The notes beneath the pieces were generated by a model. It searched no databases and was not told where the DNA came from. It was given only the letters and a program-made list of their open reading frames with translations. The translations under genes and the position numbers were made by a program. A stretch of 64,000 nucleotides of DNA from contig NZ_MRYI01000007.1 in assembly GCF_002260525.1 (NCBI RefSeq), forward strand, positions 62,001 to 126,000, in the 5' to 3' direction. Positions 1-64,000 of the stretch are shown here, in pieces; position 1 is the stretch's first letter; each line of letters starts with the position of its first letter. Source of the DNA: Hahella sp. CCB-MM4. GTDB lineage: Bacteria > Pseudomonadota > Gammaproteobacteria > Pseudomonadales > Oleiphilaceae.

Positions 1-248
1 TGTACAGCAAGAGCGATGAATCATCCCTGCTGGAAACATTTGTCAAACCCAGGATCAGTTCAGACAGCCTGCTGTCACCGGCAGACTTCGAGCGTCAGTA
101 CGGTGAGGTCCGCAATGTATTTAAGCAGCTTGCCGTCCAGTCACCGGAAAATCGTGACTTGTTCGATAAGGCAGAAAAAATCCTGCGGGATAATCAGGAA
201 GACATTCGCTGCCTCAATCAATATCGCAATGCTCTGATAGAGGCTTAG
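1..248 (+). CDS. sctX: SctX (YscX-like) type III secretion protein, 5'-truncated
   Basis: Partial gene, open from the window edge in the frame starting at base 3; 81 residues are visible before the TAG at 246-248. The visible part is helical and charged and ends in QYRNALIEA. It resembles the C-terminal half of YscX/PscX in length, helix pattern and absence of hydrophobic segments. YscX works with its chaperone YscY and the export gate SctV and is itself secreted early by Ysc-family systems. The assignment rests mainly on position: the next two genes are a YscY-like TPR chaperone (5 bp downstream) and sctV, the canonical X-Y-V order. A 73-codon frame starting at base 16 overlaps it but is a shadow in another frame. 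Confidence 0.7.
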   Translation, partial: YSKSDESSLLETFVKPRISSDSLLSPADFERQYGEVRNVFKQLAVQSPENRDLFDKAEKILRDNQEDIRCLNQYRNALIEA

Positions 249-252
249 GGGA

Positions 253-609
253 ATGACTGAACAAAATGCACTCAGCCCGGGAAATCGCGAATGGCTTCTG
301 ACACTGGCTTTTGTTTACCTGCAGCAGAATCACCATAAGAAAGCCCTAGTCCTGCTCCAAGCGACCGCCAGACTTTGCCCGGAGGACATTTATGTTATTC
401 GGGGATTGGCTTTTGCCTGCCTGAAAGCGGGACGTTTCAAGGACGCATTGTCGCTGTGTGATCAAAGCTTGAGGAAGCAGGGCATTCATTTGGAATCCGC
501 ACCATTTCTACTGATTCGCAGTCATGCCTTGTGGTCTCTCGAACGCAGGGAAGAGGCTACTAAAAGCCTGAAAAAATATCATCAACTCACAAGGAATTCC
601 GTCGTATGA
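253..609 (+). CDS. sctY: SctY (YscY-like) TPR chaperone of SctX
   Basis: A 118-residue cytoplasmic protein with about two and a half TPR-like helical hairpins; [18 protein letters not shown] and [12 protein letters not shown] are typical TPR phrases. YscY (about 114 residues) has the same size and fold; it binds YscX and the SctV cytoplasmic ring and is needed for export of early substrates. The gene starts 5 bp after sctX, and its TGA overlaps the ATG of sctV (ATGA), so the three are translationally coupled. The N-terminal 10 residues are poorly conserved, so the exact start is less certain than the identity. Confidence 0.8.
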
Positions 610-2681
610 ACCGGGGCGCAAGTATCCTGAGTACCCTGAGCCAGCGAAATGATGTGGTGCTGGCAATTTTCCTGGTAGGCATCATCTTTATGATGATTCT
701 GCCCATGCCGACCATGCTGGTGGACATTATGATCGCCATCAATATGGGGGTATCCGTCATCCTGTTGATGTTGGCGCTGTACATCAAATCGCCACTGGAT
801 TTTTCTGTATTTCCCTCGATGTTGTTGATCACCACCATGTTCCGCCTGGCGTTGTCGATCACCACCACCCGATTGATCCTGTTGCAGGCGGATGCGGGCC
901 AGATCGTATACACCTTTGGAAATTTTGTGGTTGGTGGCAATCTCGTGGTCGGCGGGGTCATCTTTCTTATCCTCACCATTGTCCAATTTCTGGTGATCAC
1001 CAAAGGATCTGAACGTGTGGCCGAGGTCAGTGCACGTTTTTCCCTGGATTCCATGCCAGGCAAACAGATGAGTATCGACGGCGATATGCGAGCCGGAGTC
1101 ATCGATATGGAAGAGGCCAGGGTGCGACGTGCCAAGGTGGAAAAGGAAAGTCAGTTATACGGTTCCATGGACGGTGCCATGAAATTCGTCAAAGGGGATG
1201 CGATTGCCGGTCTGATTATCACTGCGGTCAATATCCTCGGGGGCATTCTGGTAGGCACCACGCAGAATGACATGAGCGCAGGTGATGCTGCGGCAGTTTA
1301 TTCTGTATTAACCATCGGTGATGGGCTGGTGGCACAGATTCCCGCGTTGTTTATTTCCATCACGGCCGGTTTTATCGTTACTCGGGTATCTACCGACGAA
1401 TCGGAAAACCTTGGTCGCGATATTGGCGGCCAGATAGGCGCTCAACCTAAAGCGCTGTTTATTGGAGGCGCGCTCTTGTTGGGCTTTGCCATGATTCCGG
1501 GCTTTCCCACCATGACGTTTCTGGTTCTGGCCGGGCTGATAGGATCTGTAGGTTTTATCATGAGTCGAAAGGCTTCGCGCCCGGACAACGAAGATGATGA
1601 CATTCCTGCTCTGGCGGCGGCAGGGCAGACAAAAGCTCCCGGCCCAAAGTCAGCGGAGAAGGATGATTTTTCACCCACCGTTCCACTGTTGCTGGATGTG
1701 GCGGCATCATGCCAGGAGGTGTTGAAGCCTTCAGAACTCAATACAGAGCTATACCGCGTGAGACGGGCTTTGTACCTGGACCTGGGCGTTCCCTTTCCGG
1801 GCATACATCTGCGTTTTAATGAGAATATGAAAGACGGCGACTACACCATACTGATGCACGAAGTTCCCGTCGCTCAGGGACGTCTTTCCGCAGACAAAGT
1901 GGTGGTGCTTCAGGATCAGGAGCAGCTGGAAATTCTTGGCATTCCCCATCAAAAAGGTGAGTTGGCGCTGTCAGCCAACCCCTATTGGGTGGAGAAGTCC
2001 CATGCTGTTGATATGGACAATGCGGGGATTGAATACCTGGATGCCACCCGTTTGCTGATCTATCACTTGTCGTTTGTGCTGAAACGCTACGCCGGTGAGT
2101 TTATCGGGTTACAGGAGTGCCGCTATCTGTTGGATCAGATGGAAGGCCAGTATGCGGACCTGGTGAAAGAAGTACAGAGAGTTGTGCCCATTCAGCGAAT
2201 CGCAGAAATTCTTCAGCGCCTGGTTTCCGAGGATGTATCAATCCGTAATCTGAGGGCCATCATGGAGGCGCTCGTGGAATGGGGCCAAAAAGAAAAGGAC
2301 ACCGTTTTGTTAACCGAGTACGTACGAAAAAGCCTGAGCCGGTATATCAGCTACAAATTTTGCAACGGACAGAATGTGCTGCCGGCCTATATGCTGGATC
2401 AGGATCTGGAGGAATCCATTCGTAACGGCATCCGGCAGACGTCTTCAGGTGCCTATCTGGCATTGGATCCCGATACCACGCAGAACTTCCTCCATGAGTT
2501 GCAGCGGGAAGTGGGTGATCTGGAGACACTTCAACACAAACCCGTTCTACTGGTTTCCATGGATATCCGTCGTTATGTCAGAAAAATGATCGAGAGGGAT
2601 TTCTTTGAACTCTGTGTATTGTCCTATCAGGAACTCACCCAGGACATTACGGTGCAACCCATCAGCCGAATCTGTCTCTAG
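606..2681 (+). CDS. sctV: SctV (LcrD/YscV family) export gate protein
   Basis: A 691-residue FHIPEP-family protein, near the 700-residue family norm. The N-terminal half (about residues 15-330) carries the expected eight hydrophobic segments, for example [17 protein letters not shown] near the start and a cluster around residues 285-320. A conserved cytoplasmic loop between them contains [16 protein letters not shown]. The C-terminal half is soluble and forms the nonameric ring that receives chaperone-substrate complexes below the inner-membrane export apparatus. It lies downstream of sctX-sctY as in Yersinia, Pseudomonas and Aeromonas, which places the system in the Ysc family. The gene is intact; a 276-bp gap follows before the next plus-strand gene. 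Confidence 0.95.
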
Positions 2682-2730
2682 AATAGTCTCAGGACTCTTT
2701 CGGTCTCTTCTCTTAACAACCTTAAGAACC

Positions 2731-2832
2731 TTAACCACTGCCAACAGCGTCAGTTGACTGACGTTGTTGGATCGCCTCTTCACTCAGTCGCAATAGTTTC
2801 TGGATCTTGTCGTTGGAATATCCTGCGGTCAT
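2731..2832 (-). CDS. Possible 33-residue antisense small protein in the sctV-lcrG gap
   Basis: On the minus strand an ATG at 2832-2830 follows a strong GAGGAGG ribosome-binding sequence and opens a 33-codon frame ending with TAA at 2733-2731. The peptide is charged and helical (SNDKIQKLLRLSEEAIQQRQ) with no membrane segment. I recognise no family. It occupies the place where lcrR/acrR sits in Yersinia and Aeromonas, but it is far too short and on the other strand. It could be a real small protein, a remnant, or chance; the good RBS is the main argument for it. Confidence 0.3.
   Translation of the reverse strand: MTAGYSNDKIQKLLRLSEEAIQQRQSTDAVGSG
2741..2770. promoter_or_regulatory. Long inverted repeat between sctV and lcrG
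   Basis: Arms of 14 bp (CCAACAGCGTCAGT and ACTGACGTTGTTGG) are separated by TG. They match except for one position that would be a G-U pair in RNA. No T-run follows on the plus strand, so it is not a classic terminator. It may be an operator for a dimeric regulator or an mRNA processing/stability hairpin separating sctV from the translocon genes. It lies inside the antisense 33-codon frame. Confidence 0.5.
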
Positions 2833-2957
2833 AGCGACTTTTCCTCCTCAACGGTTACTCAACTAGTGGCCCTTTCCGTATTTGACGCCTTCCAACGGGC
2901 GCCGATATCGGAGAGCAGGCTTCGCAATACATCATTAAATCAAACGAGGTGAAAGCT

Positions 2958-3254
2958 ATGAATCAGGAACTTGCGGACTCGGACGTGGAGAAAACGCTCG
3001 CGGAATCCGAAGCGTTAATCCGAAAAGCAGAGGATATGTCTGAACAGGGAAACAGGGTTTTCCAATCCCTGGGAATTCCCCGTGGCAGTGCCCGGAAAAT
3101 TCTCGACCATCCTCTGGCTTCCGATGCATTGAAAAAACAGGGTTTGGAACAGTTGCGGCAATGGCAGGAGGAAGTGGCGGACGTCATGAAATCAGGTAGC
3201 CGAACCGTCGTGGTCAAGCGCAGAAAATCAAACCGTAACCTCCTGGCGATATAG
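2958..3254 (+). CDS. lcrG: LcrG-like type III secretion regulator / tip chaperone
   Basis: A 98-residue soluble helical protein. LcrG/PcrG (about 95 residues) binds the needle-tip protein in the cytoplasm and helps gate effector secretion. The match is in length, the N-terminal helix with AESEALIRKAEDM, the middle LGIPRGSARKIL that parallels the LGLTPEAVMKIF region of LcrG, and a basic C-terminus (VVVKRRKSNRN). The ATG at 2958 follows GAGGTG; an in-frame GTG at 2949 is less well placed. It sits directly before the tip-protein gene, the conserved order G-V-H-B-D. Confidence 0.75.
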   Translation: MNQELADSDVEKTLAESEALIRKAEDMSEQGNRVFQSLGIPRGSARKILDHPLASDALKKQGLEQLRQWQEEVADVMKSGSRTVVVKRRKSNRNLLAI

Positions 3255-3288
3255 CCGAGCCTTATTTTTTCCTAAAGAGGAACAACTT

Positions 3289-3840
3289 ATGAACACAGTA
3301 AATCCAACCCCGAACACACCTTCCTACCCGGTTGATCAGTCTTCTGAGACAACGACGACGCCTACCGACGGCACTACCAAGCCCAGTTTCGGCGGCGCGG
3401 ATATGGACCCGTTTACCCTGATCATGATGCTTCAGGAGGAGCGTGTGGGTCTGTTGGACGGTCAGGTGAAATCCCAGAGCGAGCGTATGCAAGGTATCAA
3501 CACTGAAATCAAGGACTACGGCAAAACCATCACCATGGTCAATGACAAGTCATCCAAATTGAAAGAGGGGGATAGCAAGGTCACGTTGACGGATCAGGAG
3601 GTCGCTGAACTGAAATCCAAAGGGGTGAAAGTCGAAGGAAATGAAGTCAGTAAGGATCAGCTTAACTCTTTTGCGGAAACCCTGAAGCAAAAGCGGGATG
3701 GGCTGAACAATGATTCCCAAATGGAGATGATCCGGCTTCAGGGGCTGATCAACAAACAGCAGCAGGCTTATCAGCTGATGACCAATATCCAGAAGAAAGA
3801 ACACGACACCATTATGGCGACCATCAATAAGATTAACTAA
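3289..3840 (+). CDS. Short type III tip/filament protein, EspA/SseB-like, in the LcrV position
   Basis: A 183-residue secreted-type protein: an unstructured Pro/Thr-rich N-terminus (about 1-35), a hydrophobic-amphipathic helix around 38-60 (PFTLIMMLQEERVGLLDGQV), a central charged region, and a long C-terminal helix (about 125-183). By synteny this is the needle-tip gene. LcrV and PcrV are about 290-330 residues with a globular insertion that is missing here. The layout, including TDQEVAELKSKGVKVEG followed by a long C-terminal coiled helix, is closer to SseB/EspA of SPI-2/LEE-type systems. The ATG at 3289 is preceded by AGAGGA. No cysteine is present. Function as tip or filament subunit is inferred from context. 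Confidence 0.65.
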   Translation: MNTVNPTPNTPSYPVDQSSETTTTPTDGTTKPSFGGADMDPFTLIMMLQEERVGLLDGQVKSQSERMQGINTEIKDYGKTITMVNDKSSKLKEGDSKVTLTDQEVAELKSKGVKVEGNEVSKDQLNSFAETLKQKRDGLNNDSQMEMIRLQGLINKQQQAYQLMTNIQKKEHDTIMATINKIN

Positions 3841-3898
3841 CGGCACTGTTAGTGGTCTTTAACCAGGTTGCCATATCAATTCAGTAAAGGAGATATCC

Positions 3899-4417
3899 GT
3901 GACTGAGTCAGCACAAACCAATCAATCCGACGTGGACGCTCGATTCGAAGCGTTGGTGGAGTCTGTGGTAAACGGACATTCCACCCTCGGGGATATTAAG
4001 GGGATTTCCGACAGGGAGCTGGAGGCGGTCTATACGGTCGCCTATAACCTGTATCGGCAGAACCGTAATGGAGAATCAGAAAAGCTGTTCCGTTTTCTGT
4101 GCCTGTACAGCCATCTGGACAAGCGGTTCTGGATGGGGCTGGGAGCCTGCCTGCAGCAGCAACAGAAGTATGAAGAGGCGGTACAGGCATATTCCTATAT
4201 GGCGGTTCTTGATGTGGAGAATCCGCACCCGCCGTTACATGCGGCTTATTGTTATCTGGCCCTGCATGACCTGGAGAAGGCGGAAAGTGGCATTGAAGCG
4301 GCGCTTCACTGGTCAGGAGAACAGGAAAAATATGCCCAGGTTCGCGTCAAGGCCGAATACCTGCAATCGGTTCTCACACAGAAAAAGGAGGGCATAAATG
4401 ATGGTCGCATCCGTTGA
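3899..4417 (+). CDS. sycD: SycD/LcrH-family translocator chaperone
   Basis: A 172-residue class II type III chaperone with three TPR repeats. It binds the two translocators encoded next and keeps them soluble before export. Family signatures are LYRQNRNGESEKLFRFLC, FWMGLGACLQQQQKYEEAV and HAAYCYLALHDLEKAES, equivalent to the LcrH/PcrH repeats. It starts with GTG at 3899 after AAAGGAGATATCC, a strong RBS that decides the start. Its 3' end overlaps sctE by 20 bp, indicating coupled translation with its client. Confidence 0.92.
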   Translation: MTESAQTNQSDVDARFEALVESVVNGHSTLGDIKGISDRELEAVYTVAYNLYRQNRNGESEKLFRFLCLYSHLDKRFWMGLGACLQQQQKYEEAVQAYSYMAVLDVENPHPPLHAAYCYLALHDLEKAESGIEAALHWSGEQEKYAQVRVKAEYLQSVLTQKKEGINDGRIR

Positions 4418-5420
4418 ACAGCAGCCATACAGCTATCCCATTACCCACACGGAAAATGAGGAAGTACAGGTTCCCGGACAAAGAGCGACAAAGCCGTCGG
4501 GAATCAATCCGGGGGGGGATATACCTCCGGCATCGAACGGCCAGTCACCGGGCAATCAATTTGCCCCGGAACTGGAGAAGCCACAACCTCGTTCTTCAGA
4601 TGAGCTGGTGGCACTGTTGCTGGAGATCAAATCCAAGTCCAGCAACGAGCAGATCGCGTCCTCCCAGCAGGATATCCAGCTAAGCCGGACCAAGCAGAAT
4701 CAGAAGCATGATGAGATGCTTGAACAGATAGAGAAATCCATTAAAGCCGGGGAGAAAGCCAAAAAGGGCGGTCTGTTCGGCAAGATATTCGGATGGATCG
4801 CCAATATAGCGACAGCCATTGCCGGGGCCGTCATGATTGCCACCGGAGTGGGGGCAATTGCGGGGGCTGCCATGTTGGCTCTTGCGGTGGACTCCATGGT
4901 TGGAGCTGCCACGGGTCACAGCCTGATGGGTGAGTTGACCAAAGGGATCGCCAAGGGCCTGCAGGCGGCGGGAGTAAGCGAAGATATTGCCAATATCGTC
5001 GCTGCGGTGACCACGACGGTAATGGCAATCGCCGTGACTGTGGGAGCCGGCATGGCTTCTGCGGCCAAGGCCGGCGGAGGCCTGATCAGCAAGTTGGCCT
5101 CATCGACCGCCCAGGCTCAGAAGTTTCAGGCGGTGGGGACCCAGGTCAAGAATGTGGCACTGATAACATCAGCAACTTCGGAAGTCGGCAGTGGAGCTGC
5201 GAAGGTGACCACAGGGGTGTACAACAAGCAGGCGGCAGACGCGCGGGCTAATCAGATGGATATGAAGAAAGAGCTCGCAAAACTGCAGGCGGCCATGGAG
5301 GCTGAGCAGGATCGCCTGAAAGAAGTGATTGCCCAGTTAAACGAAGGAGTCAGCCGTATCCTGCAAATCATGGGGAATGACCACAACACCCGCATGCAGA
5401 TAAGCAGGAACATGGTCTAG
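4398..5420 (+). CDS. sctE: SctE (YopB/PopB-like) major translocator, pore protein
   Basis: A 340-residue translocator. The N-terminal 60 residues are Pro/Asn-rich and probably unstructured; a coiled coil spans about 65-120; two hydrophobic Ala/Gly-rich segments at about 130-166 and 197-222 match the membrane-inserting helices of YopB/PopB; a second coiled coil lies at about 285-325 (MKKELAKLQAAMEAEQDRL). YopB and SctB form the translocation pore in the host membrane. It is slightly shorter than YopB (401) or PopB (390). It overlaps sycD and is followed 10 bp later by sctB. The start follows AAAAGGAGG. Confidence 0.88.
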   Translation: MMVASVEQQPYSYPITHTENEEVQVPGQRATKPSGINPGGDIPPASNGQSPGNQFAPELEKPQPRSSDELVALLLEIKSKSSNEQIASSQQDIQLSRTKQNQKHDEMLEQIEKSIKAGEKAKKGGLFGKIFGWIANIATAIAGAVMIATGVGAIAGAAMLALAVDSMVGAATGHSLMGELTKGIAKGLQAAGVSEDIANIVAAVTTTVMAIAVTVGAGMASAAKAGGGLISKLASSTAQAQKFQAVGTQVKNVALITSATSEVGSGAAKVTTGVYNKQAADARANQMDMKKELAKLQAAMEAEQDRLKEVIAQLNEGVSRILQIMGNDHNTRMQISRNMV

Positions 5421-5430
5421 GAGGCCTTTT

Positions 5431-6267
5431 ATGAGCATTAATACAACTAATGAAACATCCAATAATCCCTATATTACCAACAGTCCAAGTATCACCAGCA
5501 ATCCGGCTCTGGACGATACCGGGTCGGTACAGGAGGGGCGTCACCAACCATCGCTGGTGGTGATGAAATCTGAGCAGGAACCCTTATCGATCAGATTTAA
5601 CAATGAATCCTATCGGCCCAAGCTGGACAAGCCTGATGCATCTGTTGAGGGACCGGGTAAAAGCTTCGACGGTAAGATGTCTGAGGCCGGTCAAAGCCTT
5701 GAGGCAGACATTTTCGCCATTATGGCGATGATTCAGGAGCTGGCTCACACCCAGAAGAAAGGGGCGCTTGAAATCCGTAACGGCGAATACAAGCTGAAAT
5801 GGAAATCACTGGAAAATGCCGGAAAGGAAATGAGGGAGTCTGCGGGCAAGGAGTTTGCGGCGGCTTTGATTCAGGGGGCGGTGCAAATCGTCAGTGGAGC
5901 GGTTTCTGCGAAGATCACCATAAAATCCTCGACGCAAACCCATGCGCTGATGAAGGATACCAAGCTGTCTCCAACCGAGTTCCAGGGCAAGATCCAGATT
6001 CAGCAGAATATGGGGAATATCGGCCAGACCTATACCCAGTTGGGACAGGGGGTTGGAACTATCGCCGCGGCACCGCTGACCTATTCTTCGAAGCTGGACC
6101 AGGAAGAACAGAAGCAGTACGAAGCAGAGTCGGAGAAGCATTCGGCCAACATCGACTCGGCCAAGGACTTTATTCAAACGATGAAGGATATCATGGCGGA
6201 CGTCAGGGCCAAGTTATCCGCTATGGAACAATCCCGGCACGAGACCAGGCAGAAGATTTTCTCCTGA
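5431..6267 (+). CDS. sctB: SctB (YopD/PopD-like) minor translocator
   Basis: A 278-residue translocator with an Asn/Ser/Thr-rich N-terminus (1-40), one hydrophobic segment at about 141-164 (EFAAALIQGAVQIVSGAVSA) and a C-terminal amphipathic helix around 225-275. Length and single membrane segment fit YopD/PopD, which completes the pore with SctE and also takes part in regulation. The ATG follows AGGAGG with ideal spacing. It is the last gene of the visible T3SS block; no effector gene follows, and a tandem repeat and hairpin lie just downstream. Confidence 0.82.
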   Translation: MSINTTNETSNNPYITNSPSITSNPALDDTGSVQEGRHQPSLVVMKSEQEPLSIRFNNESYRPKLDKPDASVEGPGKSFDGKMSEAGQSLEADIFAIMAMIQELAHTQKKGALEIRNGEYKLKWKSLENAGKEMRESAGKEFAAALIQGAVQIVSGAVSAKITIKSSTQTHALMKDTKLSPTEFQGKIQIQQNMGNIGQTYTQLGQGVGTIAAAPLTYSSKLDQEEQKQYEAESEKHSANIDSAKDFIQTMKDIMADVRAKLSAMEQSRHETRQKIFS

Positions 6268-6316
6268 TCTGGTATTCCCGGGTAAGTGTCCAATGCAATA
6301 ACCCCTTTAATGATAT

Positions 6317-6377
6317 AAACGTTGCAATGAAGTAAACGTTGTAATGAAAAAAACGTTGTAATGAAACAAACGCTGTA
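6317..6377. repeat. 17-bp tandem repeat downstream of the T3SS operon, 3.6 copies
   Basis: Units begin at 6317, 6334, 6351 and 6368 (partial) with consensus aaacgttgtaatgaaaa; copies differ at one to three positions. It lies in non-coding DNA between sctB and a hairpin. A-rich and T-poor, it could bind a protein or be a slippage product. Confidence 0.9.
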
Positions 6378-6401
6378 CGGCTGGCCCTCACAGGTCAGCC
6401 G
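6378..6401. terminator. Possible terminator hairpin after the T3SS operon
   Basis: Stem CGGCTGGCC / GGTCAGCCG (9 bp with one G-U pair) and loop CTCACA. There is no T-run after the stem, so if it ends transcription it is not a textbook intrinsic terminator. Confidence 0.4.
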
Positions 6402-6482
6402 GTATATGCCGGAAAAGTCCGAAAGCTAAAGTGCTTGAACGCGAGGAATCCAGGGGCAGGGAATCAAAAGATAGCATGCCCC

Positions 6483-6977
6483 TTAGCTTGTACTGTTGGG
6501 AAGCTCGACAAAATCCTCACTTTTGCTAATCGATTGCAGAGCCTTCTTCAGTGCTTCAGGAGGACTGGTCAACTTTCGCAGGTTCAAGTCCATCCATCCG
6601 ACTTTTGACGTGACTCTTGCCGCAAGTTTGCCCTTGTGGAAAAACTCGTTTCGCAGTGCCATTCGGCTTCCATCCTCCGAAAGACCCGCAAGACAAAGAG
6701 ACACGGTCATTTCCTCCAATAAATGAATCTCTCTGAAATACTCTATTTCATCCCTCATCACCACGGGCCCAAGCCTGAGCCGCATGAATTCGGACATTGG
6801 GAAACCGTTTTCGGAAAAATACATCATTCGTACATCTGCAGATCTGTCCAGATACGCCGTATTTCTCATATGAGAGTTGAAATCCATATCGCCCCATCCG
6901 GCGAGAAACGTTTGTTGGTACATATCGAAGGCCTGAATTCCTGGTGAGTAGGGTAGGAGGCCGATGGATTCCGTCAT
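6483..6977 (-). CDS. Acyl-CoA thioesterase, 4HBT (hotdog) family
   Basis: A 164-residue single-hotdog protein. WGDMDFNSHMRNTAYLD is the 4-hydroxybenzoyl-CoA-thioesterase-type active-site helix, with the Asp and the HxxN pattern; the MVMRDEIEYFREIHLLEE-like strand region and GKLAARVTSKVGWMDL also fit FadM/YbgC-type enzymes. It would hydrolyse an acyl-CoA in the cytoplasm; the substrate cannot be read. The first ATG (6977) lacks a good RBS; an internal Met at 6923 (MYQQTFLAGW) is closer to the usual family start. It is followed on the same strand by the ABM gene's location upstream, about 28 bp away, so the two may be co-transcribed. Confidence 0.8.
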   Translation of the reverse strand: MTESIGLLPYSPGIQAFDMYQQTFLAGWGDMDFNSHMRNTAYLDRSADVRMMYFSENGFPMSEFMRLRLGPVVMRDEIEYFREIHLLEEMTVSLCLAGLSEDGSRMALRNEFFHKGKLAARVTSKVGWMDLNLRKLTSPPEALKKALQSISKSEDFVELPNSTS

Positions 6978-7004
6978 CCATCAGCCGCCCGTTGGTTTAG
7001 TGGT

Positions 7005-7316
7005 CTAGCCGTTTAATGCCGCATTTTTCAGTCCCAGTACATCAATCGGCTCGATAACCGGAGGCTGGGAAAACAGCCTCTCGGCATTTGCCATCAGTGC
7101 TTCGGCGATTGGTCCGTTAAGGTGGGCCTGGCGTCCTTCTTCTGTTTCAAAAGCGTCAAACACCCCGAAAGTGGTCGGAGAAAGACGAAGGGCGAACCAG
7201 ATTGGCGTCGTTGTCTCTTGATTGGCAAGTGCGAGGCCTGTCTCCAGAAAGTCCATCACCTCCTGCTCTTTGCCGGGTTTGGCTTCGAGGCGGGCAAAAA
7301 AAGCATACTTAATCAT
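7005..7316 (-). CDS. ABM-domain protein (YgiN-like putative quinol monooxygenase)
   Basis: A 103-residue single-domain protein of the antibiotic biosynthesis monooxygenase (dimeric alpha-beta barrel) superfamily. FARLEAKPGKEQEVMDFLE, the FGVFDAFETEEGRQAHL strand-helix and the closing helix with EALMANAERLF are typical. Members act on quinones or small aromatics without a cofactor, or are heme- or stress-related. It is transcribed divergently from the GlxA-type regulator, which may control it and the thioesterase downstream. The start follows GGAGACACG in the reverse strand. Confidence 0.8.
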   Translation of the reverse strand: MIKYAFFARLEAKPGKEQEVMDFLETGLALANQETTTPIWFALRLSPTTFGVFDAFETEEGRQAHLNGPIAEALMANAERLFSQPPVIEPIDVLGLKNAALNG

Positions 7317-7362
7317 GACGTGTCTCCACTTTACAGTTGGTTAAAATTTCAATGGCCGCGCG

Positions 7363-7378
7363 GTAAAGAGCACTTTAC
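7363..7378. promoter_or_regulatory. Small inverted repeat in the divergent promoter region
   Basis: GTAAAG and CTTTAC arms with a 4-nt spacer in the 89-bp region between the ABM gene and the GlxA-type regulator. The position suits an operator for the neighbouring regulator; short enough to be chance. Confidence 0.3.
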
Positions 7379-7405
7379 AAAAGCCTCGCAGAGGAAAATA
7401 CTGTC

Positions 7406-8395
7406 GTGATTGACAACTATGTAATCAATCGTGCCATGAATATTTCAATTCTTGCTCTCGAAGGTGTATTTGATACGGGATTGGCCACTGTTCTGGATGC
7501 TTTTGCCACGGCTAATGAACTCTCCCAGATGGCGAACATCCAGTCGCCTGGATATAACATTTCAGTGGTGGGTGTACGCCCACAAGTTCACAGCTCCTTG
7601 GGAATGACTGTACCGGTCATCGCAACCACGGAAGGACCGTCTCCGGATTGGGTGATCATCCCCGCTATTGGCTACAAGATGCCAGATCCTCTGTTGGAGG
7701 CTCTCGCACGGGAGGATGTCCAGGAATCCTGCCACATTATCCGGGAATGGTCCGAGGCCGGTGCGGGAATAGCGGCAGCCTGTATCGGGACTTTTGTATT
7801 GGCGGAGAGTGGTGTACTGAACCAGTTTGAAGCGACCACCACCTGGTGGCTTACGCCACTCTTCAGGCAGCGCTATCCGGAAGTCAGGCTGGATTCGAAC
7901 CGTATCATTGTCCCCAGCGGGAAATTTCTGACCGCAGGTGCCGGTTTAAGTCATATAGACTTGGCGTTATGGATGATCAGACAGAACAATCCAGAGTTGG
8001 CCTCGCTGGTGGCCAAATATTTGATCGTGGATTCCCGGCCGTCCCAATCGGTCTATATCATTTCAGATCATCTTGCTCATACTGACCCTATGGTAGAGCG
8101 ATTTGACCACTGGGTCCGAGATAATCTGAACAGATCCCTGACCCTTGATGAAGCCGCTGCAGAACTGGCAACCAGTAAGCGGACGCTGTCCAGGCGCATG
8201 AGTGAAGTCGTGGGTAAAACACCCATTGCCTACATCCAGGACCTGAGGGTGGAGCGGGCCGTCCATCTGCTGAAAACCAGTAATCATAGCGTAGACCGTA
8301 TTGCAGAAATGGTGGGGTATAACGATGGAGTTACCCTGCGGACGCTGTTGCGTCGTCGTCTTGGAAAAGGTGTTCGTGAGTTGAGAGATGCCTGA
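7406..8395 (+). CDS. GlxA-family transcriptional regulator (DJ-1/PfpI domain + AraC HTH)
   Basis: A 329-residue regulator. Residues about 11-200 form a DJ-1/PfpI-like domain (ISILALEGVFDTGLA; AACIGTFVLAESG with Cys126 in the nucleophile-elbow position), as in GlxA, ArgR/CdhR and related regulators of amine or amino-acid metabolism. Residues about 230-329 are two AraC-type helix-turn-helix units (LDEAAAELATSKRTLSRRM and VDRIAEMVGYNDGVTLRTLL). It starts with GTG at 7406 after GAGGAAAAT; an in-frame ATG at 7436 is where most homologues begin. Its ligand is unknown; divergent neighbours suggest control of the thioesterase/ABM pair. Confidence 0.9.
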   Translation: MIDNYVINRAMNISILALEGVFDTGLATVLDAFATANELSQMANIQSPGYNISVVGVRPQVHSSLGMTVPVIATTEGPSPDWVIIPAIGYKMPDPLLEALAREDVQESCHIIREWSEAGAGIAAACIGTFVLAESGVLNQFEATTTWWLTPLFRQRYPEVRLDSNRIIVPSGKFLTAGAGLSHIDLALWMIRQNNPELASLVAKYLIVDSRPSQSVYIISDHLAHTDPMVERFDHWVRDNLNRSLTLDEAAAELATSKRTLSRRMSEVVGKTPIAYIQDLRVERAVHLLKTSNHSVDRIAEMVGYNDGVTLRTLLRRRLGKGVRELRDA

Positions 8396-8503
8396 CAATG
8401 GTGATCATGATGATCGAAAATTTGATTTGAGATTCATTTTTTAAGGCTCGAAACACTGTCAACCTGCTTGTAATATGGCTGAAACATAGCTAAGGAGAAG
8501 ACT

Positions 8504-8692
8504 ATGAGCTCAGGCATATCTACAATAATCGATGAGATCTACCAGCTTACCCAAGACGTCGGTGATCCCCATAATCTGCACACCGGGCTTGACGACGAAA
8601 AGCTGGAAAAAATGAATGCCCTCTGGGAACAGCTGGCAGATCTGGTGGTCGAAACACCTGAGGAGCCTGTGAATGATTTATTGAACCGGTGA
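8504..8692 (+). CDS. Small acidic protein of unknown function
   Basis: A 62-residue acidic, helical protein (SGISTIIDEIYQLTQDVGD, then ETPEEPVNDLLNR) without membrane segment or recognised motif. A clear AAGGAGAAG RBS precedes the ATG. The 3' end lies within an inverted repeat that may act as terminator. I do not recognise it; a small regulatory or antitoxin-like role cannot be excluded. Confidence 0.6.
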   Translation: MSSGISTIIDEIYQLTQDVGDPHNLHTGLDDEKLEKMNALWEQLADLVVETPEEPVNDLLNR

Positions 8693-8705
8693 GGCTCCTT
8701 CTTCA
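8661..8705 (+). terminator. Inverted repeat spanning the stop codon of the small acidic gene
   Basis: Perfect 8-bp arms AGGAGCCT (8661-8668) and AGGCTCCT (8692-8699), followed by TCTTC. The loop is long (23 nt) and the T-run weak, so this is a modest terminator candidate. Confidence 0.3.
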
Positions 8706-8725
8706 CGGCACTAGGGGCTCCGTTT

Positions 8726-9418
8726 TCACGGTACCAAATCGTATTTCGCTTCACTGGCTGCTTTTCGATAGAAATCGGGCAAGGAGTCATCGCCTGTTGA
8801 ACTTCCTCCGGGGAAAGAGACATTTCTTAGAAATGCGAGTTCTTCAGGTGTCTCCGCCAGTGCTTCAAGTATGTCGTCCTGAAATTCTTCATATTCGCTG
8901 AAATTCAGCTTTCCGAAAGCCGTTTCTTCATCAAAGTCGGTATAGAAGTCAAATTGACAGGCCGAATCGCGTTGCACATTGAATGGCCAGCGATCAAGAA
9001 CCCTTGTTACAGCGCAGACTAAAATCATCATCTGGTAGTCAGTTTCAAGGCGTTCCATCAAATCCATCCATTCATATTCTTCGTCCGAATCCTCTTCAAT
9101 ATGGGATGGCTGGTTGACCTTTAACGGGACGGCTAAAGCAATCCTTTCAAGTGCCTGGGGGACTGTGATGTCGAGTTTTTTCCATTCAGAAATAGTGCAA
9201 AGTGCGTAATGAGGATATCCGTCGTCGTATTCCTTTGTTTGATCGCCACAGCTGTATTTGAATAAACCTATTCCACTGTGACTAACGCCAAAAGAAAGCT
9301 GCGTCAAAGTATCGGGTGTTGACCAATATACGCTGTGGTTAGTATTTAGAGGCAGAAGATCAGATAGAAAGGTCACAATAGCCTTTTCGATGGTCTCTAC
9401 ATCCTGTTTAATACTCAT
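8726..9418 (-). CDS. Unrecognised 230-residue cytoplasmic protein
   Basis: A 230-residue acidic protein, notably rich in Asp/Glu and Tyr/Trp (for example EEDSDEEYEWMDLMERLE near residue 105). There is no signal peptide, membrane segment or known catalytic motif. The N-terminal half (SVYWSTPDTLTQLSFGVSH) and the YPHYALCTISEWKKLDI stretch look like a compact alpha/beta fold of the kind seen in immunity-type or DUF proteins, but I cannot name a family. It is convergent with the small acidic gene and divergent from the next small gene. The ATG at 9418 has GAGGA immediately upstream. Confidence 0.6.
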   Translation of the reverse strand: MSIKQDVETIEKAIVTFLSDLLPLNTNHSVYWSTPDTLTQLSFGVSHSGIGLFKYSCGDQTKEYDDGYPHYALCTISEWKKLDITVPQALERIALAVPLKVNQPSHIEEDSDEEYEWMDLMERLETDYQMMILVCAVTRVLDRWPFNVQRDSACQFDFYTDFDEETAFGKLNFSEYEEFQDDILEALAETPEELAFLRNVSFPGGSSTGDDSLPDFYRKAASEAKYDLVP

Positions 9419-9485
9419 CCTCGGATTCTCTCTGTTTATACTGGTTCGCTTTCTTTAGGTAGTTTTCGTCAGGTTACAAGAATTG

Positions 9486-9800
9486 ATGCTCTCCGAAAAT
9501 GTTCTTGATCTTTTTAGGCGGGTGCTTAACAGTGACCCCGTAACCATTAAAAGGGTGCATGATTTCAACGGTGATGTGCACGTTATGGACACGGAGGTTT
9601 GTCTTGTCTTCAGCCTCAAGGGATTATACAAGTTTATCGGCGCTTCTGAATCCGGGAGCTACGCTGGATTTCGAAAGGGTCTTTACCAAAGTGATTTAAA
9701 CCAACAATTACAGGATGCAGGTGCCGTCATTGAAATTTTTCAATCGACGGGAAAGATTGAAAGTAATCTCTATTGCCTGAAGCGGCTCCAGGACACATAG
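9486..9800 (+). CDS. Unrecognised 104-residue protein
   Basis: A 104-residue soluble protein with no recognised motif (LDLFRRVLNSDPVTIKRV at the N-terminus). A TTG three bases upstream could also start it. It lies 67 bp from the divergent 230-residue gene, so the two may share a control region. A run of decayed repeats of ttaccctct and a short hairpin follow the stop. Confidence 0.5.
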   Translation: MLSENVLDLFRRVLNSDPVTIKRVHDFNGDVHVMDTEVCLVFSLKGLYKFIGASESGSYAGFRKGLYQSDLNQQLQDAGAVIEIFQSTGKIESNLYCLKRLQDT

Positions 9801-9841
9801 TCCATTAACCCTCTATTTACCCTCTATCTCTACTTACCCTC

Positions 9842-9862
9842 GACCTCTAAGAGGTCTTTCCA
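9842..9862 (+). terminator. Short hairpin after the 104-residue gene
   Basis: GACCTC and GAGGTC arms with a TAA loop, followed by TTTCCATTT. A small stem with a weak T-run; it would insulate the riboswitch leader from upstream transcription. Confidence 0.4.
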
Positions 9863-9917
9863 TTTAATGAATTCTCAGGGTTGATAATATAATCCATTAC
9901 ATTTAGCATTATTCGCT

Positions 9918-10105
9918 TCCAGACAGGTGCCCAGATGTATTGGGATAATCGGGAAGTATGGTAAGCCCCAGGCGAATTCCATCGCTGCCCCCGCATCGGT
10001 AATAAAGAGTAGTTTACGAATGCCACTGGTTGTGACAGTTAACAGCCGGGAAGGTGTAAACGAAGGTTGTATCCCTCTTTGAGCCCGAAGACCGGCCTGC
10101 TAAGT
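9918..10105 (+). promoter_or_regulatory. Cobalamin riboswitch upstream of the cobalt/B12 operon
   Basis: The leader contains the ordered cobalamin-riboswitch elements: aggtgcc near 9925, a gggataatcgggaa segment near 9942-9955, the B12-box-like gctgcccccgcatcggtaat near 9992-10011, gccactg near 10022, gccgggaaggtg near 10047 and gaagaccggcctgc at the 3' side near 10087-10100. The cbtB start codon lies about 45 bp downstream, so adenosylcobalamin probably represses translation or elongation into the whole operon. The exact 5' end of the transcript cannot be fixed by eye. Confidence 0.9.
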
Positions 10106-10149
10106 TCATTTCTCCTTAACGGGTACGGTGGGTGCCAGAGGTAATCGGT

Positions 10150-10335
10150 ATGTCTATTCAGTCAGTCTCAAGTCAGCAGTCCGTCTCCAGGTCTGCCAGT
10201 TTTACTCTTCTGCAAACAATCAGCGCTTTTGTGTTTGGCGCAGTGATTGTGTATGCCGTTGGTTTCCTGCCAATGGGAGCAGCACATAATGCTGCCCATG
10301 ATACGCGTCACTCCCTGGCATTTCCCTGCCACTAA
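10150..10335 (+). CDS. cbtB: CbtB-family cobalt transporter subunit
   Basis: A 61-residue protein with one membrane helix (TISAFVFGAVIVYAVGFLPM) and a C-terminal His-containing tail (HNAAHDTRHSLAFPCH), the hallmark of CbtB. CbtB and CbtA form a B12-regulated cobalt uptake system found behind cobalamin riboswitches. The ATG at 10150 has AGAGG 8 bp upstream; an in-frame GTG at 10132 is less likely. Confidence 0.92.
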   Translation: MSIQSVSSQQSVSRSASFTLLQTISAFVFGAVIVYAVGFLPMGAAHNAAHDTRHSLAFPCH

Positions 10336-10350
10336 AACGTTTTCAATCAA

Positions 10351-10364
10351 CCGATCATGATCGG
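10351..10364. promoter_or_regulatory. Perfect 14-bp palindrome between cbtB and cbtA
   Basis: CCGATCATGATCGG, fully self-complementary, 16 bp after the cbtB stop in a 152-bp gap. It could be an operator or a processing site; the gap otherwise shows nothing coding. Confidence 0.35.
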
Positions 10365-10487
10365 AACGATCAGGCTGTTGCCTGTGGTGACTCATCTCGC
10401 CTAACCGTGGTTTGAACCGGTTTGGGGGAGGCATCGCTGTGTCCATCTAGACACTGTGCCCACGAAGAAAACGATAAAGAGGCTGTC

Positions 10488-11405
10488 ATGCTATTTCGTA
10501 GAATTATATTAAATGCGCTATTCGTCGGGCTATTGGCCGGACTCCTGTTGACCGCCGCCCAAACGATCGGCGTCACCCCCATCATATTTGCAGCTGAGGT
10601 CTATGAAACCGCTGACGAAGCACCGGTAGCCGACCACGACCATCAGGCCATGACCGATCACGATCATGAATCGTCTGTCGACAGCCATGAGCATGGGATA
10701 AATGAAAACCATGAGCATGGGCTGGATGACAGCCTTGAGCTAGGTTTAGTTGAAAACCATGAGCATGGGACATCTGAAAATCACAACCATCAGCAGGCCG
10801 CCACTGAAGGCCACAGCCACGAACATGATTCAGAAGCCTGGGCTCCTGAAGACGGCGCTGAACGTACCTTGTATACCCTTGTATCCAACATCCTGGCGAG
10901 CATTGGCTTCTCCGCGCTATTGCTGTCTTTGATGGCTCAGGCTCAGGCCATGGGCATTACCAACATCAATATATCCAGAGGCGCTGCCTGGGGCATCGCA
11001 GGATTTATCGTCTGTTTTGCCGCTCCAGGTATCGGTCTACCTCCGGAGATTCCTGGCATAGAGGCGGCTCCACTTGAATACCGCCAGGAGTGGTGGTTGC
11101 TGGCGGTGGTTGCCTCTGCAACAGGTCTGGCGGTGCTGGCATTTTCTCCGATTAAGTATAAGGCGCTGGGGCTGTTGGCCATTGCTGTTCCATACGTCAT
11201 CGGTGCCCCTCAGCACCAAGGTCCTGAATTCGGTCACCCTGACGCGAACGCCGTAGCAGCGCTGAGCAGCCTGCATCACGATTTCATTATCGCCAGCAGT
11301 GTGGCCAACCTGATTTTCTGGGTGGCAATGGGCATTCTGAGTGCCTGGGTATTAAAACGTTGGGTACTTAATAGCTCCTCGCAAGCCCTTGCATCCGGGG
11401 CTTGA
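10488..11405 (+). CDS. cbtA: CbtA-family cobalt transporter with a His-rich repeat loop
   Basis: A 305-residue membrane protein. An N-terminal helix (RIILNALFVGLLAGLLLTA) is followed by a long extracytoplasmic His/Glu/Asp-rich loop (about residues 45-125), then five further hydrophobic segments. The loop contains an 8-residue repeat HEHGxxEN with four decayed copies encoded at 10685-10780, likely metal-binding. CbtA is the main permease of the B12-regulated cobalt importer. The ATG at 10488 (MLFRRII) follows AAAGAGG and gives the normal family start; an upstream in-frame start would add 22 unrelated residues. Confidence 0.92.
   Translation: MLFRRIILNALFVGLLAGLLLTAAQTIGVTPIIFAAEVYETADEAPVADHDHQAMTDHDHESSVDSHEHGINENHEHGLDDSLELGLVENHEHGTSENHNHQQAATEGHSHEHDSEAWAPEDGAERTLYTLVSNILASIGFSALLLSLMAQAQAMGITNINISRGAAWGIAGFIVCFAAPGIGLPPEIPGIEAAPLEYRQEWWLLAVVASATGLAVLAFSPIKYKALGLLAIAVPYVIGAPQHQGPEFGHPDANAVAALSSLHHDFIIASSVANLIFWVAMGILSAWVLKRWVLNSSSQALASGA
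10685..10789 (+). repeat. 24-bp coding repeat in the CbtA His-rich loop
   Basis: Four 24-bp units at 10685, 10709, 10733 and 10757 plus a 9-bp fragment encode HEHGINEN, HEHGLDDS, LELGLVEN, HEHGTSEN and HNH. The third unit has lost its histidines. Confidence 0.85.
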
Positions 11406-11415
11406 GACACCAGCT

Positions 11416-13152
11416 ATGGATTACCCCTTCTCGGCAATTACCGGTCAGTCCCTGTTCAAACAGGCCCTGATTCTGGCAGCGATTAACCCCTCGATCGGCG
11501 GTGTGCTGATCAGTGGGCCGAGAGGCTGCGCCAAATCGACCCTGGCCCGAGGTCTGGCAGATGTGTTACCGGGAAGTCCATCCTTTGTGACGCTGCCATT
11601 GGGTGCGACGGAAGATATGCTGGTGGGCACATTAAACCTACAGCAAGTGCTGAATGACCGTGAGGTTGCTTTCCATCCCGGCATACTGGCTAAGGCCCAC
11701 GAAGGTGTTCTCTATGTGGATGAAGTGAACCTGCTGGCAGATCCGTTGGTGGATCTGCTTCTGGACGTTTCAGCCAGTTGCGTCAATCGTGTAGAAAGGG
11801 ATGGGATCAGCCACACCCATGCAGCGGAATTTCTTTTGATCGGTACGATGAATCCTGATGAAGGAGAGCTTCGGCCACAGTTGCGTGACCGTTTCGGCTT
11901 GATGGTGGAACTGGATAACCATTTCTCGATTGAGGAACGCATTGAGATAGTGCGCCGTAGGGAAGCGTTTGATCGGAATCCTTCCGCATTTTGCGATGCT
12001 TACAACAGTGAGCAGCAGAGTCTGCGAAGCAATATTGCCCGGGCGAGGCAAGATATATCCGGCGTCAGCTGCGCGGATCGTTTACGGGTCGAGATTGCCG
12101 AGAGGTGTCATGCGGCACAGGTGGATGGTATGCGTGCGGACATCGTCTGGTATCGTGCGGCGCTGGCCAACGCGGCTTGGAATGGGCGTAGTGAAATAGA
12201 CATCGAGGACATTGATGCGGTTGAAGCGTTAGTGCTGGCCCATCGAAGAAATCAGGTTCGCTCACCTAAGCCACCTGCCGGTGGACAGAATAACTTTTCA
12301 AGACCTTCAGCTTCGAAAAACACCGGTGCGGATAACGAAAATATTCAATCCGGCAATGATTCGAAAGTCAGTGGCAATGTCGGTCAATGGGGAGATATGC
12401 CCCCACAGTTCCAGGAAACAGAAAGCCTGGAAGAGGGGATTATCCCACCTAATCAAGATGCCGAGTCCAGGATAGAAAAATCACTTCAAAAGCCTTCCAC
12501 GAAAATATTGACCGGCGGTAAGTCCAAAGGAAACAGCCAGGGAGCCGGTCGATCAAGAGTTTTCAGGAAGAACGTGCCTGATTGGTTCAGGACGTTGTTA
12601 ACGTCTGCCGGACAGTGGCCCCCCGCGTCGATTCGCTTTCGTCAAAGAAGTGGGGGCTGCTCAAAGCTGCACCTTGTTCTGCTGGATACCTCCGGCTCCA
12701 CATTGAAAAACCAGTTGTTTGGTAAGGCCAAGGGAGTGGTTGCGAGCATTGCCGAGCAGGCTTATCTGGAGCGAAACCAGTTGGTCATATTGGGGTTTGG
12801 CAATGATCGGGTGCAAACCATACTCAGCAGGCGATTTCGTTCTCCCAAAGATATTCGTGAATTATTGGATGATCTGCCAGGCGGAGGCGGAACCCCCCTC
12901 AGAGACGTGTTGCTGGAAGCGCGCTCTTATTTGCATAAGCTGCAGCAACAGGAACCTGACACTCACATTCATACTTATTTGTTGACCGATGGCCGCACCC
13001 GTCAGGACCTTTCTGATATTCGATTGATGGGCGAGTGCACTGTGATCGATATTGAACTTTCACCGGTCAAGAGGGGAAGAGCAGAAGACATCGCCAGGGA
13101 GCTGGGCGCAGGTTATCTGTCACTGTTTTTCAATGAATCGGTCACCGCATAA
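11416..13152 (+). CDS. ChlI-ChlD-type AAA+/VWA chelatase subunit (CobN partner)
   Basis: A 578-residue fusion of an AAA+ ATPase and a von Willebrand A domain, as in BchI/ChlI plus BchD/ChlD. Walker A is GPRGCAKS at residues 34-41 and Walker B LYVDEVNLL near 104; a Ser/Asn/Gly-rich linker spans about 280-385; the VWA MIDAS DTSGS begins at Asp424. Such fusions replace CobS-CobT and drive ATP-dependent cobalt insertion by CobN, which is encoded later in this operon. The ATG at 11416 lies 10 bp after cbtA; an in-frame TTG at 11389 inside cbtA is possible but adds nothing conserved. A Mg-chelatase role is unlikely without bacteriochlorophyll genes. Confidence 0.88.
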   Translation: MDYPFSAITGQSLFKQALILAAINPSIGGVLISGPRGCAKSTLARGLADVLPGSPSFVTLPLGATEDMLVGTLNLQQVLNDREVAFHPGILAKAHEGVLYVDEVNLLADPLVDLLLDVSASCVNRVERDGISHTHAAEFLLIGTMNPDEGELRPQLRDRFGLMVELDNHFSIEERIEIVRRREAFDRNPSAFCDAYNSEQQSLRSNIARARQDISGVSCADRLRVEIAERCHAAQVDGMRADIVWYRAALANAAWNGRSEIDIEDIDAVEALVLAHRRNQVRSPKPPAGGQNNFSRPSASKNTGADNENIQSGNDSKVSGNVGQWGDMPPQFQETESLEEGIIPPNQDAESRIEKSLQKPSTKILTGGKSKGNSQGAGRSRVFRKNVPDWFRTLLTSAGQWPPASIRFRQRSGGCSKLHLVLLDTSGSTLKNQLFGKAKGVVASIAEQAYLERNQLVILGFGNDRVQTILSRRFRSPKDIRELLDDLPGGGGTPLRDVLLEARSYLHKLQQQEPDTHIHTYLLTDGRTRQDLSDIRLMGECTVIDIELSPVKRGRAEDIARELGAGYLSLFFNESVTA

Positions 13153-13171
13153 TCAGGAGTTCCAGAATACG

Positions 13172-13813
13172 ATGAGCAATGACGACAAGACCCTGGAAAG
13201 CAAGGATCTGGAAAGTAAGCACCTGGAAAATAAGCACCGAGAGAGAATGGCGGCCCGCAAAGCGGTAATGGATGCCAAGATTGCGCAGGCGGTGGAAGAG
13301 CGGGGCGTCCTGATTTTGCTCAAGGGGAACGGCAAAGGTAAGAGCAGTTCTGCCTTCGGGACGATGCTTCGCTCGGTGGGGCATGGCAAGCGCTGTGCCG
13401 TTATCCAGTTTATCAAGGGGCGCACGGAGACTGGCGAATACAAGTTCTTCAAAGATCATCCGCAAGTTGACTGGCATGTCATGGGACACGGCTTTACCTG
13501 GGAAACTCAGGACCGTGAGCAGGACATAGAAGCCGCTAAGAAGGCTTGGGCTCTGGCTGAAGAATTACTGAAAGATCCGACATACGACATGTTGGTTTTC
13601 GATGAGATGAGCTACATGTTCAAGTACGGCTATCTTGATGTGGAACCCGTTGTAGTGGCGCTTGAACACCGTCCGTTGGCGCAGAATGTGATCATTACCG
13701 GGCGCACCATGGCTCTTCCGTTACAGGAAGTCGCTGACACGATCAGTGTCGTTCAGGATGAACGCCACGCGTTCCGTCTCGGCGTTAAAGCTCAGCCAGG
13801 AATCGAATACTGA
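13172..13813 (+). CDS. cobO: Cob(I)yrinic acid a,c-diamide adenosyltransferase
   Basis: A 213-residue BtuR/CobO/CobA-type adenosyltransferase that attaches the 5'-deoxyadenosyl group to the cobalt of corrinoids. The nucleotide-binding loop LLKGNGKGKSSSAFGT lies near residues 46-60, with conserved VIQFIKGRTETGEYKFF and the MLVFDEMSYMFKYGYL region. The first 25 residues contain three copies of a five-residue repeat (LESKD, LESKH, LENKH) encoded by a 15-bp tandem repeat and absent from homologues. The start is ATG 13172 after CAGGAG. Its stop overlaps the cobB start. Confidence 0.95.
   Translation: MSNDDKTLESKDLESKHLENKHRERMAARKAVMDAKIAQAVEERGVLILLKGNGKGKSSSAFGTMLRSVGHGKRCAVIQFIKGRTETGEYKFFKDHPQVDWHVMGHGFTWETQDREQDIEAAKKAWALAEELLKDPTYDMLVFDEMSYMFKYGYLDVEPVVVALEHRPLAQNVIITGRTMALPLQEVADTISVVQDERHAFRLGVKAQPGIEY
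13193..13237 (+). repeat. 15-bp tandem repeat in the cobO 5' end, three copies
   Basis: Units at 13193, 13208 and 13223, consensus ctggaaagtaagcac, encode LESK(D/H) repeats in the non-conserved N-terminus. Confidence 0.85.
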
Positions 13814-15402
13814 TGAGCGATCTGTCTGCCAAAAGCAATCAGACTATAAAAAGCCATCTGTCTGTAAAAAGTCATCTGTCTGTAAAAAGCAAAGCAGCTC
13901 CAATTACCTGTCCGGCCCTGTTCCTGACGGCTCCGGCTTCCGGTCAGGGCAAGACCACTGTGACCGCGGCACTGGCACGTTATCTTCGCAACCGGGGCAA
14001 GAGTGTCAGGATCTTCAAGACCGGACCCGATTATCTGGATCCCCAGATTCTGGAACAGGCTTCAGGCAACCCGGTTGAACAGCTCGATATGTGGATGGCT
14101 GGCGAGTCGTACTGCCAACAGGCACTTTATGAGGCGGCCAGAGTATCTGACGTGATTCTCGTTGAAGGTGCCATGGGTATGTTCGATGGTGAACCTTCCA
14201 GTGCTGATCTGGCTGAACGCTTTGGCATTCCCATCCTTCTGGTGATGGATGTGAAAGGCATGGCTCAGACAGTTGCAGCTTTGGCAACGGGTCTGGCCGG
14301 GTTCCGCAAAGGGATCAATGTCGTCGGGATGATTGCCAATCATTGTGGTAGCGAGCGCCATGCGGAACTCATCAGGGGTGCGCTCCCGGACACACTGCCT
14401 CTGCTGGCCACCATGCCGCGAGATCCGTCACTGGCCTTGCCCGAAAGACATCTTGGTCTGGTGCAAGCGAGCGAAGTGCGCGATGAACTGGAAGACAAAT
14501 TCGAAGTCGGCGCTAAGGCATTGGCTGCCGGAGGGCTGGATAGCTGCGGGTTGCTTGGTATTGGTGACATGGAGGGTGGCCAAACCGAAAATAAGAAATC
14601 TAGCGCAACAGGTGTTTCTGGTTTTTCACCAGTGACCTTTTATCCTGCCGAGACTAGCGCATTATCAATCTTCACCGAGACTCTGCCAAACCACACCGAG
14701 ACTCTATCAAACCACTCTGACGCGCTATCAAACCAAACAGATGCTCTATCTCAAAACAAGGGAAAACCTTTGGAAGGATTAAGCATCGGAATCGCCAGGG
14801 ATGCTGCCTTCAGTTTTATCTATGCTGCCAATATCCGATTGCTGGAATATCTTGGAGCGGAATGCCGATTTTTTTCGCCACTGGAAGATGAATCTCCGGG
14901 AGTCGTGGATGCGCTTTGGTTGCCCGGGGGGTATCCGGAGTTATATTCCCAGGCGCTGTCGAGAAATGAACCCATGAAGGCCGCAATTAAGGCGCTCTTC
15001 CTGAGCAATAAGCCCATCCTGGCCGAATGCGGAGGTTTCCTGTATTGCCTGGATACGCTGACGGATCTTGAAGAGCGAACCTTCCCCATGCTGGGCCTGT
15101 TGCCGGGTCAAGGCATGATGAGAGGCAAGCGCGGTTGTCAGGGTATGCAGACGGCCGTGTTGCCTGAGGGCGAAATACAGGCTCATGCGCATCATCGTTC
15201 CCGTAGTTTTGAAACCCCTGAACCGATCAGCTATGGCCGACGGCAACGGCATCCTGCTCCTGGCGAAGCGATCTATCGAAGCCGGGGACTCACGGCGACC
15301 TATCTGCATATGTTTTTTCCCTCGAATCCTAATGCCGTTGCAGGCCTGTTTAAACTGAAACATTCCACATCCGAACACCAGGAGGTGAGTCGTGTTGTCT
15401 AG
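13813..15402 (+). CDS. cobB: Cobyrinic acid a,c-diamide synthase (CobB/CbiA)
   Basis: A 529-residue glutamine- and ATP-dependent amidotransferase that amidates the a and c side chains of (hydrogeno)cobyrinic acid. The P-loop-like LTAPASGQGKTTVT lies near residues 37-50 (N-terminal dethiobiotin-synthetase-like domain). The C-terminal class I glutaminase domain has ALWLPGGYPEL and PILAECGGFLYC with the nucleophile Cys. Two oddities: the N-terminus carries an 18-bp tandem repeat (KSHLSV), and the linker between domains carries four decayed 21-bp units (TETLSNH-like, 14674-14757). The ATG overlaps the cobO TGA (TGATG). Confidence 0.95.
   Translation: MSDLSAKSNQTIKSHLSVKSHLSVKSKAAPITCPALFLTAPASGQGKTTVTAALARYLRNRGKSVRIFKTGPDYLDPQILEQASGNPVEQLDMWMAGESYCQQALYEAARVSDVILVEGAMGMFDGEPSSADLAERFGIPILLVMDVKGMAQTVAALATGLAGFRKGINVVGMIANHCGSERHAELIRGALPDTLPLLATMPRDPSLALPERHLGLVQASEVRDELEDKFEVGAKALAAGGLDSCGLLGIGDMEGGQTENKKSSATGVSGFSPVTFYPAETSALSIFTETLPNHTETLSNHSDALSNQTDALSQNKGKPLEGLSIGIARDAAFSFIYAANIRLLEYLGAECRFFSPLEDESPGVVDALWLPGGYPELYSQALSRNEPMKAAIKALFLSNKPILAECGGFLYCLDTLTDLEERTFPMLGLLPGQGMMRGKRGCQGMQTAVLPEGEIQAHAHHRSRSFETPEPISYGRRQRHPAPGEAIYRSRGLTATYLHMFFPSNPNAVAGLFKLKHSTSEHQEVSRVV
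13848..13890 (+). repeat. 18-bp tandem repeat in the cobB 5' end
   Basis: Two full units (13848-13865, 13866-13883) differing by one base, plus a 7-bp fragment, encode KSHLSVKSHLSVKS; a more decayed copy precedes them. Confidence 0.85.
14674..14757 (+). repeat. 21-bp tandem repeat in the CobB inter-domain linker, four copies
   Basis: Units at 14674, 14695, 14716 and 14737 encode TETLPNH, TETLSNH, SDALSNQ and TDALSQN. They fall exactly between the ATPase and glutaminase domains. Confidence 0.85.
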
Positions 15403-16015
15403 TTCTTTTGCCCTGATTGGTGCCGGCTTCTCCCTCGGTTTTATTCATGCCCTGGATCCGGATCATGTGATGGCCGTATCCGCATTAAGCAGTGAGAAAG
15501 CGGGTGTTCGCCGAACTCTTAAGTACTGTGCCAGTTGGGCGCTGGGGCACGGAGGCGTGCTATTGGCCTGCGGGTTGTTACTGTTTGGTCTGGGCTTCCG
15601 GTTGCCCGAGCCTTTGCAGATTTCCGCTGAGGCCAGTGTCGGGGTCCTGCTGATTGCTATTGGAATGATGTGCTTCTATCGCCATCGCCATGGCGCTCGC
15701 CCGTCCCACCATGAGCCTCGGCCTGGTGGCAGAAAAGCGCCATTGCTGGTGGGAATGTTACACGGTCTGGCCGGGAGTGCCTCCGCCTTGGCGTTGGTGC
15801 CGGTCATTACCCAGGGGCAACTATCCGTTGCGATTGCATACATCCTCGTTTTCTCGATGGGGGTTTTGCTGTCCATGCTTTGTTTCGGTCTTGGGTTGGG
15901 AGCCATTCAGGTCAAATTGAAGACGCTCAGCGAGCGCTTGTTCAGGTGGAATCAATATCTGATCGCGTCGGCATCCGTTGTGCTCGGAAGCTATTGGCTA
16001 AGTCAGGCTGTTTAG
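15392..16015 (+). CDS. NicO/UreH-type nickel-cobalt permease
   Basis: A 207-residue membrane protein with about six hydrophobic helices. The first contains GFIHALDPDHVMAV, the HxxxxDH metal signature of NiCoT/NicO permeases; a His-rich cytoplasmic loop (YRHRHGARPSHHE) follows helix 3. Probably a second cobalt transporter, given its place between cobB and cbiD. It starts with GTG at 15392 after AGGAGGTGA, inside the last codons of cobB. A nickel role is possible since no urease or hydrogenase genes are in view to test it. Confidence 0.82.
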   Translation: MLSSSFALIGAGFSLGFIHALDPDHVMAVSALSSEKAGVRRTLKYCASWALGHGGVLLACGLLLFGLGFRLPEPLQISAEASVGVLLIAIGMMCFYRHRHGARPSHHEPRPGGRKAPLLVGMLHGLAGSASALALVPVITQGQLSVAIAYILVFSMGVLLSMLCFGLGLGAIQVKLKTLSERLFRWNQYLIASASVVLGSYWLSQAV

Positions 16016-16032
16016 GCAGCTCAAAAGTTGAG

Positions 16033-16060
16033 ACGGACAAGCTGATACGGACAAGCTGAT
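16033..16060. repeat. Perfect 14-bp tandem duplication abutting the cbiD start
   Basis: acggacaagctgat occurs twice without mismatch (16033-16046, 16047-16060), immediately before the cbiD ATG at 16061. It lengthens the nicO-cbiD spacer and fills the place where an RBS would be expected. Confidence 0.9.
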
Positions 16061-17215
16061 ATGTGGCCGGAAAGCAGTGAACAGCCGAAGCGGTTAAGGA
16101 CCGGATTAACGACCGGTACCTGTGCAACGGCCTGTTGTGTCGCCGCCGTACAATCTCTGTTAGCCCCGAAAGGAATCGAGGAAAAGACAAAGTCTCAACA
16201 GGAAAATAATGCCGAGCTGAAGTCGCCTCTTGTGACGGTTAAATTGCCCAGGGGGAAGCTGGTTAAACTCAAAATAGTTGAACGAGTCAGATTGGATGAC
16301 GGTCGCGTAAAGGCGACGACAGTCAAGGATGCCGGAGACGACCCTGATGTCACTCACGGGGCCAGGGTATTTGTCATTCTGGGACTGTCCCCGACACCAG
16401 GAATAAGGTTCAAAGCTGGACAAGGCGTGGGAACAGTCACCCGAGATGGTCTTAGTCTCGGAATTGGAGAACCGGCCATCAATCCGGTACCTAGGCAGAT
16501 GATACGGGACCATCTGGACCAATCTGCCGAGGAGTTCGGTTATCAGGGAGGCTTCGAAGTGGAAGTCGGCGTCGAAACCGGACAGGAACTGGCCCTGAAA
16601 ACCATGAATCCCCGATTGGGGATCTTGGGAGGACTGTCGATACTGGGAACCACAGGTATTGTCAGACCCTTTTCCTGTGCGGCCTATATCGCATCTATTC
16701 ATCAGGGAATTGATGTGGCTCGGGCAAACGGCATTGATCACATTGCGGCGACCACCGGAAGTAGTAGTGAGGCGGCCATCCGTGCTCACTATCAATTGTC
16801 TGACATGGCGCTGATAGAGATGGGTGATTTTGTCGGCGCGGTACTGAAGTATCTGAAGAAAGTAAAAATAGCGAAGGTCAGCCTGTGTGGCGGCTTCGGA
16901 AAAATAACCAAGTTGGCTAACGGGCACCTTGATCTGCACAGCAAGGCCTCGTCTATCGACTTTCAGCAGATGGCAGACATGGCGAAGGCTCTGGGTGGAA
17001 ATGCCGAGTTAATCAACGGGATTCAGAACGCCAACACCAGTATTGAGGTGTTGAAGTTATGCCAGGAAAACGCCATTCCCCTGGCCGATGCAGTGTGTGA
17101 AGCCGCGTTGAAAAGAGCGAGGGCGATTGTCCCCAAGGATATCGAGCTTGAGGTATGGACCATTGACCGGCAAGGCAATTTTGTTGGCTCAGCCGGGCAG
17201 GCTTTTCATGACTGA
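16061..17215 (+). CDS. cbiD: Cobalt-precorrin-5B C1-methyltransferase
   Basis: A 384-residue CbiD protein, SAM-dependent methylation at C1 in the cobalt-early ('anaerobic') route. Recognisable are LRTGLTTGTCATACC at the start, VKDAGDDPDVTHGA, GEPAINPVPRQMI, and the C-terminal LCGGFGKITKLANGHLDLH. The presence of CbiD with CbiG and CbiX marks the anaerobic-type ring contraction and early methylations. The N-terminal insertion KTKSQQENNAEL near residue 45 is not typical. The 3' end overlaps cobK by 8 bp. No convincing RBS is seen because a 14-bp duplication sits there. Confidence 0.95.
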   Translation: MWPESSEQPKRLRTGLTTGTCATACCVAAVQSLLAPKGIEEKTKSQQENNAELKSPLVTVKLPRGKLVKLKIVERVRLDDGRVKATTVKDAGDDPDVTHGARVFVILGLSPTPGIRFKAGQGVGTVTRDGLSLGIGEPAINPVPRQMIRDHLDQSAEEFGYQGGFEVEVGVETGQELALKTMNPRLGILGGLSILGTTGIVRPFSCAAYIASIHQGIDVARANGIDHIAATTGSSSEAAIRAHYQLSDMALIEMGDFVGAVLKYLKKVKIAKVSLCGGFGKITKLANGHLDLHSKASSIDFQQMADMAKALGGNAELINGIQNANTSIEVLKLCQENAIPLADAVCEAALKRARAIVPKDIELEVWTIDRQGNFVGSAGQAFHD

Positions 17216-18047
17216 TAGAAGCGTAGCGAATGAAAACAGACTGATGACTGGTCGAGACCAGTCCACTGATCCAAAAACGCTCTTGCTGTTAGGGGGTACA
17301 GCTGATGCCCGGCGTCTGGCAGGTATTTTGTCAGCACAAGGCATCAAGTTGATTTACAGCATTGCCGGTCTGGTCCGGATACCGGATGTTCCATGTGAGG
17401 TGTTCAGTGGTGGCTTCTCACAGGTGGGTGGTTTGCCGGCATTTATCAATGACAGAAATATCAATGCGATTCTGGATGTCACTCATCCCTATGCAAGCAC
17501 CATGAGTGAAACCGCAGTGCAGGCCGCTGCTGCATGCAAGATACCGTATTGGCGATTCCAGCGACTGGCTTGGATGCCGCAGGACGGCGATGACTGGACA
17601 TCGTTCTCCGATTGGAACGCATTGCTTCAGGCCCTAAAGGGAAAAAAGTCCGTGTTTTTAACAGCGGGGCAACCCGACAGGGAAAGCCTGGATACATTGG
17701 CTGGTTATCAGCAGCAAGGGCAACGTCAGCTGTTGCGAACCGCGGTGTATCCCCATTTCGAGCTCCCGGGAACCATGAAATGGGTAAAAGCCATTGGGCC
17801 GTTTGCGGTCGAAGAAGAGCGAAAAATGCTGCAGGAGCATGGGATCGACGTGCTGGTCAGCAAGAACAGCGGCGGTGATTCCACCGTTGCCAAGATCACG
17901 GCGGCCAGAGAGATGGGAATACCGGTCTATATGCTGGAAAGGCCGGTCCTGACGCCGGTGGAATATGAATTTGGCGAGATTGCCGAGGCGGCAAGCTTTG
18001 TGGTCGGGCAGTTTATGTCCGGGCAGGTCACAAAGCACTGCGAATAA
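17208..18047 (+). CDS. cobK: Precorrin-6A / cobalt-precorrin-6A reductase (CobK/CbiJ)
   Basis: A 279-residue NADPH-dependent reductase of the macrocycle. After about 22 non-conserved residues come LLLLGGTADARRLAG, DVTHPYASTMSETA, PYWRFQRLAW, and near the C-terminus VSKNSGGDSTVAKITAARE with IPVYMLERP, all CobK/CbiJ hallmarks. The ATG at 17208 overlaps the end of cbiD. A later in-frame ATG at 17241 would also leave the conserved core intact. Confidence 0.92.
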   Translation: MTDRSVANENRLMTGRDQSTDPKTLLLLGGTADARRLAGILSAQGIKLIYSIAGLVRIPDVPCEVFSGGFSQVGGLPAFINDRNINAILDVTHPYASTMSETAVQAAAACKIPYWRFQRLAWMPQDGDDWTSFSDWNALLQALKGKKSVFLTAGQPDRESLDTLAGYQQQGQRQLLRTAVYPHFELPGTMKWVKAIGPFAVEEERKMLQEHGIDVLVSKNSGGDSTVAKITAAREMGIPVYMLERPVLTPVEYEFGEIAEAASFVVGQFMSGQVTKHCE

Positions 18048-18084
18048 CAATATTAAATGAATACTGAGATGCAGAGGTTAAGTA

Positions 18085-19110
18085 ATGACGACTTCACCCG
18101 ATAAGCCAGCGATCCTGTTTGTGGGTCATGGTTCGCGCGATGTGGAAGCGGTGGAAGAATTCTATCAGTTGGCAGACCATTTCCGGCAGAGATTTCCTGA
18201 CCGGTTGGTGGAGACAGGTTTTTTGGAATTCGTCCGTCCGATCATTGCACAGGGCGTGGAAAAGCTGGTCGAGCAGGGAGCCAGACACATCCAGGCCATT
18301 CCCGGAATGTTGATGGCGGGAGGTCATGCAAAGAATGATATTCCCAGCGAGCTGAATGCTTTGCAGTTGGAATACGGTATCAAGATCGATTACGGGGCCG
18401 AACTGGGAGTAAATCCCAAGATGTTGCAGGCTGCTCAGGCCCGGATTGAACAAGCGGAAGAAGAACTCAAAGATAAGATCGGGGCCGGATATCAGCGTAA
18501 GGATACCTTGCTGGTGGTGGTCGGTCGTGGGGCTTCAGATGCGGACGCCAATTCCAATATCTGTAAGATCACCCGCTTCCTGGAAGAAGGCATGGGCTTT
18601 GGTTGGGCGACTACCTGTTATAGCGGTGTGACCACTCCACTGGTGCCTGATTGCCTGGAACGTGCCCATGGTCTGGGCTTTAAACAGGTGATTGTGTTCC
18701 CTTATTTCCTGTTTACCGGCCGCCTGGTGAAAAAAATCTATGCCTGGACCGATGAATATGCCCAGGCTCATCCGGACGTCACGGTGGTGAAAGCTCCCTA
18801 CCTGAATGATCACGAGAAGGTGATCGATACCTTTGTGGAAAAGCTGGAAGAAATAGAAGCCGGCAATCCCAATATGAACTGCCAGCTTTGCCAGTACCGG
18901 GTGCAGATTGTCGGTGCGGAACATAAAGTCGGTCGTCCTCAGGAGAGTCATCATCACCATGTCCAGGGCATTGGGACGGATGCTGACCACCATCATCACC
19001 ATCACAGCCATGACCATCATCACGGACACGATCACCACCATCATCATGATCATCACCATCAGGATCATGAGCACAGCCACGCACATGATCCTGACAGATC
19101 CGAACAGTGA
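18085..19110 (+). CDS. cbiX: CbiX-type sirohydrochlorin cobaltochelatase with His-rich tail
   Basis: A 341-residue long-form CbiX that inserts cobalt into sirohydrochlorin. Two chelatase halves are seen: FVGHGSRDVEAVEEF (His active site) with IPGMLMAGGHAKNDIP, and VVGRGASDADANSNI with VIVFPYFLFTGRLVKKI. NCQLCQYR near residue 270 supplies the Cys pair of the Fe-S-binding MxCxxC-like element of long CbiX. The last about 50 residues are almost all His, Asp and Glu, a metal-storage tail. The gene sits in the same operon as cobN, giving two cobalt-insertion enzymes. Confidence 0.95.
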   Translation: MTTSPDKPAILFVGHGSRDVEAVEEFYQLADHFRQRFPDRLVETGFLEFVRPIIAQGVEKLVEQGARHIQAIPGMLMAGGHAKNDIPSELNALQLEYGIKIDYGAELGVNPKMLQAAQARIEQAEEELKDKIGAGYQRKDTLLVVVGRGASDADANSNICKITRFLEEGMGFGWATTCYSGVTTPLVPDCLERAHGLGFKQVIVFPYFLFTGRLVKKIYAWTDEYAQAHPDVTVVKAPYLNDHEKVIDTFVEKLEEIEAGNPNMNCQLCQYRVQIVGAEHKVGRPQESHHHHVQGIGTDADHHHHHHSHDHHHGHDHHHHHDHHHQDHEHSHAHDPDRSEQ

Positions 19111-19136
19111 CAGTTAGGAATAGTGGCAGATCTGAC

Positions 19137-19168
19137 TAGTGACTGATGTGAATAGCGACTGATCCTAA
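19137..19168. repeat. Decayed 16-bp tandem duplication between cbiX and cbiC
   Basis: tagtgactgatgtgaa (19137) and tagcgactgatcctaa (19153), with further faint copies upstream, in an 86-bp spacer. Confidence 0.55.
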
Positions 19169-19196
19169 TGACAACAGAATAAAGCTGACGGTAACC

Positions 19197-19838
19197 ATGC
19201 CTTTTCATTACGAAACCGACCCGAAACGCATAGAGCAGGAAAGTTTCCGGCAAATCCGGGAACTGACGGACCTGTCCGGCTTATCGCCTGAGCAGGAACA
19301 GGTGGTCATGAGGGTCGTTCATAGTATCGGTATGCCTGAGGTTGCCGGACAGATCCGGTTTAGTGATCAAGCCTGTGAAAGCGGGCTGGCCGCTCTGGCC
19401 GGAAATACGCCGATTCTGTGCGATGCTGAAATGGTGAAGCAGGGGTTAACCAAACGGATGCTGACATCGGAACCCTTGTGTTTTCTGAATGCTCCTGAGG
19501 TGCCGGAAATCGCCGCTGAGCTGGGGGAAACCCGTTCCATGGCGGCTCTGCAATTGTGGAAACCCATATTGCAGGATGCCATTGTGATTATCGGTAATGC
19601 ACCCACGGCACTGTTTCGCTTGCTTGAAATGCTGGAGCAGGGAGCGCCCAGGCCTGCGTTGATCATCGGTATGCCGGTCGGGTTCGTCGGTGCGGCAGAA
19701 TCCAAACAGGCGTTATGGGAGTGTCATCGTTCTTTGGAAATCGAATGCATCACGTTATTGGGCAGACAAGGTGGTAGTGCGGTGTCATCAGCGACCTGTA
19801 ATGCGTTGCTGAGATGCCAGCGGGGGGAATGGTATTGA
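19197..19838 (+). CDS. cobH: Precorrin-8X methylmutase (CobH/CbiC)
   Basis: A 213-residue methylmutase moving a methyl group from C11 to C12 to give (cobalt) hydrogenobyrinate. It has RIEQESFRQIRELTDLS, VVMRVVHSIGMPEVAGQI with the catalytic His, and IIGNAPTALFRLLEML, IGMPVGFVGAAESKQAL in the C-terminal half, all family signatures. Length is normal (about 210). The 3' end overlaps the next gene, cobL. Confidence 0.95.
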   Translation: MPFHYETDPKRIEQESFRQIRELTDLSGLSPEQEQVVMRVVHSIGMPEVAGQIRFSDQACESGLAALAGNTPILCDAEMVKQGLTKRMLTSEPLCFLNAPEVPEIAAELGETRSMAALQLWKPILQDAIVIIGNAPTALFRLLEMLEQGAPRPALIIGMPVGFVGAAESKQALWECHRSLEIECITLLGRQGGSAVSSATCNALLRCQRGEWY

Positions 19839-21163
19839 ACCCGATCCACATTATCGGTCTTGGCGTCAGTGAGCAGCCGGAATTAAGTTCCGCAGCTTTA
19901 AGCGCGCTGAATCGCGCCGGATGGGTGATTGGATCGTCCCGTCAGTTAAAAATCGTTGAGAGCCTGCTACAGGATCAACAGACTCTGATACTGCCGCCAC
20001 TGGTTGAACTACCGCGCCATCTGGACGAACTGGAACAGGTGGAAGCATTGGCTCAGGCGGAAAAAATGGCCCAGGATAAAACTGCTAGACCCATCGTTGT
20101 ATTAGCGTCAGGTGATCCTCTCTATTATGGCATCGGTAAATGGTTCAAGCGTCATTTTCCCTCGGAGAGGTTACGCTTTTATCCTGCCGTTTCCAGTATC
20201 CAGGCGGCTTGCCATGCTCTTGGACTTGCCTTGCAGGATGTTGAAGTACTTAGCCTTCACGGCAGACCGTTGCAAGGTATTCGGACGGCACTGAAAGCAA
20301 ACAAGACGCTGGTGGTGTTGACTGATAAACACAGTCAGCCATCCATTCTGGCCCAGGAGTGTATCGCCGCGGGCTTTGATGAATCACATCTTAGTGTCTG
20401 CGAATCTCTCGGGTATTCCGAGCAGCGTATTCGTCATTTTACCGCCAGAGAGCTGGCAGTTATGGATGAGGCATTCGACCCTTTGCATGTCACCGTCATT
20501 AATTGTCAGGGACGAGGAGGTTTCCTGCCGGAATTTCCCGGCATACAGGACGATCGATTTATCACGGGTGAAGAGCCGGGCAAAGGCATGATCACGAAGA
20601 GAGAGGTACGTCTTAATATTCTCTCTCTTCTGCAGCCGGGTAACGATGATGTTATATGGGATATCGGGGCGGGCTGTGGATCTGTAGCCATTGAGTTGGC
20701 CTATTGGAATGAACGATGCAGAGTGTTTGCCATTGAGCATCACCCCGAACGGCTACAACATCTGGAAGCGAACCGTCAGCGTTTCGGGGTGGTCAGCAAC
20801 CTGAAGATTCAGGCGGGTCATGCGCCGGAAGTACTGACAGATCTGCCTTCACCAAGCAAAGTCTTCATTGGTGGCAGTGATGGAAGGTTGTCCGAATTAT
20901 TGGCGCTGTGTTGGGACCAGTTACCCGTTGGCGGAATACTGGCAGCCTCTGCGGTAACAGAAAACACCCGGTATCAATTGATTGAGTTCATGGAGCAGAG
21001 AAACCTGATTCATGACGCACACATGGAAACGCTACAGATTGCGGTAAGCCGGGGTGGCTCGCTCGCTGGACAGTTGCTTTATCGGCCTGCACTACCGGTC
21101 ACATTGTTCCGCTTTGTTAAATCCGCAGACACAAAAAATAGGCTCGGAAATGACCCAGAATAA
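19829..21163 (+). CDS. cobL: Precorrin-6Y C5,15-methyltransferase (CobL, CbiE-CbiT fusion)
   Basis: A bifunctional protein of about 444 residues. The N-terminal CbiE-like tetrapyrrole methylase (about 1-225) contains IHIIGLGVSEQPELS and VVLASGDPLYYGIG. The C-terminal CbiT-like domain (about 245-435) contains the class I SAM motif VIWDIGAGCGSVAIELA. It methylates C5 and C15 and decarboxylates C12. Start choice: GGGGGG lies just 1 nt before the ATG at 19829; a TTG six bases later has better spacing, and an ATG at 19814 has none. It overlaps both neighbours. Confidence 0.93.
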   Translation: MVLNPIHIIGLGVSEQPELSSAALSALNRAGWVIGSSRQLKIVESLLQDQQTLILPPLVELPRHLDELEQVEALAQAEKMAQDKTARPIVVLASGDPLYYGIGKWFKRHFPSERLRFYPAVSSIQAACHALGLALQDVEVLSLHGRPLQGIRTALKANKTLVVLTDKHSQPSILAQECIAAGFDESHLSVCESLGYSEQRIRHFTARELAVMDEAFDPLHVTVINCQGRGGFLPEFPGIQDDRFITGEEPGKGMITKREVRLNILSLLQPGNDDVIWDIGAGCGSVAIELAYWNERCRVFAIEHHPERLQHLEANRQRFGVVSNLKIQAGHAPEVLTDLPSPSKVFIGGSDGRLSELLALCWDQLPVGGILAASAVTENTRYQLIEFMEQRNLIHDAHMETLQIAVSRGGSLAGQLLYRPALPVTLFRFVKSADTKNRLGNDPE

Positions 21164-21908
21164 TCACGTTAACGGGTGCCTCTACGGCGTTGGTGTCGGA
21201 CCCGGAGATCCAGAGCTGTTAACGCTGAAGGCCGCTCGCTTGATCAGAGAGGCCGATGTGGTCACCTATCTGACCAATGATAAGGGTGAATCACAGGCGC
21301 GCTTTATCGCCAGGCAGATTCTGGAAGAAGTCGACAGGTCGCAACTGGAACTTCCGATAGAGCTTCCCATGTGCGAGGACCGCAGCATTGCCAATGCGGT
21401 GTACGACGAAGCGTCCATTCTTATTCGGAAGCATGTCTCAGAAGGAAAGAAAGTCGTATTCCTGTGTGAAGGGGATCCGCTTTTTTTCGGTTCATTTTCC
21501 TATCTTCTCCAGCGTCTGCAGCCTGACTGTCGCTGTGAAGCGGTGCCCGGCATCGCGTCAACCCATGCCGCTTCGGCAGCGCTCGCGATGCCTTTGACCC
21601 TGCTGAAGGAATCCTATGCGGTGATTAGTGGTCGCCATCCTGACGACATGATTCTGGACACACTAAAACGCCACAGCAGCGTGGTGATTATGAAAGCGGG
21701 AAGGGCACGGCAACGGATTCTAAGACTGCTGGAGGAAAGCGGCAGGGCGGGACAGGCTCGTTACCTGGAATACATCGGACGGGACAATCAACGCATCGTG
21801 TCAGACGTTGCCATGCTGAATGAAGAAACTCCTGGTGAACCGGGCCCCTATTTTTCTCTGTTTGTCGTCACGCCTGATCGAACAGCGAAAAAAGCTACGA
21901 ACGAGTAA
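21150..21908 (+). CDS. cobI: Precorrin-2 / cobalt-precorrin-2 C20-methyltransferase (CobI/CbiL)
   Basis: A 252-residue tetrapyrrole methylase. CLYGVGVGPGDPELLTLKAARLI near the start and VVFLCEGDPLFFGSFSYLL are the SAM-binding signatures, followed by VPGIASTHAASAALAMPLT. It adds the C20 methyl group that drives later ring contraction. The ATG at 21150 (MTQNNH) overlaps the end of cobL by 14 bp and gives the usual length; the longer frame upstream has no support. Confidence 0.94.
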   Translation: MTQNNHVNGCLYGVGVGPGDPELLTLKAARLIREADVVTYLTNDKGESQARFIARQILEEVDRSQLELPIELPMCEDRSIANAVYDEASILIRKHVSEGKKVVFLCEGDPLFFGSFSYLLQRLQPDCRCEAVPGIASTHAASAALAMPLTLLKESYAVISGRHPDDMILDTLKRHSSVVIMKAGRARQRILRLLEESGRAGQARYLEYIGRDNQRIVSDVAMLNEETPGEPGPYFSLFVVTPDRTAKKATNE

Positions 21909-21913
21909 CTAAA

Positions 21914-21945
21914 GAGTAAATACCGAGCAAATATCGAGTGAATAG
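21914..21945. repeat. Decayed 11-bp repeat between cobI and cbiG
   Basis: gagtaaatacc, gagcaaatatc and gagtgaatag follow one another in the 67-bp spacer. Confidence 0.5.
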
Positions 21946-21975
21946 AGAGCAACGAATGAGCTTAGCGGGTTTGAA

Positions 21976-22767
21976 TTGATACGAATTATCGCTCTTACAG
22001 ACGCGGGAAAAAGACTCGGTAGCCGACTGGCACAGCAGTTGGCGGACAGTGAGTTCTGGTATAAGCCGCAACCCTTTACGGAGAAGGTTCAGCAAGCGTT
22101 CTCCGGGGGTGACAGGTTGATTCTGATATGTGCCATGGGGATCGCCGTCAGGACATTAGCGCCCGTCATCCGCTCAAAATATGAAGACCCTGCCGTATTG
22201 GTACTGGATGAAGCCGGTCGATTCGTTGTGCCTCTGTTGTCCGGACACGAAGGTGGGGCCAATCACTGGGGGCAGGAAATTGCAGAACTATTAGGTTCTG
22301 AACTGGTGGTGACAACGGCAAAGCCCTATTTGAACCCCGTCTACACAGTGGGGATGGGGTGTGAGAGGGATTGTCCTAAAGAGGAGCTTGAGGCTTTGTT
22401 GATCCAATGCCTGAATCAGGCTGGTCTATCGATTGAGGATATCGACTCCATCCACAGTATCGATATCAAGGCTGATGAAGCGGGCCTGATGGCGTTGGCG
22501 GAGCAGTTAGGTAAGCCTTTTTGTACCTGGAATAAGGATCATTTGAGTAGCGTTGAAGACTTGCTGAGTACCCGATCTGAATACGTGTTCAAGACTGTTG
22601 GTGTATACGGAGTGGCTGAGTCCGCCGCTTTGTACGGGGCAGAAAATCTTACCGGGGAGAGTTCTGAATTACTGCTGCCCAAACAGAAGAACAGAAGGGC
22701 GACCTGTGCCATCGCACGAAGCTATGCCTCGGCAAGCACCGATTCCAAAGATAAAAGCACGAGCTAA
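21976..22767 (+). CDS. cbiG: Cobalt-precorrin-5A hydrolase
   Basis: A 263-residue CbiG that opens the delta-lactone of cobalt-precorrin-5A with release of acetaldehyde; diagnostic of the cobalt-early route. IIALTDAGKRLGSRLA, LICAMGIAVRTLAPVI, VLVLDEAGRFVVPLLSGHEGGAN and VGMGCERDCPKEELEALL (start of the C-terminal half) are all present. The only start that preserves the conserved N-terminus is TTG at 21976. It overlaps the TGA of a 7-codon frame (ATG 21956, after GAGAG) in the pattern TTGA, suggesting translational coupling. The C-terminal 20 residues are Ser/Lys-rich and not conserved. Confidence 0.93.
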   Translation: MIRIIALTDAGKRLGSRLAQQLADSEFWYKPQPFTEKVQQAFSGGDRLILICAMGIAVRTLAPVIRSKYEDPAVLVLDEAGRFVVPLLSGHEGGANHWGQEIAELLGSELVVTTAKPYLNPVYTVGMGCERDCPKEELEALLIQCLNQAGLSIEDIDSIHSIDIKADEAGLMALAEQLGKPFCTWNKDHLSSVEDLLSTRSEYVFKTVGVYGVAESAALYGAENLTGESSELLLPKQKNRRATCAIARSYASASTDSKDKSTS

Positions 22768-22870
22768 GCACTGAGATTCGGTAATTAAACTGAATAAACC
22801 GAACTTGCAAATTGATAGAACTGAGCACTCGACAGATTGAAGAAAAATGTCCCAATGAGACCTGGCATTC

Positions 22871-23680
22871 ATGAGTAAATTATTTGTTATTGGATCAGGC
22901 CCCGGCGATGCTGAATTGCTGACCCCCAAGGCCCTGAAAGCGATTCAGGCTTCCACGGATCTGGTGGCCTACGGCCTGTATCTGGATCTTCTGGGGACCA
23001 TGTGTGCCGGTAAACACCATCATGAACTCCCGCTGGGCGAAGAAACCGGTCGTGCCCGCCTGGCCCTTGATTTGGCTGCCTCAGGCAAAACCACGGCGTT
23101 GATTTCCAGTGGTGATATCGGCATCTATGCGATGGCGACACTGGTATTCGAGTTACTGGATCAACAGCTTCTTGGTAAAGAAAACCACCCGGAGTGGTTG
23201 AATGTAGAGATAGAGGTCATTCCCGGCATATCTGCAATGCAGGCTGGAGCCAGCCGTGTCGGAGCCTTATTGGGCCATGATTTCTGTACTATATCCCTGT
23301 CAGATCTGCTGACTCCCTGGGATACGATAATGAATCGAATCCATCATGCTGGGGCTGGAGACTTTGTGGTCTCATTCTACAACCCGGTGTCAAAAAAACG
23401 CGACTGGCAGCTCAATACGGCTAGGGACATTTTATTGCAATATCGCCCCGCTCAAACGCCGGTTCTTATCGGCCGCCAACTTACCCGTCCGGATGAATCC
23501 ATCAATATTGTGACGCTGGAAAAACTGGATGCCAGAGACGTGGACATGTTTACCCTGGTCTCCGTCGGAAACAGTGAATCGAGGCATATTGTCAACGGAT
23601 CCAAAGAATGGGTTTATACCCCTCGGGGCTACAAAAAGCGTTGGGTCCGAGACACTGAAATGCAGCAGGTGCAGGCATGA
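22871..23680 (+). CDS. cobJ: Precorrin-3B / cobalt-precorrin-3 C17-methyltransferase (CobJ/CbiH)
   Basis: A 269-residue tetrapyrrole methylase catalysing ring contraction with C17 methylation. LFVIGSGPGDAELLTPKAL, TALISSGDIGIYAMATLV and VIPGISAMQAGASRVGALLGHDFCTISLSD are characteristic, as is VVSFYNPVSKKRDWQL. Its ATG follows a 103-bp spacer with no visible gene. The stop overlaps the cobM start (ATGA). Confidence 0.95.
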   Translation: MSKLFVIGSGPGDAELLTPKALKAIQASTDLVAYGLYLDLLGTMCAGKHHHELPLGEETGRARLALDLAASGKTTALISSGDIGIYAMATLVFELLDQQLLGKENHPEWLNVEIEVIPGISAMQAGASRVGALLGHDFCTISLSDLLTPWDTIMNRIHHAGAGDFVVSFYNPVSKKRDWQLNTARDILLQYRPAQTPVLIGRQLTRPDESINIVTLEKLDARDVDMFTLVSVGNSESRHIVNGSKEWVYTPRGYKKRWVRDTEMQQVQA

Positions 23681-24465
23681 AAGTCTATTTTATCGGAGCC
23701 GGTCCTGGGGACCCTGAGTTGATTACGGTTAAAGGGCAACGTTTGATCGGTCAATGTCCGGTGGTTCTCTATGCCGGATCCCTGGTGCCAAGGGAAATAC
23801 TGCAGCCGGTGGAATCTCAGGCGGAGAAGATCATCGATACCGCTTCGCTGGACCTGGAAGCCATTATTGAACACATCCTTGATGCACAGTCGCGGGACCA
23901 GGATGTGGCTCGGGTTCACTCGGGAGATCCTTCCGTCTACGGCGCTATTGGCGAACAAATTCGGCGCCTGGAGGCCCTTGGGATCGACTATGAAGTGATT
24001 CCCGGCGTGACGGCAACCTCAGCATCAGCCGCCTGGTTGGGCAAGGAACTGACACTGTCCGGTGTATCCCAGACCATCATCATGACCCGCTACGAGGGAA
24101 AAACGCCGTTTCCTGAGCGGGAGCGTCTGCCTGAGCTGGCCAAAAGTGGCGCCACCCTGGCTATTCATCTGGGAGTCACCAGGATTCACAAGATTGTCGA
24201 GGAACTGATTCCACACTATGGGGAAGATTGCCCGGTGGCGGTCTGTTACCGCACTTCGTGGCCGGATCAGGATAAAGTCACAGGTACCCTCGGTGATATT
24301 GTCGAAAAAGTTCGCGCCAGAAAATTCACCCGCACCTCACTGATTCTGGTGGGACGGGTACTGGATACAGATCAGTTCCGGGATTCCTATCTCTACGATC
24401 AGGACCAGGCGCATATCTATCGTCCCAAGGTCAAACCCGCCACTCCCAGAACTGTTAAACGATAA
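23677..24465 (+). CDS. cobM: Precorrin-4 / cobalt-precorrin-4 C11-methyltransferase (CobM/CbiF)
   Basis: A 262-residue methylase. VYFIGAGPGDPELITVKGQRL, VVLYAGSLVPREIL, VARVHSGDPSVYGAIGEQI and VIPGVTATSASAAWLGKELT are near-canonical CobM/CbiF sequence. It overlaps cobJ by 4 bp and is followed 18 bp later by cobW. Intact and of normal length. Confidence 0.96.
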   Translation: MKVYFIGAGPGDPELITVKGQRLIGQCPVVLYAGSLVPREILQPVESQAEKIIDTASLDLEAIIEHILDAQSRDQDVARVHSGDPSVYGAIGEQIRRLEALGIDYEVIPGVTATSASAAWLGKELTLSGVSQTIIMTRYEGKTPFPERERLPELAKSGATLAIHLGVTRIHKIVEELIPHYGEDCPVAVCYRTSWPDQDKVTGTLGDIVEKVRARKFTRTSLILVGRVLDTDQFRDSYLYDQDQAHIYRPKVKPATPRTVKR

Positions 24466-24483
24466 GGAAACCAGGAATTTACT

Positions 24484-25620
24484 ATGCAACTGAAAAAGAT
24501 ACCCGCCACCATCGTTACCGGTTTTCTGGGTAGCGGAAAAACCACCTTGCTGTCCAATATCCTGAAACAGGCTGCGGGGAAAAGAATCGCTGTTATTGTC
24601 AATGAATTCGGTGAACTGGATATCGATGCGGATCTGTTGCGCAGCTGTCCTCTTGATTGCGAAGAGCCAGTGGATAGCGAAGATCCGTCTGGTGAAAGAA
24701 AGGGGGCGTCAGTCGCAGCCTCCGAGAACGGTATCTATGAACTGGCCAACGGCTGTATCTGTTGCACCGTGGAAGAAGAATTTCTGCCCGTCATGCAACA
24801 ATTGGTGGCGCGCCGGGATGACATTGATCACATACTGATTGAAACCAGTGGGTTGGCACTGCCCAAGCCTTTGGTTCAGGCATTTAACTGGCCTGAAATC
24901 AAACAGCATTGCACCGTGGATGCGGTAATTACACTGATCGACGGGCCCGCGGTTGCCGCCGGGCGTTTTGCTCATGATGAGGATAAGGTCCAGGCACAAA
25001 GGCTGGCGGATGATAGCCTGGATCATGATCCTACGCTTCAGGAACTGCTTGATGACCAGCTCAGTGCCGCCGATTTGGTTTTGGTCGGCAAGAATGATCT
25101 GTTGGGCGACGAAGAACGCAAGCAGGTCAGGGACACCGTAAGCCGCCGGGTACCTGCGGCGGTAAAAACCGTATACGTTAGCAATGGTGAATTCATCAAT
25201 GATGAATTGCCGTTGGAGATGTTGCTGGGGATTGAGGCGGCCACCGAATCCCGCATCAAAGATGTTCATAATCATCACGACCACCATCATGCCCATGGCG
25301 AGCATCACGAGCACGCTCACGATCACTTTGATTCCTGTGTAATTACACTGGGTGAAGTGGACGCGGCACAGTTGCAAAATTATCTGCAGGATTTGCTCAA
25401 ACAATATGATATCTACCGGGCCAAAGGGTTTGCTGCGTTGCCAGGCAAACCCATGCGTCAGGTGCTGCAGGCCGTTGGTGAGCGCCTTGATGTTCACTTT
25501 GACCGACTTTGGCAGAGCGACGAGGCCCGCCACACCCGCCTGGTGTTTATCGGTAAAAACCTGGATGCCGGTATTCTGACGGAAGCTCTGAAACAGGCCG
25601 AATTGGAAAGCGTTGCCTGA
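24484..25620 (+). CDS. cobW: CobW-family metallochaperone GTPase
   Basis: A 378-residue G3E GTPase thought to deliver cobalt to CobN. The P-loop is [11 protein letters not shown] near residues 13-23; the metal-binding CxCC is in [11 protein letters not shown] near 91; the G4 motif is [10 protein letters not shown] loop of about 24 residues near 260-285 is rich in His ([20 protein letters not shown]), a metal sensor or store. The acidic insertion [19 protein letters not shown] before the CxCC is not seen in short relatives. It overlaps cobN by 1 bp (TGATG), consistent with a chaperone-client pair. Confidence 0.95.
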
Positions 25621-28600
25621 TGCATCTCTTTGCGGCCAAGCCAGGCGGTTTCGTCGACGACGAAGGCATTATCGATCTAAATCAGTCACCGGCGGATATC
25701 ATTATTCTGTCGGCGGCTGACAGCAGCCTGTCGGCCTTGGCTCACGCCGCAGAAGATCTACCGGATGACTATCCTTCCATTCGCCTGGCGAACTGGACAC
25801 ACTTGCTGAAACCCGCGGCTTTTGACCTCTACCAGGATAAGGTTCTGGATCGGGCCAGAGTCGTAGTCCTGTCTTTGCTTGGAGGGCAGGGATATTGGGA
25901 ATATGGCTATGAAAGACTCCTTGAATGGGCGCAGCGAAGAGGCCACAACCGACAATTGATCCTGGTGCCGGGTGACGATGCCCCGGATGAATCACTGTTT
26001 GCGGCTTCGACCTCCAACCGCGAGGATACTTTACGAGTCTGGCGTTACCTGCGTGAGAGCGGGACGCATAATTCCCGTCAACTGTTCAACTTTTTGGCCG
26101 CAAGCTATTTTGATTATCCCGGCTCCTGGCTTGAGCCCAGGTCCTTGGCTCCCTGTGCGATTTATTTTCCCTCTGGGAGCGGGGCATCTCCCGATAAAAG
26201 CCTGAAGTCGGATTATTTGTCGATTCTGGAATCTCTGGATTGGTGGCAAACCCGTTGGAATTCACGTTGCAGCGATCGCCTACAGGTACAAGGCAAGAAT
26301 CAAGATCGACAATCGGTCAACACGGTTGTGTTGCTCTTGTTCTATCGCAGCCATCTGCAAAGTGCCAATACCCGGATGTTCGACGAGTTGATCGAGCAAA
26401 TGGAAGTTCAGGGACTTTGCCCGCTCCCTGTTTCAGTGGCATCCCTGAAAGATGAGGCGACGCTGAAACAGTTAAACGCCCTGATCGCCGCCACAGGGGC
26501 GGTTTTGATTGTAAATACCACAGGGTTCGCCGTGAATCGGGTATCCAGCCCGGATCTGGCATCAGAACCCACATCATTCAATTCGCCGTTCGAAAAACCG
26601 CTACCGGTTCTGCAGCTGATACTATCAAGCACCACGGAACAGGACTGGGAAGACTACAGCCAGGGATTGCGTAGTCGTGATATTGCCATGCAGGTGGTTC
26701 TTCCTGAAATGGACGGTCGCATTATTACCCGTGCCATCAGCTTCAAGACGGAGAACTACTATAGCCGGCGCTGCGAAACCTCTATTGTTCGCTATCACCT
26801 GAATCAGGAGCGTGCCCGTTTTGTCAGTCAGCTGGCCTACCGATATTGCCAACTGGCGTGTAAGCCCAATGAGGAAAAACGCATTGCCCTGATCCTGGCC
26901 AATTATCCGACCAAAGACGGGCGCATAGGGAATGGTGTAGGGTTGGATACTCCCGCATCGACCGTGAATATCCTGAAAGCACTCCAACAATCCGGATATC
27001 CTGTAACGGACGTTCCGGAGACAGGGACGGCACTCATTGAGACCTTGCTGGAAGCTGTCACCAATAATCCCAATACGTTGAATTTCCTGCCGTGCTGGCA
27101 AAGCCTGGCACTGGAGGAGTACCAGCGCTATTTTCAGGCGTTGCCTGAAGCCTGCCGCGAGGCGGTTCTGGCGCAATGGGGGGAGCCTGAACAGGATCCT
27201 AAATACCGACAGGGAAGAATCATACTGGCAGGGATCCGGCTGGGTGAAACCTTTATCGGGATTCAGCCGGCGCGTGGGTTCGACCGGGATCTGGCTGCGA
27301 ACTACCACGATCCGGATCTGATCCCCCCGCACAGTTATCTGGCGTTCTATTTCTGGCTGCGACACACCTATCAGGTGGACGCAGTTATCCATGTGGGGAA
27401 GCACGGAAACCTGGAATGGCTTCCGGGCAAAGGCACGGCACTGTCTTCAGGATGCTGGCCGGATATAGCACTGGGACCCATGCCGCATTTTTACCCGTTC
27501 ATTGTGAATGATCCGGGAGAGGGAGCCCAGGCCAAACGGCGGACCCAGGCGGTGATTATCGATCATTTGATGCCGCCGATGACCCGGGCGGAAACCTATG
27601 GGGAATTGTCCGAACTCGAAGGTTTGGTGGATGAATATTATCAGGCTTCCGGGATGGACAAGCGCAGGGAAAACTGGCTTAAGGAGTCAATTCTCAATCT
27701 GGTTCGTAACACAGGAGTGATCAACGAATTGGGTATAGGAGGCGACCTTGAAAGCGTTTCCGATGATGAGCAACTTCTAACGGAACTCGATGCCTATCTA
27801 TGTGATATCAAGGAAGCGCAGATCCGGCATGGCCTGCATATTCTAGGTGAGCTGCCGCCAACGGATAAACTGGCAGACACCCTGGTAGCGCTACTCCGGT
27901 TGCCGCGGGGAGATACTGCTGAAAGCCGCGGGATTCTGCATAACCTGGCACAGGATCTGGAACTGTGTCCCAGAACTGAAGATTTCAATCCGCTCGCGGC
28001 CGGAGCGGAAGAATGGAACGGCCCTCGTCCGGATATTCTAAAGAGAGTGTCTGATGCTCCCTGGCGGACGGCGGCCGATACTAGAGAAAGACTGGAAATT
28101 CTGGCCCGCGAGTGGATTCATCGTTATGTACTGGATGATGAAACTGGTGAAGGTATTGATGGGGGGAAAGGAATATTAGGAATAGAAGCTCTCGAAGGAA
28201 GAGAAAGAATAGAAGCCATTGCCCGTCAATTTCCCTCAACATTCAGGCAGTTGATCTATACCAGAGAGCGACTAAAACCGGCGCTAGAGCAAAGTGCCGG
28301 ATTAGAGATTGCGTCTTTGCTACGGGGGCTGGAGGGAGAATTCATACCGCCCGGCCCGAGTGGTGCGCCAACTCGGGGAAGGCTGGATACCTTGCCCACC
28401 GGCCGCAACTTCTTTTCCGTGGATTGTCGTTCTATTCCGTCTCCTGCTGCCTGGGCCATTGGTGAACGTTCGGCCCAGTCGCTGATTGAACGACACCTGC
28501 AGGAGCATGGAGATTATCCCCGTGAACTCGGACTTTCCGTTTGGGGTACCGCCACTATGCGGACCGGCGGAGATGATATTGCGCAGGCGTTTGCCCTGAT

Positions 28601-29606
28601 GGGCATCAAACCCGTCTGGGCGCAAGGCTCGCACCGGGTGGTCGACTTTGAGATTGTACCTACCATGCTGCTGAAGCGGCCCAGAGTAGATGTAACACTC
28701 CGGGTTTCCGGCTTCTTCCGGGATGCCTTTCCCAATGTGATCAGGCTTTATGATGCCGCGGTACAGGCCATTGCCCGCCTGGAAGAACCCGGTAACGACA
28801 ACACCATCCAGCAGCATATTCTTTCGCGGCAGAGTGCTTTACAGGGGACCGGGCTGAGCCAGGAAGATGCATTCCGTCAGGCAAGTTTCCGGGTCTTCGG
28901 CAGTAAGCCCGGTGCCTATGGAGCCGGTTTGCAGGGTTTGATTGACGAACGATGCTGGGAGCAGAAGGGTGACCTGGCAGAAGCCTATGTGAACTGGGGC
29001 GGGTACGCCTATGGCCAGATTCAGGGAGACGGCATTCAGGCCAGGGAAGAGTTTCAGCATCGTTTATCCCGGCTCGATGTTGTAGTGCAGAATCAGGACA
29101 ACCGTGAACATGATCTGCTGGATTCCGATGACTATTACCAATTCCAGGGCGGTATGAGCAACGCGGTCAAAGTCTTCAGCGGGGAAATGCCCACCATATA
29201 CCATGGTGACCACTCCAATCCTGCTGCCCCCAAAATTCGCACTTTAAAGGAAGAGTTGAACCGGGTGATCCGATCACGGGTGCTGAATCCGAAGTGGATC
29301 TCGGCTATGCGCGAGCATGGCTATAAGGGGGCCTTTGAAATGGCTGCGACGGTTGATTATCTGTTCGCCTACGACGCTACCACGGATCTGATCGACGACT
29401 ATCAATATGCCCAAGTCACACAAGCGCTGGTCCTGGACGATCTCAACCAGAACTTTCTGAAGCAACATAATCTTTCCGCACTGGAAGAGATGGCTGAGCG
29501 TATGCTGGAAGCCACTCAAAGAGGGATGTGGCAGGATCCGGGTGAGCATGCACAGGCCTTACAGGATCTGTTGTTGGATATCGATGCACAGCGGGAAACC
29601 CAATGA
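25620..29606 (+). CDS. cobN: CobN-type cobaltochelatase large subunit
   Basis: A 1328-residue protein of the CobN/ChlH family, which binds hydrogenobyrinic acid a,c-diamide and cobalt and acts with the ChlI-ChlD fusion encoded near the operon start. Recognisable are LANYPTKDGRIGNGVGLDTP, DAVIHVGKHGNLEWLPGK, YPFIVNDPGEGAQAKRR and QAVIIDHLMPPMTRA in the core, and KPVWAQGSHRVVDFEIVP, PRVDVTLRVSGFFRDAFPN near the C-terminus. It is about 60 residues longer than usual, partly through an N-terminal insertion and a low-complexity Gly/Glu/Arg stretch at about 28155-28215. The frame is uninterrupted. Confidence 0.97.
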   Translation: MHLFAAKPGGFVDDEGIIDLNQSPADIIILSAADSSLSALAHAAEDLPDDYPSIRLANWTHLLKPAAFDLYQDKVLDRARVVVLSLLGGQGYWEYGYERLLEWAQRRGHNRQLILVPGDDAPDESLFAASTSNREDTLRVWRYLRESGTHNSRQLFNFLAASYFDYPGSWLEPRSLAPCAIYFPSGSGASPDKSLKSDYLSILESLDWWQTRWNSRCSDRLQVQGKNQDRQSVNTVVLLLFYRSHLQSANTRMFDELIEQMEVQGLCPLPVSVASLKDEATLKQLNALIAATGAVLIVNTTGFAVNRVSSPDLASEPTSFNSPFEKPLPVLQLILSSTTEQDWEDYSQGLRSRDIAMQVVLPEMDGRIITRAISFKTENYYSRRCETSIVRYHLNQERARFVSQLAYRYCQLACKPNEEKRIALILANYPTKDGRIGNGVGLDTPASTVNILKALQQSGYPVTDVPETGTALIETLLEAVTNNPNTLNFLPCWQSLALEEYQRYFQALPEACREAVLAQWGEPEQDPKYRQGRIILAGIRLGETFIGIQPARGFDRDLAANYHDPDLIPPHSYLAFYFWLRHTYQVDAVIHVGKHGNLEWLPGKGTALSSGCWPDIALGPMPHFYPFIVNDPGEGAQAKRRTQAVIIDHLMPPMTRAETYGELSELEGLVDEYYQASGMDKRRENWLKESILNLVRNTGVINELGIGGDLESVSDDEQLLTELDAYLCDIKEAQIRHGLHILGELPPTDKLADTLVALLRLPRGDTAESRGILHNLAQDLELCPRTEDFNPLAAGAEEWNGPRPDILKRVSDAPWRTAADTRERLEILAREWIHRYVLDDETGEGIDGGKGILGIEALEGRERIEAIARQFPSTFRQLIYTRERLKPALEQSAGLEIASLLRGLEGEFIPPGPSGAPTRGRLDTLPTGRNFFSVDCRSIPSPAAWAIGERSAQSLIERHLQEHGDYPRELGLSVWGTATMRTGGDDIAQAFALMGIKPVWAQGSHRVVDFEIVPTMLLKRPRVDVTLRVSGFFRDAFPNVIRLYDAAVQAIARLEEPGNDNTIQQHILSRQSALQGTGLSQEDAFRQASFRVFGSKPGAYGAGLQGLIDERCWEQKGDLAEAYVNWGGYAYGQIQGDGIQAREEFQHRLSRLDVVVQNQDNREHDLLDSDDYYQFQGGMSNAVKVFSGEMPTIYHGDHSNPAAPKIRTLKEELNRVIRSRVLNPKWISAMREHGYKGAFEMAATVDYLFAYDATTDLIDDYQYAQVTQALVLDDLNQNFLKQHNLSALEEMAERMLEATQRGMWQDPGEHAQALQDLLLDIDAQRETQ

Positions 29607-30529
29607 TGTCTCCTTTGAGTTTTTTCATCGGTCTGGGGCTGGATCGTTTACTGGGCGAGCCCCGCAAATATCACCCTCTGGTTGGATTTGGAACACTCGC
29701 TGGTTGGATAGAGAATCAGGCCCGCAGGCTTTTCGAAGGTTATCTGGCAGGTGTCCTGGCCCTGGTTGGCGCTGTGATGCCGCTGACACTGGCTGCCTGG
29801 TGGCTGGACTCGGCGCTTGAGGAATTCCACTGGATTCACGCTCTGTTCGCCGGAGGGATTTTATATTTGGCGATCGGTTGGCAAAGTCTGCTGCAACATG
29901 CAGAAGCCATAGCCAGGCCCCTGGCTTTAGGGGATCTGGAAACAGCACGTCAGGCAGTATCGATGATCGTCAGCCGCGATACACGCGATCTCGATGAGGC
30001 AGGAATTGCCACGGCTGCAACGGAATCGGTGCTGGAAAACGGTGCCGACGCCATATTTTCAGCCCTGTTCTGGTTTTTGGTCGCCGGAGTCCCCGGTGTT
30101 GTGTTGTATCGCCTGAGTAACACTCTGGACGCAATGTGGGGATATAAGAATGAGCGTTATCTGGTGTTCGGCTGGGCGGCGGCACGTTTCGATGACCTAC
30201 TGAACTTTATCCCGGCACGGCTGACGGCGTTAACCTATGCCCTTGCAGGGGAAACAAGCGTTGCTATGGCGTGCTGGAAACAGCAGGCACCGACGTGGAA
30301 AAGCCCCAATGCCGGACCGGTGATGGCCGCAGGAGCGGGTGCATTGAATGTCAGCCTCGGGGGTGGGGCACAGTACCATGGTCGTTGGCAGGAGCGGCCG
30401 CCATTGGGGCCGCTGCCCGGTGTGGGAATGCAAGCCTCATCAGCTTCGATCCACAACGCTTGCCGATTGCTCAATAAATCCCTGGTGATCTGGACGGTCG
30501 CAGTGTTAATCGTCGCAGGAGTGGCATGA
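29603..30529 (+). CDS. cobD: Adenosylcobinamide-phosphate synthase (CobD/CbiB)
   Basis: A 308-residue polytopic membrane protein that attaches (R)-1-aminopropan-2-ol or its phosphate to adenosylcobyric acid. FIGLGLDRLLGEPRKYHPLVGFG at the start, MIVSRDTRDLDEAGIATAATESVLENGADAIFSALFW and YLVFGWAAARFDDLLNFIPARL are family signatures. Four to five hydrophobic helices are visible. The start overlaps the end of cobN (ATGA) and the stop overlaps cobC (ATGA). Confidence 0.95.
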   Translation: MMSPLSFFIGLGLDRLLGEPRKYHPLVGFGTLAGWIENQARRLFEGYLAGVLALVGAVMPLTLAAWWLDSALEEFHWIHALFAGGILYLAIGWQSLLQHAEAIARPLALGDLETARQAVSMIVSRDTRDLDEAGIATAATESVLENGADAIFSALFWFLVAGVPGVVLYRLSNTLDAMWGYKNERYLVFGWAAARFDDLLNFIPARLTALTYALAGETSVAMACWKQQAPTWKSPNAGPVMAAGAGALNVSLGGGAQYHGRWQERPPLGPLPGVGMQASSASIHNACRLLNKSLVIWTVAVLIVAGVA

Positions 30530-31707
30530 CAATGCAGGAATGTTCCAACTTTCGCTGGTCTTCAGACTGTGCTGGAAAAGAAAGCGCCGAAAAAAGCACA
30601 AGAGATAAAAGCGCAAGAGAGAAAAACTCAGGAGAAAAATCAAAAACGATATTGCACGGTGGCGATATTTTCACCGCAAGTCGGCGCTATGGCATCCCCG
30701 TCAATCAATGGATTGATCTTTCCACAGGTATCAATCCAGATCCCTATCCGGTAAGGGACATCCCTTCAACAGCGTTTCAAAGTTTGCCCTACGAATCGCC
30801 AGAGTTTCTGGAGCAAGCTTCGGCCTATTACGGCAACGCTTCTCTGCTGCCGGTCTGTGGTACTCAGATGGCCATACAGGCTTTGCCATACTGTCTGCCG
30901 TCGGCGCCGGTACTGATTCCTGAAATCGGCTATCAGGAACATGCTGCTCAGTGGATTAAATCCGGGGCGGAGGTGAGCCGTTATCCGTCCTTCGATGTAC
31001 AAGTATGTCGTCGTTGGATCGAGCAAAGAATCAACGAGAACAGTCGCTGTCATTTGGTGATCATTAATCCGAATAACCCGACAGGCCTGCGCTTTTCCCC
31101 GGAACAACTCAAACAATGGGCTGAACGTCTCGATCAGGGCGGATTTCTGATTGTGGATGAAGCATTTATGGATCTGACACCTGGAGACAGTGTGTTATCC
31201 CATCACTTCAGCTCGAATATGATTGTTCTCCGATCCTTTGGAAAATTCTTCGGCCTGGCAGGCTTGCGCTTAGGCTTCGTATTTGCACAGGAGGCCATTC
31301 TCCGGCGGCTCAGGGAGCATTGTGGTGTCTGGACCGTCAACGGACCGGCTCAGGCTATCGCTGCGGAAGCATTTGCCGACACTGCCTGGCAACAGAATGC
31401 CCGTGAAAGGATCGCTATCGCCGCCGAATATACCGAATCCTTAATGCGCCCCATTGTGGACAGGATGGAGCCGTTACAAAGGATTCGGGAAGGCCTGTTC
31501 TCAAGTTATCTGGTTAAAACCGACGTGGCGCTGGAAGCACAGAATTTTCTGGCACAAAAAGGGATTCTGGTGCGGGTCGTTGATGTGGATGAATCCTACA
31601 GCCTTCTCAGAACAGGTCTGCTTAACCCGGAGCACATGCATAAATGCCAAAGGGTAGAGCAGGCAGCCTCCACTTTTACTTTATCCTTTGAAGAGGACCG
31701 ACGTTGA
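30526..31707 (+). CDS. cobC: Threonine-phosphate decarboxylase-like aminotransferase (CobC)
   Basis: A 393-residue PLP enzyme of the fold-type I histidinol-phosphate aminotransferase group that supplies aminopropanol phosphate for the nucleotide loop. LHGGDIFTASRRYGIPVNQWIDLSTGINPDPYP is the CobC N-terminal signature; NPNNPTG and the PLP lysine in SFGKFFGLAGLRLGF are present. The first about 40 residues contain a five-residue repeat (SxxxK) encoded by a decayed 15-bp tandem repeat and have no counterpart in homologues, so the real start could be later. It overlaps cobD and bluB. Confidence 0.92.
   Translation: MTMQECSNFRWSSDCAGKESAEKSTRDKSAREKNSGEKSKTILHGGDIFTASRRYGIPVNQWIDLSTGINPDPYPVRDIPSTAFQSLPYESPEFLEQASAYYGNASLLPVCGTQMAIQALPYCLPSAPVLIPEIGYQEHAAQWIKSGAEVSRYPSFDVQVCRRWIEQRINENSRCHLVIINPNNPTGLRFSPEQLKQWAERLDQGGFLIVDEAFMDLTPGDSVLSHHFSSNMIVLRSFGKFFGLAGLRLGFVFAQEAILRRLREHCGVWTVNGPAQAIAAEAFADTAWQQNARERIAIAAEYTESLMRPIVDRMEPLQRIREGLFSSYLVKTDVALEAQNFLAQKGILVRVVDVDESYSLLRTGLLNPEHMHKCQRVEQAASTFTLSFEEDRR
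30583..30645 (+). repeat. Decayed 15-bp tandem repeat in the cobC 5' end
   Basis: Units beginning at 30595, 30610 and 30625 (plus partial copies on both sides) encode STRDK, SAREK and NSGEK, a Ser/Lys-rich N-terminal tail. Confidence 0.75.
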
Positions 31708-32468
31708 AAATTCATTCCCAGACAGCGACACAGGAAGTCGAATTTTCAGAGAAGGATCGAGAAAGTCTCTACAAAACCATCTTTAACCGACGAGATGTTC
31801 GCGGGCAGTTTCTGCCAGATCCCATTCCGCATGATAAGATCGCGAGGGTTTTACAGGCCGCCCACCATGCGCCCTCTGTCGGTTTCATGCAGCCCTGGAA
31901 CTTCGTTCTGGTTCAGTCTGAAGCCGTTAGAAAAAGAATTCATCGGGCTTTCATGGACGCGAATGAAGAAGCTGCCCGGATGTTTGAGGAGGGAAAACAA
32001 AGCACCTACCGTTCATTGAAACTGGAAGGAATTCTGGAATCTCCTATGAACATCTGCGTAACTTGTGATCGTTCCCGATGCGGACCTGTGGTGCTGGGCC
32101 GTACCCATATCAAAACCGTGGATCTCTACAGCACGGTCTGCGCTGTACAAAACCTCTGGTTGGCTGCGAGGGCAGAAGGGTTAGGTGTCGGCTGGGTCAG
32201 TATTATCCGGCAGGAAGCCTTACACGATATTCTGAATATCCCCGAAGACATTGTTCCAATCGCGTATTTATGTATTGGCAAAGTCTCCCATTTCAATGCC
32301 GCGCCGGACCTGCAAACCGCAGGATGGCGCGAACGTTTACCCCTGGAGGATCTGGTGTATTTTGATGGATGGCAGCAACAGGAAAGAGATCAGCACCAGA
32401 GCCTGACTGACCAGATACGGGCACATTCTGGATGGGTGGACGGACATAGGTTGGTGGATGGATGGTAA
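31704..32468 (+). CDS. bluB: 5,6-dimethylbenzimidazole synthase (BluB)
   Basis: A 254-residue nitroreductase-fold flavoenzyme that cleaves reduced FMN with O2 to make the cobalamin lower ligand. IFNRRDVRGQFLPDPIP, HHAPSVGFMQPWNFVLV, CDRSRCGPVVLGRTH and GLGVGWVSIIR are BluB signatures. It starts with TTG at 31704, overlapping the cobC TGA (TTGA). The C-terminal 25 residues are extra and end inside a 23-bp tandem repeat that includes the stop codon (HRLVDGW). BluB requires oxygen, while much of the operon is of the cobalt-early type. Confidence 0.94.
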   Translation: MKIHSQTATQEVEFSEKDRESLYKTIFNRRDVRGQFLPDPIPHDKIARVLQAAHHAPSVGFMQPWNFVLVQSEAVRKRIHRAFMDANEEAARMFEEGKQSTYRSLKLEGILESPMNICVTCDRSRCGPVVLGRTHIKTVDLYSTVCAVQNLWLAARAEGLGVGWVSIIRQEALHDILNIPEDIVPIAYLCIGKVSHFNAAPDLQTAGWRERLPLEDLVYFDGWQQQERDQHQSLTDQIRAHSGWVDGHRLVDGW

Positions 32469-32566
32469 GTAGGTTGGTGGATGGTAAATAGGTCCAATCA
32501 AACTTAAAACGTCCTGCCAGGATCTGCCATAGCCATGATCTGCCTTAGCCAAGATCTGCTAAAGAC
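32447..32566. repeat. Two consecutive tandem repeats at the end of bluB
   Basis: taggttggtggatgg occurs at 32447 and 32470 (period 23, across the bluB stop). A 16-bp unit (gatctgccatagccat) then begins at 32521, 32537 and 32553. The second array lies between bluB and the convergent LysR gene. Confidence 0.8.
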
Positions 32567-32568
32567 AG

Positions 32569-33483
32569 TCATGACTCGACCGGAGGCTCAGCCACATCAG
32601 CTGCCAGTTCGATAATCCAGTCTCGCAGCACTTCCACTTTTTGGCTCAGTTGGTTCTGCATACTGGTAACGAAGTAATAGCCCGGCTGGTGGCCCGGTTC
32701 TCTGGGTAGTTCAAACGGGATGACCAGATCGCCCTTACGCAGATATTCAGCCGCAAACATTCGATTAACCAGGGCAACCCCCAGCCCGTCCAGTGCGGCC
32801 TGGAAGGTATGGATCGAGTTCAAAAACCATAATTGTCCACGGGCCTTGATATGTCCGTAGCCGCCTCCGGCAAGATAATTGTCCCATTGGACAAGTCTTC
32901 TTTCGGTATAGATTAATCTGAATTGGGCCAGATCTTCAGGCCCGTTCAGGGCCTTCCCACCGGCAAGAAGATCTGGACTGCAGACCGGGCACATGTCTTC
33001 GTGGAACAGAAACTCACTGTGAACACCTTCCCAGCCGCCAAACCCATAACGAACGGCGGCATCGATGTGGTCCTTGTCAAAATCCAGGAACTTTAACGTG
33101 TCCACCAGGCGCAGTTTCAACTGAGGATTGGTGTCGTAAAACGAGGCCAGACGGGGAATCAACCAACTCCTCAACAGCATGGGAGGGACTGCCAGGGAGA
33201 TCAGCTCACCGTCACCCCGTTGTACCAGGTCTCTGGTGGCGTCTTCGATATCATCAAAGGCCAGTCCCAGTCTGCCCAGGTATTTCGCACCGGAATCCGT
33301 CAGTGCTACCCGGCGGTTAAAGCGGCGGAAAAGAGGTGTTTGCAGCTCTTCTTCAAGCTTTTGGATCTGGTGACTCACTGCAGCAGGGGTTACGCAAAGT
33401 TCGTCTGCGGCATCCTTAAAACTTAACAACCTGGCCGCCGCTTCGAAGGCCCTCAACGCTGACATGGAAGGGATTTTTCTCAT
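32569..33483 (-). CDS. LysR-family transcriptional regulator (GcvA-like)
   Basis: A 304-residue LTTR. The N-terminal winged HTH (about 5-65) reads MSALRAFEAAARLLSFKDAADELCVTPAAVSHQIQKLEEEL in essence; the effector domain follows, with PLFRRFNRRVALTDSGAKYL and a region with VVIPFELPREPGHQPGYYFV typical of the GcvA subgroup. It diverges from the TRAP-type binding-protein gene with 266 bp between them, so it probably controls the itaconate-type genes. ATG at 33483 (MRKIPSM) is the usual LTTR start; a GTG seven codons upstream is in frame. Confidence 0.93.
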   Translation of the reverse strand: MRKIPSMSALRAFEAAARLLSFKDAADELCVTPAAVSHQIQKLEEELQTPLFRRFNRRVALTDSGAKYLGRLGLAFDDIEDATRDLVQRGDGELISLAVPPMLLRSWLIPRLASFYDTNPQLKLRLVDTLKFLDFDKDHIDAAVRYGFGGWEGVHSEFLFHEDMCPVCSPDLLAGGKALNGPEDLAQFRLIYTERRLVQWDNYLAGGGYGHIKARGQLWFLNSIHTFQAALDGLGVALVNRMFAAEYLRKGDLVIPFELPREPGHQPGYYFVTSMQNQLSQKVEVLRDWIIELAADVAEPPVES

Positions 33484-33530
33484 CTTTTCCGCATGACCTC
33501 TCACGCTTGCTTATTCGCCCATTATTTTCT

Positions 33531-33555
33531 GTCAGATTATCAGGAATAATCTGAC
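33531..33555. promoter_or_regulatory. Inverted repeat operator candidate upstream of the LysR gene
   Basis: Perfect 10-bp arms GTCAGATTAT and ATAATCTGAC separated by CAGGA, 48 bp upstream of the LysR start. Size and symmetry fit an LTTR recognition site and possible autoregulation. Confidence 0.6.
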
Positions 33556-33588
33556 GCCCCAAATATAACTCGTTTGTCATTGAATGAG

Positions 33589-33609
33589 TAAAGTTTAATT
33601 ATTCTCAAA
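33589..33609. promoter_or_regulatory. Shared promoter element, copy 1 (upstream of the TRAP-type gene)
   Basis: TAAAGTTTAATTATTCTC followed by AAA, with CGTTTG 18 bp upstream. The same arrangement recurs at 36399-36419 with one mismatch. AAAGTTT (33590) also pairs with AAACTTT (33613). Likely a regulator site for the divergent LysR protein or a common promoter core. Confidence 0.65.
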
Positions 33610-33749
33610 GGCAAACTTTGTTGTGACTGTTGCCCTGACTAAGCAGTAACTGTGGCACCGCCTTTTGCGGAGACTACAGCCAAAACACAGATGTTTTTCA
33701 GGCTGCAGCCGGCAAAGAATTTCAAGAACAATAAGTAGAGGTGATCCAA

Positions 33750-34748
33750 ATGTCGCGAAATTTAATTCAACTGATCTCGCTTCTTGCGATGGTCTTCCTT
33801 CCCTTCACCGAAGCGGCTGCTTCTGAGCAGATTACACTGAAGTTTTCACATGTTGTGGCGGAAAATACGCCGAAAGGATTGATGGCCAATAAATTCAAGG
33901 AGCTGGTTGAATCGCGGCTTGGCGACAGAGTCAAAGTGGAGGTGTTCCCCAACAGCCAGCTGTTTAATGACGACATGGCCCTTGAGGCCCTGTTGCTGGG
34001 CGATATTCAATTCGCAGCGCCCACGCTGTCCAAGTTTTCCCACTATACCCGCAAGCTTCAGGTCTATGATCTTCCTTTCCTTTTCAGGGACATGGCGGCA
34101 GTCGAGCGTTTTCAGAAAAGTCCCACCGGCCAACAGTTACTGAAGTCGATGGAGCCTCTGGGATTGACGGGATTGGGCTATCTCCACAACGGATTGAAGC
34201 AGATCTCAGCTGACAGTCCGCTCAGGGTGCCGGCGGATGCCATGGGGAAGAAATTCAGAATCATGTCGTCAGACGTATTAAGGGCGCAGTTTGACGCACT
34301 GGATGCCATATCTATCAAGAAGCCTTTTTCCGAGGTGTTTACCCTGCTGCAAACCAAAGCTATCGATGGGCAGGAAAACAGCTGGTCGAATATTTACTCC
34401 AAAAAATTCCACGAAGTACAGCCCTTTATTACAGAGTCAAATCATGGGTTGGTGGACTATATGGTGGTCACATCAACGGAGTTCTGGAACGGACTCGATA
34501 ATGATCTGAGGGCTGGGCTCAAGCAGGCCATGGAGGATGCGATAACCTACGGAAATCAGATGGCGGAGCAGAAGTCCGTTCATGACAGACAGGCGATCAT
34601 CGATTCTGAAAGATCTGAAGTTCTGCAGCTTAGCGATCGGGAAAGAGATCAGTGGGTCAATGTGATGGAACCTGTCTGGCACAAATTTGAGAGTGATATC
34701 GGTAAGTCTGTCATTGAAGCCGCTCTAGCATCAAACAACACCCCCTGA
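33750..34748 (+). CDS. TRAP transporter substrate-binding protein (DctP family)
   Basis: A 332-residue periplasmic binding protein with an N-terminal signal peptide (NLIQLISLLAMVFLPFTEAAA, cleavage likely before SEQ). ITLKFSHVVAENTPKGLMANKFKELVE, LPFLFRDMAAVERF, KKFRIMSSDVLRAQFDALDA and TKAIDGQENSWSNIYSKKF are DctP-family sequence; the Arg of KFRIMSS is the usual carboxylate anchor. It would bind a C4-C5 carboxylate. No DctQ or DctM membrane gene is adjacent, so it must share a permease encoded elsewhere. ATG 33750 follows AGAGGTG; GTG 33741 is in frame but less likely. Confidence 0.92.
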   Translation: MSRNLIQLISLLAMVFLPFTEAAASEQITLKFSHVVAENTPKGLMANKFKELVESRLGDRVKVEVFPNSQLFNDDMALEALLLGDIQFAAPTLSKFSHYTRKLQVYDLPFLFRDMAAVERFQKSPTGQQLLKSMEPLGLTGLGYLHNGLKQISADSPLRVPADAMGKKFRIMSSDVLRAQFDALDAISIKKPFSEVFTLLQTKAIDGQENSWSNIYSKKFHEVQPFITESNHGLVDYMVVTSTEFWNGLDNDLRAGLKQAMEDAITYGNQMAEQKSVHDRQAIIDSERSEVLQLSDRERDQWVNVMEPVWHKFESDIGKSVIEAALASNNTP

Positions 34749-34787
34749 ACCGTAACGACTGAGTTTAATCCTTCGGAGAGCTCCATC

Positions 34788-35648
34788 ATGGAATCACAAT
34801 ACATCAGTGCAAAAAGCTATTTGTTTGTTCCGGCCAATCGGCAGGACTTTATTCGAAAAGCCGTAAATGTGGCAGCGGACGTCATCATTATTGATCTGGA
34901 AGACAGTGTTCCCATGGCTGCCAAGGCAGAAGCCCGTGGAGGGATACTCGAAACTGCACAGAGGTTGTTCTCTGAAGGTAAACGTGTCGCGGTGAGGGTG
35001 AATAATGATCTTGGCAATCTGGCGGCAGACCTTCAGTCTCTGCCGCTATCGATCCTGCACAGTATTCTGCTGCCCAAAGCCCAGAACGCGGGGATCATTC
35101 AGATGATCGACCAATATCTGGTGGATCTTGAGCTCCAGCAATCCTGGGGGATAGGAAGCACCTCATTGATTCCGATGATTGAAAGCTGCACCGGTGTGTT
35201 GAACTTGCGCTCAATTGCGAAGTCCTCCCCCCGAGTCAGGGCGTTAGCGCTGGGTTCTGAGGACCTGGCTGCGGATCTGGGTGTACCAGCCGTGCCGGAA
35301 AGTTTGCTGGCCACCTGCCAACACATGGCGCTTGTCGCGGGTGAAGCTCGCTTGGATGCTCTGGGTTTTCCCGGATCGATTGGAGAATTCAATGATCTCG
35401 ACCAACTAGGCCGGAACCTGATGCAGGCCAAGTCCCTGGGATTTGGCGGGGCTCTGTGTATTCATCCCACTCAGGTTCCTATTGTTAATCAGGCCTTCGC
35501 CTATCCATTGGAACAACAGGTATGGGCACGGCGGGTGATCGATGCGATGGCTGTTGCGCAAAGTCACGGGCAGGGTACGGCCAAGCTTGACGGACGCATG
35601 TTGGATGCGCCGGTGGTTGCACTAGCCAATCGTATACTTGGCCAATAA
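34788..35648 (+). CDS. CitE-like CoA-ester lyase ((S)-citramalyl-CoA lyase candidate)
   Basis: A 286-residue HpcH/HpaI-CitE family TIM-barrel lyase. SYLFVPANRQDFIRKAVNVAADVIIIDLEDSV contains the Mg-binding Asp-Glu pair region, VAVRVNNDL the substrate Arg, and ALCIHPTQVPIVNQAF the C-terminal signature. With a class III CoA-transferase and a MaoC/HTD2 hydratase nearby, the best guess is cleavage of citramalyl-CoA to acetyl-CoA and pyruvate, the last step of itaconate degradation (Ccl/RipC). L-malyl-CoA or beta-methylmalyl-CoA lyase activity is the alternative. It is 39 bp after the binding-protein gene. Confidence 0.85.
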   Translation: MESQYISAKSYLFVPANRQDFIRKAVNVAADVIIIDLEDSVPMAAKAEARGGILETAQRLFSEGKRVAVRVNNDLGNLAADLQSLPLSILHSILLPKAQNAGIIQMIDQYLVDLELQQSWGIGSTSLIPMIESCTGVLNLRSIAKSSPRVRALALGSEDLAADLGVPAVPESLLATCQHMALVAGEARLDALGFPGSIGEFNDLDQLGRNLMQAKSLGFGGALCIHPTQVPIVNQAFAYPLEQQVWARRVIDAMAVAQSHGQGTAKLDGRMLDAPVVALANRILGQ

Positions 35649-35655
35649 GGAAAAT

Positions 35656-36054
35656 ATGATGATTGTGACGCATTTGGATCACTTGGTCCTGACGGTGAAG
35701 GACATCGAGAACACCTGTGATTTTTATTCCAGGATTCTTGGAATGGAGGTTGTGACCTTCGGTGATAATCGGAGAGCACTGCGTTTTGGTGAGCAGAAGA
35801 TCAACCTTCATAGCAGCCAATCCCCTTTGCGGCCTCATGCCCGGGTACCGATGTCCGGCTCCGCGGACCTCTGTTTTATCAGTACAACACCTGTGGAAGA
35901 CCTGAAGTTATTCATAGAGCAGCAGGGGGTGATTATCGAGGAAGGCCCGGTTCCCAGGACGGGGGCCACCGGTGCGATCAGATCGATTTACTTTCGCGAT
36001 CCTGACGGCAATCTGATTGAAGTGTCGAACTATGTGGATGCTGCTATAGGCTAG
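35656..36054 (+). CDS. VOC-family glyoxalase/dioxygenase-like protein
   Basis: A 132-residue vicinal-oxygen-chelate protein. THLDHLVLTVKDIENTCDFYSRILGMEVV is the N-terminal beta-alpha-beta-beta-beta unit, and IRSIYFRDPDGNLIEVSNYV the C-terminal one. His in LDHLVL and Glu in NLIEVS are in metal-ligand positions. The substrate is unknown; related proteins sit with C5-dicarboxylate genes. The ATG at 35656 has AAGGAAAAT upstream and lies 7 bp after the lyase stop; an upstream TTG overlaps the lyase. Confidence 0.85.
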   Translation: MMIVTHLDHLVLTVKDIENTCDFYSRILGMEVVTFGDNRRALRFGEQKINLHSSQSPLRPHARVPMSGSADLCFISTTPVEDLKLFIEQQGVIIEEGPVPRTGATGAIRSIYFRDPDGNLIEVSNYVDAAIG

Positions 36055-36096
36055 TCCACCGTTGCAGGTACTGAAGGTGATGGCGGTTTCAGGAAA

Positions 36097-36136
36097 GCCT
36101 GCCACAGGGGTGCCTGCCACAGGAATGCCTGCCACA
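36097..36136. repeat. 15-bp tandem repeat downstream of the VOC gene
   Basis: gcctgccacaggggt begins at 36097 and recurs at 36112 and 36127 (2.7 copies). It precedes an A/T-rich stretch and the terminator hairpin at 36178. Confidence 0.85.
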
Positions 36137-36177
36137 AAAAAGCTTTTTCTTCTTCTGACTGACGACTCTCGTCATTT

Positions 36178-36225
36178 GGTGCCTATGCCATGACCCCTAT
36201 GGCTGTCAGGCACCTCTTTTTCTTT
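36178..36225 (+). terminator. Intrinsic terminator after the VOC gene
   Basis: GGTGCCT and AGGCACC arms with an inner GCCAT/ATGGC stem, followed by TCTTTTTCTTTCT. It ends the TRAP-lyase-VOC transcription unit, so the CoA-transferase/hydratase pair needs its own promoter. Confidence 0.8.
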
Positions 36226-36398
36226 CTGTTTCCCGCTCCAAGCTCTTTGATTTTCTGCTCTAAGCCTGCTGATTTTTCGATACAGACCTTCGGTTGTTTT
36301 TTGCAAATTCACTTTGCTATGTGAATTTTTGGTTGAAAATATCAGTTTAGAAATACTAATTCGACAGCGTCATTTTTTATCGTTTGCGGTGACTTTGA

Positions 36399-36419
36399 TA
36401 AAGATTAATTATTCTCAAA
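36399..36419. promoter_or_regulatory. Shared promoter element, copy 2 (upstream of the CoA-transferase)
   Basis: TAAAGATTAATTATTCTC followed by AAA, with CGTTTG 18 bp upstream: the same 21-bp core, one mismatch, and the same upstream hexamer distance as at 33589-33609. This ties the two transcription units into one regulon. Confidence 0.7.
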
Positions 36420-36491
36420 CAGGTGTCGAGCAAATCAAAGCACCCTGTGTTGGGCCAAACCGCAAGTAGCAGGTATTAGCAAAAGCGAACC

Positions 36492-36548
36492 TGACAGGTC
36501 CAAGCAAAACTGGCAGGTCTAAGCAAAACTGGCAGGTCTAAGAAAAAA
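36492..36548. repeat. 19-bp tandem repeat in the CoA-transferase leader, three copies
   Basis: Units at 36492, 36511 and 36530, consensus tggcaggtctaagcaaaac. More decayed copies (gcaggtattagcaaaagc; actggtctcaac) flank them. Confidence 0.85.
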
Positions 36549-36615
36549 GTGACACTGGTCTCAACAAGAACGAAAACGGGTCTTAACAAAACATAAACAA
36601 AGGGTGGAGACGTAG

Positions 36616-37752
36616 ATGCCCAATAAAACATTCAACAAGCCCCTGCAAGGGCTATTAGTCGTATCCATAGAACAGGCGCTGGCGGCACCTCTGTGTACAA
36701 GTCGGTTGGCGGATGCAGGTGCGAGGGTGATCAAGATAGAAAGGGAAGAGGGGGACTTCGCCAGAGGGTATGACAGTGTGGTGAATGGTGAATCCTCATA
36801 CTTCGTATGGACAAACCGTGGTAAGGAATCGGTCGTGCTGGATCTGAAATCTGATCAGGGGTTGGCGACATTGAGAAAGCTGCTGGAGAGAGCCGATGTG
36901 TTTATTCATAACCTGGCACCCGGTGCGACAAAGCGATTGGGGGTTGATTCGGCAACTATACGCAAGGAGTTGCCGCGTCTGATTACCTGTGACATATCGG
37001 GCTACGGTGACGAAGGTGAGTATCGGGATATGAAAGCCTACGATCTCCTGATCCAATCGGAAAGCGGGCTGGTGTCAGTGAGTGGGGCTGCCGAAGGATA
37101 CGGAAGGATCGGTGTATCAATCTGCGATATCGGAGCCGGTATGAACGCGCTGATCGGTATCCAGCAAGCATTACTTAAACGGGATAGAACGGGGCAGGGC
37201 AGCTCGGTGAAGGTTTCTCTATTTGATGGTGCTGTCGACTGGATGTCGGTGCCGATACTGCATCAGAAATATGCAGGCAAAGGACCAGAAAGAGTGGGAT
37301 TGAAACATCCCTCCATCGCACCCTACGGGGAATTTATGAGCCAGGACGGTAAGGCGATTGTGCTGTCGATTCAGAATAACCGTGAGTGGGCGATATTTTG
37401 CGCAAATGTGTTGGAAGCGCCGGAATTGGCTCTCGATGAGCGCTTTGCCACCAACAATCAACGTGTGGAGCATCGGCAGGAACTGGATCGTTTGATTTCC
37501 GATCGATTCGCCCAAATCAAATCCAATGATCTTCGGGAACTCCTGAGAAGAAACGGCATTGCCTTCGGCTCCGTCAATTCGACAGCAGATCTGATGTCCC
37601 ATCCGCAGATTCGCTATACCACGGTGTCCACACCTTCCGGTCCCGCAGAAATTATTGCACCACCGGTGGTTTTTGCTGGAGAGCCGATTGACCTGGGTGC
37701 GGTTCCGGCGCTGGGAGAACATACGCAGCAGATTCTGGAAGAGTTTCAATAA
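36616..37752 (+). CDS. Class III CoA-transferase (CaiB/BaiF; itaconate CoA-transferase candidate)
   Basis: A 378-residue CaiB-family CoA-transferase. LVVSIEQALAAPLCTSRLADAGARVIKIE is the N-terminal signature; the catalytic Asp is in KAYDLLIQSESGL; GEFMSQDGKAIVLSIQN and DERFATNNQRVEHR are typical of the rest. With the hydratase overlapping its stop and the CitE-like lyase upstream, it best fits succinyl-CoA:itaconate (or mesaconate) CoA-transferase. RBS GGTGGAGACG precedes the ATG. Confidence 0.88.
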   Translation: MPNKTFNKPLQGLLVVSIEQALAAPLCTSRLADAGARVIKIEREEGDFARGYDSVVNGESSYFVWTNRGKESVVLDLKSDQGLATLRKLLERADVFIHNLAPGATKRLGVDSATIRKELPRLITCDISGYGDEGEYRDMKAYDLLIQSESGLVSVSGAAEGYGRIGVSICDIGAGMNALIGIQQALLKRDRTGQGSSVKVSLFDGAVDWMSVPILHQKYAGKGPERVGLKHPSIAPYGEFMSQDGKAIVLSIQNNREWAIFCANVLEAPELALDERFATNNQRVEHRQELDRLISDRFAQIKSNDLRELLRRNGIAFGSVNSTADLMSHPQIRYTTVSTPSGPAEIIAPPVVFAGEPIDLGAVPALGEHTQQILEEFQ

Positions 37753-37769
37753 TGAGGGGAGAAGGTTTG

Positions 37770-38609
37770 ATGAAAGCGCAAAATTATCTGGCTTGGGTGG
37801 GGCGAACAGAAGAGTCTGTTGACCAGATTTATCCTGAGCGGGTTAATGCTCTGGCAGCGACGTTGGATGTGGATATGCAACAGGAATCTCTTCCTCCGTT
37901 GTGGCATTGGATATTCTTTAATCCCGTTCACAGGCATAGCGAGCTGGCAGTTGACGGCCACGCCAAAAAGGGCGGTTTCCTGCCACCAATCGATCTTCCC
38001 CGCAGAATGTGGGCTGGAGGGAGGTTCAGATTTATTAGTCCGATATCTATTGGTGATCGGGTTAAGAGGACCTCAACGATACGTCAGGTTATAGAAAAAG
38101 AAGGGAAGACCGGGTCGTTGGCCTTTGTCACCGTGGAGCATGACATTACGTCTGAAAACGGAGGGCACTGGGTTGAAGAGCACGATATCGTGTACCGGGA
38201 GGCACCTGATGCTGCCTGGACGCCCCCTTCGTCACCGGTGCCGGATCAATCTCCTGCAGACTGGTCTGAGACGATAACACCCGACCCGGTTCTCCTGTTC
38301 CGTTATTCCGCGCTGACGTTCAACGGGCATCGGATTCACTATGACCGGGAATATTGTCAACAGCAGGAAGGCTATCCTGGATTGATCTTTCATGGGCCAT
38401 TAACAGCGACACTATTGATGGAGTCTTTGAGAAAGCATCATCCCGATCTCAGAGTGTCTCAGTTCAGGTTCCGGGCATTGAACCCGCTTTTTGATCATTT
38501 GACTTTCACTATTCATGGAAAGCTGGAAGGGCAACGAATATTGCTATGGGCCAAGGATTTCTATGGTCAGAGAGCAATGGATGCAGAGGCTCTGATCGAG
38601 TCGATATAA
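37770..38609 (+). CDS. MaoC/HTD2-like hydratase (itaconyl- or mesaconyl-CoA hydratase candidate)
   Basis: A 279-residue double-hotdog hydratase. An N-terminal FAS1-type hotdog carries FLPPIDLPRRMWAGGRFRF and IGDRVKRTSTIRQV, and the C-terminal half carries LLFRYSALTFNGHRIHYDREY, the hydratase-2 motif with the catalytic Asp/His pair. This two-part architecture is that of mesaconyl-C4-CoA hydratase and of the Ich/RipB enzymes, which hydrate itaconyl-CoA to citramalyl-CoA. An ATG at 37752 overlaps the CoA-transferase TAA; the ATG at 37770 has the better RBS (GGGGAGAAGG). Only the hotdog fold and context are certain. Confidence 0.8.
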   Translation: MKAQNYLAWVGRTEESVDQIYPERVNALAATLDVDMQQESLPPLWHWIFFNPVHRHSELAVDGHAKKGGFLPPIDLPRRMWAGGRFRFISPISIGDRVKRTSTIRQVIEKEGKTGSLAFVTVEHDITSENGGHWVEEHDIVYREAPDAAWTPPSSPVPDQSPADWSETITPDPVLLFRYSALTFNGHRIHYDREYCQQQEGYPGLIFHGPLTATLLMESLRKHHPDLRVSQFRFRALNPLFDHLTFTIHGKLEGQRILLWAKDFYGQRAMDAEALIESI

Positions 38610-38672
38610 CTGGACTAACCCCTAATTTTCCGAGTGGCGTTGGTTGACCCAATCGCCACTGGAGGCACTCAA

Positions 38673-39104
38673 ATGCAGCGACTGATTCTGGAAAAGAAAG
38701 CTCCCGAGGATATGTTGTCTTCATTGCTCAGGGAGATGATGGCGATAGCGGTGTTGGTAAAAATCGTTATTGGATGCCTTCAAGGTGAAACTTTCGGCAG
38801 GTACCAGGACATCAGGTATCAGGAAATAGTGCTGATGCTTTTTGGGTGGGGGTTATTAATCGCTCTGATGAAAGGGCATGCTCTTCTGGGAAGGGTGTCT
38901 ATGGCAGCGTGGCTTATCTATAACCTGATACTTATGGCAGGCGTATTCGTCTATGTCATGTGTCTATATGACATTTCAAATCCTATTGACCTGTCTGCAC
39001 TTCCTGTCTGGGTCGCATCCAGCATTCTGCTTGCAGGTGCCGTCATGGTGCCTATCCGACTATTGGAATCGCTGGTGCTCGGTTGTTCGTTTAAGAGATT
39101 ATAA
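38673..39104 (+). CDS. Small four-helix inner-membrane protein of unknown function
   Basis: A 143-residue protein with four hydrophobic segments (MMAIAVLVKIVIGCL, IVLMLFGWGLLIALM, WLIYNLILMAGVFVYVM, VASSILLAGAVMVPIRLL). The topology loosely recalls the PsiE family but I see no diagnostic motif. TGGAGG lies 7 bp before the ATG at 38673. It is separated from the hydratase by 63 bp and is followed by the AT-rich leader of the biosynthetic cluster. Confidence 0.65.
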   Translation: MQRLILEKKAPEDMLSSLLREMMAIAVLVKIVIGCLQGETFGRYQDIRYQEIVLMLFGWGLLIALMKGHALLGRVSMAAWLIYNLILMAGVFVYVMCLYDISNPIDLSALPVWVASSILLAGAVMVPIRLLESLVLGCSFKRL

Positions 39105-39954
39105 AACCGTGTTTCTCCTGGATTATTAGGCTCTACAGGCGACCCCGAAATCGGTTTTCAGAAAATTTTTGAGACCTGGTTTTTGGAGGTGCATTGAATA
39201 GAAAAGATCACTCATACAAGTATTAAATACGCAACCTTACCTAGCATTAAAAATCGATAATTGTTGTAGTGTTTCAGATTTGAAATATCGAGCCGGTAAT
39301 CAAAGGCGATAGGTAACACTGTGTAGATATCGGCCTGAGAGTGAGAACTTTCTCTATAGCTGATGAGAGATGTCACGTTCTGATTGATGGATATCCAAAT
39401 AGTCTAATCCAAAAATATCAATAGGTTATAAAACCTTTATGAATTGGTGCGTAAAACATGGAAACTGCACTATTCAGTTTTTAAAATATAGGAACAGATA
39501 ATCACGTACATATGGATTAGGCTATTTGATAATTTGTCAATTTCAACCTTTGAGTAAACCTAGGGTATTCCCTAGGTTTACTTACCCGTTTAACTCTCTA
39601 ACATAACGAAACGTTTTGAGGCGTTTGAATATGGAGGGTTCAATGTATCGAATGAGTTCAAAAATATAGCCGGTTATAGCGAGAGTTATTTGGCTGTCTT
39701 TGATTAACCAGATTGGATAAGTTGTAAATCAAAGAATATCCGCTCGAATATCTTCTCCTGAAATTGCGGCTCCTACATAAAACTATCAAGCATTGAATGG
39801 GTTCTTTCGGTAAAGGCTTGTCCTCGTTGACAATAAATCGAGCCTTTCCCAGGGGGACTTTTTGTCTGAAAAAAGCTGTCTTTTGTGATTGGGTCAATCA
39901 CTTTCAGCCTGCAACACAGTGTTGATGCTGCAAGTGTGACTAGGGAGGGAACAC
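39105..39954. promoter_or_regulatory. 850-bp AT-rich non-coding leader of the biosynthetic cluster
   Basis: No credible gene. Base composition is visibly more AT-rich than either flank. Contents: a perfect long inverted repeat at 39553-39582, a small AGGTT-ATAA-AACCT repeat near 39424-39437, and AT-rich tracts suitable for promoters between about 39410 and 39550. A minus-strand frame at 39658-39897 would need a TTG start and has no RBS. This is the likely regulatory region for the aldolase and megasynthase genes. Confidence 0.6.
39553..39582. promoter_or_regulatory. Perfect inverted repeat with 13-bp arms before the biosynthetic cluster
   Basis: AGTAAACCTAGGG and CCCTAGGTTTACT separated by TATT. 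No T-run follows (TACCCG), so an operator for a dimeric regulator is more likely than a terminator; as RNA it would form a very stable hairpin. Confidence 0.75.
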
Positions 39955-40785
39955 ATGGAAACCGGAATAATAAGACGCTGGCAAAGGTTTACCAATATTG
40001 CTCACGGCAATTCGTTAATTGTACCTCTGGATCATGGTTTTACCATGGGGCCTATAGAAGGTATCAGCAGTTTTAGTGAGGTGGATCACTGGCTTAGAAA
40101 TCCTGCGATAGACGGTGTTATTGTCCATAAAGGCCTGATGAAACACCTGGTTGTCAACAAAGTCATCAAGCACACCGCTGTGTGTCTTCATATCAACGGG
40201 ACAAGCACTTTGTCCTCTGATGTCAGCGAGAAGCCGCTTCTCCTAGATGCGGAGATGGCCGTCCGATACGGTGCCGATGCCATAAGTCTCGATCTGATTT
40301 TCTCCCCTGAAAATACTGCCAGGAATTTTGCCTTGCTCGGAACCATTGTCCGCCAGGCGAATCATTACGGCCTGCCGATTCTGGTCATGCTGAACCTGAA
40401 GGAAGGCACTTATGACCCTGCCAATCTTGTTAACCTGCAGCGGCAATACATAAGAAGTTTATGTGAGCTTGGGGTCACCACGGTCAAGCTGAAGCGGCCG
40501 GAAAGTACCGAACTGATGCATAACCTGCTGCGTGGCATCTGCCAGGACATCAATATCGTCTTTGCCGGTGGAGCTTACTGTAACGAACAGACCATCATAG
40601 ACATGACGGCGGCCGCCATCGATGCAGGCGCGAAAGGAATCTGCGTTGGTCGCAACATCTTTCAGCACCCGCGCCCGGAAGAGTTGTTGAGAAAACTGAA
40701 AAGCGCCTTATTCGGCAGCACAGCAAAACTTCAAATTTCTCAGAGGGAGCAAAACAATGAATTCTCAGGACAACCTGTTCTCTGA
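39955..40785 (+). CDS. GriI/ADH-synthase-like class I aldolase
   Basis: A 276-residue DeoC/LacD-type aldolase. LIVPLDHGFTMGPIEGI is the family hallmark; Lys178 or Lys180 in TTVKLKRPE is the expected Schiff-base lysine; INIVFAGGAYCNEQTIIDM and AGAKGICVGRNIFQH close the barrel. Relatives make 2-amino-3,7-dideoxyheptulosonate (archaeal aromatic synthesis) or, as GriI, the C7 precursor of 3-amino-4-hydroxybenzoate from aspartate semialdehyde and a C3 phosphate. At the head of an NRPS/PKS cluster the second role is likelier. The partner ring-closing enzyme (GriH-like) is not in the window. Its end overlaps the next gene by 29 bp. Confidence 0.85.
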   Translation: METGIIRRWQRFTNIAHGNSLIVPLDHGFTMGPIEGISSFSEVDHWLRNPAIDGVIVHKGLMKHLVVNKVIKHTAVCLHINGTSTLSSDVSEKPLLLDAEMAVRYGADAISLDLIFSPENTARNFALLGTIVRQANHYGLPILVMLNLKEGTYDPANLVNLQRQYIRSLCELGVTTVKLKRPESTELMHNLLRGICQDINIVFAGGAYCNEQTIIDMTAAAIDAGAKGICVGRNIFQHPRPEELLRKLKSALFGSTAKLQISQREQNNEFSGQPVL

Positions 40786-42475
40786 TAAGCAGAGAAAACA
40801 ACTTCTGTTAAACCCCTATCTGGGTGCTGGCAATTTTCTTCAGTTTGCCGCCCCGATTTACCCGGTGGACTGTCAGGACAGCATTCTGACAGATATGCAA
40901 ACCACGATATGTGAGGGGGAATCCATACAAAGCCTGTCGGTGCACAGTCTGGCTACGCTGGCCGGCCGTTGGGCTCTATGGTATCGGCAACAAGGTGTCG
41001 AAAGTGCAGAACCGGTTGCCGTCTATTGCGATGACGGGTTGAACTATATCATTCATTTTGTCGCGTTAACGGCGATTGGAGCCGTACCTGCGCTGACCAA
41101 CGGCAAAATGCCGGTGCCGATTGCCGCGGCACATTTTAACAACATCTCGGTAAAGTATGTGATCTGCGATACAGATCGTTGTACAGAAATCCGGGAGCGT
41201 CTGAATCCAGGGATCGAAGCGGTCGACCTTGCCACGGTTTCTCTGGGAAAAGAGGAACTGGAGAAAGAGCATTATTTTGTTCATAGTGCCCGATCACCCG
41301 TCATGATTACCCATAGCTCGGGAACCACGGGAATTCCAAAGGCCGTCATTCTGCATCATGAACAGTGGTTTCATGGTATACGGGACCTGCTGAAGAAGCC
41401 CCACGCCCAGGGGCTGGATAAGTACCTGAATGCACTTCCGACGTCCCATAATTCCTCAATTGCTTTCCTGATCCACTGTATGTTGTCCGGCAGCCAGATC
41501 ATGCTGGCTTCCCAGAGGGACGGAAAATCGGTTGCAAACCTGATTGAGGAGTACTCTCCCTCTACGGTTGTCGCCTTTCCTCAAACCTACGTTGAACTGG
41601 CTATCAAGCATGCGGATGAGCGAACGTTTTCCAGCGTCAATACCTGGGTAAACAGCGGAGATGCCGCCCACGAAGTGCATATCCGAAAACTCGTGAAACA
41701 TGGCTATCACTTCCGCGGCAGTAAGAAAATCGAAGGCTCTCAATTTGTGGACGGATTGGGATCCTCTGAGATGGGGCATATCAGCTTCCATGTCATCCAT
41801 ACCCCCTACACCGCCAATTATGGCCGTTGTGTCGGCTTCCCCCAACCCTGGGTACATGCCAAGGCCTTTCAGAAGGACGGCAAGGAAGTGCCTACAGGAG
41901 ACGTGGGCATGTTGGGAGTGAAATCTCCCAGCATTACACCCGGATACTGGAATAACTCAAACCTGACCTACAAGAGCCGCATTGGCGACTATTGGTTGAC
42001 CGGCGATATGGTCTCCATCGATAAGGACGGGCGTGTATTCCACGTGGACAGAATTTCCGATGTTATATCCACCGAAGCCGGTCCCTGCTACAGCCTGCTC
42101 ACGGAAGAATACATACTCGCCGGAATCCCGGAACTGGAAGAGTGTACCGTCGTAGGAATTCCCGCTGGAGCGGACAGCCCTTTTTCTGTTCCCGTGGCGT
42201 TGGTGGTTTGTTCCGACAGCCGTGCCACCGAAAAAGATCTCTTGTCTGCCATCAATCAGCATCTTACTGATCAGGGTTTGCCTGCTGTGACAGAGGTTCG
42301 AATTGTCGATCACCAGGATATTCCTAAAGGTATTACTGGAAAGGTGCTTAAGCGCACGTTACGTGAGCAGTTGCTAAATCCAGCCAAGTCGAGCAGACCG
42401 GCCGCCAAGCCGGCTTCCAGATCAAAGTCCCGGCGGGCATCTTCAAGATCCGCCAAAAGCAAATCGACGGCATAA
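40757..42475 (+). CDS. Free-standing adenylating enzyme (acyl/aryl-CoA ligase family)
   Basis: A 572-residue ANL-family enzyme. THSSGTTGIPKAVI is the A3/P-loop; LGSSEMGHIS replaces the usual YGxTE; LTGDMVSIDKDGRVFHVDR and the C-terminal Lys in KGITGKVLKRTL are present. In the substrate-pocket helix, SHNSS (His231-Asn232) sits where DhbE/EntE-type aryl-acid enzymes have HN, suggesting an aromatic acid substrate. No carrier domain is attached. The last about 35 residues are a basic Ser/Lys/Arg tail (KSRRASSRSAKSKS), perhaps for docking. RBS AGAGGGAG precedes the ATG. Confidence 0.85.
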   Translation: MNSQDNLFSDKQRKQLLLNPYLGAGNFLQFAAPIYPVDCQDSILTDMQTTICEGESIQSLSVHSLATLAGRWALWYRQQGVESAEPVAVYCDDGLNYIIHFVALTAIGAVPALTNGKMPVPIAAAHFNNISVKYVICDTDRCTEIRERLNPGIEAVDLATVSLGKEELEKEHYFVHSARSPVMITHSSGTTGIPKAVILHHEQWFHGIRDLLKKPHAQGLDKYLNALPTSHNSSIAFLIHCMLSGSQIMLASQRDGKSVANLIEEYSPSTVVAFPQTYVELAIKHADERTFSSVNTWVNSGDAAHEVHIRKLVKHGYHFRGSKKIEGSQFVDGLGSSEMGHISFHVIHTPYTANYGRCVGFPQPWVHAKAFQKDGKEVPTGDVGMLGVKSPSITPGYWNNSNLTYKSRIGDYWLTGDMVSIDKDGRVFHVDRISDVISTEAGPCYSLLTEEYILAGIPELEECTVVGIPAGADSPFSVPVALVVCSDSRATEKDLLSAINQHLTDQGLPAVTEVRIVDHQDIPKGITGKVLKRTLREQLLNPAKSSRPAAKPASRSKSRRASSRSAKSKSTA

Positions 42476-42484
42476 CCGTCAATT

Positions 42485-42528
42485 GGATAGTAAATGGTTA
42501 GTAAATGGATAGTAAACGGAGAGTACAA
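42485..42528. repeat. 11-bp tandem repeat before the OsmC gene, four copies
   Basis: ggatagtaaat, ggttagtaaat, ggatagtaaac and ggagagtacaa follow directly; the last copy supplies the GGAGAG RBS of the next gene, so the repeat may tune its translation. Confidence 0.85.
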
Positions 42529-42530
42529 AT

Positions 42531-42971
42531 ATGAATATCACTACCTATAAATCCAGCGGAACCTGGCAGGGAACTCTGAGCGACGGCCAGGGAAATCTGG
42601 CATTTGGACCTATCGAGACCCAGCACTCTGTCCCTCAGGATCTGGGTGGAAAGGGAATCGGTACCAATCCTGAAGAGCTGATTGTCAGCGCCGCCTCTTC
42701 CTGTTTCCTGATCACCCTGGGAGCCATCTTCCAGTTCAAAAATGTCAGTTACAAGAGCCTTCAGGTGAATAGCGAAGCTGACTTTGAGGTGACTCAAATG
42801 GGGCCTCAAATGCGAGCTATCCGTCACCACGTCAAAGTCTTTGTGGATGCCAATGGTGAAGCGGCTGACGTTGAAAGCTACATCAAGGATGCGGAGAAAG
42901 GCTGCATGATCAGTGCCGCATTATCCGGAAATGTGTCGGTCAGCGCTTCCGGCACCATCATCCAGGAATAA
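42531..42971 (+). CDS. OsmC/Ohr-family peroxiredoxin-like protein
   Basis: A 146-residue OsmC-family protein. GTNPEELIVSAASSCFLITL holds the first redox Cys and ISYKDAEKGCMISAAL-type sequence (IKDAEKGCMISAALSG) the second. Family members reduce organic hydroperoxides with thiols. Placed between the adenylating enzyme and the first megasynthase, it might protect the producer or act on a reactive intermediate; the latter would be a new role. The fold assignment is firm, the cluster role is inference. Confidence 0.88.
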   Translation: MNITTYKSSGTWQGTLSDGQGNLAFGPIETQHSVPQDLGGKGIGTNPEELIVSAASSCFLITLGAIFQFKNVSYKSLQVNSEADFEVTQMGPQMRAIRHHVKVFVDANGEAADVESYIKDAEKGCMISAALSGNVSVSASGTIIQE

Positions 42972-43053
42972 GACCACAGGTCGCCGGTATACCAGGACTT
43001 TACTGGCCTTTACTCAAGCCAGAAACTCTCTTTCAGGACGAGACTAGCGAGAT

Positions 43054-46000
43054 ATGGAAAAAGTACGCATTGGGCTGGAATCCAAGAACTACTATTTGAC
43101 ATCCGTTCCCAGGCTGTTTGACAAGGCATGTCGTCAACATGCCGAAAATCCGGCCGTTATCTGGGGTGAAGACGGTGAGCAATCCATGACTTTTGGGCAA
43201 TTGCACTCACTTGTCGGAAAAATCGTCGCAGCACTTGACGAACTCCACCTCCAGAAGGGAGATCATATTGGAGTTCACTGCAGCAAAGGGCCGCTCCTGG
43301 TGGCGTCTATTATCGCGTTGTGGCATATCGAGCTGGTATACGTTCCCATTGAGAAGAGTTTGCCTGCGGAATACCGGCGCTCGCTGGCAGAATCCGCTGA
43401 TGTAAGCGCCATCCTGCATGATGGAGACGCTTCTGCTGTATTTTCAGGGGAGAGACTTATCTCCTATGACCGGATTACCTCATACGATGAGAAAAGAGAT
43501 CTGGTCCTGGACGGTAGTTCCCTGAATCGCCCGGCGATTCTGATGTATACGTCAGGGTCCACCAATAAACCCAAAGGGGTCGTTCACAGCCAGAGACAGG
43601 TGCTCAATCGACTGGTGTGGATGTGGAATGAATATTCGTCCTATCGGGATGACGTCGCCTCCTCCCGTTCATTGATGAGTGTGATGCCGTCAATGTGGGA
43701 GCTGTTGGGAGGGCTGCTGCTCGGTCTGCCAACGGTGATGATTCCCCCGGCATTACTACAGTCTCCCGCTGCATTGCTGGAGTATCTGGCTAAACATGGA
43801 ATCTCCTGGATCACCATTACTCCTTCAATCCTGCGTCTTCTTTTGAAACATCAAACGACTCAGGAACCCGTGAGGGGTATATGCCTCAGAAGAGTGACCA
43901 TCGGCGGCGAGATCCTCCGCGATTCAGACGTCACTGGATTCCATTCGGTTTTTCCTGAAGCACTGTTGCTTGAAGACTACGGTGCCACCGAAGTTAACAC
44001 GATAGGATTTGGTGAGAGAGCGCCCGGCCAGCTCCATTGGTTTAAGTCAATTGGCAATGTACAGGTTGAAGTTCGTGACGACGAACTGGGGTTAGTGAAG
44101 GACGGCGAAGAAGGGGAAATCTGTGTCTGCGGTCATTCGCTGGCTCTTTATTATCATCAGTTGCCGGATATTACCGCCCAACAATTTGTCGAGTTGGATA
44201 ACGACACGGTAAACGGGCACCGGTTCTATCGTACAGGTGACTATGGCTATCGGGATCAGCAAGGCCGATTCATCCTGAAGGGAAGGCGGGATAACAAGGT
44301 AAAGATCAACGGACAGACCGTTGAACTCAGTGCAGTTGAAGCACTTCTTTCTGAAAATTCCGCGGTTCGCGAAGTCATTGTGACACACAGGGTAACCAGT
44401 GAAGGTCGTGGACAACTGATTGCCTGGTATACCGAAAACAGTGGTTCGGAAGTGTCTCCGCGTGAGTTGAAGTCGGATCTCAGGGCAAAGGCTCCGGCCA
44501 GTATGGTACCGCATCAAATTATCCGCCTGGATCAACTACCCAAGCTGGCAAATGGCAAGATCGACCGTCGAGCACTTGCCGAACGCCCGCTCGATCAGAT
44601 ATCTGTCGAACCAGAAACGCCCGCAGCATCGCGACTTTATGCAGAGCAAGTGCAATCGGTGATCGTCAGCACAGCCCAGAGCATCCTGGAGCGGGAGTTG
44701 GGCCGTGACGAATTCAATGATGACTGGAATGACCTGGGGTTTGATTCAGTTACTCTCGTGGAGTTAAAAGAGACACTGGCTGCGCAGCAGGGATGGCCAT
44801 TGGATATTGCGGATTTCTTTAATCATCCGAGTATTCATGAATTATGTGCGCAGCTGACCAGCAGAGGCCTGAGTGAATCCACGGCAGTACGCAATGACAG
44901 GTCCAGCAACGCGAGTGATTCTTTGGTAGCAGTTGACCGCGGGGTAACCGTTGACAGCGCGGTAACAGATGGCGGCTCGGTAACAGGCAATCGTCGTGCG
45001 GAAACTGATGACATCGCTGTAATAGGCATGGCCGGTGAATTTCCCGGTGCCGAATCCATCCAGGCACTATGGAAACTGGTCGTCAACAGTGAAGGCAGCA
45101 TTGGGGAAATTCCGTCCGACCGGTGGTCGCTGGACCAGTTCTATGACGCGGATGGTTCCCGGGCCGACCGCTCCTCAAGCAAATGGGGAGGTTTTCTCTC
45201 CGATCCCTTCAGCTTTGATGAATCCCGCTACGGGGTAACCCCGAACGACGCATTTTACCTGGATCCCCAGCACCGACTCTGTCTGCGTACTGTAAGACAG
45301 GTCATGCAGGATGCAGGCTATTGTCGCAAGGATCTGGCCGGTCAGTCGGTGGGTGTGTTTATCGGTGCCCGCCAGCCGGAATATCCTGAAATGCTGAAAC
45401 AAGCTGGAAAATACAGCGGTGCAGCGGCATTTCTTGGCAGTGATAATGCTTTGATGGCAGGAAGGATTTCTCACTTACTGGGAATTCATGGGCCATCGCT
45501 TGTATTGGATACGGCGTGTTCTTCGTCCATGGTTGCTTTGCACATGGCCTGCTCAAGCATCCGCCAGGGTGAATCAACCATGGCCTTTGCCGGTGGCATA
45601 TCGCTGACTTTCGATTCCGGGTTCTACGTCAATACTTCCGGGTTGGGAGTATTTTCTCCCACCGGAAAATGTACGCCATTTGATGATGAAGCCAACGGCT
45701 TCGTGCATGGGGAAGGGGTTGCCTTTGTCCTGCTGAAACGTTTGTCGGATGCTGTCGCGGACGGGGACCAGATATACGGCGTTATTAAGGGAAGTGCTGT
45801 AAATCACGACGGCCGTTCGAATTCTGTAACTGCGCCCAATGGTGACTCTCAGGCTGCGTTGTTACGGGATATGTTGAAAAAATCAGGCGTTAACCCCGAA
45901 ACCATTGGCTATGTGGAAACCCACGGCACAGGGACCAAACTGGGTGATCCCATTGAGGCTGGTGCGTTGCTGCAGGTTTTTGACAGTCCTCAAAGGGATC

Positions 46001-49000
46001 GAAAATGTGCCATTGGTTCCATTAAGGCCAACATCGGTCACCTGACAGCGGCGGCTGGTGTAACCTCACTGATTAAAACATTGTATGCCCTGAAACAAGG
46101 GGTGCTTCCGCCGCAAAAAAACTATTCATCCCTGAACAGGCATATAAATCCGGTATTTTCCGATACCTTCCAGGTACCAACGCATGCACAACCCTGGACA
46201 CAGTCCCTGCGCAGAGCCTGTGTCAGCTCGTTCGGTTTGAGTGGAACCAACGGGGCATGTGTCGTTGAGTCCTGGCATCAAGGTCAGAATAAGCAGAAGG
46301 TACTGACAGGAAGACGAGTCAATGAAAGTGCATGGATCGTCTGTATTACAGCAGGTAACCCTGAATCACTGACACACTACCTGACATCGCTGCTGAACCA
46401 TCTGGAGCATTCGGAGGACTCTTTTGATTCCGTTGTATTTACCCTGGCGCACCGGGAAATCGAACCTTATGGCTGGATTTTCGCTGTCTCTTCTATTGGA
46501 ACACTTAAAGCTGCCATCAGATCTGCCAGGGAAAGGTCAGGTAACCTGGATAAGGGGATACATCTGCTGGGGGAACATTCTGCAGCATTGGAATCCGCAG
46601 TAAGACAACTCCCTATCCATGGCAACAGTGGAATTCAGGACCAGTTTCGCGGCAAGGCGCTTCGTAAAGTAACCCTGCCGGTAAGCCGGGATTTTGGTCA
46701 ACGATACCGGCCGGAGATACCTGCAGGCAGTCAGGGAGTGAACCTGGATGAGACGCGTCCCTTGCAGAGCAGCCATTCCCGCCCGGATGCCGTGACGCTC
46801 GAAGCTTGCGATCAGGGGAATGTTATTGACGTAGACATCGAGGTAGCGCTGTCGAAAATTTTCCGGCAGATGATTGGTATTGAATACGACTCTTCCTTAA
46901 GCCATGAATCGATCGCTGACCATGGTCTCGACTCACTCAAGGCTCTGTCACTAAAGAAAGCCGTTCAGGACCAATTTGACCTGGATATTGAGCTTTCAGA
47001 TTTGATGGGAGGTATGAGCTTTGGAGAATTGGCTGACCTGGTCAAATCAGCCGATCGCACATCACCGCAGGCTTCCTCTGATAGTCACGCCGATCAGCAA
47101 CTCCAGGTTTCAGATATCACGCCAGGCATGGAGTGGCCATTAACCGATCTGCAGACCAGCAATCTGGTCAGTAAGCTGTCGGGCAAAGGCATGGAGGCAA
47201 TAGGAAGTTGCGTCTACATGGAGTTTGCATTTCCCAGCCTCTCAGTTGAACGGTTAGAAAAAGCCTGGAACAGGCTCGTTGCCCTTCACCCCATGCTGAG
47301 AGTCAGGATCAAGCGCAATGGAAAGCAGGTTCTGGCCGAAGAGGGGACCGGGTACAAGATTAAGTTTAAACCGCTTCACCTGACGGGTGAGGATGTCGAG
47401 TCTCATCTTGATCAAGTGTACGACTCCATGACCCGTCGTGTGTACGCGGTCGACAGTTATCCCCTGTACGAGATTTATGTATCACTCATTAATGCTGACT
47501 CGGGCATCGTGCATATGCACATGGATGCCTCCATTATCGATGCTCACAGTGCCCAGCTGTTGCTCAGGCAATGGTACGCTCTGTATCAGGACGAGCACCA
47601 TGTGCCGGATCTTCCTCAGATCAGCTTCTTTGATTTTCTCAATTATCAGGTGAAGGACAAAGCGACTGAGGGGTACCAGAAGGCACTGTCGTACTGGACT
47701 GACAAACTAAACGGAGACTGGCTGCCCGCCGTTTTACCTGAAGAACCAGCGATAAAAAGCTCGCCTGATGAAGGATCGGCAAAAGCGCGATCTGCGCACA
47801 ATTCGGCGGAAGATCAAAGAAGAGTATCCAGTTTTCTGCGGCTGCATAAACCTTTGTCGTCAGAGACGGTTCGTCGAATCAGGGGCTTATTGAAAGCCTC
47901 CGGTGTGGCTATTTCCAGTGGATTATTTGCGGTATTCCTTGACTGGCTTTCCCGATACCAGCGGGAGAAACCGTTTGCCGTATCAATGACTCTGAAAAAC
48001 CGACCTCCGATTCATCCGGATATCGATAAGGTGGTCGGCCCGTTCACGTCCAGTAGTGTGTATATCGCAGAGGCTCGAAAGGGCGGCACTTTCCCGGACT
48101 TTGCCAAAGCCGTTCAAAGTAACCTTTATCGTGATCTTGAACATAGTCAGGTAAGCAATGTTGCGGCGATGCGCAACAGCCACCGAAGCAATCCTGTGTC
48201 CATTGTTTATTCAGGATTACAGCGAAACCCTGCCGAACCGAGCCTGATCAATGACGTCAATGAAGAGCTTGGAATGACCAGCGGGGTCAAGCTTCATTGC
48301 CATATCATCGAGAACGGGGAAGAGGTTTCTCTGGACTGGGATATCGACCAGCGATACCTCTCGGCCGAATTGGCGAAACAGTTGATGACAGAGCTGGCCG
48401 AGTATTTCGAGTGGCTGTGTGCAAGTGAAGATTTTACAAACAAAGATAGGGCTCCTGAGGTCAGTGGGCCAGTAATTTCTGCACCTCTAACATCTACACC
48501 TCTAACCGCACTCATGCAAAGCTATGTGACGCAGGGGCTGATGAAACCTGAGTCTTTGCCTTCCTATGTCATCCGTACATACGAAGTTTCGAGTCTGAAT
48601 ATTCATCGACTCAGTGCGGTCTTGAAGGAATTGGGAGACCGTCATGCCATCTTCACGACGTTGATCAATCCCAAAGGCCAGTCCTGCTTTCAGGGATCCT
48701 CAGCATCTTATCCCTTATTTCGTATTAACTGGGCCGGGCGCCGTCCTGAAAATCTCGAATCCGCCTGCCGGGAAGTAGAGCAGCGATTGGTATCGGAGAT
48801 GTCCAAGTCCCGGAATCAATGGCCTGGTTACTTCATTGGGCTGATGGAATACGGCGGTCGTTACTTCCTGCAGTTTCTTTTCAAATGTCTGTATTTCGAC
48901 GGTCTATCAACATTGAAGTTCCCTGACGAGCTGATTTCTGCCTATGAATCGGAATCAATGGGAATAACTGACATAGACACCACACAGACCGACGTGTCAC

Positions 49001-51387
49001 GTGTGGCAGCGCTGGATTATGCCGCGATGCAACACTCTCTGACTAAAAGCAAGGTGGGGAAAGTCGCTGAAAAATACTGGACCCGGAAGCTTGAAAGTAT
49101 CTTTTCAAATGCCCCCAGGGCTTCGCTTCCTGCGCACAGTAAATCCAAGAACACTTTAAGTGCTGAACTGGATGATCTGGACAAGCTGATTACCTCCGCA
49201 GGCGAACAGCGGGTAGGTCTGGATGTATTGATCATCCAGGCTCTCAGAACGGTGCTGCCGCAAGTCGTCGGTGTGGAAGGTTCGCCGTTACTGGTCGTGG
49301 AATATATACATCGCCAATTCCAGAAAGAGTGGGCTGATTCCCTGGGAGATTTCAGTACCTTTGGAGTACTACCGGGGCAGTCGATGTCCTGTGCCCAAGT
49401 GCAGCAAATGCTGGAACGGGACAGGGCAAACAGTTTCTGTAATCTGTTTACCTGTCTGCCGGCTGCGGTGAAGTCTGACAACGGAGTGTTCCCACTGGTA
49501 TTTACCAATGCTTTGAATGCAGAGCTGGTCAGCACCTCCGAAAACCCCTGCGTTTACTGTAACTCCAACACTCAGGGAGTGGTGCTTGACTGTTTTGTCT
49601 ACCGCCGCGGAAACCGCTTATGTGTGGAATGGACCTATCCGTTGGACAGTGATTTCGCGGGGGCTGCGCCCCGGCTGTTCAAGCAGTTTACGACCCTGAT
49701 CAAAGCGGAAACCCATAAGGCTGAAGTAGGCGGCTTGCCTGCCAAACTTCTTTCCAATTCGGCCGCACCAGTCAAATCTGACAATGCAGATCCCCGTGAT
49801 CTGTTGCAGGCACTCAACCAGACCAGGACAGACTTCAGTCGTGACAAAACCATGGTCAGCATATTTGATGAAGCTGCGCTGCGGGGACCACTGAATCTGG
49901 CAACGATTGATGAGGATCAGGCGTTTACCTACCGCCAGTTACAGTATTTAAGTTGCTGTTATGCGCAATACCTCCGGACTGAGTGCCGGGTATCCGCCGG
50001 TGATGTGGTGGCGGTCAAAATGCGGCGCTCAGGTCATATGCTGGCGGTTCTCTATGGGATTCTGCGGTTAGGCGCGGTGTTTGTTCCCCTGAACGATAAC
50101 GATCCCACGGACAGGCAGGAAAAGGTTCTGCTGCGGGCCAGGGCGGTCCTGCTGATCGGAGATCGTTCGTTGATTGAGCCTTTTAGCTGTCCCGGTACAC
50201 AAAAGCTGGCCACGGAATCATTTCTGAAATGGGACGATCTGGATAACGATTTTGACATCATTGACCACTCCCAGGCCGATGAGTTGGCCTATGTCATATT
50301 TACCAGTGGCAGTACCGGAGAGCCCAAAGGGGTTATGGTTAAACATCGTCCCGTCATTAATCTGGTTGAATGGATGGAGAAGGAGTACCGGTTTGATCAT
50401 ACGGACCGGGTTCTCTGGGTAAACGCGGTAGGTTTTGATCTTTCCATATTCGATATATTCGGATTCCTGGCATACGGGGCCAGCATTCGCGTGATTTCCA
50501 ATGAACAGCGAAAAGACGCGCTGGTGGTCAAGAAAATACTGTGTAGTGAGCCTATTACGTTCTGGAATTCAGCACCGGCGTATCTTCAGATGATCGCCCC
50601 GTTTCTGATGAAGAAGGACACTGCCGGCCAGTTGAGGCTCAGGTTGATCTTCCTCAGTGGAGACTGGATTCCCCTGAGTCTCGCTGACCAGATTCTGAGT
50701 TATCTGCCTGAGACCCAACTGGTGTCATTGGGCGGCGCCACTGAAGCGACAGTGTGGTCGAACTATTTCAATGTACAGACGATAGACCCCGACTGGGACA
50801 GCATTCCATACGGTAAACCGATTCAGAATTCCCGCTACTACATACTCAACGATGACGGCGAGCCATGTGGTATCAACGAAAAGGGCAGGCTGTTTATTGC
50901 CGGCGAGTGCCTGAGTGAAGGCTATATCAATGCGGAAGACCTGACGTCAAAAGCCTTTGTGCGGGATCCTTTTTGGCCTGGGGATAATCTTCGGATGTAC
51001 GACACCGGTGATATGGCGCGTTACTTTGCAGACGGCAACATCGAGTTCCTGGGCCGTGCCGATACCCAGGTCAAGGTCAGGGGCTACCGCGTGGAGCTGG
51101 GTGAAATCGCGGCGGTCATGTCCACGCTCGGATTTATTGATCCTGTGGTTCTGGTGGACAACCACAATCCGTCATCCGCGCTGCTGATCGCCTTCTGCCT
51201 GGGGACTTCCGATAACGGTTCACAGGTGTTATCTCAGCATATGGAACTGCTCAGGAAGAAACTTCCTGAATACATGGTTCCCAATCAGGTGGTCCTGATT
51301 GATCAATATCCGGTCACAGAAAACGGAAAAGTCGATAGGAAAGCATTGCTTGCCGAGCTAAGGAAGACTAAGGAGAAAGTATCATGA
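43054..51387 (+). CDS. Hybrid NRPS/trans-AT PKS 1: A-T-KS-ACP-Cy-Cy*-A(Cys)
   Basis: A 2777-residue megasynthase. A1 (about 20-505; MYTSGSTNKPKG at 163) has Met where amino-acid-activating domains have Asp235 (VMPSMWE), so its substrate is probably not an alpha-amino acid. T1 has GFDSV, Ser565. KS1 (about 650-1076) is intact: DTACSSS Cys822, His957 (HGTGT), His996. No AT follows; an ACP has GLDSL, Ser1294. Cy1 (about 1350-1780) has DASIID at 1491-1496, the DxxxxD of heterocyclization domains. Cy2 (about 1805-2235) has KCLYFD at 1944-1949: first Asp is Lys. A2 (about 2270-2777; FDLSIFDIFG at 2461) reads close to the Cys code (D-L-F-N-L-S-L-V-W). The protein ends at A2; its carrier is on the next protein. 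The TGA overlaps the next ATG. Confidence 0.93.
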   Translation: MEKVRIGLESKNYYLTSVPRLFDKACRQHAENPAVIWGEDGEQSMTFGQLHSLVGKIVAALDELHLQKGDHIGVHCSKGPLLVASIIALWHIELVYVPIEKSLPAEYRRSLAESADVSAILHDGDASAVFSGERLISYDRITSYDEKRDLVLDGSSLNRPAILMYTSGSTNKPKGVVHSQRQVLNRLVWMWNEYSSYRDDVASSRSLMSVMPSMWELLGGLLLGLPTVMIPPALLQSPAALLEYLAKHGISWITITPSILRLLLKHQTTQEPVRGICLRRVTIGGEILRDSDVTGFHSVFPEALLLEDYGATEVNTIGFGERAPGQLHWFKSIGNVQVEVRDDELGLVKDGEEGEICVCGHSLALYYHQLPDITAQQFVELDNDTVNGHRFYRTGDYGYRDQQGRFILKGRRDNKVKINGQTVELSAVEALLSENSAVREVIVTHRVTSEGRGQLIAWYTENSGSEVSPRELKSDLRAKAPASMVPHQIIRLDQLPKLANGKIDRRALAERPLDQISVEPETPAASRLYAEQVQSVIVSTAQSILERELGRDEFNDDWNDLGFDSVTLVELKETLAAQQGWPLDIADFFNHPSIHELCAQLTSRGLSESTAVRNDRSSNASDSLVAVDRGVTVDSAVTDGGSVTGNRRAETDDIAVIGMAGEFPGAESIQALWKLVVNSEGSIGEIPSDRWSLDQFYDADGSRADRSSSKWGGFLSDPFSFDESRYGVTPNDAFYLDPQHRLCLRTVRQVMQDAGYCRKDLAGQSVGVFIGARQPEYPEMLKQAGKYSGAAAFLGSDNALMAGRISHLLGIHGPSLVLDTACSSSMVALHMACSSIRQGESTMAFAGGISLTFDSGFYVNTSGLGVFSPTGKCTPFDDEANGFVHGEGVAFVLLKRLSDAVADGDQIYGVIKGSAVNHDGRSNSVTAPNGDSQAALLRDMLKKSGVNPETIGYVETHGTGTKLGDPIEAGALLQVFDSPQRDRKCAIGSIKANIGHLTAAAGVTSLIKTLYALKQGVLPPQKNYSSLNRHINPVFSDTFQVPTHAQPWTQSLRRACVSSFGLSGTNGACVVESWHQGQNKQKVLTGRRVNESAWIVCITAGNPESLTHYLTSLLNHLEHSEDSFDSVVFTLAHREIEPYGWIFAVSSIGTLKAAIRSARERSGNLDKGIHLLGEHSAALESAVRQLPIHGNSGIQDQFRGKALRKVTLPVSRDFGQRYRPEIPAGSQGVNLDETRPLQSSHSRPDAVTLEACDQGNVIDVDIEVALSKIFRQMIGIEYDSSLSHESIADHGLDSLKALSLKKAVQDQFDLDIELSDLMGGMSFGELADLVKSADRTSPQASSDSHADQQLQVSDITPGMEWPLTDLQTSNLVSKLSGKGMEAIGSCVYMEFAFPSLSVERLEKAWNRLVALHPMLRVRIKRNGKQVLAEEGTGYKIKFKPLHLTGEDVESHLDQVYDSMTRRVYAVDSYPLYEIYVSLINADSGIVHMHMDASIIDAHSAQLLLRQWYALYQDEHHVPDLPQISFFDFLNYQVKDKATEGYQKALSYWTDKLNGDWLPAVLPEEPAIKSSPDEGSAKARSAHNSAEDQRRVSSFLRLHKPLSSETVRRIRGLLKASGVAISSGLFAVFLDWLSRYQREKPFAVSMTLKNRPPIHPDIDKVVGPFTSSSVYIAEARKGGTFPDFAKAVQSNLYRDLEHSQVSNVAAMRNSHRSNPVSIVYSGLQRNPAEPSLINDVNEELGMTSGVKLHCHIIENGEEVSLDWDIDQRYLSAELAKQLMTELAEYFEWLCASEDFTNKDRAPEVSGPVISAPLTSTPLTALMQSYVTQGLMKPESLPSYVIRTYEVSSLNIHRLSAVLKELGDRHAIFTTLINPKGQSCFQGSSASYPLFRINWAGRRPENLESACREVEQRLVSEMSKSRNQWPGYFIGLMEYGGRYFLQFLFKCLYFDGLSTLKFPDELISAYESESMGITDIDTTQTDVSRVAALDYAAMQHSLTKSKVGKVAEKYWTRKLESIFSNAPRASLPAHSKSKNTLSAELDDLDKLITSAGEQRVGLDVLIIQALRTVLPQVVGVEGSPLLVVEYIHRQFQKEWADSLGDFSTFGVLPGQSMSCAQVQQMLERDRANSFCNLFTCLPAAVKSDNGVFPLVFTNALNAELVSTSENPCVYCNSNTQGVVLDCFVYRRGNRLCVEWTYPLDSDFAGAAPRLFKQFTTLIKAETHKAEVGGLPAKLLSNSAAPVKSDNADPRDLLQALNQTRTDFSRDKTMVSIFDEAALRGPLNLATIDEDQAFTYRQLQYLSCCYAQYLRTECRVSAGDVVAVKMRRSGHMLAVLYGILRLGAVFVPLNDNDPTDRQEKVLLRARAVLLIGDRSLIEPFSCPGTQKLATESFLKWDDLDNDFDIIDHSQADELAYVIFTSGSTGEPKGVMVKHRPVINLVEWMEKEYRFDHTDRVLWVNAVGFDLSIFDIFGFLAYGASIRVISNEQRKDALVVKKILCSEPITFWNSAPAYLQMIAPFLMKKDTAGQLRLRLIFLSGDWIPLSLADQILSYLPETQLVSLGGATEATVWSNYFNVQTIDPDWDSIPYGKPIQNSRYYILNDDGEPCGINEKGRLFIAGECLSEGYINAEDLTSKAFVRDPFWPGDNLRMYDTGDMARYFADGNIEFLGRADTQVKVRGYRVELGEIAAVMSTLGFIDPVVLVDNHNPSSALLIAFCLGTSDNGSQVLSQHMELLRKKLPEYMVPNQVVLIDQYPVTENGKVDRKALLAELRKTKEKVS
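44932..44985 (+). repeat. 18-bp tandem repeat in the T1-KS1 linker, three copies
   Basis: Units at 44932, 44950 and 44968 encode VDRGVT, VDSAVT and DGGSVT in the linker between carrier and ketosynthase. Confidence 0.8.
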
Positions 51388-54300
51388 CGGGCAAGTCCAG
51401 TCTGCATGCACAGCGATTACAGGAACTAAGAACAGAAATTCGTGATGCGGTTTCAGACATCGCGGAGATCCCTCAAAGCCAGATCGAGGACGACATCGGA
51501 TTAGGTCAGCTGGGTTTTAATTCGCTCCACTATACCATTCTGAGTGCGCAGCTGGGGGACATGCTCAATCGTGAAGTCAGCCCAACGTCGCTGTTTGACC
51601 TGCCGACACTGAACCACCTGGTGGATTTTGTCGCAAAAGAATTGCCTGAGAATTCAGAACCGTCGGCTGATGGCAATACGATCGGGTCCTCTGTTGAAAA
51701 TTTCCAAGCAGACCACTGGGCGCAACGAGAAGAGGTGATTCCACGTCTCTCAGAGCAGCATGACGCCGCGGAACATCTTGGAGCATCCGGAAAGCAAAGC
51801 TACAAAGATGCTCTGGCCATTGTCGGTATTCATTGCCGCATGCCCAAAGCCGGCAACCTGGATGAATTCTGGGCCAACCTGGCACAGGGGAAAGACTGCG
51901 TTGAAGAGGTTCCTGAAAGCCGCTGGAACTGGGAACAGATCTACGGTCGCGACGGCAATACCACCTATGCGAATGAAGGCGGATTTTTAGAAGACATTGA
52001 CCAGTTTGATGCGGGATTTTTCAGACTGTCGCCGCGGGAAGCGGAGCTTATGGATCCCAAGCAGCGGCTGCTGCTTCAGGGCGTATGGCATACGCTGGAG
52101 GATGCGGGCTATCGGCCCTCAGAACTCAAGGGGAGCGATGTGGGCGTGTTTATCGGCTCTACAGGCGATGAATATGCCAACCTCTTGATCCAGGCCAGAC
52201 ACAAAGTCGACAGCTTCACTCTGACGGGTACCGGCCGGGCCTTTATCAGTAATCGGGTGAGTTACTTTTTTGATTGGAGCGGACCCAGTGAGGTTATCGA
52301 CACCACCTGTTCAAGCTCCCTGGTAGCACTCCATAGTGCACAGCGGGCGATCAATAACGGTGATTGCTCGGCGGCTATTGTGGGAGGTATCAGCCTGCTG
52401 ATGGATCCGTATCCTCAGATCAGTCTATCCAAGGTCAATGTGCTGGCGGATGACTGTCGTTGTAAAACCTTTGACTCCCGGGCCAACGGCTATGTGAGAA
52501 GTGAAGGATTGGGCCTGGTGATGGTCAAGCCGTATGCCAAAGCGATCGAGGATAATGACCACATTTATGCGGTTATCCGGGGCTCGGCGGTCAATCACGG
52601 CGGACACTCGTCAGCATTGACGGCCCCCAATTCAAGAGCCCAGTCAGCGCTGATTCAAAAAGCCTTCCGGGACTATCAGGTAGAGCTTGACGGACTTGGT
52701 TATTGCGAAGCCCATGGAACCGGAACCCAACTTGGGGATCCGATTGAAATTGAAGGCCTGAAAAATGCCATTGCCGGTATCGCCGGTGAGCAGGGGCTGA
52801 CAGCGCTTCCTCCACAAAGTGTTTCTGTGGGTTCGGCGAAAACCAGTATCGGCCATTGTGAGGCAGCTGCAGGCATTGCCGGGCTATTGAAGGTGGTGAT
52901 GTGCCTGAGGAATCAGTCGATTCCACCTGTCGTTCATCTCAATACGGTAAATGACAAAATTAAGCTGGAAGGCAGTCCGCTGTATCTCTCCAGAACAAAC
53001 CAATCCTGGAGCGTCACATCCACACAAAATGCGGCGAGAAAGGCGACGGTCAGTGCATTTGGATTTGGTGGTGTTAATGCCCATGTGATCGCCCAGGAAT
53101 TCAATGATTTACGACTCGGCGCTCGAGCCAGAACGCTGGTTCTGCCGGTCGCAGCCAGGGACAGAGAGCAGTTGGTTCAATATGTACGACTCGTTCGCGA
53201 TGCGGTCGCCGGGGCGGATGAGAACAGGTTGGCGGACTTGCTCTACACCTTCCAGACGGGTCGCGAACAGTTAAACGAAAAAGTCGTATTCATTGCCGGT
53301 GAAAAGAATACGCTGCTCGACTCGATGGACGGTTTCTGCCGAGGAAGCCAAAGCTTCCTGATTACAGGGGGAGTCCGGGGATATGAGCAGTCCATATACG
53401 GAGACTGGAGCTGCTTTGAGAAGCGTGAAGTCACCCTGGCGGTCGAAGGGTGGTTGGAGAAGGGAGTGTCCGAATGGAATCGTCTATATGACGGTCAACC
53501 CAAACGTATTCCTGCACCGGTCTACCCGTTCGCCAGACAGAGTTATCTCCCGAAATCGCTGGTAGAGTCCTCCTACAATAAAGTCGGTTATTTCCTCGAC
53601 AAGCTGGAAGATCATCGATATCAGATCCTGCTCACGACTCAATACGAGTACGTCCGGGATCATGTGGTGAACGGAGAGAGGATTCTCCCCTCTGCCGCCT
53701 ATATTTCCTTTATGGAGGATATTGCTTACAGCCAGTTGGGTATCCGGGGAGCGTTATGCGTATCCAATATTGTCTGGTCCCAGCCTGTACGTTTCACTTC
53801 GCGTTTTCCCGTTGCGATTAACTTTGAGGTTGAAAGCCTGGATAACGGTGACTGGAACATTATCTGTTACACCTTCCAGGATGAGGCAAGAGTTGAGCAT
53901 TGCGCCGCGCGGATTAAACGCCACTCTGGTGATCTATCATCAGAGAAGCTCTCCGACGGAACCCGGCAGTTCAAAGCCGCCCGGTCAGAAGACGAGATAT
54001 ACCGCCAGCTCGCTGATATCGGCCTGACGTTTGGAGACAGTTTAAAGACCGTTAAACAAATCTGGTACTCGGAACATGAAGCGCTAAGCCAGATCCGGGT
54101 CGAGGCCGATAAGACTGTGGGCCAATCGGAACCTGCGCTGAAAGTTGAGGCAGTGGATGCCATATTCCAAACCGCTATCCTGCACCAGTGTTGTACGTCC
54201 AATCAGGGGGAGTTGAGCATCCCATTCTCTGTTAACCGCCTGGTGATTCATGGACGTATGGAGGAGGACATGTATGTCCGCGCCATCAGCCAGAATCAAG

Positions 54301-55925
54301 GGACCGGGAACACACAGAAGAACAGCAATACACAAAAGTACGACCTGCTGGTATTCGATCCGGCTGGTGTCCTGTTGATGGAAATCAGGGGGTCTATAGG
54401 ATTACCCACCCGTCCGGAAAAAGGAAGCAAGCGCAATACATCCTCATCGCAGGCAACTCGTTTCATTGAACGCTGGAGATCAGTCGATATACCGGCAACC
54501 GGCGAACCGGCATTTTCGGGCCATCTGTGTATCGGGTTTCATCCCGGTATTAAAGAGCAGCGCTTTGCTTCGATGCTGAACGCTGAGCTGATTGATGCCC
54601 AACAGCTGGATGCTGATAGCCGGGACGCCTCCGTGACGGTTCTGTCTGAACGTCTTTCTGACCTTCTATCCAGCCATCCGTCTGGATCAGGCGAGGCTGT
54701 TAAACCTGTACTTAACATTGTGGTGGATGCAGGAAGTCTTTCTTTTGAACAAGCACTTAGCTGGCACAGGAACGTTTATTTCTGGGTCCAGAAATGGATC
54801 AGGTCCCGGGTAACACCAGCGTTGTCCATGAACATTGTCGTGTTGCATGAAACTCCTAATGAAGTCTCCACTTTATTGTCAGCGATGGACGCGTTCGGGA
54901 AAGCGGTGACTCATGAGTTTCCCAGAATGCCGGTAAGGACTGTCATTATTCAGTCTGACGCGGAACATGACGCACCAGGAACCACCTATGACCTCCGGCG
55001 CGAGATGGAATTTATATCCCGTCAAGCGGCTGCGGGATCGTTCAGGATAACCACTGACAGCCGTCATCTGGAAACCCTGTACCTGGAGACCGTTGGGGAC
55101 ATCAGTGTGGAAAGCGGGGATTGGCAGGTCGACCCTTCCAAAATTTATCTGGTGACTGGAGGCATGGGGCGGGTAGGTCGCTTTGTCGCCTCTTATCTTT
55201 CTTCTCTGGGAGCCAAAGTACTGCTGATGGGGAGAAGCCCGATTGCGACATTGTCTGCTGATCATCAGCGTCTGCTCCGCGAGCAGGCAGGGAATTGGGA
55301 GTATCAGCAGGTTGATGTATCCGACAGGGATTCGATGATGCAGACAGTGGCTTATGCCAGAAATAAATATGGTGCCATCGGTGGCGTCATTCACTGCGCA
55401 GGATCTCCCCCCAATGCTTTGCTGATAAACAAAACCGAAAAGGACTATGAACGCATAACCCTGGGGAAAATTGCCGGTGCCTATTATCTGGATGAAGCGA
55501 CCAGAACCGACGATCTGAGTGTGTTCCTTGTGTGTTCTTCTCTGGTTTCCATTACCGGTCACGTTGGTTGCACCGACTATGCGTTTGCAAACCGTGCATT
55601 GGAGCGCTTCACAGAATTCCGCACATCTCTCTTTAACCAGGGGCGACGTCATGGAAAAAGCGTCTGTGTGGCCTGGCCCGCCTGGAGAGGTGGTATGGAT
55701 ATCTCAGAAAAGGAGCTGGCATTTATCGGGCAGAAAGGCTTTATCCCGTTGGATGACAACCAGGCATTAAACACCATCAAGAGTGTTGTAAAGCATGCCG
55801 GTGTCACTAAGCAGGGGGATACCGGAATCAGTTTTATTGCCAGCGGGAATAAGCGCCTGTACGAGCCGTTCTTGCACTCACTATATCTGTCAGACCAAAA
55901 CATAACATTAAAATCAATAGCTTAG
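51384..55925 (+). CDS. Trans-AT PKS 2: T-KS-DH-KR
   Basis: A 1513-residue PKS. The N-terminal carrier has GFNSL with Ser47 (Asn instead of the usual Asp) and must serve the Cys-activating A domain at the end of the preceding protein. KS2 (about 142-570): DTTCSSS Cys309, His444, His491. A post-KS linker with LLYTFQTGREQLNEKVVF replaces any AT. DH (about 735-1010): HVVNGERILP with His760 and DAIFQ with Asp925. KR (about 1250-1430): GGMGRVG at 1259 and Tyr1399 in the SSx12Y pattern. No carrier follows; it is at the start of the next protein. The start overlaps the previous stop after AAGGAG. Confidence 0.93.
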   Translation: MTGKSSLHAQRLQELRTEIRDAVSDIAEIPQSQIEDDIGLGQLGFNSLHYTILSAQLGDMLNREVSPTSLFDLPTLNHLVDFVAKELPENSEPSADGNTIGSSVENFQADHWAQREEVIPRLSEQHDAAEHLGASGKQSYKDALAIVGIHCRMPKAGNLDEFWANLAQGKDCVEEVPESRWNWEQIYGRDGNTTYANEGGFLEDIDQFDAGFFRLSPREAELMDPKQRLLLQGVWHTLEDAGYRPSELKGSDVGVFIGSTGDEYANLLIQARHKVDSFTLTGTGRAFISNRVSYFFDWSGPSEVIDTTCSSSLVALHSAQRAINNGDCSAAIVGGISLLMDPYPQISLSKVNVLADDCRCKTFDSRANGYVRSEGLGLVMVKPYAKAIEDNDHIYAVIRGSAVNHGGHSSALTAPNSRAQSALIQKAFRDYQVELDGLGYCEAHGTGTQLGDPIEIEGLKNAIAGIAGEQGLTALPPQSVSVGSAKTSIGHCEAAAGIAGLLKVVMCLRNQSIPPVVHLNTVNDKIKLEGSPLYLSRTNQSWSVTSTQNAARKATVSAFGFGGVNAHVIAQEFNDLRLGARARTLVLPVAARDREQLVQYVRLVRDAVAGADENRLADLLYTFQTGREQLNEKVVFIAGEKNTLLDSMDGFCRGSQSFLITGGVRGYEQSIYGDWSCFEKREVTLAVEGWLEKGVSEWNRLYDGQPKRIPAPVYPFARQSYLPKSLVESSYNKVGYFLDKLEDHRYQILLTTQYEYVRDHVVNGERILPSAAYISFMEDIAYSQLGIRGALCVSNIVWSQPVRFTSRFPVAINFEVESLDNGDWNIICYTFQDEARVEHCAARIKRHSGDLSSEKLSDGTRQFKAARSEDEIYRQLADIGLTFGDSLKTVKQIWYSEHEALSQIRVEADKTVGQSEPALKVEAVDAIFQTAILHQCCTSNQGELSIPFSVNRLVIHGRMEEDMYVRAISQNQGTGNTQKNSNTQKYDLLVFDPAGVLLMEIRGSIGLPTRPEKGSKRNTSSSQATRFIERWRSVDIPATGEPAFSGHLCIGFHPGIKEQRFASMLNAELIDAQQLDADSRDASVTVLSERLSDLLSSHPSGSGEAVKPVLNIVVDAGSLSFEQALSWHRNVYFWVQKWIRSRVTPALSMNIVVLHETPNEVSTLLSAMDAFGKAVTHEFPRMPVRTVIIQSDAEHDAPGTTYDLRREMEFISRQAAAGSFRITTDSRHLETLYLETVGDISVESGDWQVDPSKIYLVTGGMGRVGRFVASYLSSLGAKVLLMGRSPIATLSADHQRLLREQAGNWEYQQVDVSDRDSMMQTVAYARNKYGAIGGVIHCAGSPPNALLINKTEKDYERITLGKIAGAYYLDEATRTDDLSVFLVCSSLVSITGHVGCTDYAFANRALERFTEFRTSLFNQGRRHGKSVCVAWPAWRGGMDISEKELAFIGQKGFIPLDDNQALNTIKSVVKHAGVTKQGDTGISFIASGNKRLYEPFLHSLYLSDQNITLKSIA

Positions 55926-55947
55926 GATAAGAGGGAAGCCCTAAACA

Positions 55948-58900
55948 ATGAATATTTCAGACTTGGCTCGCAATCTGGTGAAGGACGCAATTGTTCGCGA
56001 AACCATGATGGACGCGGCTTCACTGCAGGAACAGACGCCCTTCGAGGAATACGGTATTGAATCGGTGATGAGCGTATCGATTATTCGTGTTCTGGAAGAT
56101 AGCTTCGGCGAATTGAGCAAATCCCTGTTATTTGAGTTTCCGACTATCGGAGATCTGGTAGAACATCTGGTAGACGAACATCAAGCCACCCTCACTGAAA
56201 AACTGGCAGAGCAGGGGGCATCGACACCTGCAATCGTCGGCGACCGGGTATTCTCTGATCGCCAGCGTAAAGAACAGATCGGGATTGCTTCCGTCAACAC
56301 CGATGAGCCGGTCAGGGAGAGCGTCATTCCTGCGCCGAACACGATGGCTGCTGAAGCGCAGAAACCGGTACAACAGTCTTTGCCTGCTGTGAGTCGAACT
56401 GAAGAATCGTTGGTACCGCCTGTCTTTGGCACCATGGATTCCTCCGCAGAATCCACAGGCGGTACAGCCGGAACGGCTACTCAATCTGCGAAGTTACAGG
56501 GCACAGCGTTGTCCCATCGGGAAGCTACCCATGACCAGCAGTACAGCGATAACGATGTGGCGATCATCGGGATTGCCGGTCGTTTTCCGCAGGCAGATGA
56601 CATCGAGACCTTCTGGAATAATCTGGTCGATGGCAAGGACAGTATTACCACGATCCCCGAAAGGCTGTGGAAATGGCAGGATTTCTGGGATGAAAGCAAA
56701 GGTGTCGCGGGGAAATCCTATCTTAAATGGGGTGGATTCCTGAATGATCACCGCAACTTTGATCCACTGTTCTTCGGTATGAGCAAACTGGAAGCGGAAT
56801 CAGTCGATCCTCAGGAAAGGGTCTTCCTTGAAACAGTACATCACACCTTTGAAGATGCCGGATATAACCGGAAAAAGATCAGCAATTACCGTGTTGGTTT
56901 ATACGTGGGCATCATGTGGGGGCAATATCAGCTTTACGGAGCGATGGATGCCTCAGCGGGCTCCTCGTATGCTTCCATTGCCAACCGGGCTTCCTATTTC
57001 TTCGATCTGAGAGGACCCAGTATACCGCTGGACACTATGTGCTCCGGTTCCATGACAACGGTTCATCTGGCCTGTGAAAGTATTCGCTCAGGTGAATCGG
57101 ATATGGCGATTGCCGGTGGCGTTAACCTGACCACCCATCCAAATAAATATTTTGTGTTAAGCAAAACGGGGTTTGCTTCCTCCCATGGTCGTTGTAAGAG
57201 TTTCAGCGCGGACGGCGACGGTTATGTGCCCTCGGAGGGTGTTGGTACAGTTCTTCTGAAATCAATGAAAAAGGCGCTGCAGGACGGCGACCGGATACAC
57301 GGTGTGATCAGGGCAACCGCCATTAACCATGGTGGCAAGGTCAACGGCTTTACGGTTCCCAGTGCCCAGGCGCAGGAAGAGCTGGTGACCATGGCTCTTG
57401 AAAAGTCAAAGCTGGATCCTTCAACCATTACCTATGTGGAGGCACATGCACCGGGCACGGCTCTGGGTGATCCGATAGAGGTGAGAGGGCTGACGACCGC
57501 CTTCAGAAAGCACACGGACAATAAGCAGTTTTGTTCAATCGGCTCGGTGAAATCCAACATCGGCCACCTGGAGTCCGCCGCGTCGTTTGCCAGCATTGCC
57601 AAAGTGGTTAAGCAGCTTGAAGAAAAGACGCTGGTTCCTTCTATTCATCTGGAGAATGAAAACCCCAATATCCAGTTTGATAAGACACCGTTCTATCTGC
57701 AAAAAAGCCTGACGCCATGGAAGCTACCACTCAGGGAAAATAACGGACGTCTGGAAGCTTTGCCCAGAAGAGCCGCCATTAACTCCTTCGGTGCCGGAGG
57801 GGCGAATGCGCATATGATTGTTGAGGAGTATATCGCGCCGACCTTTGTAGGTAATGGCATGGTTGACGATGAGCAACTGTTTCTGCTGTCAGCACGTGAT
57901 GACATCACTCTCAACAGCCTGATGAATAAATATATCTCCTATATCGACGAACTGCTTGATATGCGGGCGAAGATTGAAGAAAGCGACACCGTCAGTCGGG
58001 TGATGGAAGCGTTGAATCAGGCAACCTCTATCAGCTCATCCCTGCTGAGCAATGACGATCTGCTCATTAACCTGCTGACGGGGGCGGAGAGTTCCTCCAA
58101 AGTGATTCGTGCCATTGCGGAAACCTGCAACGTGCTGTTGAGCGAACAGGAGATCGACCATTGCCGTACAGTGTCGGACCTGAAAAGCACGATACTGGCA
58201 AAGGTCTGTAGCAAATATGTGGCCGAAGGAGAAGCAGAGCGTCGCCATCTGAGGTCCATGGCCTACACGATGCAGACCGGTAGGGAACATCTCTCCTGCA
58301 GGTTGGGCATTGTTGCCGGTAGCCTTGCCGGACTGAAATCCGTATTGCTGGATGTATTGTCTGAGAAACAAAGCGAGAAAATTGCCCGGGGCAAAGTAAA
58401 AAATGTGGCACTGCTTCCAAAGACCAGTGAGCAAGATCAGCAATTTATCGGCCGGCTGATGCAGCAACGGAATCTCACACGGATTGCCGAGCTCTGGTGC
58501 AAAGGCGTTGATATTGACTGGGAGGGTTTTTATGAGGCCCGGCCGGGTATCGTGTCTTTGCCTCAATACCCATTCGCCAAAATTATTTGTTGGGCTCCGA
58601 CTGCAACGCTGACCGCATCCGGACAGGTGATTGCCTCCGGTGCTGATTCAGCCGCACAAAGCAGCGCAGCTGGTGGATCGGTTGACGGTTCCAAAGGCAC
58701 GGCTGATGAATCCTATCTTTTGGGCAAGGCCTATCTCAAACAGGGTTTCCTGGCCGGCAAGCTGCTGGAGGCCTCGTTGGAACAGGCAACAAAAGGCTCG
58801 CTGCAATTGGAAGATATTGCTGCCACGGCCCAACTGACAGACCTTGCTTCGGTCACAACGAAGGATGCACGGGAAGAGTCAGGAATCAGGCTCAGCCTGT

Positions 58901-61900
58901 TCTCGGTTAATGACGAAAAACCGGTTGCTCAAGGGCAGTTCAAACCCTCGGAAATCTTCAAAAGTGAGGTGTTGAGTGTCGATATCGGCTCCCGGATGCA
59001 AAAAAATCCTGAGCTTGTCACGCACACGACCGGCCTGCCAGGGCTGGAAGGTGTTGCCACAGCGCCGAGCATAGCCATTGCGCGGTACACCGAGGTGGCG
59101 GGAGTATCGCCATCAGTGGTGGCAATGTCCGTACTGCATCAGTTGTTAGCGGATGAGGGCGGCACAGATGAAACGGATGTGAGCTATGCATTCAGTCGCG
59201 ACCTGCTGGTAATGAGCCGGGTTTCAGAAAAAGGTTGGGTTGTATTGCATAAGCATGATGACGGTAGTTTTGATGCGTTCATCCTTAATGAAAGCCGGGA
59301 ACCTTCCGTCTATTGCCAGAATATTGTTGATGCCAGAACACTGCAGGCAGACAGCATTGACTGCCGGTTATTCAACCCGGTATTTGAGCCGGTGAGTAAA
59401 ACCGGTGAAGGTTCTAACGGAGAAAGCACGAGAAAAAATACGGCCTGTCTGGCGGTATTTCCTCAGGGCAGCGAGCCGGATATGGGGAAACTGGTGGATG
59501 CCTGTCATTTTGAAAAGGTCTACGCCATGACCTATGGCGCCAAATGTGCCACGGAATTAATGGATTCGACCCATTGGCAGATCAATGTGAATGATCTGGA
59601 GGACATCGAGCACTGTTTGAAACATGTGGACAGCATCGGACAGGTCATGTTTTTCGGTGGCTCCTTTAATGAAGGGGATGCCGGCATTGAACCGGTTCAG
59701 GAAGTGGCATTCTTCCATAAGCTGATGCAGCAGATCCTGACTTCCGAATGGAGTAAAGACGAAAACTTCTCATTACATGCCTACACCCGTTTCTGTGAGC
59801 TTGTGGAACAGAGCGAGCCTGTCTCCAGGTTTGCCGGTGGTCTGTCAGGCTACATCAGAAGCCTGGCCCGGGAGTATCCGAAGCTTCGTCTAAGGCTGGC
59901 TGATGTGGACTGGCAGCAGGGTACCCAGGGTAATGCTCTGATTGAGACATATGTACAACTGAGAAACAGTGCCAATCTGGAAGTCTTCCATCGCGGCGAG
60001 GAGTTTCTGAATCGCCGGGTGATCGAGTTCAGTCCCGAAACTGCTCAAACCCCGGCGGTCTTCAGGCAGGAAGGAGTCTATCTGCTGGTGGGCGGTGCCG
60101 GCACCGTGGGGTACCAGCTCAGTGAATATCTGGCGAAGAATTATCAGGCCAGGATCGTCTGGGTGAATCGGTCGCCTTTGAGTGATGCCCGTAAACATGC
60201 AATGGATGCCATCAACCAGTTGGGAGGGGAATGCCATTACTATGCTCTTGATGTTCAGGATGCTGCCCAGTTACAGGAAGCGGTAGACGATATCTGCGGT
60301 AAATTCGGCAGAGTGGACGGTGTGGTGCATCTCGCCATGGAGAGAGATATCTGTCGGATCAGTGAGCTATCTGATGATCTGTTAAGGCAACGTATCGGTG
60401 CCAAAATAGCCGGCACGGAAAATCTGGCACAGGCATTTAAGGGCAGGGAGCCCGACTTCATGCTCCTGTTTTCGTCTGCTGAGGCCTACGTGGGAAGCAC
60501 CGGATGGAGTGCCTATACCTCAGGATGTTCCTATCAGACACAGATTGCCCAGCGTATATCGCAGCAGGGCATTCCAACCTTTGCAGTAAATTGGGGCTTC
60601 TGGGAAGGCGTTGACGAGAACATCGTGGAAATGCTGAAGAACAAGGGACTCCGTTTCCTGAATATCAGGGACGGCATCAATGTGATCAAGTATGTTCTTG
60701 GCAATCAGTGTCATCAGTTGGTGGCGCTCAAGGCGGAAGACCGTGTGGTCGATCAGATGGGCTTTGAAAAGCTTGCCAGGCCACAGGAAGTCATCTCCCC
60801 GGCAGTCGATGCTGAGAAAAACGCAGCAGTCCAGGCAGATGCCACACAAACGCAGGCAGTTTCTGCGCCGGTCGCAACTGTGTCTGGCGCAGGCTCACTC
60901 TCCGGAGCTGCATTGAATCAGGAAAATCTTCAGAAGGCCCTGATCAGCCTGTTTGCCCAGGTATTGAAGCTTGATGAAAGTGATATGGATGCTAATGAGG
61001 ACATGCTCAATTATGGCGTCGACTCGCTGATCGTCCTGAATATTCAGACCGAACTGGAAAACCGGGCCGGACAGGTCAGCGTCAACCTGTTGTTGGAAAA
61101 TCAGACCATCAGCGACATCGCGACGGCCATGTTGGCCGACTATCGCGAACAGGCGGCTGCGTTGCTCGGTACCGTAGCAGGTGACGAAACCACCACTGAA
61201 ATGACGGGGGATGGCATAGCACCGTCATCAGAACAGGCGTCCCCAGTATCCCAGGCTGAATCGACAGCCATTATCCCGAAAGTACCAGAAAACCTCAGTG
61301 TTCTAAGAGCGATGGCATTGGATGAAGGTGAAACCTTCCTGAAGGGCTATCACCAGCTTTATCAGGACAAGGCACTGATGACTGAGCCTTTGGAGGGCTC
61401 TGTGGTCGGAGATTATGCTGCCGACGGCGTGCTGCACGGTCTGGTGGACAGCGGTCAGGGCAACATGGAGGTGTTTGTGAGTGGCCAGGGAATTCCTGTG
61501 GTACTGATGCCGGCGGTGGCCGTGACTGCACCGACCTGGCTGTACCTGTTGAATTCCAGGTTGCGTGAAAAATATCAGTTCATTGTGGTGCATCCTCCGG
61601 GATACGGCATGAGTGAGCCGGTAAAAGAGTGCAATACCAAGGGCATCGTATCGGCAGTGATGGGGACTTTGGACGCGCTCGGGATCAGGCGTCCGTTCCA
61701 TCTGGTGGGTTCCTGCCTTGGTTGTGCCGCCTCGATCTACCTGGCCAAAACCCATCCGGAAAGGGTGGCTTCACTGACATTGGTTGGAGCGTTCCATGAC
61801 ACCTCTGATCTGAACGTCAATGACCCGGATAACATGTCGGGAGCCCAATTCGAAGAACTGGCTAAGTCTGCGGTGGAATCCCTGCGGGAGGACTTCCAGG

Positions 61901-62298
61901 CCGTCATTGATAACCTCAAGGAAACGGAGGCGTGGCAGGCAGACATCATCCGGGAACGCCGCGATCTGTTGCTGAACTCCCAATGTGTGAACTTCCTGGT
62001 TGCCCTGCGCTACCTGAATGAAATGATGAGCATGTCTCTGCTGCCATGGCTGCCGGAAGTGGGCGTAGCTACCCACTGCATATACGGGGACGTGGATAAG
62101 ATCATTACTCCCCGTCATTCAAAAGAAATCAGTCAGGGAATCAAAGGGGCACAGTTAACCTGTATTCCCGGATCAGCCCACTTCCCATACCTGACTCACG
62201 AAAAAATGTTCGTGCCTGTCCTGGAAGGATTTATTGATGACCAGGAACGCAAGCAGATAAAGACAGTGACTGAAGACGCGGTGGAAACCGTCAATTGA
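55948..62298 (+). CDS. Trans-AT PKS 3: ACP-KS-(unassigned)-KR-ACP-TE with Cys nucleophile
   Basis: A 2116-residue PKS. ACP with GIESV, Ser39. KS3 (about 205-635): DTMCSGS Cys365, His500 in an altered HAPGT motif, His540; catalytic residues kept. A linker with MAYTMQTGREHL follows and no AT. Residues about 920-1160 form an unassigned, possibly decayed DH-like domain lacking HxxxG. KR: GGAGTVG at 1382 and Tyr1523, but Cys at the Asn position (YTSGC). ACP: GVDSL, Ser1693. TE (about 1840-2105): GSCLG places Cys1923 as nucleophile, with Asp2048 and His2078. It should form a beta-hydroxyacyl thioester and release it. It begins 22 bp after the previous gene. Confidence 0.92.
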   Translation: MNISDLARNLVKDAIVRETMMDAASLQEQTPFEEYGIESVMSVSIIRVLEDSFGELSKSLLFEFPTIGDLVEHLVDEHQATLTEKLAEQGASTPAIVGDRVFSDRQRKEQIGIASVNTDEPVRESVIPAPNTMAAEAQKPVQQSLPAVSRTEESLVPPVFGTMDSSAESTGGTAGTATQSAKLQGTALSHREATHDQQYSDNDVAIIGIAGRFPQADDIETFWNNLVDGKDSITTIPERLWKWQDFWDESKGVAGKSYLKWGGFLNDHRNFDPLFFGMSKLEAESVDPQERVFLETVHHTFEDAGYNRKKISNYRVGLYVGIMWGQYQLYGAMDASAGSSYASIANRASYFFDLRGPSIPLDTMCSGSMTTVHLACESIRSGESDMAIAGGVNLTTHPNKYFVLSKTGFASSHGRCKSFSADGDGYVPSEGVGTVLLKSMKKALQDGDRIHGVIRATAINHGGKVNGFTVPSAQAQEELVTMALEKSKLDPSTITYVEAHAPGTALGDPIEVRGLTTAFRKHTDNKQFCSIGSVKSNIGHLESAASFASIAKVVKQLEEKTLVPSIHLENENPNIQFDKTPFYLQKSLTPWKLPLRENNGRLEALPRRAAINSFGAGGANAHMIVEEYIAPTFVGNGMVDDEQLFLLSARDDITLNSLMNKYISYIDELLDMRAKIEESDTVSRVMEALNQATSISSSLLSNDDLLINLLTGAESSSKVIRAIAETCNVLLSEQEIDHCRTVSDLKSTILAKVCSKYVAEGEAERRHLRSMAYTMQTGREHLSCRLGIVAGSLAGLKSVLLDVLSEKQSEKIARGKVKNVALLPKTSEQDQQFIGRLMQQRNLTRIAELWCKGVDIDWEGFYEARPGIVSLPQYPFAKIICWAPTATLTASGQVIASGADSAAQSSAAGGSVDGSKGTADESYLLGKAYLKQGFLAGKLLEASLEQATKGSLQLEDIAATAQLTDLASVTTKDAREESGIRLSLFSVNDEKPVAQGQFKPSEIFKSEVLSVDIGSRMQKNPELVTHTTGLPGLEGVATAPSIAIARYTEVAGVSPSVVAMSVLHQLLADEGGTDETDVSYAFSRDLLVMSRVSEKGWVVLHKHDDGSFDAFILNESREPSVYCQNIVDARTLQADSIDCRLFNPVFEPVSKTGEGSNGESTRKNTACLAVFPQGSEPDMGKLVDACHFEKVYAMTYGAKCATELMDSTHWQINVNDLEDIEHCLKHVDSIGQVMFFGGSFNEGDAGIEPVQEVAFFHKLMQQILTSEWSKDENFSLHAYTRFCELVEQSEPVSRFAGGLSGYIRSLAREYPKLRLRLADVDWQQGTQGNALIETYVQLRNSANLEVFHRGEEFLNRRVIEFSPETAQTPAVFRQEGVYLLVGGAGTVGYQLSEYLAKNYQARIVWVNRSPLSDARKHAMDAINQLGGECHYYALDVQDAAQLQEAVDDICGKFGRVDGVVHLAMERDICRISELSDDLLRQRIGAKIAGTENLAQAFKGREPDFMLLFSSAEAYVGSTGWSAYTSGCSYQTQIAQRISQQGIPTFAVNWGFWEGVDENIVEMLKNKGLRFLNIRDGINVIKYVLGNQCHQLVALKAEDRVVDQMGFEKLARPQEVISPAVDAEKNAAVQADATQTQAVSAPVATVSGAGSLSGAALNQENLQKALISLFAQVLKLDESDMDANEDMLNYGVDSLIVLNIQTELENRAGQVSVNLLLENQTISDIATAMLADYREQAAALLGTVAGDETTTEMTGDGIAPSSEQASPVSQAESTAIIPKVPENLSVLRAMALDEGETFLKGYHQLYQDKALMTEPLEGSVVGDYAADGVLHGLVDSGQGNMEVFVSGQGIPVVLMPAVAVTAPTWLYLLNSRLREKYQFIVVHPPGYGMSEPVKECNTKGIVSAVMGTLDALGIRRPFHLVGSCLGCAASIYLAKTHPERVASLTLVGAFHDTSDLNVNDPDNMSGAQFEELAKSAVESLREDFQAVIDNLKETEAWQADIIRERRDLLLNSQCVNFLVALRYLNEMMSMSLLPWLPEVGVATHCIYGDVDKIITPRHSKEISQGIKGAQLTCIPGSAHFPYLTHEKMFVPVLEGFIDDQERKQIKTVTEDAVETVN

Positions 62299-62336
62299 TC
62301 ACTGCTCCTAAAGGATACCCAGGAGGAAAAGAAAAA

Positions 62337-63836
62337 ATGTCTGGAAATGAAAAAATCGAACAATTCGTCAATTCTGCCAACAAGAGCGCGTTGTCCCTGG
62401 AGGGGGCAACGGGCGCCTGGACCGGCAGGGACTATCGAGAGAGTCTTCGTGACGGTCGTAGCGTCTGGTATGACGGTGAGGAAATCGACGTTTGCAGTCA
62501 TCCTCGCTTCACCGGAGTGCTGGAAACACTGCAATCGTTATATGACACGCAGTATCTGGAGGAAAATCTGGATACCACCACTTATGTGTCTGAACTCACC
62601 GGTAATCGGGTCAGCTATTCCTATCTGGCACCGACCACCCGAGAGGAGCTGACAACCAAATGGAAGAACTCTCACTTCTGGATGAGCGAAAGCCTGGGTC
62701 TTATGCCAAGGCTTCCCGACTTCATGTCCAATGTGGTGGTGGGCCTGTATGACTATAAAGCCCATGCCGGGGCCGTCGATCCGCAGTATGAAAAGAATAT
62801 CGAAAGATACTTTGAGTATTGTCGTGAGCATGATGTCAGCATTACCCATGCGATTGGTGATCCTCAGATCGATCGCTCTGGGTCACTGGAGGATAACCCG
62901 GAATTCGCGCTAAGAGTTGTTGAGATTCAGGCAGAGGGGATTGTCGTTAATGGCGCTAAGCAGCTGGCCACACTCGCTCCCTATTGCCATGAAGCGCTGA
63001 TTTATCTGTCTCCGTCGTTCGCCAAACGAAAAGACCCCAGTTATGTGGGCTGGTTTGCCGTCCCCATGGCGACTAAGGGCTTGAAGATTCTTTGTCGCGA
63101 ATCTCACTGCAAGGACTCGGGTGGCCATGAACACCGACTTTCTAATCACTACGACGAACAGGACGCCATGTTGTTCTTCGACAATGTGTTTATCCCGATG
63201 GAAAGGGTGTTCCTGTTGAATGACGCCGACACAGCCTTTAAAGGTTTCTTCCGCCTCAATGCCTGGGCGCTGTATATCGGACAGATCCGGTTCTACCACA
63301 GGCTGAAAACATTTCTCGGAATTACGTCTCTGGTCAGTAAGGCGATCGGAGTAAATGAGTTTCGCGAAATACAAAACAATCTGGGGGAGCTCGCTGTCTA
63401 TGCCGAAATGGTCAGGCTTGGCCTGGTCGGTATGGATGCCGAGGCCAAACCGACGGATTCCGGTCTGATGGCACCTAGTTCCACATTCGCCATGGACTCA
63501 TTTGCCGCCCAGATCGCGTCCCGCATTTCTGAGATTCTGCGTGTGATTTCCGGTTCGGGCATTGTCATGCACCCATCCAGAAAAGATCTGGAGAGCCCCG
63601 AACTTCGCCCTTATCTGGATCTCTACATGCGCGGTAAAGGCTGTGATGCCGAGTATAAATCACGCTTGTTCAAACTGGCCTGGGAGTTAATTGCAGACGC
63701 CTTTGGCAGCAGGCAGGAAATCTATGAACTCTGGAACCGGGGTGATGTGGTTCGAAACAGAATTCATGTGTATCAAAGCAGCCCGGACAGAGTCGAGATG
63801 GAAGAGCGCTTAACCCGCTGGATTAACTCATTCTAG
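62337..63836 (+). CDS. HpaB-family FADH2-dependent aromatic monooxygenase
   Basis: A 499-residue protein of the 4-hydroxyphenylacetate 3-monooxygenase (HpaB) / acyl-CoA-dehydrogenase-like fold. RDYRESLRDGRSVWYDGEEIDV at the start, ITHAIGDPQIDRS, VVNGAKQLATLAPYCHEALIYL and FDNVFIPMERVFLL are typical. Such enzymes use FADH2 from a separate reductase to hydroxylate phenols, free or carrier-bound. It probably modifies the aromatic part of the product. No HpaC-type reductase is in the window. AGGAGG and the ATG at 62337 set the start; the frame extends 14 codons upstream without support. Confidence 0.9.
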   Translation: MSGNEKIEQFVNSANKSALSLEGATGAWTGRDYRESLRDGRSVWYDGEEIDVCSHPRFTGVLETLQSLYDTQYLEENLDTTTYVSELTGNRVSYSYLAPTTREELTTKWKNSHFWMSESLGLMPRLPDFMSNVVVGLYDYKAHAGAVDPQYEKNIERYFEYCREHDVSITHAIGDPQIDRSGSLEDNPEFALRVVEIQAEGIVVNGAKQLATLAPYCHEALIYLSPSFAKRKDPSYVGWFAVPMATKGLKILCRESHCKDSGGHEHRLSNHYDEQDAMLFFDNVFIPMERVFLLNDADTAFKGFFRLNAWALYIGQIRFYHRLKTFLGITSLVSKAIGVNEFREIQNNLGELAVYAEMVRLGLVGMDAEAKPTDSGLMAPSSTFAMDSFAAQIASRISEILRVISGSGIVMHPSRKDLESPELRPYLDLYMRGKGCDAEYKSRLFKLAWELIADAFGSRQEIYELWNRGDVVRNRIHVYQSSPDRVEMEERLTRWINSF

Positions 63837-63860
63837 GTTCAGGAATTATCAGGAGGACAA

Positions 63861-64000
63861 ATGGACAACGGACCAAACAACAAAGGCTTACCTTTTACCA
63901 TCTGGATGCTCAGCATACCGATCTTTATCGATATGCTGCTGTCTTTTTCCATGTTTTTTATCGACTCTTTCTTCCTCAGTCAGATTTCGACCACGGCTGC
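63861..64000 (+). CDS. MATE-family efflux transporter, truncated by the window edge
   Basis: Only the first 46 codons are present. After a short polar N-terminus (MDNGPNNKGLPFTIW) comes a first membrane helix and the sequence FIDSFFLSQIS, which matches the start of NorM/DinF-type MATE proteins. AGGAGG lies 6 bp before the ATG. Its place, 24 bp after the monooxygenase gene, suggests export of, or self-resistance to, the cluster product. Confidence 0.7.
   Translation, partial: MDNGPNNKGLPFTIWMLSIPIFIDMLLSFSMFFIDSFFLSQISTTA

Follow-up and report, generated by a model that had tools for sequence, protein, structure and literature searches.

A candidate 3-amino-4-hydroxybenzoate-primed trans-AT NRPS/PKS cluster with a CmaA6/Tri17-related enzyme in Hahella sp. 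CCB-MM4

A hybrid NRPS/trans-AT PKS gene cluster was identified in the window, the whole 64 000-nucleotide stretch of Hahella sp. CCB-MM4 DNA analysed here. The cluster probably builds an aminophenol-capped sulfur-ring compound, as judged from its sequence, and the amino group of this predicted compound may be turned into a reactive diazo group. We consider it reasonably probable that the cluster combines an assembly line primed with 3-amino-4-hydroxybenzoate (3,4-AHBA), diazotisation of the CmaA6/Tri17 type and release by a thioesterase (TE).

In the proposed pathway, GriI- and GriH-type enzymes would form 3,4-AHBA, which the first A domain would load. KS1 would add malonate with the ketone retained, the Cy and A domains would add cysteine and cyclise it to a thiazoline, and the KS-DH-KR and KS-KR modules would contribute an alkene unit and a beta-hydroxy unit, respectively, malonate being supplied via a discrete acyltransferase (AT). 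A TE with a Cys nucleophile would then free the chain, as an acid or a ring, giving the predicted core Ar-CO-CH2-thiazoline-CH=CH-CH(OH)-CH2-CO-. Using ATP and nitrite, the CmaA6/Tri17-type enzyme would convert the arylamine to a diazonium or ortho-quinone diazide, either afterwards or on an intermediate; the HpaB-type enzyme would oxidise the ring and the MATE protein would export the product. The published ava/cma logic, as far as described in PMC10777205, likewise pairs a loader with a distinct diazotase for a chain primed by 3,4-AHBA, and we count this in favour of the proposal. Counted against it are several results given below: the CreD/CreE searches, the sub-threshold profile scores of the ANL enzyme and of the GriI and GriH proteins, the 9xb8 match, the flank counts of 28 and 45 among 80 ligase relatives, the lack of a recognisable AvaA7-like enzyme and the Cys in the last KR. 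The CreM/CmaA6/Tri17-type reactions described in the accessible literature come from actinomycete pathways; if the proposal is correct, CmaA6-like chemistry would extend to a Gram-negative trans-AT NRPS/PKS line primed with 3,4-AHBA, with relatives in Xenorhabdus, Duganella and Pseudovibrio offering a genetically tractable route to reactive diazo or aminophenol-thiazoline metabolites.

Gene content and extent of the cluster

The cluster is complete and spans about 32 kb, from position 39955 of the window to about 7.9 kb past its end. All genes named in a preliminary description of this DNA (aldolase, AMP-forming enzyme, OsmC protein, three megasynthases, HpaB-type enzyme and MATE protein) were confirmed in their places, all on the plus strand. 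A GriI-type aldolase gene (39955..40785; PF01791, 84 bits; PRK07226, 158 bits, under the curated cut-off), predicted to encode the first step toward 3,4-AHBA, is followed by the gene of an ANL enzyme (40757..42475), that of an OsmC-family protein (42531..42971; PF02566) and the megasynthase genes (43054..51387, 51384..55925 and 55948..62298). Downstream of these lie genes for an HpaB-type flavin-dependent monooxygenase (62295..63836; PF11794/PF03241; 2yyg, 257 bits), which scored under the NCBIfam HpaB cut-offs, and for a MATE exporter (TIGR00797, 194 bits), which crosses the window's end with its first 140 bases inside (63861..64000). Eight further cluster genes follow, encoding among others a GriH-type 3,4-AHBA synthase (1.65 kb past the window's end), the discrete AT, a type II thioesterase, a PPTase and a fusion of a cupin with a putative diiron oxygenase (HDO).

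The GC content was 51.7% in the part of the cluster within the window, 49.8% in the remainder and 51.8% upstream, and no tRNA genes were found in the window or in the downstream stretch examined. A recent island, as judged by composition, was rejected because the GC content resembles that of the surroundings and tRNA genes were missing; as a counterpoint, the best match among 57 other genomes reached 97 bits (27% identity). No match at E 1e-40 was obtained in the other 397 genomes scanned. A defence system was also rejected, PADLOC giving no match for three proteins, and solanimycin was dropped since the scores for SolG (491 of 2200 bits) and SolL (77 of 780 bits), far under cut-off, reflect generic A-domain and MATE similarity.

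The ANL enzyme and the source of nitrite

The product of 40757..42475 had been described as a separate aryl-type adenylating enzyme. This assignment was not supported, and an aryl-acid loading ligase was set aside as the preferred reading: in a Foldseek search the top 12 rows were all CmaA6, a diazotase, or Tri17, an N-N ligase, which makes these two its closest structurally solved relatives by fold. A sequence search of the PDB gave CmaA6 (8ztz, 342 bits) followed by three matches between 309 and 295 bits, two of them Tri17 (295 bits) and one 9xb8 (309 bits), after which scores dropped to 78. In a tree of 53 of the 90 family rows and seven outgroups, the 53 rows stood apart from acyl-CoA ligases (support 100/100), and the Hahella protein fell inside the CreM/CmaA6/Tri17 ANL group. 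The backbone among the five main lineages lacked resolution; rows with CreD/CreE nearby occurred in three of them, and eight NRPS/PKS rows with L045/L048 formed a clade (support 88/93). The kinship of this putative diazotase to the ATP/nitrite-dependent CmaA6 and Tri17 suggests diazotisation of the arylamine.

An alternative that we regard as possible, at rather low probability, retains the 3,4-AHBA-primed trans-AT line and makes the CmaA6-like enzyme a carboxylate or amide-forming ligase that forms no N-N bond and has, for example, 3,4-AHBA or the completed acid as its substrate. It is consistent with a score of 412 bits against the 3-aminoavenalumate diazotase model NF058622 (curated cut-off 975) and with the deposition of 9xb8, one of the four nearest PDB sequences, as the fatty-acid-CoA ligase FadD. 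An earlier genome scan had given no relative; among 80 relatives of the ligase, the best of 467 in a second scan (full 10-kb flanks for 58), GriH or GriI lay in the flanks of 28, and in the flanks examined 18 had GriH/GriI without CreD/CreE, a further point for such a ligase, and 45 had neither GriH/GriI nor CreD/CreE. The same reading is favoured by repeated searches of this genome, with positive controls recovered in 4/4 cases in each of two, that found no homologue of the nitrite-forming CreD and CreE. Against it, the near relatives CmaA6 and Tri17 form N-N bonds according to the accessible part of a review, the first megasynthase already has a loader A domain, and ava-type clusters without nitrite genes are common, at 72 of 134, or about half, in the data given in PMC10777205.

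Arylamine diazotisation, the reading we prefer, calls for nitrite. CreD/CreE searches gave no strong match in six sister genomes, with weak partial ones in Duganella, Pseudovibrio and a Rhodospirillales MAG, and the 45 kb examined from S. medicae gave no match; the cluster showed no recognisable AvaA7-like denitrifying enzyme. The cupin/HDO fusion may, speculatively, replace the absent nitrite genes. Like SznF of the streptozotocin pathway, as described in PMC11705231 and PMC10849742, it joins in one protein a cupin with three His ligands (HxH...H) and an HDO part whose six ligands include HxxxDxxH; SznF has the HDO first and the cupin C-terminal, whereas the cupin is N-terminal here. The HDO metal ligands were invariant in 5/5 sequences and the cupin ligands in 4/4, both sets being complete by pattern alone. 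No sequence match of the fusion to SznF or any solved HDO was found, and assignment as an HDO by homology was rejected, a profile search of the PDB having matched the cupin half alone.

The fusion is present in this cluster, in the collinear cluster of Xenorhabdus indica and in Embleya, where some 15 kb separate it from a gene of the diazotase group that is accompanied by type II PKS-like genes; none of these three stretches gave CreD/CreE matches. A role as fixed partner of diazotases was weakened, the fusion occurring in three of 49 diazotase-group genomes, in one of them in the cluster. In S. saharense it adjoins an aminotransferase and a PheRS-like gene, and in Streptomyces SID13031 the helical half alone was matched, in a stretch without ligase matches. 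The combined proposition that the product is an o-quinone-diazide (or derivative) on a thiazoline polyketide and that the cupin-first, diiron-last fusion substitutes for CreD/CreE as the supplier of nitrite or nitrosyl nitrogen is, in our estimate, unlikely. The fusion makes the origin of nitrite in the many diazotase clusters without CreD/CreE directly testable.

Assembly line, chain release and starter unit

The three megasynthases have the domain string A-ACP-KS-ACP-Cy-C*-A / PCP-KS-DH-KR / ACP-KS-KR-ACP-TE, in which C*, a second, degenerate condensation-like domain that follows Cy and precedes the Cys A domain, was missing from the preliminary description. A profile search found no AT domain (PF00698) in any of them, and the cluster encodes a discrete fabD-type AT that scored above its cut-off (296 bits). 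The modules without an AT are therefore assigned to the trans-AT type and predicted to be served by this enzyme; the hybrid NRPS/trans-AT PKS character described before is thereby borne out. The discrete AT was also found in the X. indica, Pseudovibrio, Duganella and Sediminibacterium clusters, whereas a search of the 45 kb examined from S. medicae did not find it.

By the catalytic motif definitions that we take to apply, the Cys-His-His triads are intact in all three KS domains, the DH has HxxxGxxxxP and the D, the Cy domain (47137..48153; PF00668) has DxxxxD as DASIID, and the KR domains have GGxGxxG plus Ser and Tyr. The last A domain (49843..51363) has a Cys-type signature, D-L-F-N-F-S-L-V-W-K, read by eye from the alignment at what we assume to be the signature positions; with the Cy domain it upholds the earlier call of a cyclised cysteine unit. 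Domain calls likewise agreed with the order proposed for the ketone, alkene and beta-alcohol units. At the position where Asn is usual, the last KR carries Cys in 7/7 aligned relatives, so that we infer its activity and hence the beta-alcohol.

The TE domain (61369..62253) has a Cys nucleophile (GSCLG), Cys being present in all seven aligned TEs, and an Asp 28 residues ahead of the His. SulM and ObiF1 share this Cys and Asp placement, as described in PMC11298585, and the predicted last unit is a beta-hydroxy unit, all of which would fit closure of the terminal beta-hydroxyacyl unit to a four-membered beta-lactone, like that by ObiF1 in obafluorin. We consider such a ring improbable: the TE is of the Abhydrolase_1 type without close kinship to ObiF1/SulM, neither of which was among the 50 Foldseek matches listed for a model of moderate quality (pLDDT 66; esterases, lipases and C-C hydrolases instead), such an Asp placement is ordinary in hydrolases of this TE type, and the last KR has its unusual residue.

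A non-amino-acid starter had been proposed, and the starter A domain (43102..44586) agrees with it. In 7/7 aligned relatives it lacks Asp235, in what we presume to be the standard numbering, with Met in its place here (VMPSMWE and variants). The starter is most likely 3,4-AHBA, read from the GriH-type synthase together with the GriI-type aldolase, which also extends the earlier call of an aromatic-precursor gene, GriI lying within the window and GriH outside. Both proteins scored below the NCBIfam equivalog cut-offs (bagremycin/ferroverdin exception models BagB/FevI, 87 of 500 bits, and BagC/FevH, 209 of 750 bits) and are therefore named as GriI and GriH type, outside those models. Another aryl acid as starter, with GriI/GriH feeding a tailoring branch, is very unlikely. 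In its favour, the substrate given for the starter A domain is a prediction; against it stand GriH relatives in seven of eight family genomes or records (this genome counted), GriI in the X. indica, Duganella, Pseudovibrio, Sediminibacterium and S. medicae clusters and the missing amino-acid-binding Asp.

Sister clusters and known systems

The gene set is common to scattered, unrelated bacteria. X. indica has a collinear sister cluster in which 20 of 21 query pieces matched in the same order, covering 15 genes from GriI to a GyrI-like protein; the PPTase was not found there, and X. indica was not mentioned among the best 12 of 398 matching papers. Looser sister clusters occur in Pseudovibrio, Duganella, Sinorhizobium, Sediminibacterium and two MAGs. 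That of Pseudovibrio axinellae DSM 24994 shares GriI, the diazotase-type enzyme, OsmC, the starter A-KS-Cy-A, KS-DH-KR and KS-KR-TE proteins, HpaB, MATE, GriH, type II TE, AT, an SAP protein and DoxX; it differs in its rearranged order, a B12 radical-SAM-type gene and the cupin/diiron fusion, which was not found. We take DSM 24994 and AD2 to be the same type strain, and on that assumption, not by sequence matching, regard the trans-AT PKS-NRPS cluster of P. axinellae AD2 as a sister cluster. The AD2 cluster was published in 2017 as an orphan, in an account whose accessible part does not mention 3,4-AHBA, a diazotase or a product (PMC5563371). As to the earlier statement that the Hahella cluster matches no named one, searches of the open-licence literature gave no product in the papers listed, but the AD2 cluster is in print. 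Among the papers listed, none concerned a 3,4-AHBA-primed trans-AT PKS cluster.

The cremeomycin pathway is not known to involve a PKS/NRPS chain. According to the accessible part of PMC11705231, it resembles the present cluster in that an amino-hydroxybenzoate is diazotised by a related ANL enzyme (CreM), and has a nitrite pathway of its own within the cluster (CreD/CreE). The ava/cma pathways to avenalumic and p-coumaric acid in actinomycetes, as far as described in PMC10777205, are alike in that two AHBA enzymes make the 3,4-AHBA starter, a dedicated ligase loads it, the chain is extended with malonate and an ATP-dependent diazotase of the CmaA6 type then acts; they differ in using a type II highly reducing PKS with no NRPS or thiazoline, in later removal of the diazo group by AvaA7 and in the frequent presence of the nitrite genes AvaE/AvaD. 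Of the seven sister clusters searched, that of Sediminibacterium gave no OsmC match, and the OsmC-family protein is kept in the other six.

Extent and gene content of the cluster

The hybrid NRPS/trans-AT PKS cluster of Hahella sp. CCB-MM4 is real, complete, widely scattered and orphan, and its new content would be the combination, as read from its genes, of a 3-amino-4-hydroxybenzoate (3,4-AHBA) and diazotase logic with a trans-AT NRPS/PKS. All genes listed in the preliminary description were found at the positions assigned to them, and its domain reading was right. For the three megasynthases, in order, Pfam gave A-ACP-KS-ACP-Cy-A, PCP-KS-DH-KR and ACP-KS-KR-ACP-TE. In the first of these, Cy and the cysteine A domain are separated by an additional stretch that resembles a condensation domain but has a disrupted active-site motif. 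The start of the cluster was placed at window position 39955 based on the eight upstream proteins scanned, of which three were cobalamin-related (CobN, CbtA and a CobB/CobQ-type protein), four formed a small acid-catabolism group (DctP, an HpcH/HpaI-type lyase, a class III CoA-transferase and a MaoC-like protein) and one was without a match. The gene group at window positions 33741-38609, comprising a TRAP solute-binding protein and the lyase, CoA-transferase and MaoC-like genes, resembles what we take to be a small operon for C5 or hydroxy-acid catabolism.

The operon runs on beyond the window with all genes on the plus strand. The remainder of the MATE exporter extends to position 65216 in continued window numbering (position in L002, the stretch continuing past the window end, plus 63899) and is followed by genes encoding a DoxX-like protein (L002:1348-1731), a GriH/DHQS-II-type enzyme (L002:1752-2978), a type II thioesterase (L002:3305-4102), a discrete FabD-like AT scoring above the curated cut-off (L002:4096-4953), a fusion of a cupin and a putative diiron oxygenase (L002:4963-6012), a SAP-domain protein (L002:6058-6672), a GyrI-like protein (L002:6734-7186) and a PPTase (L002:7215-7982), the last ending at continued position 71881. 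The trans-AT assignment made previously was upheld, the modules being without AT and a discrete AT being encoded within the cluster, and the GriH-type gene past the window supplied the second 3,4-AHBA enzyme, a point that the preliminary description had left open. Downstream of the cluster, a very long open frame of 1824 aa without a Pfam match (L002:14429-19900, open at the stretch end) adjoins a class 3 lipase and Gly-rich small proteins; more long frames are present in the next stretch, L003.

Relatives of the cluster in other bacteria

In one genome collection 467 relatives of the diazotase-type gene (window positions 40757-42475) were found, of which the best 80 were retained. Eight clusters including this one paired the gene with the same NRPS/PKS set. 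The other seven were from Xenorhabdus indica, a Bacillota MAG (contig of 13.3 kb), Duganella sacchari, Pseudovibrio axinellae, Sediminibacterium magnilacihabitans, Sinorhizobium medicae (on a plasmid) and a Rhodospirillales MAG (12.3 kb of its contig covered). In X. indica, compared by query pieces rather than by drawn gene borders, 20 of 21 pieces, which together span GriI to the GyrI-like protein (15 genes), matched in conserved order with 32–63% identity; a PPTase was not found in the X. indica stretches examined, nor the cupin fusion in those of Pseudovibrio, Duganella, Sediminibacterium and S. medicae. Pseudovibrio and S. medicae carried an extra B12 radical-SAM-type gene, and S. medicae also a SagB-type dehydrogenase, which would fit thiazoline oxidation. 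A trans-AT PK-NRPS cluster of Pseudovibrio axinellae AD2 was published in 2017, described there as of unknown product and as 61% similar (antiSMASH) to a cluster of Xenorhabdus bovienii (PMC5563371); it is presumably the DSM 24994 cluster analysed here. The family reaches across phyla, which points to transfer, although the GC content of the cluster resembles that of its surroundings.

Starter unit, diazotase-type enzyme and nitrite source

The starter is likely 3,4-AHBA, based on the presence of GriI and GriH and on the replacement, in the first A domain, of the Asp235 of amino-acid A domains (presumably GrsA numbering). Met occupied this position in all seven family members aligned, the Rhodospirillales MAG being left out as the domain lies beyond its available stretch. 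A GriH relative was identified in seven of the eight family genomes or records, this one counted, with none in the Rhodospirillales MAG; that of Duganella was distant (34%) and that of the Bacillota MAG was on a separate contig.

The protein encoded at 40757-42475, previously described as a separate aryl-type adenylating enzyme, was reassigned to the CmaA6/Tri17 diazotase type. Its PDB matches were 8ztz (342 bits), 9xb8 (309 bits; a fatty-acid-CoA ligase FadD by deposition title alone) and 9bq0/8tf7 (295 bits), with the next at 78 bits, and a Foldseek search with its model (pLDDT 81) gave titles of the ATP-dependent diazotase CmaA6 or of Tri17 in the first 12 rows among 50 listed. Its score against NF058622 (3-aminoavenalumate diazotase) was 412 bits, where the cut-off is 975. 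In a tree built from 53 relatives with seven acyl-CoA-ligase outgroups, the diazotase group split from the ligases at 100/100; the base of the group was unresolved, with five lineages, three of which include members with CreD/CreE-type genes nearby. CmaA6 and Tri17 are described as nitrite-using enzymes forming N-N bonds, Tri17 with ATP (PMC11705231), with which CmaA6 also works (PMC10777205). Together, the PDB matches, the Foldseek rows and the tree split make diazotisation, at some step of the pathway, the most likely reaction of this protein.

Homologs of CreE and CreD, the nitrite-forming pair, were not found in the genome of Hahella sp. CCB-MM4. A repeat search of this genome and of X. 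indica, the Bacillota MAG and Sediminibacterium was also negative, with all four actinomycete positive controls detected both times; it gave only weak partial matches to CreE in Duganella and to the CreD superfamily in Pseudovibrio and the Rhodospirillales MAG. Neither gene was found in the 45 kb around the S. medicae cluster. For ava-type clusters, 72 of 134 are reported also to be without CreD/CreE-type genes, with exogenous nitrite among the proposals (PMC10777205).

The family of eight is not alone in having diazotase-group genes next to modular PKS genes, as type I KS (283-302 bits) and AT matches lay within 10 kb of such genes in six actinomycete loci (L063, L065, L072, L075 and L104 from Streptomyces, L114 from Crossiella), with CreD/CreE matches in L063, L075 and L114; these are candidate modular-PKS diazo clusters. 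On a Klebsiella michiganensis plasmid (NZ_CP048110.1; L028, 7768-13701), GriH-type, GriI-type, NAD-epimerase-family, MFS exporter and diazotase-group genes are consecutive, a candidate compact pathway that would start from 3,4-AHBA and include diazotisation but no PKS, in which the NAD-epimerase-family gene is possibly akin to denitrifying AvaA7. Diazotase-group genes with GriH/GriI neighbours were also observed in cyanobacteria (Moorena L051, L053 and L056; Brasilonema L055) and a Myxococcales MAG (L059), with no CreD/CreE in the available flanks.

Chain release and the cupin fusion protein

The last chain unit should be a beta-hydroxyacyl group, provided that the last KR, which has Cys at the usual Asn position in all seven relatives aligned, is active. 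The thioesterase nucleophile is a cysteine in all seven family members covered, with an Asp 28 residues ahead of the His, a Cys and Asp placement also described for the four-membered-ring-forming SulM and ObiF1 (PMC11298585). The domain belongs to the Abhydrolase_1 type, and Foldseek listed ordinary hydrolases for it; closure of a beta-lactone by this enzyme appears improbable.

The cupin fusion carries its cupin (PF07883) at the N terminus, and its helical C-terminal half had no match in Pfam or PDB. Among five aligned relatives E216, H219, E261, H285, D289 and H292 were invariant, with HxxxDxxH spacing, and the cupin HxH...H motif was kept in all four of them that bear a cupin. SznF has the ligands E215, H225, E281, H311, D315 and H318, with cupin residues H407, H409 and H448 (PMC11705231); the likeness is one of ligand pattern alone and the domain order is reversed, and the cupin fusion was therefore not classed as SznF.

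Among 72,556 plasmid records a single relative of the cupin fusion was identified, in Embleya, at a distance of about 15 kb from a diazotase-group gene and close to KS, AT and ligase matches of the type II kind; the phylum sample, covering 397 other genomes, yielded none. When 49 genomes carrying diazotase-group genes were searched with a profile, three were positive, X. indica within the cluster and Streptosporangium saharense and Streptomyces SID13031 elsewhere, so that the link between cupin fusion and diazotase is suggestive only. In S. saharense (L138:13401-18903), the relative has a class I/II aminotransferase and a single-chain PheRS-like protein as neighbours, a gene group resembling an independent small pathway that may include a self-resistance synthetase.
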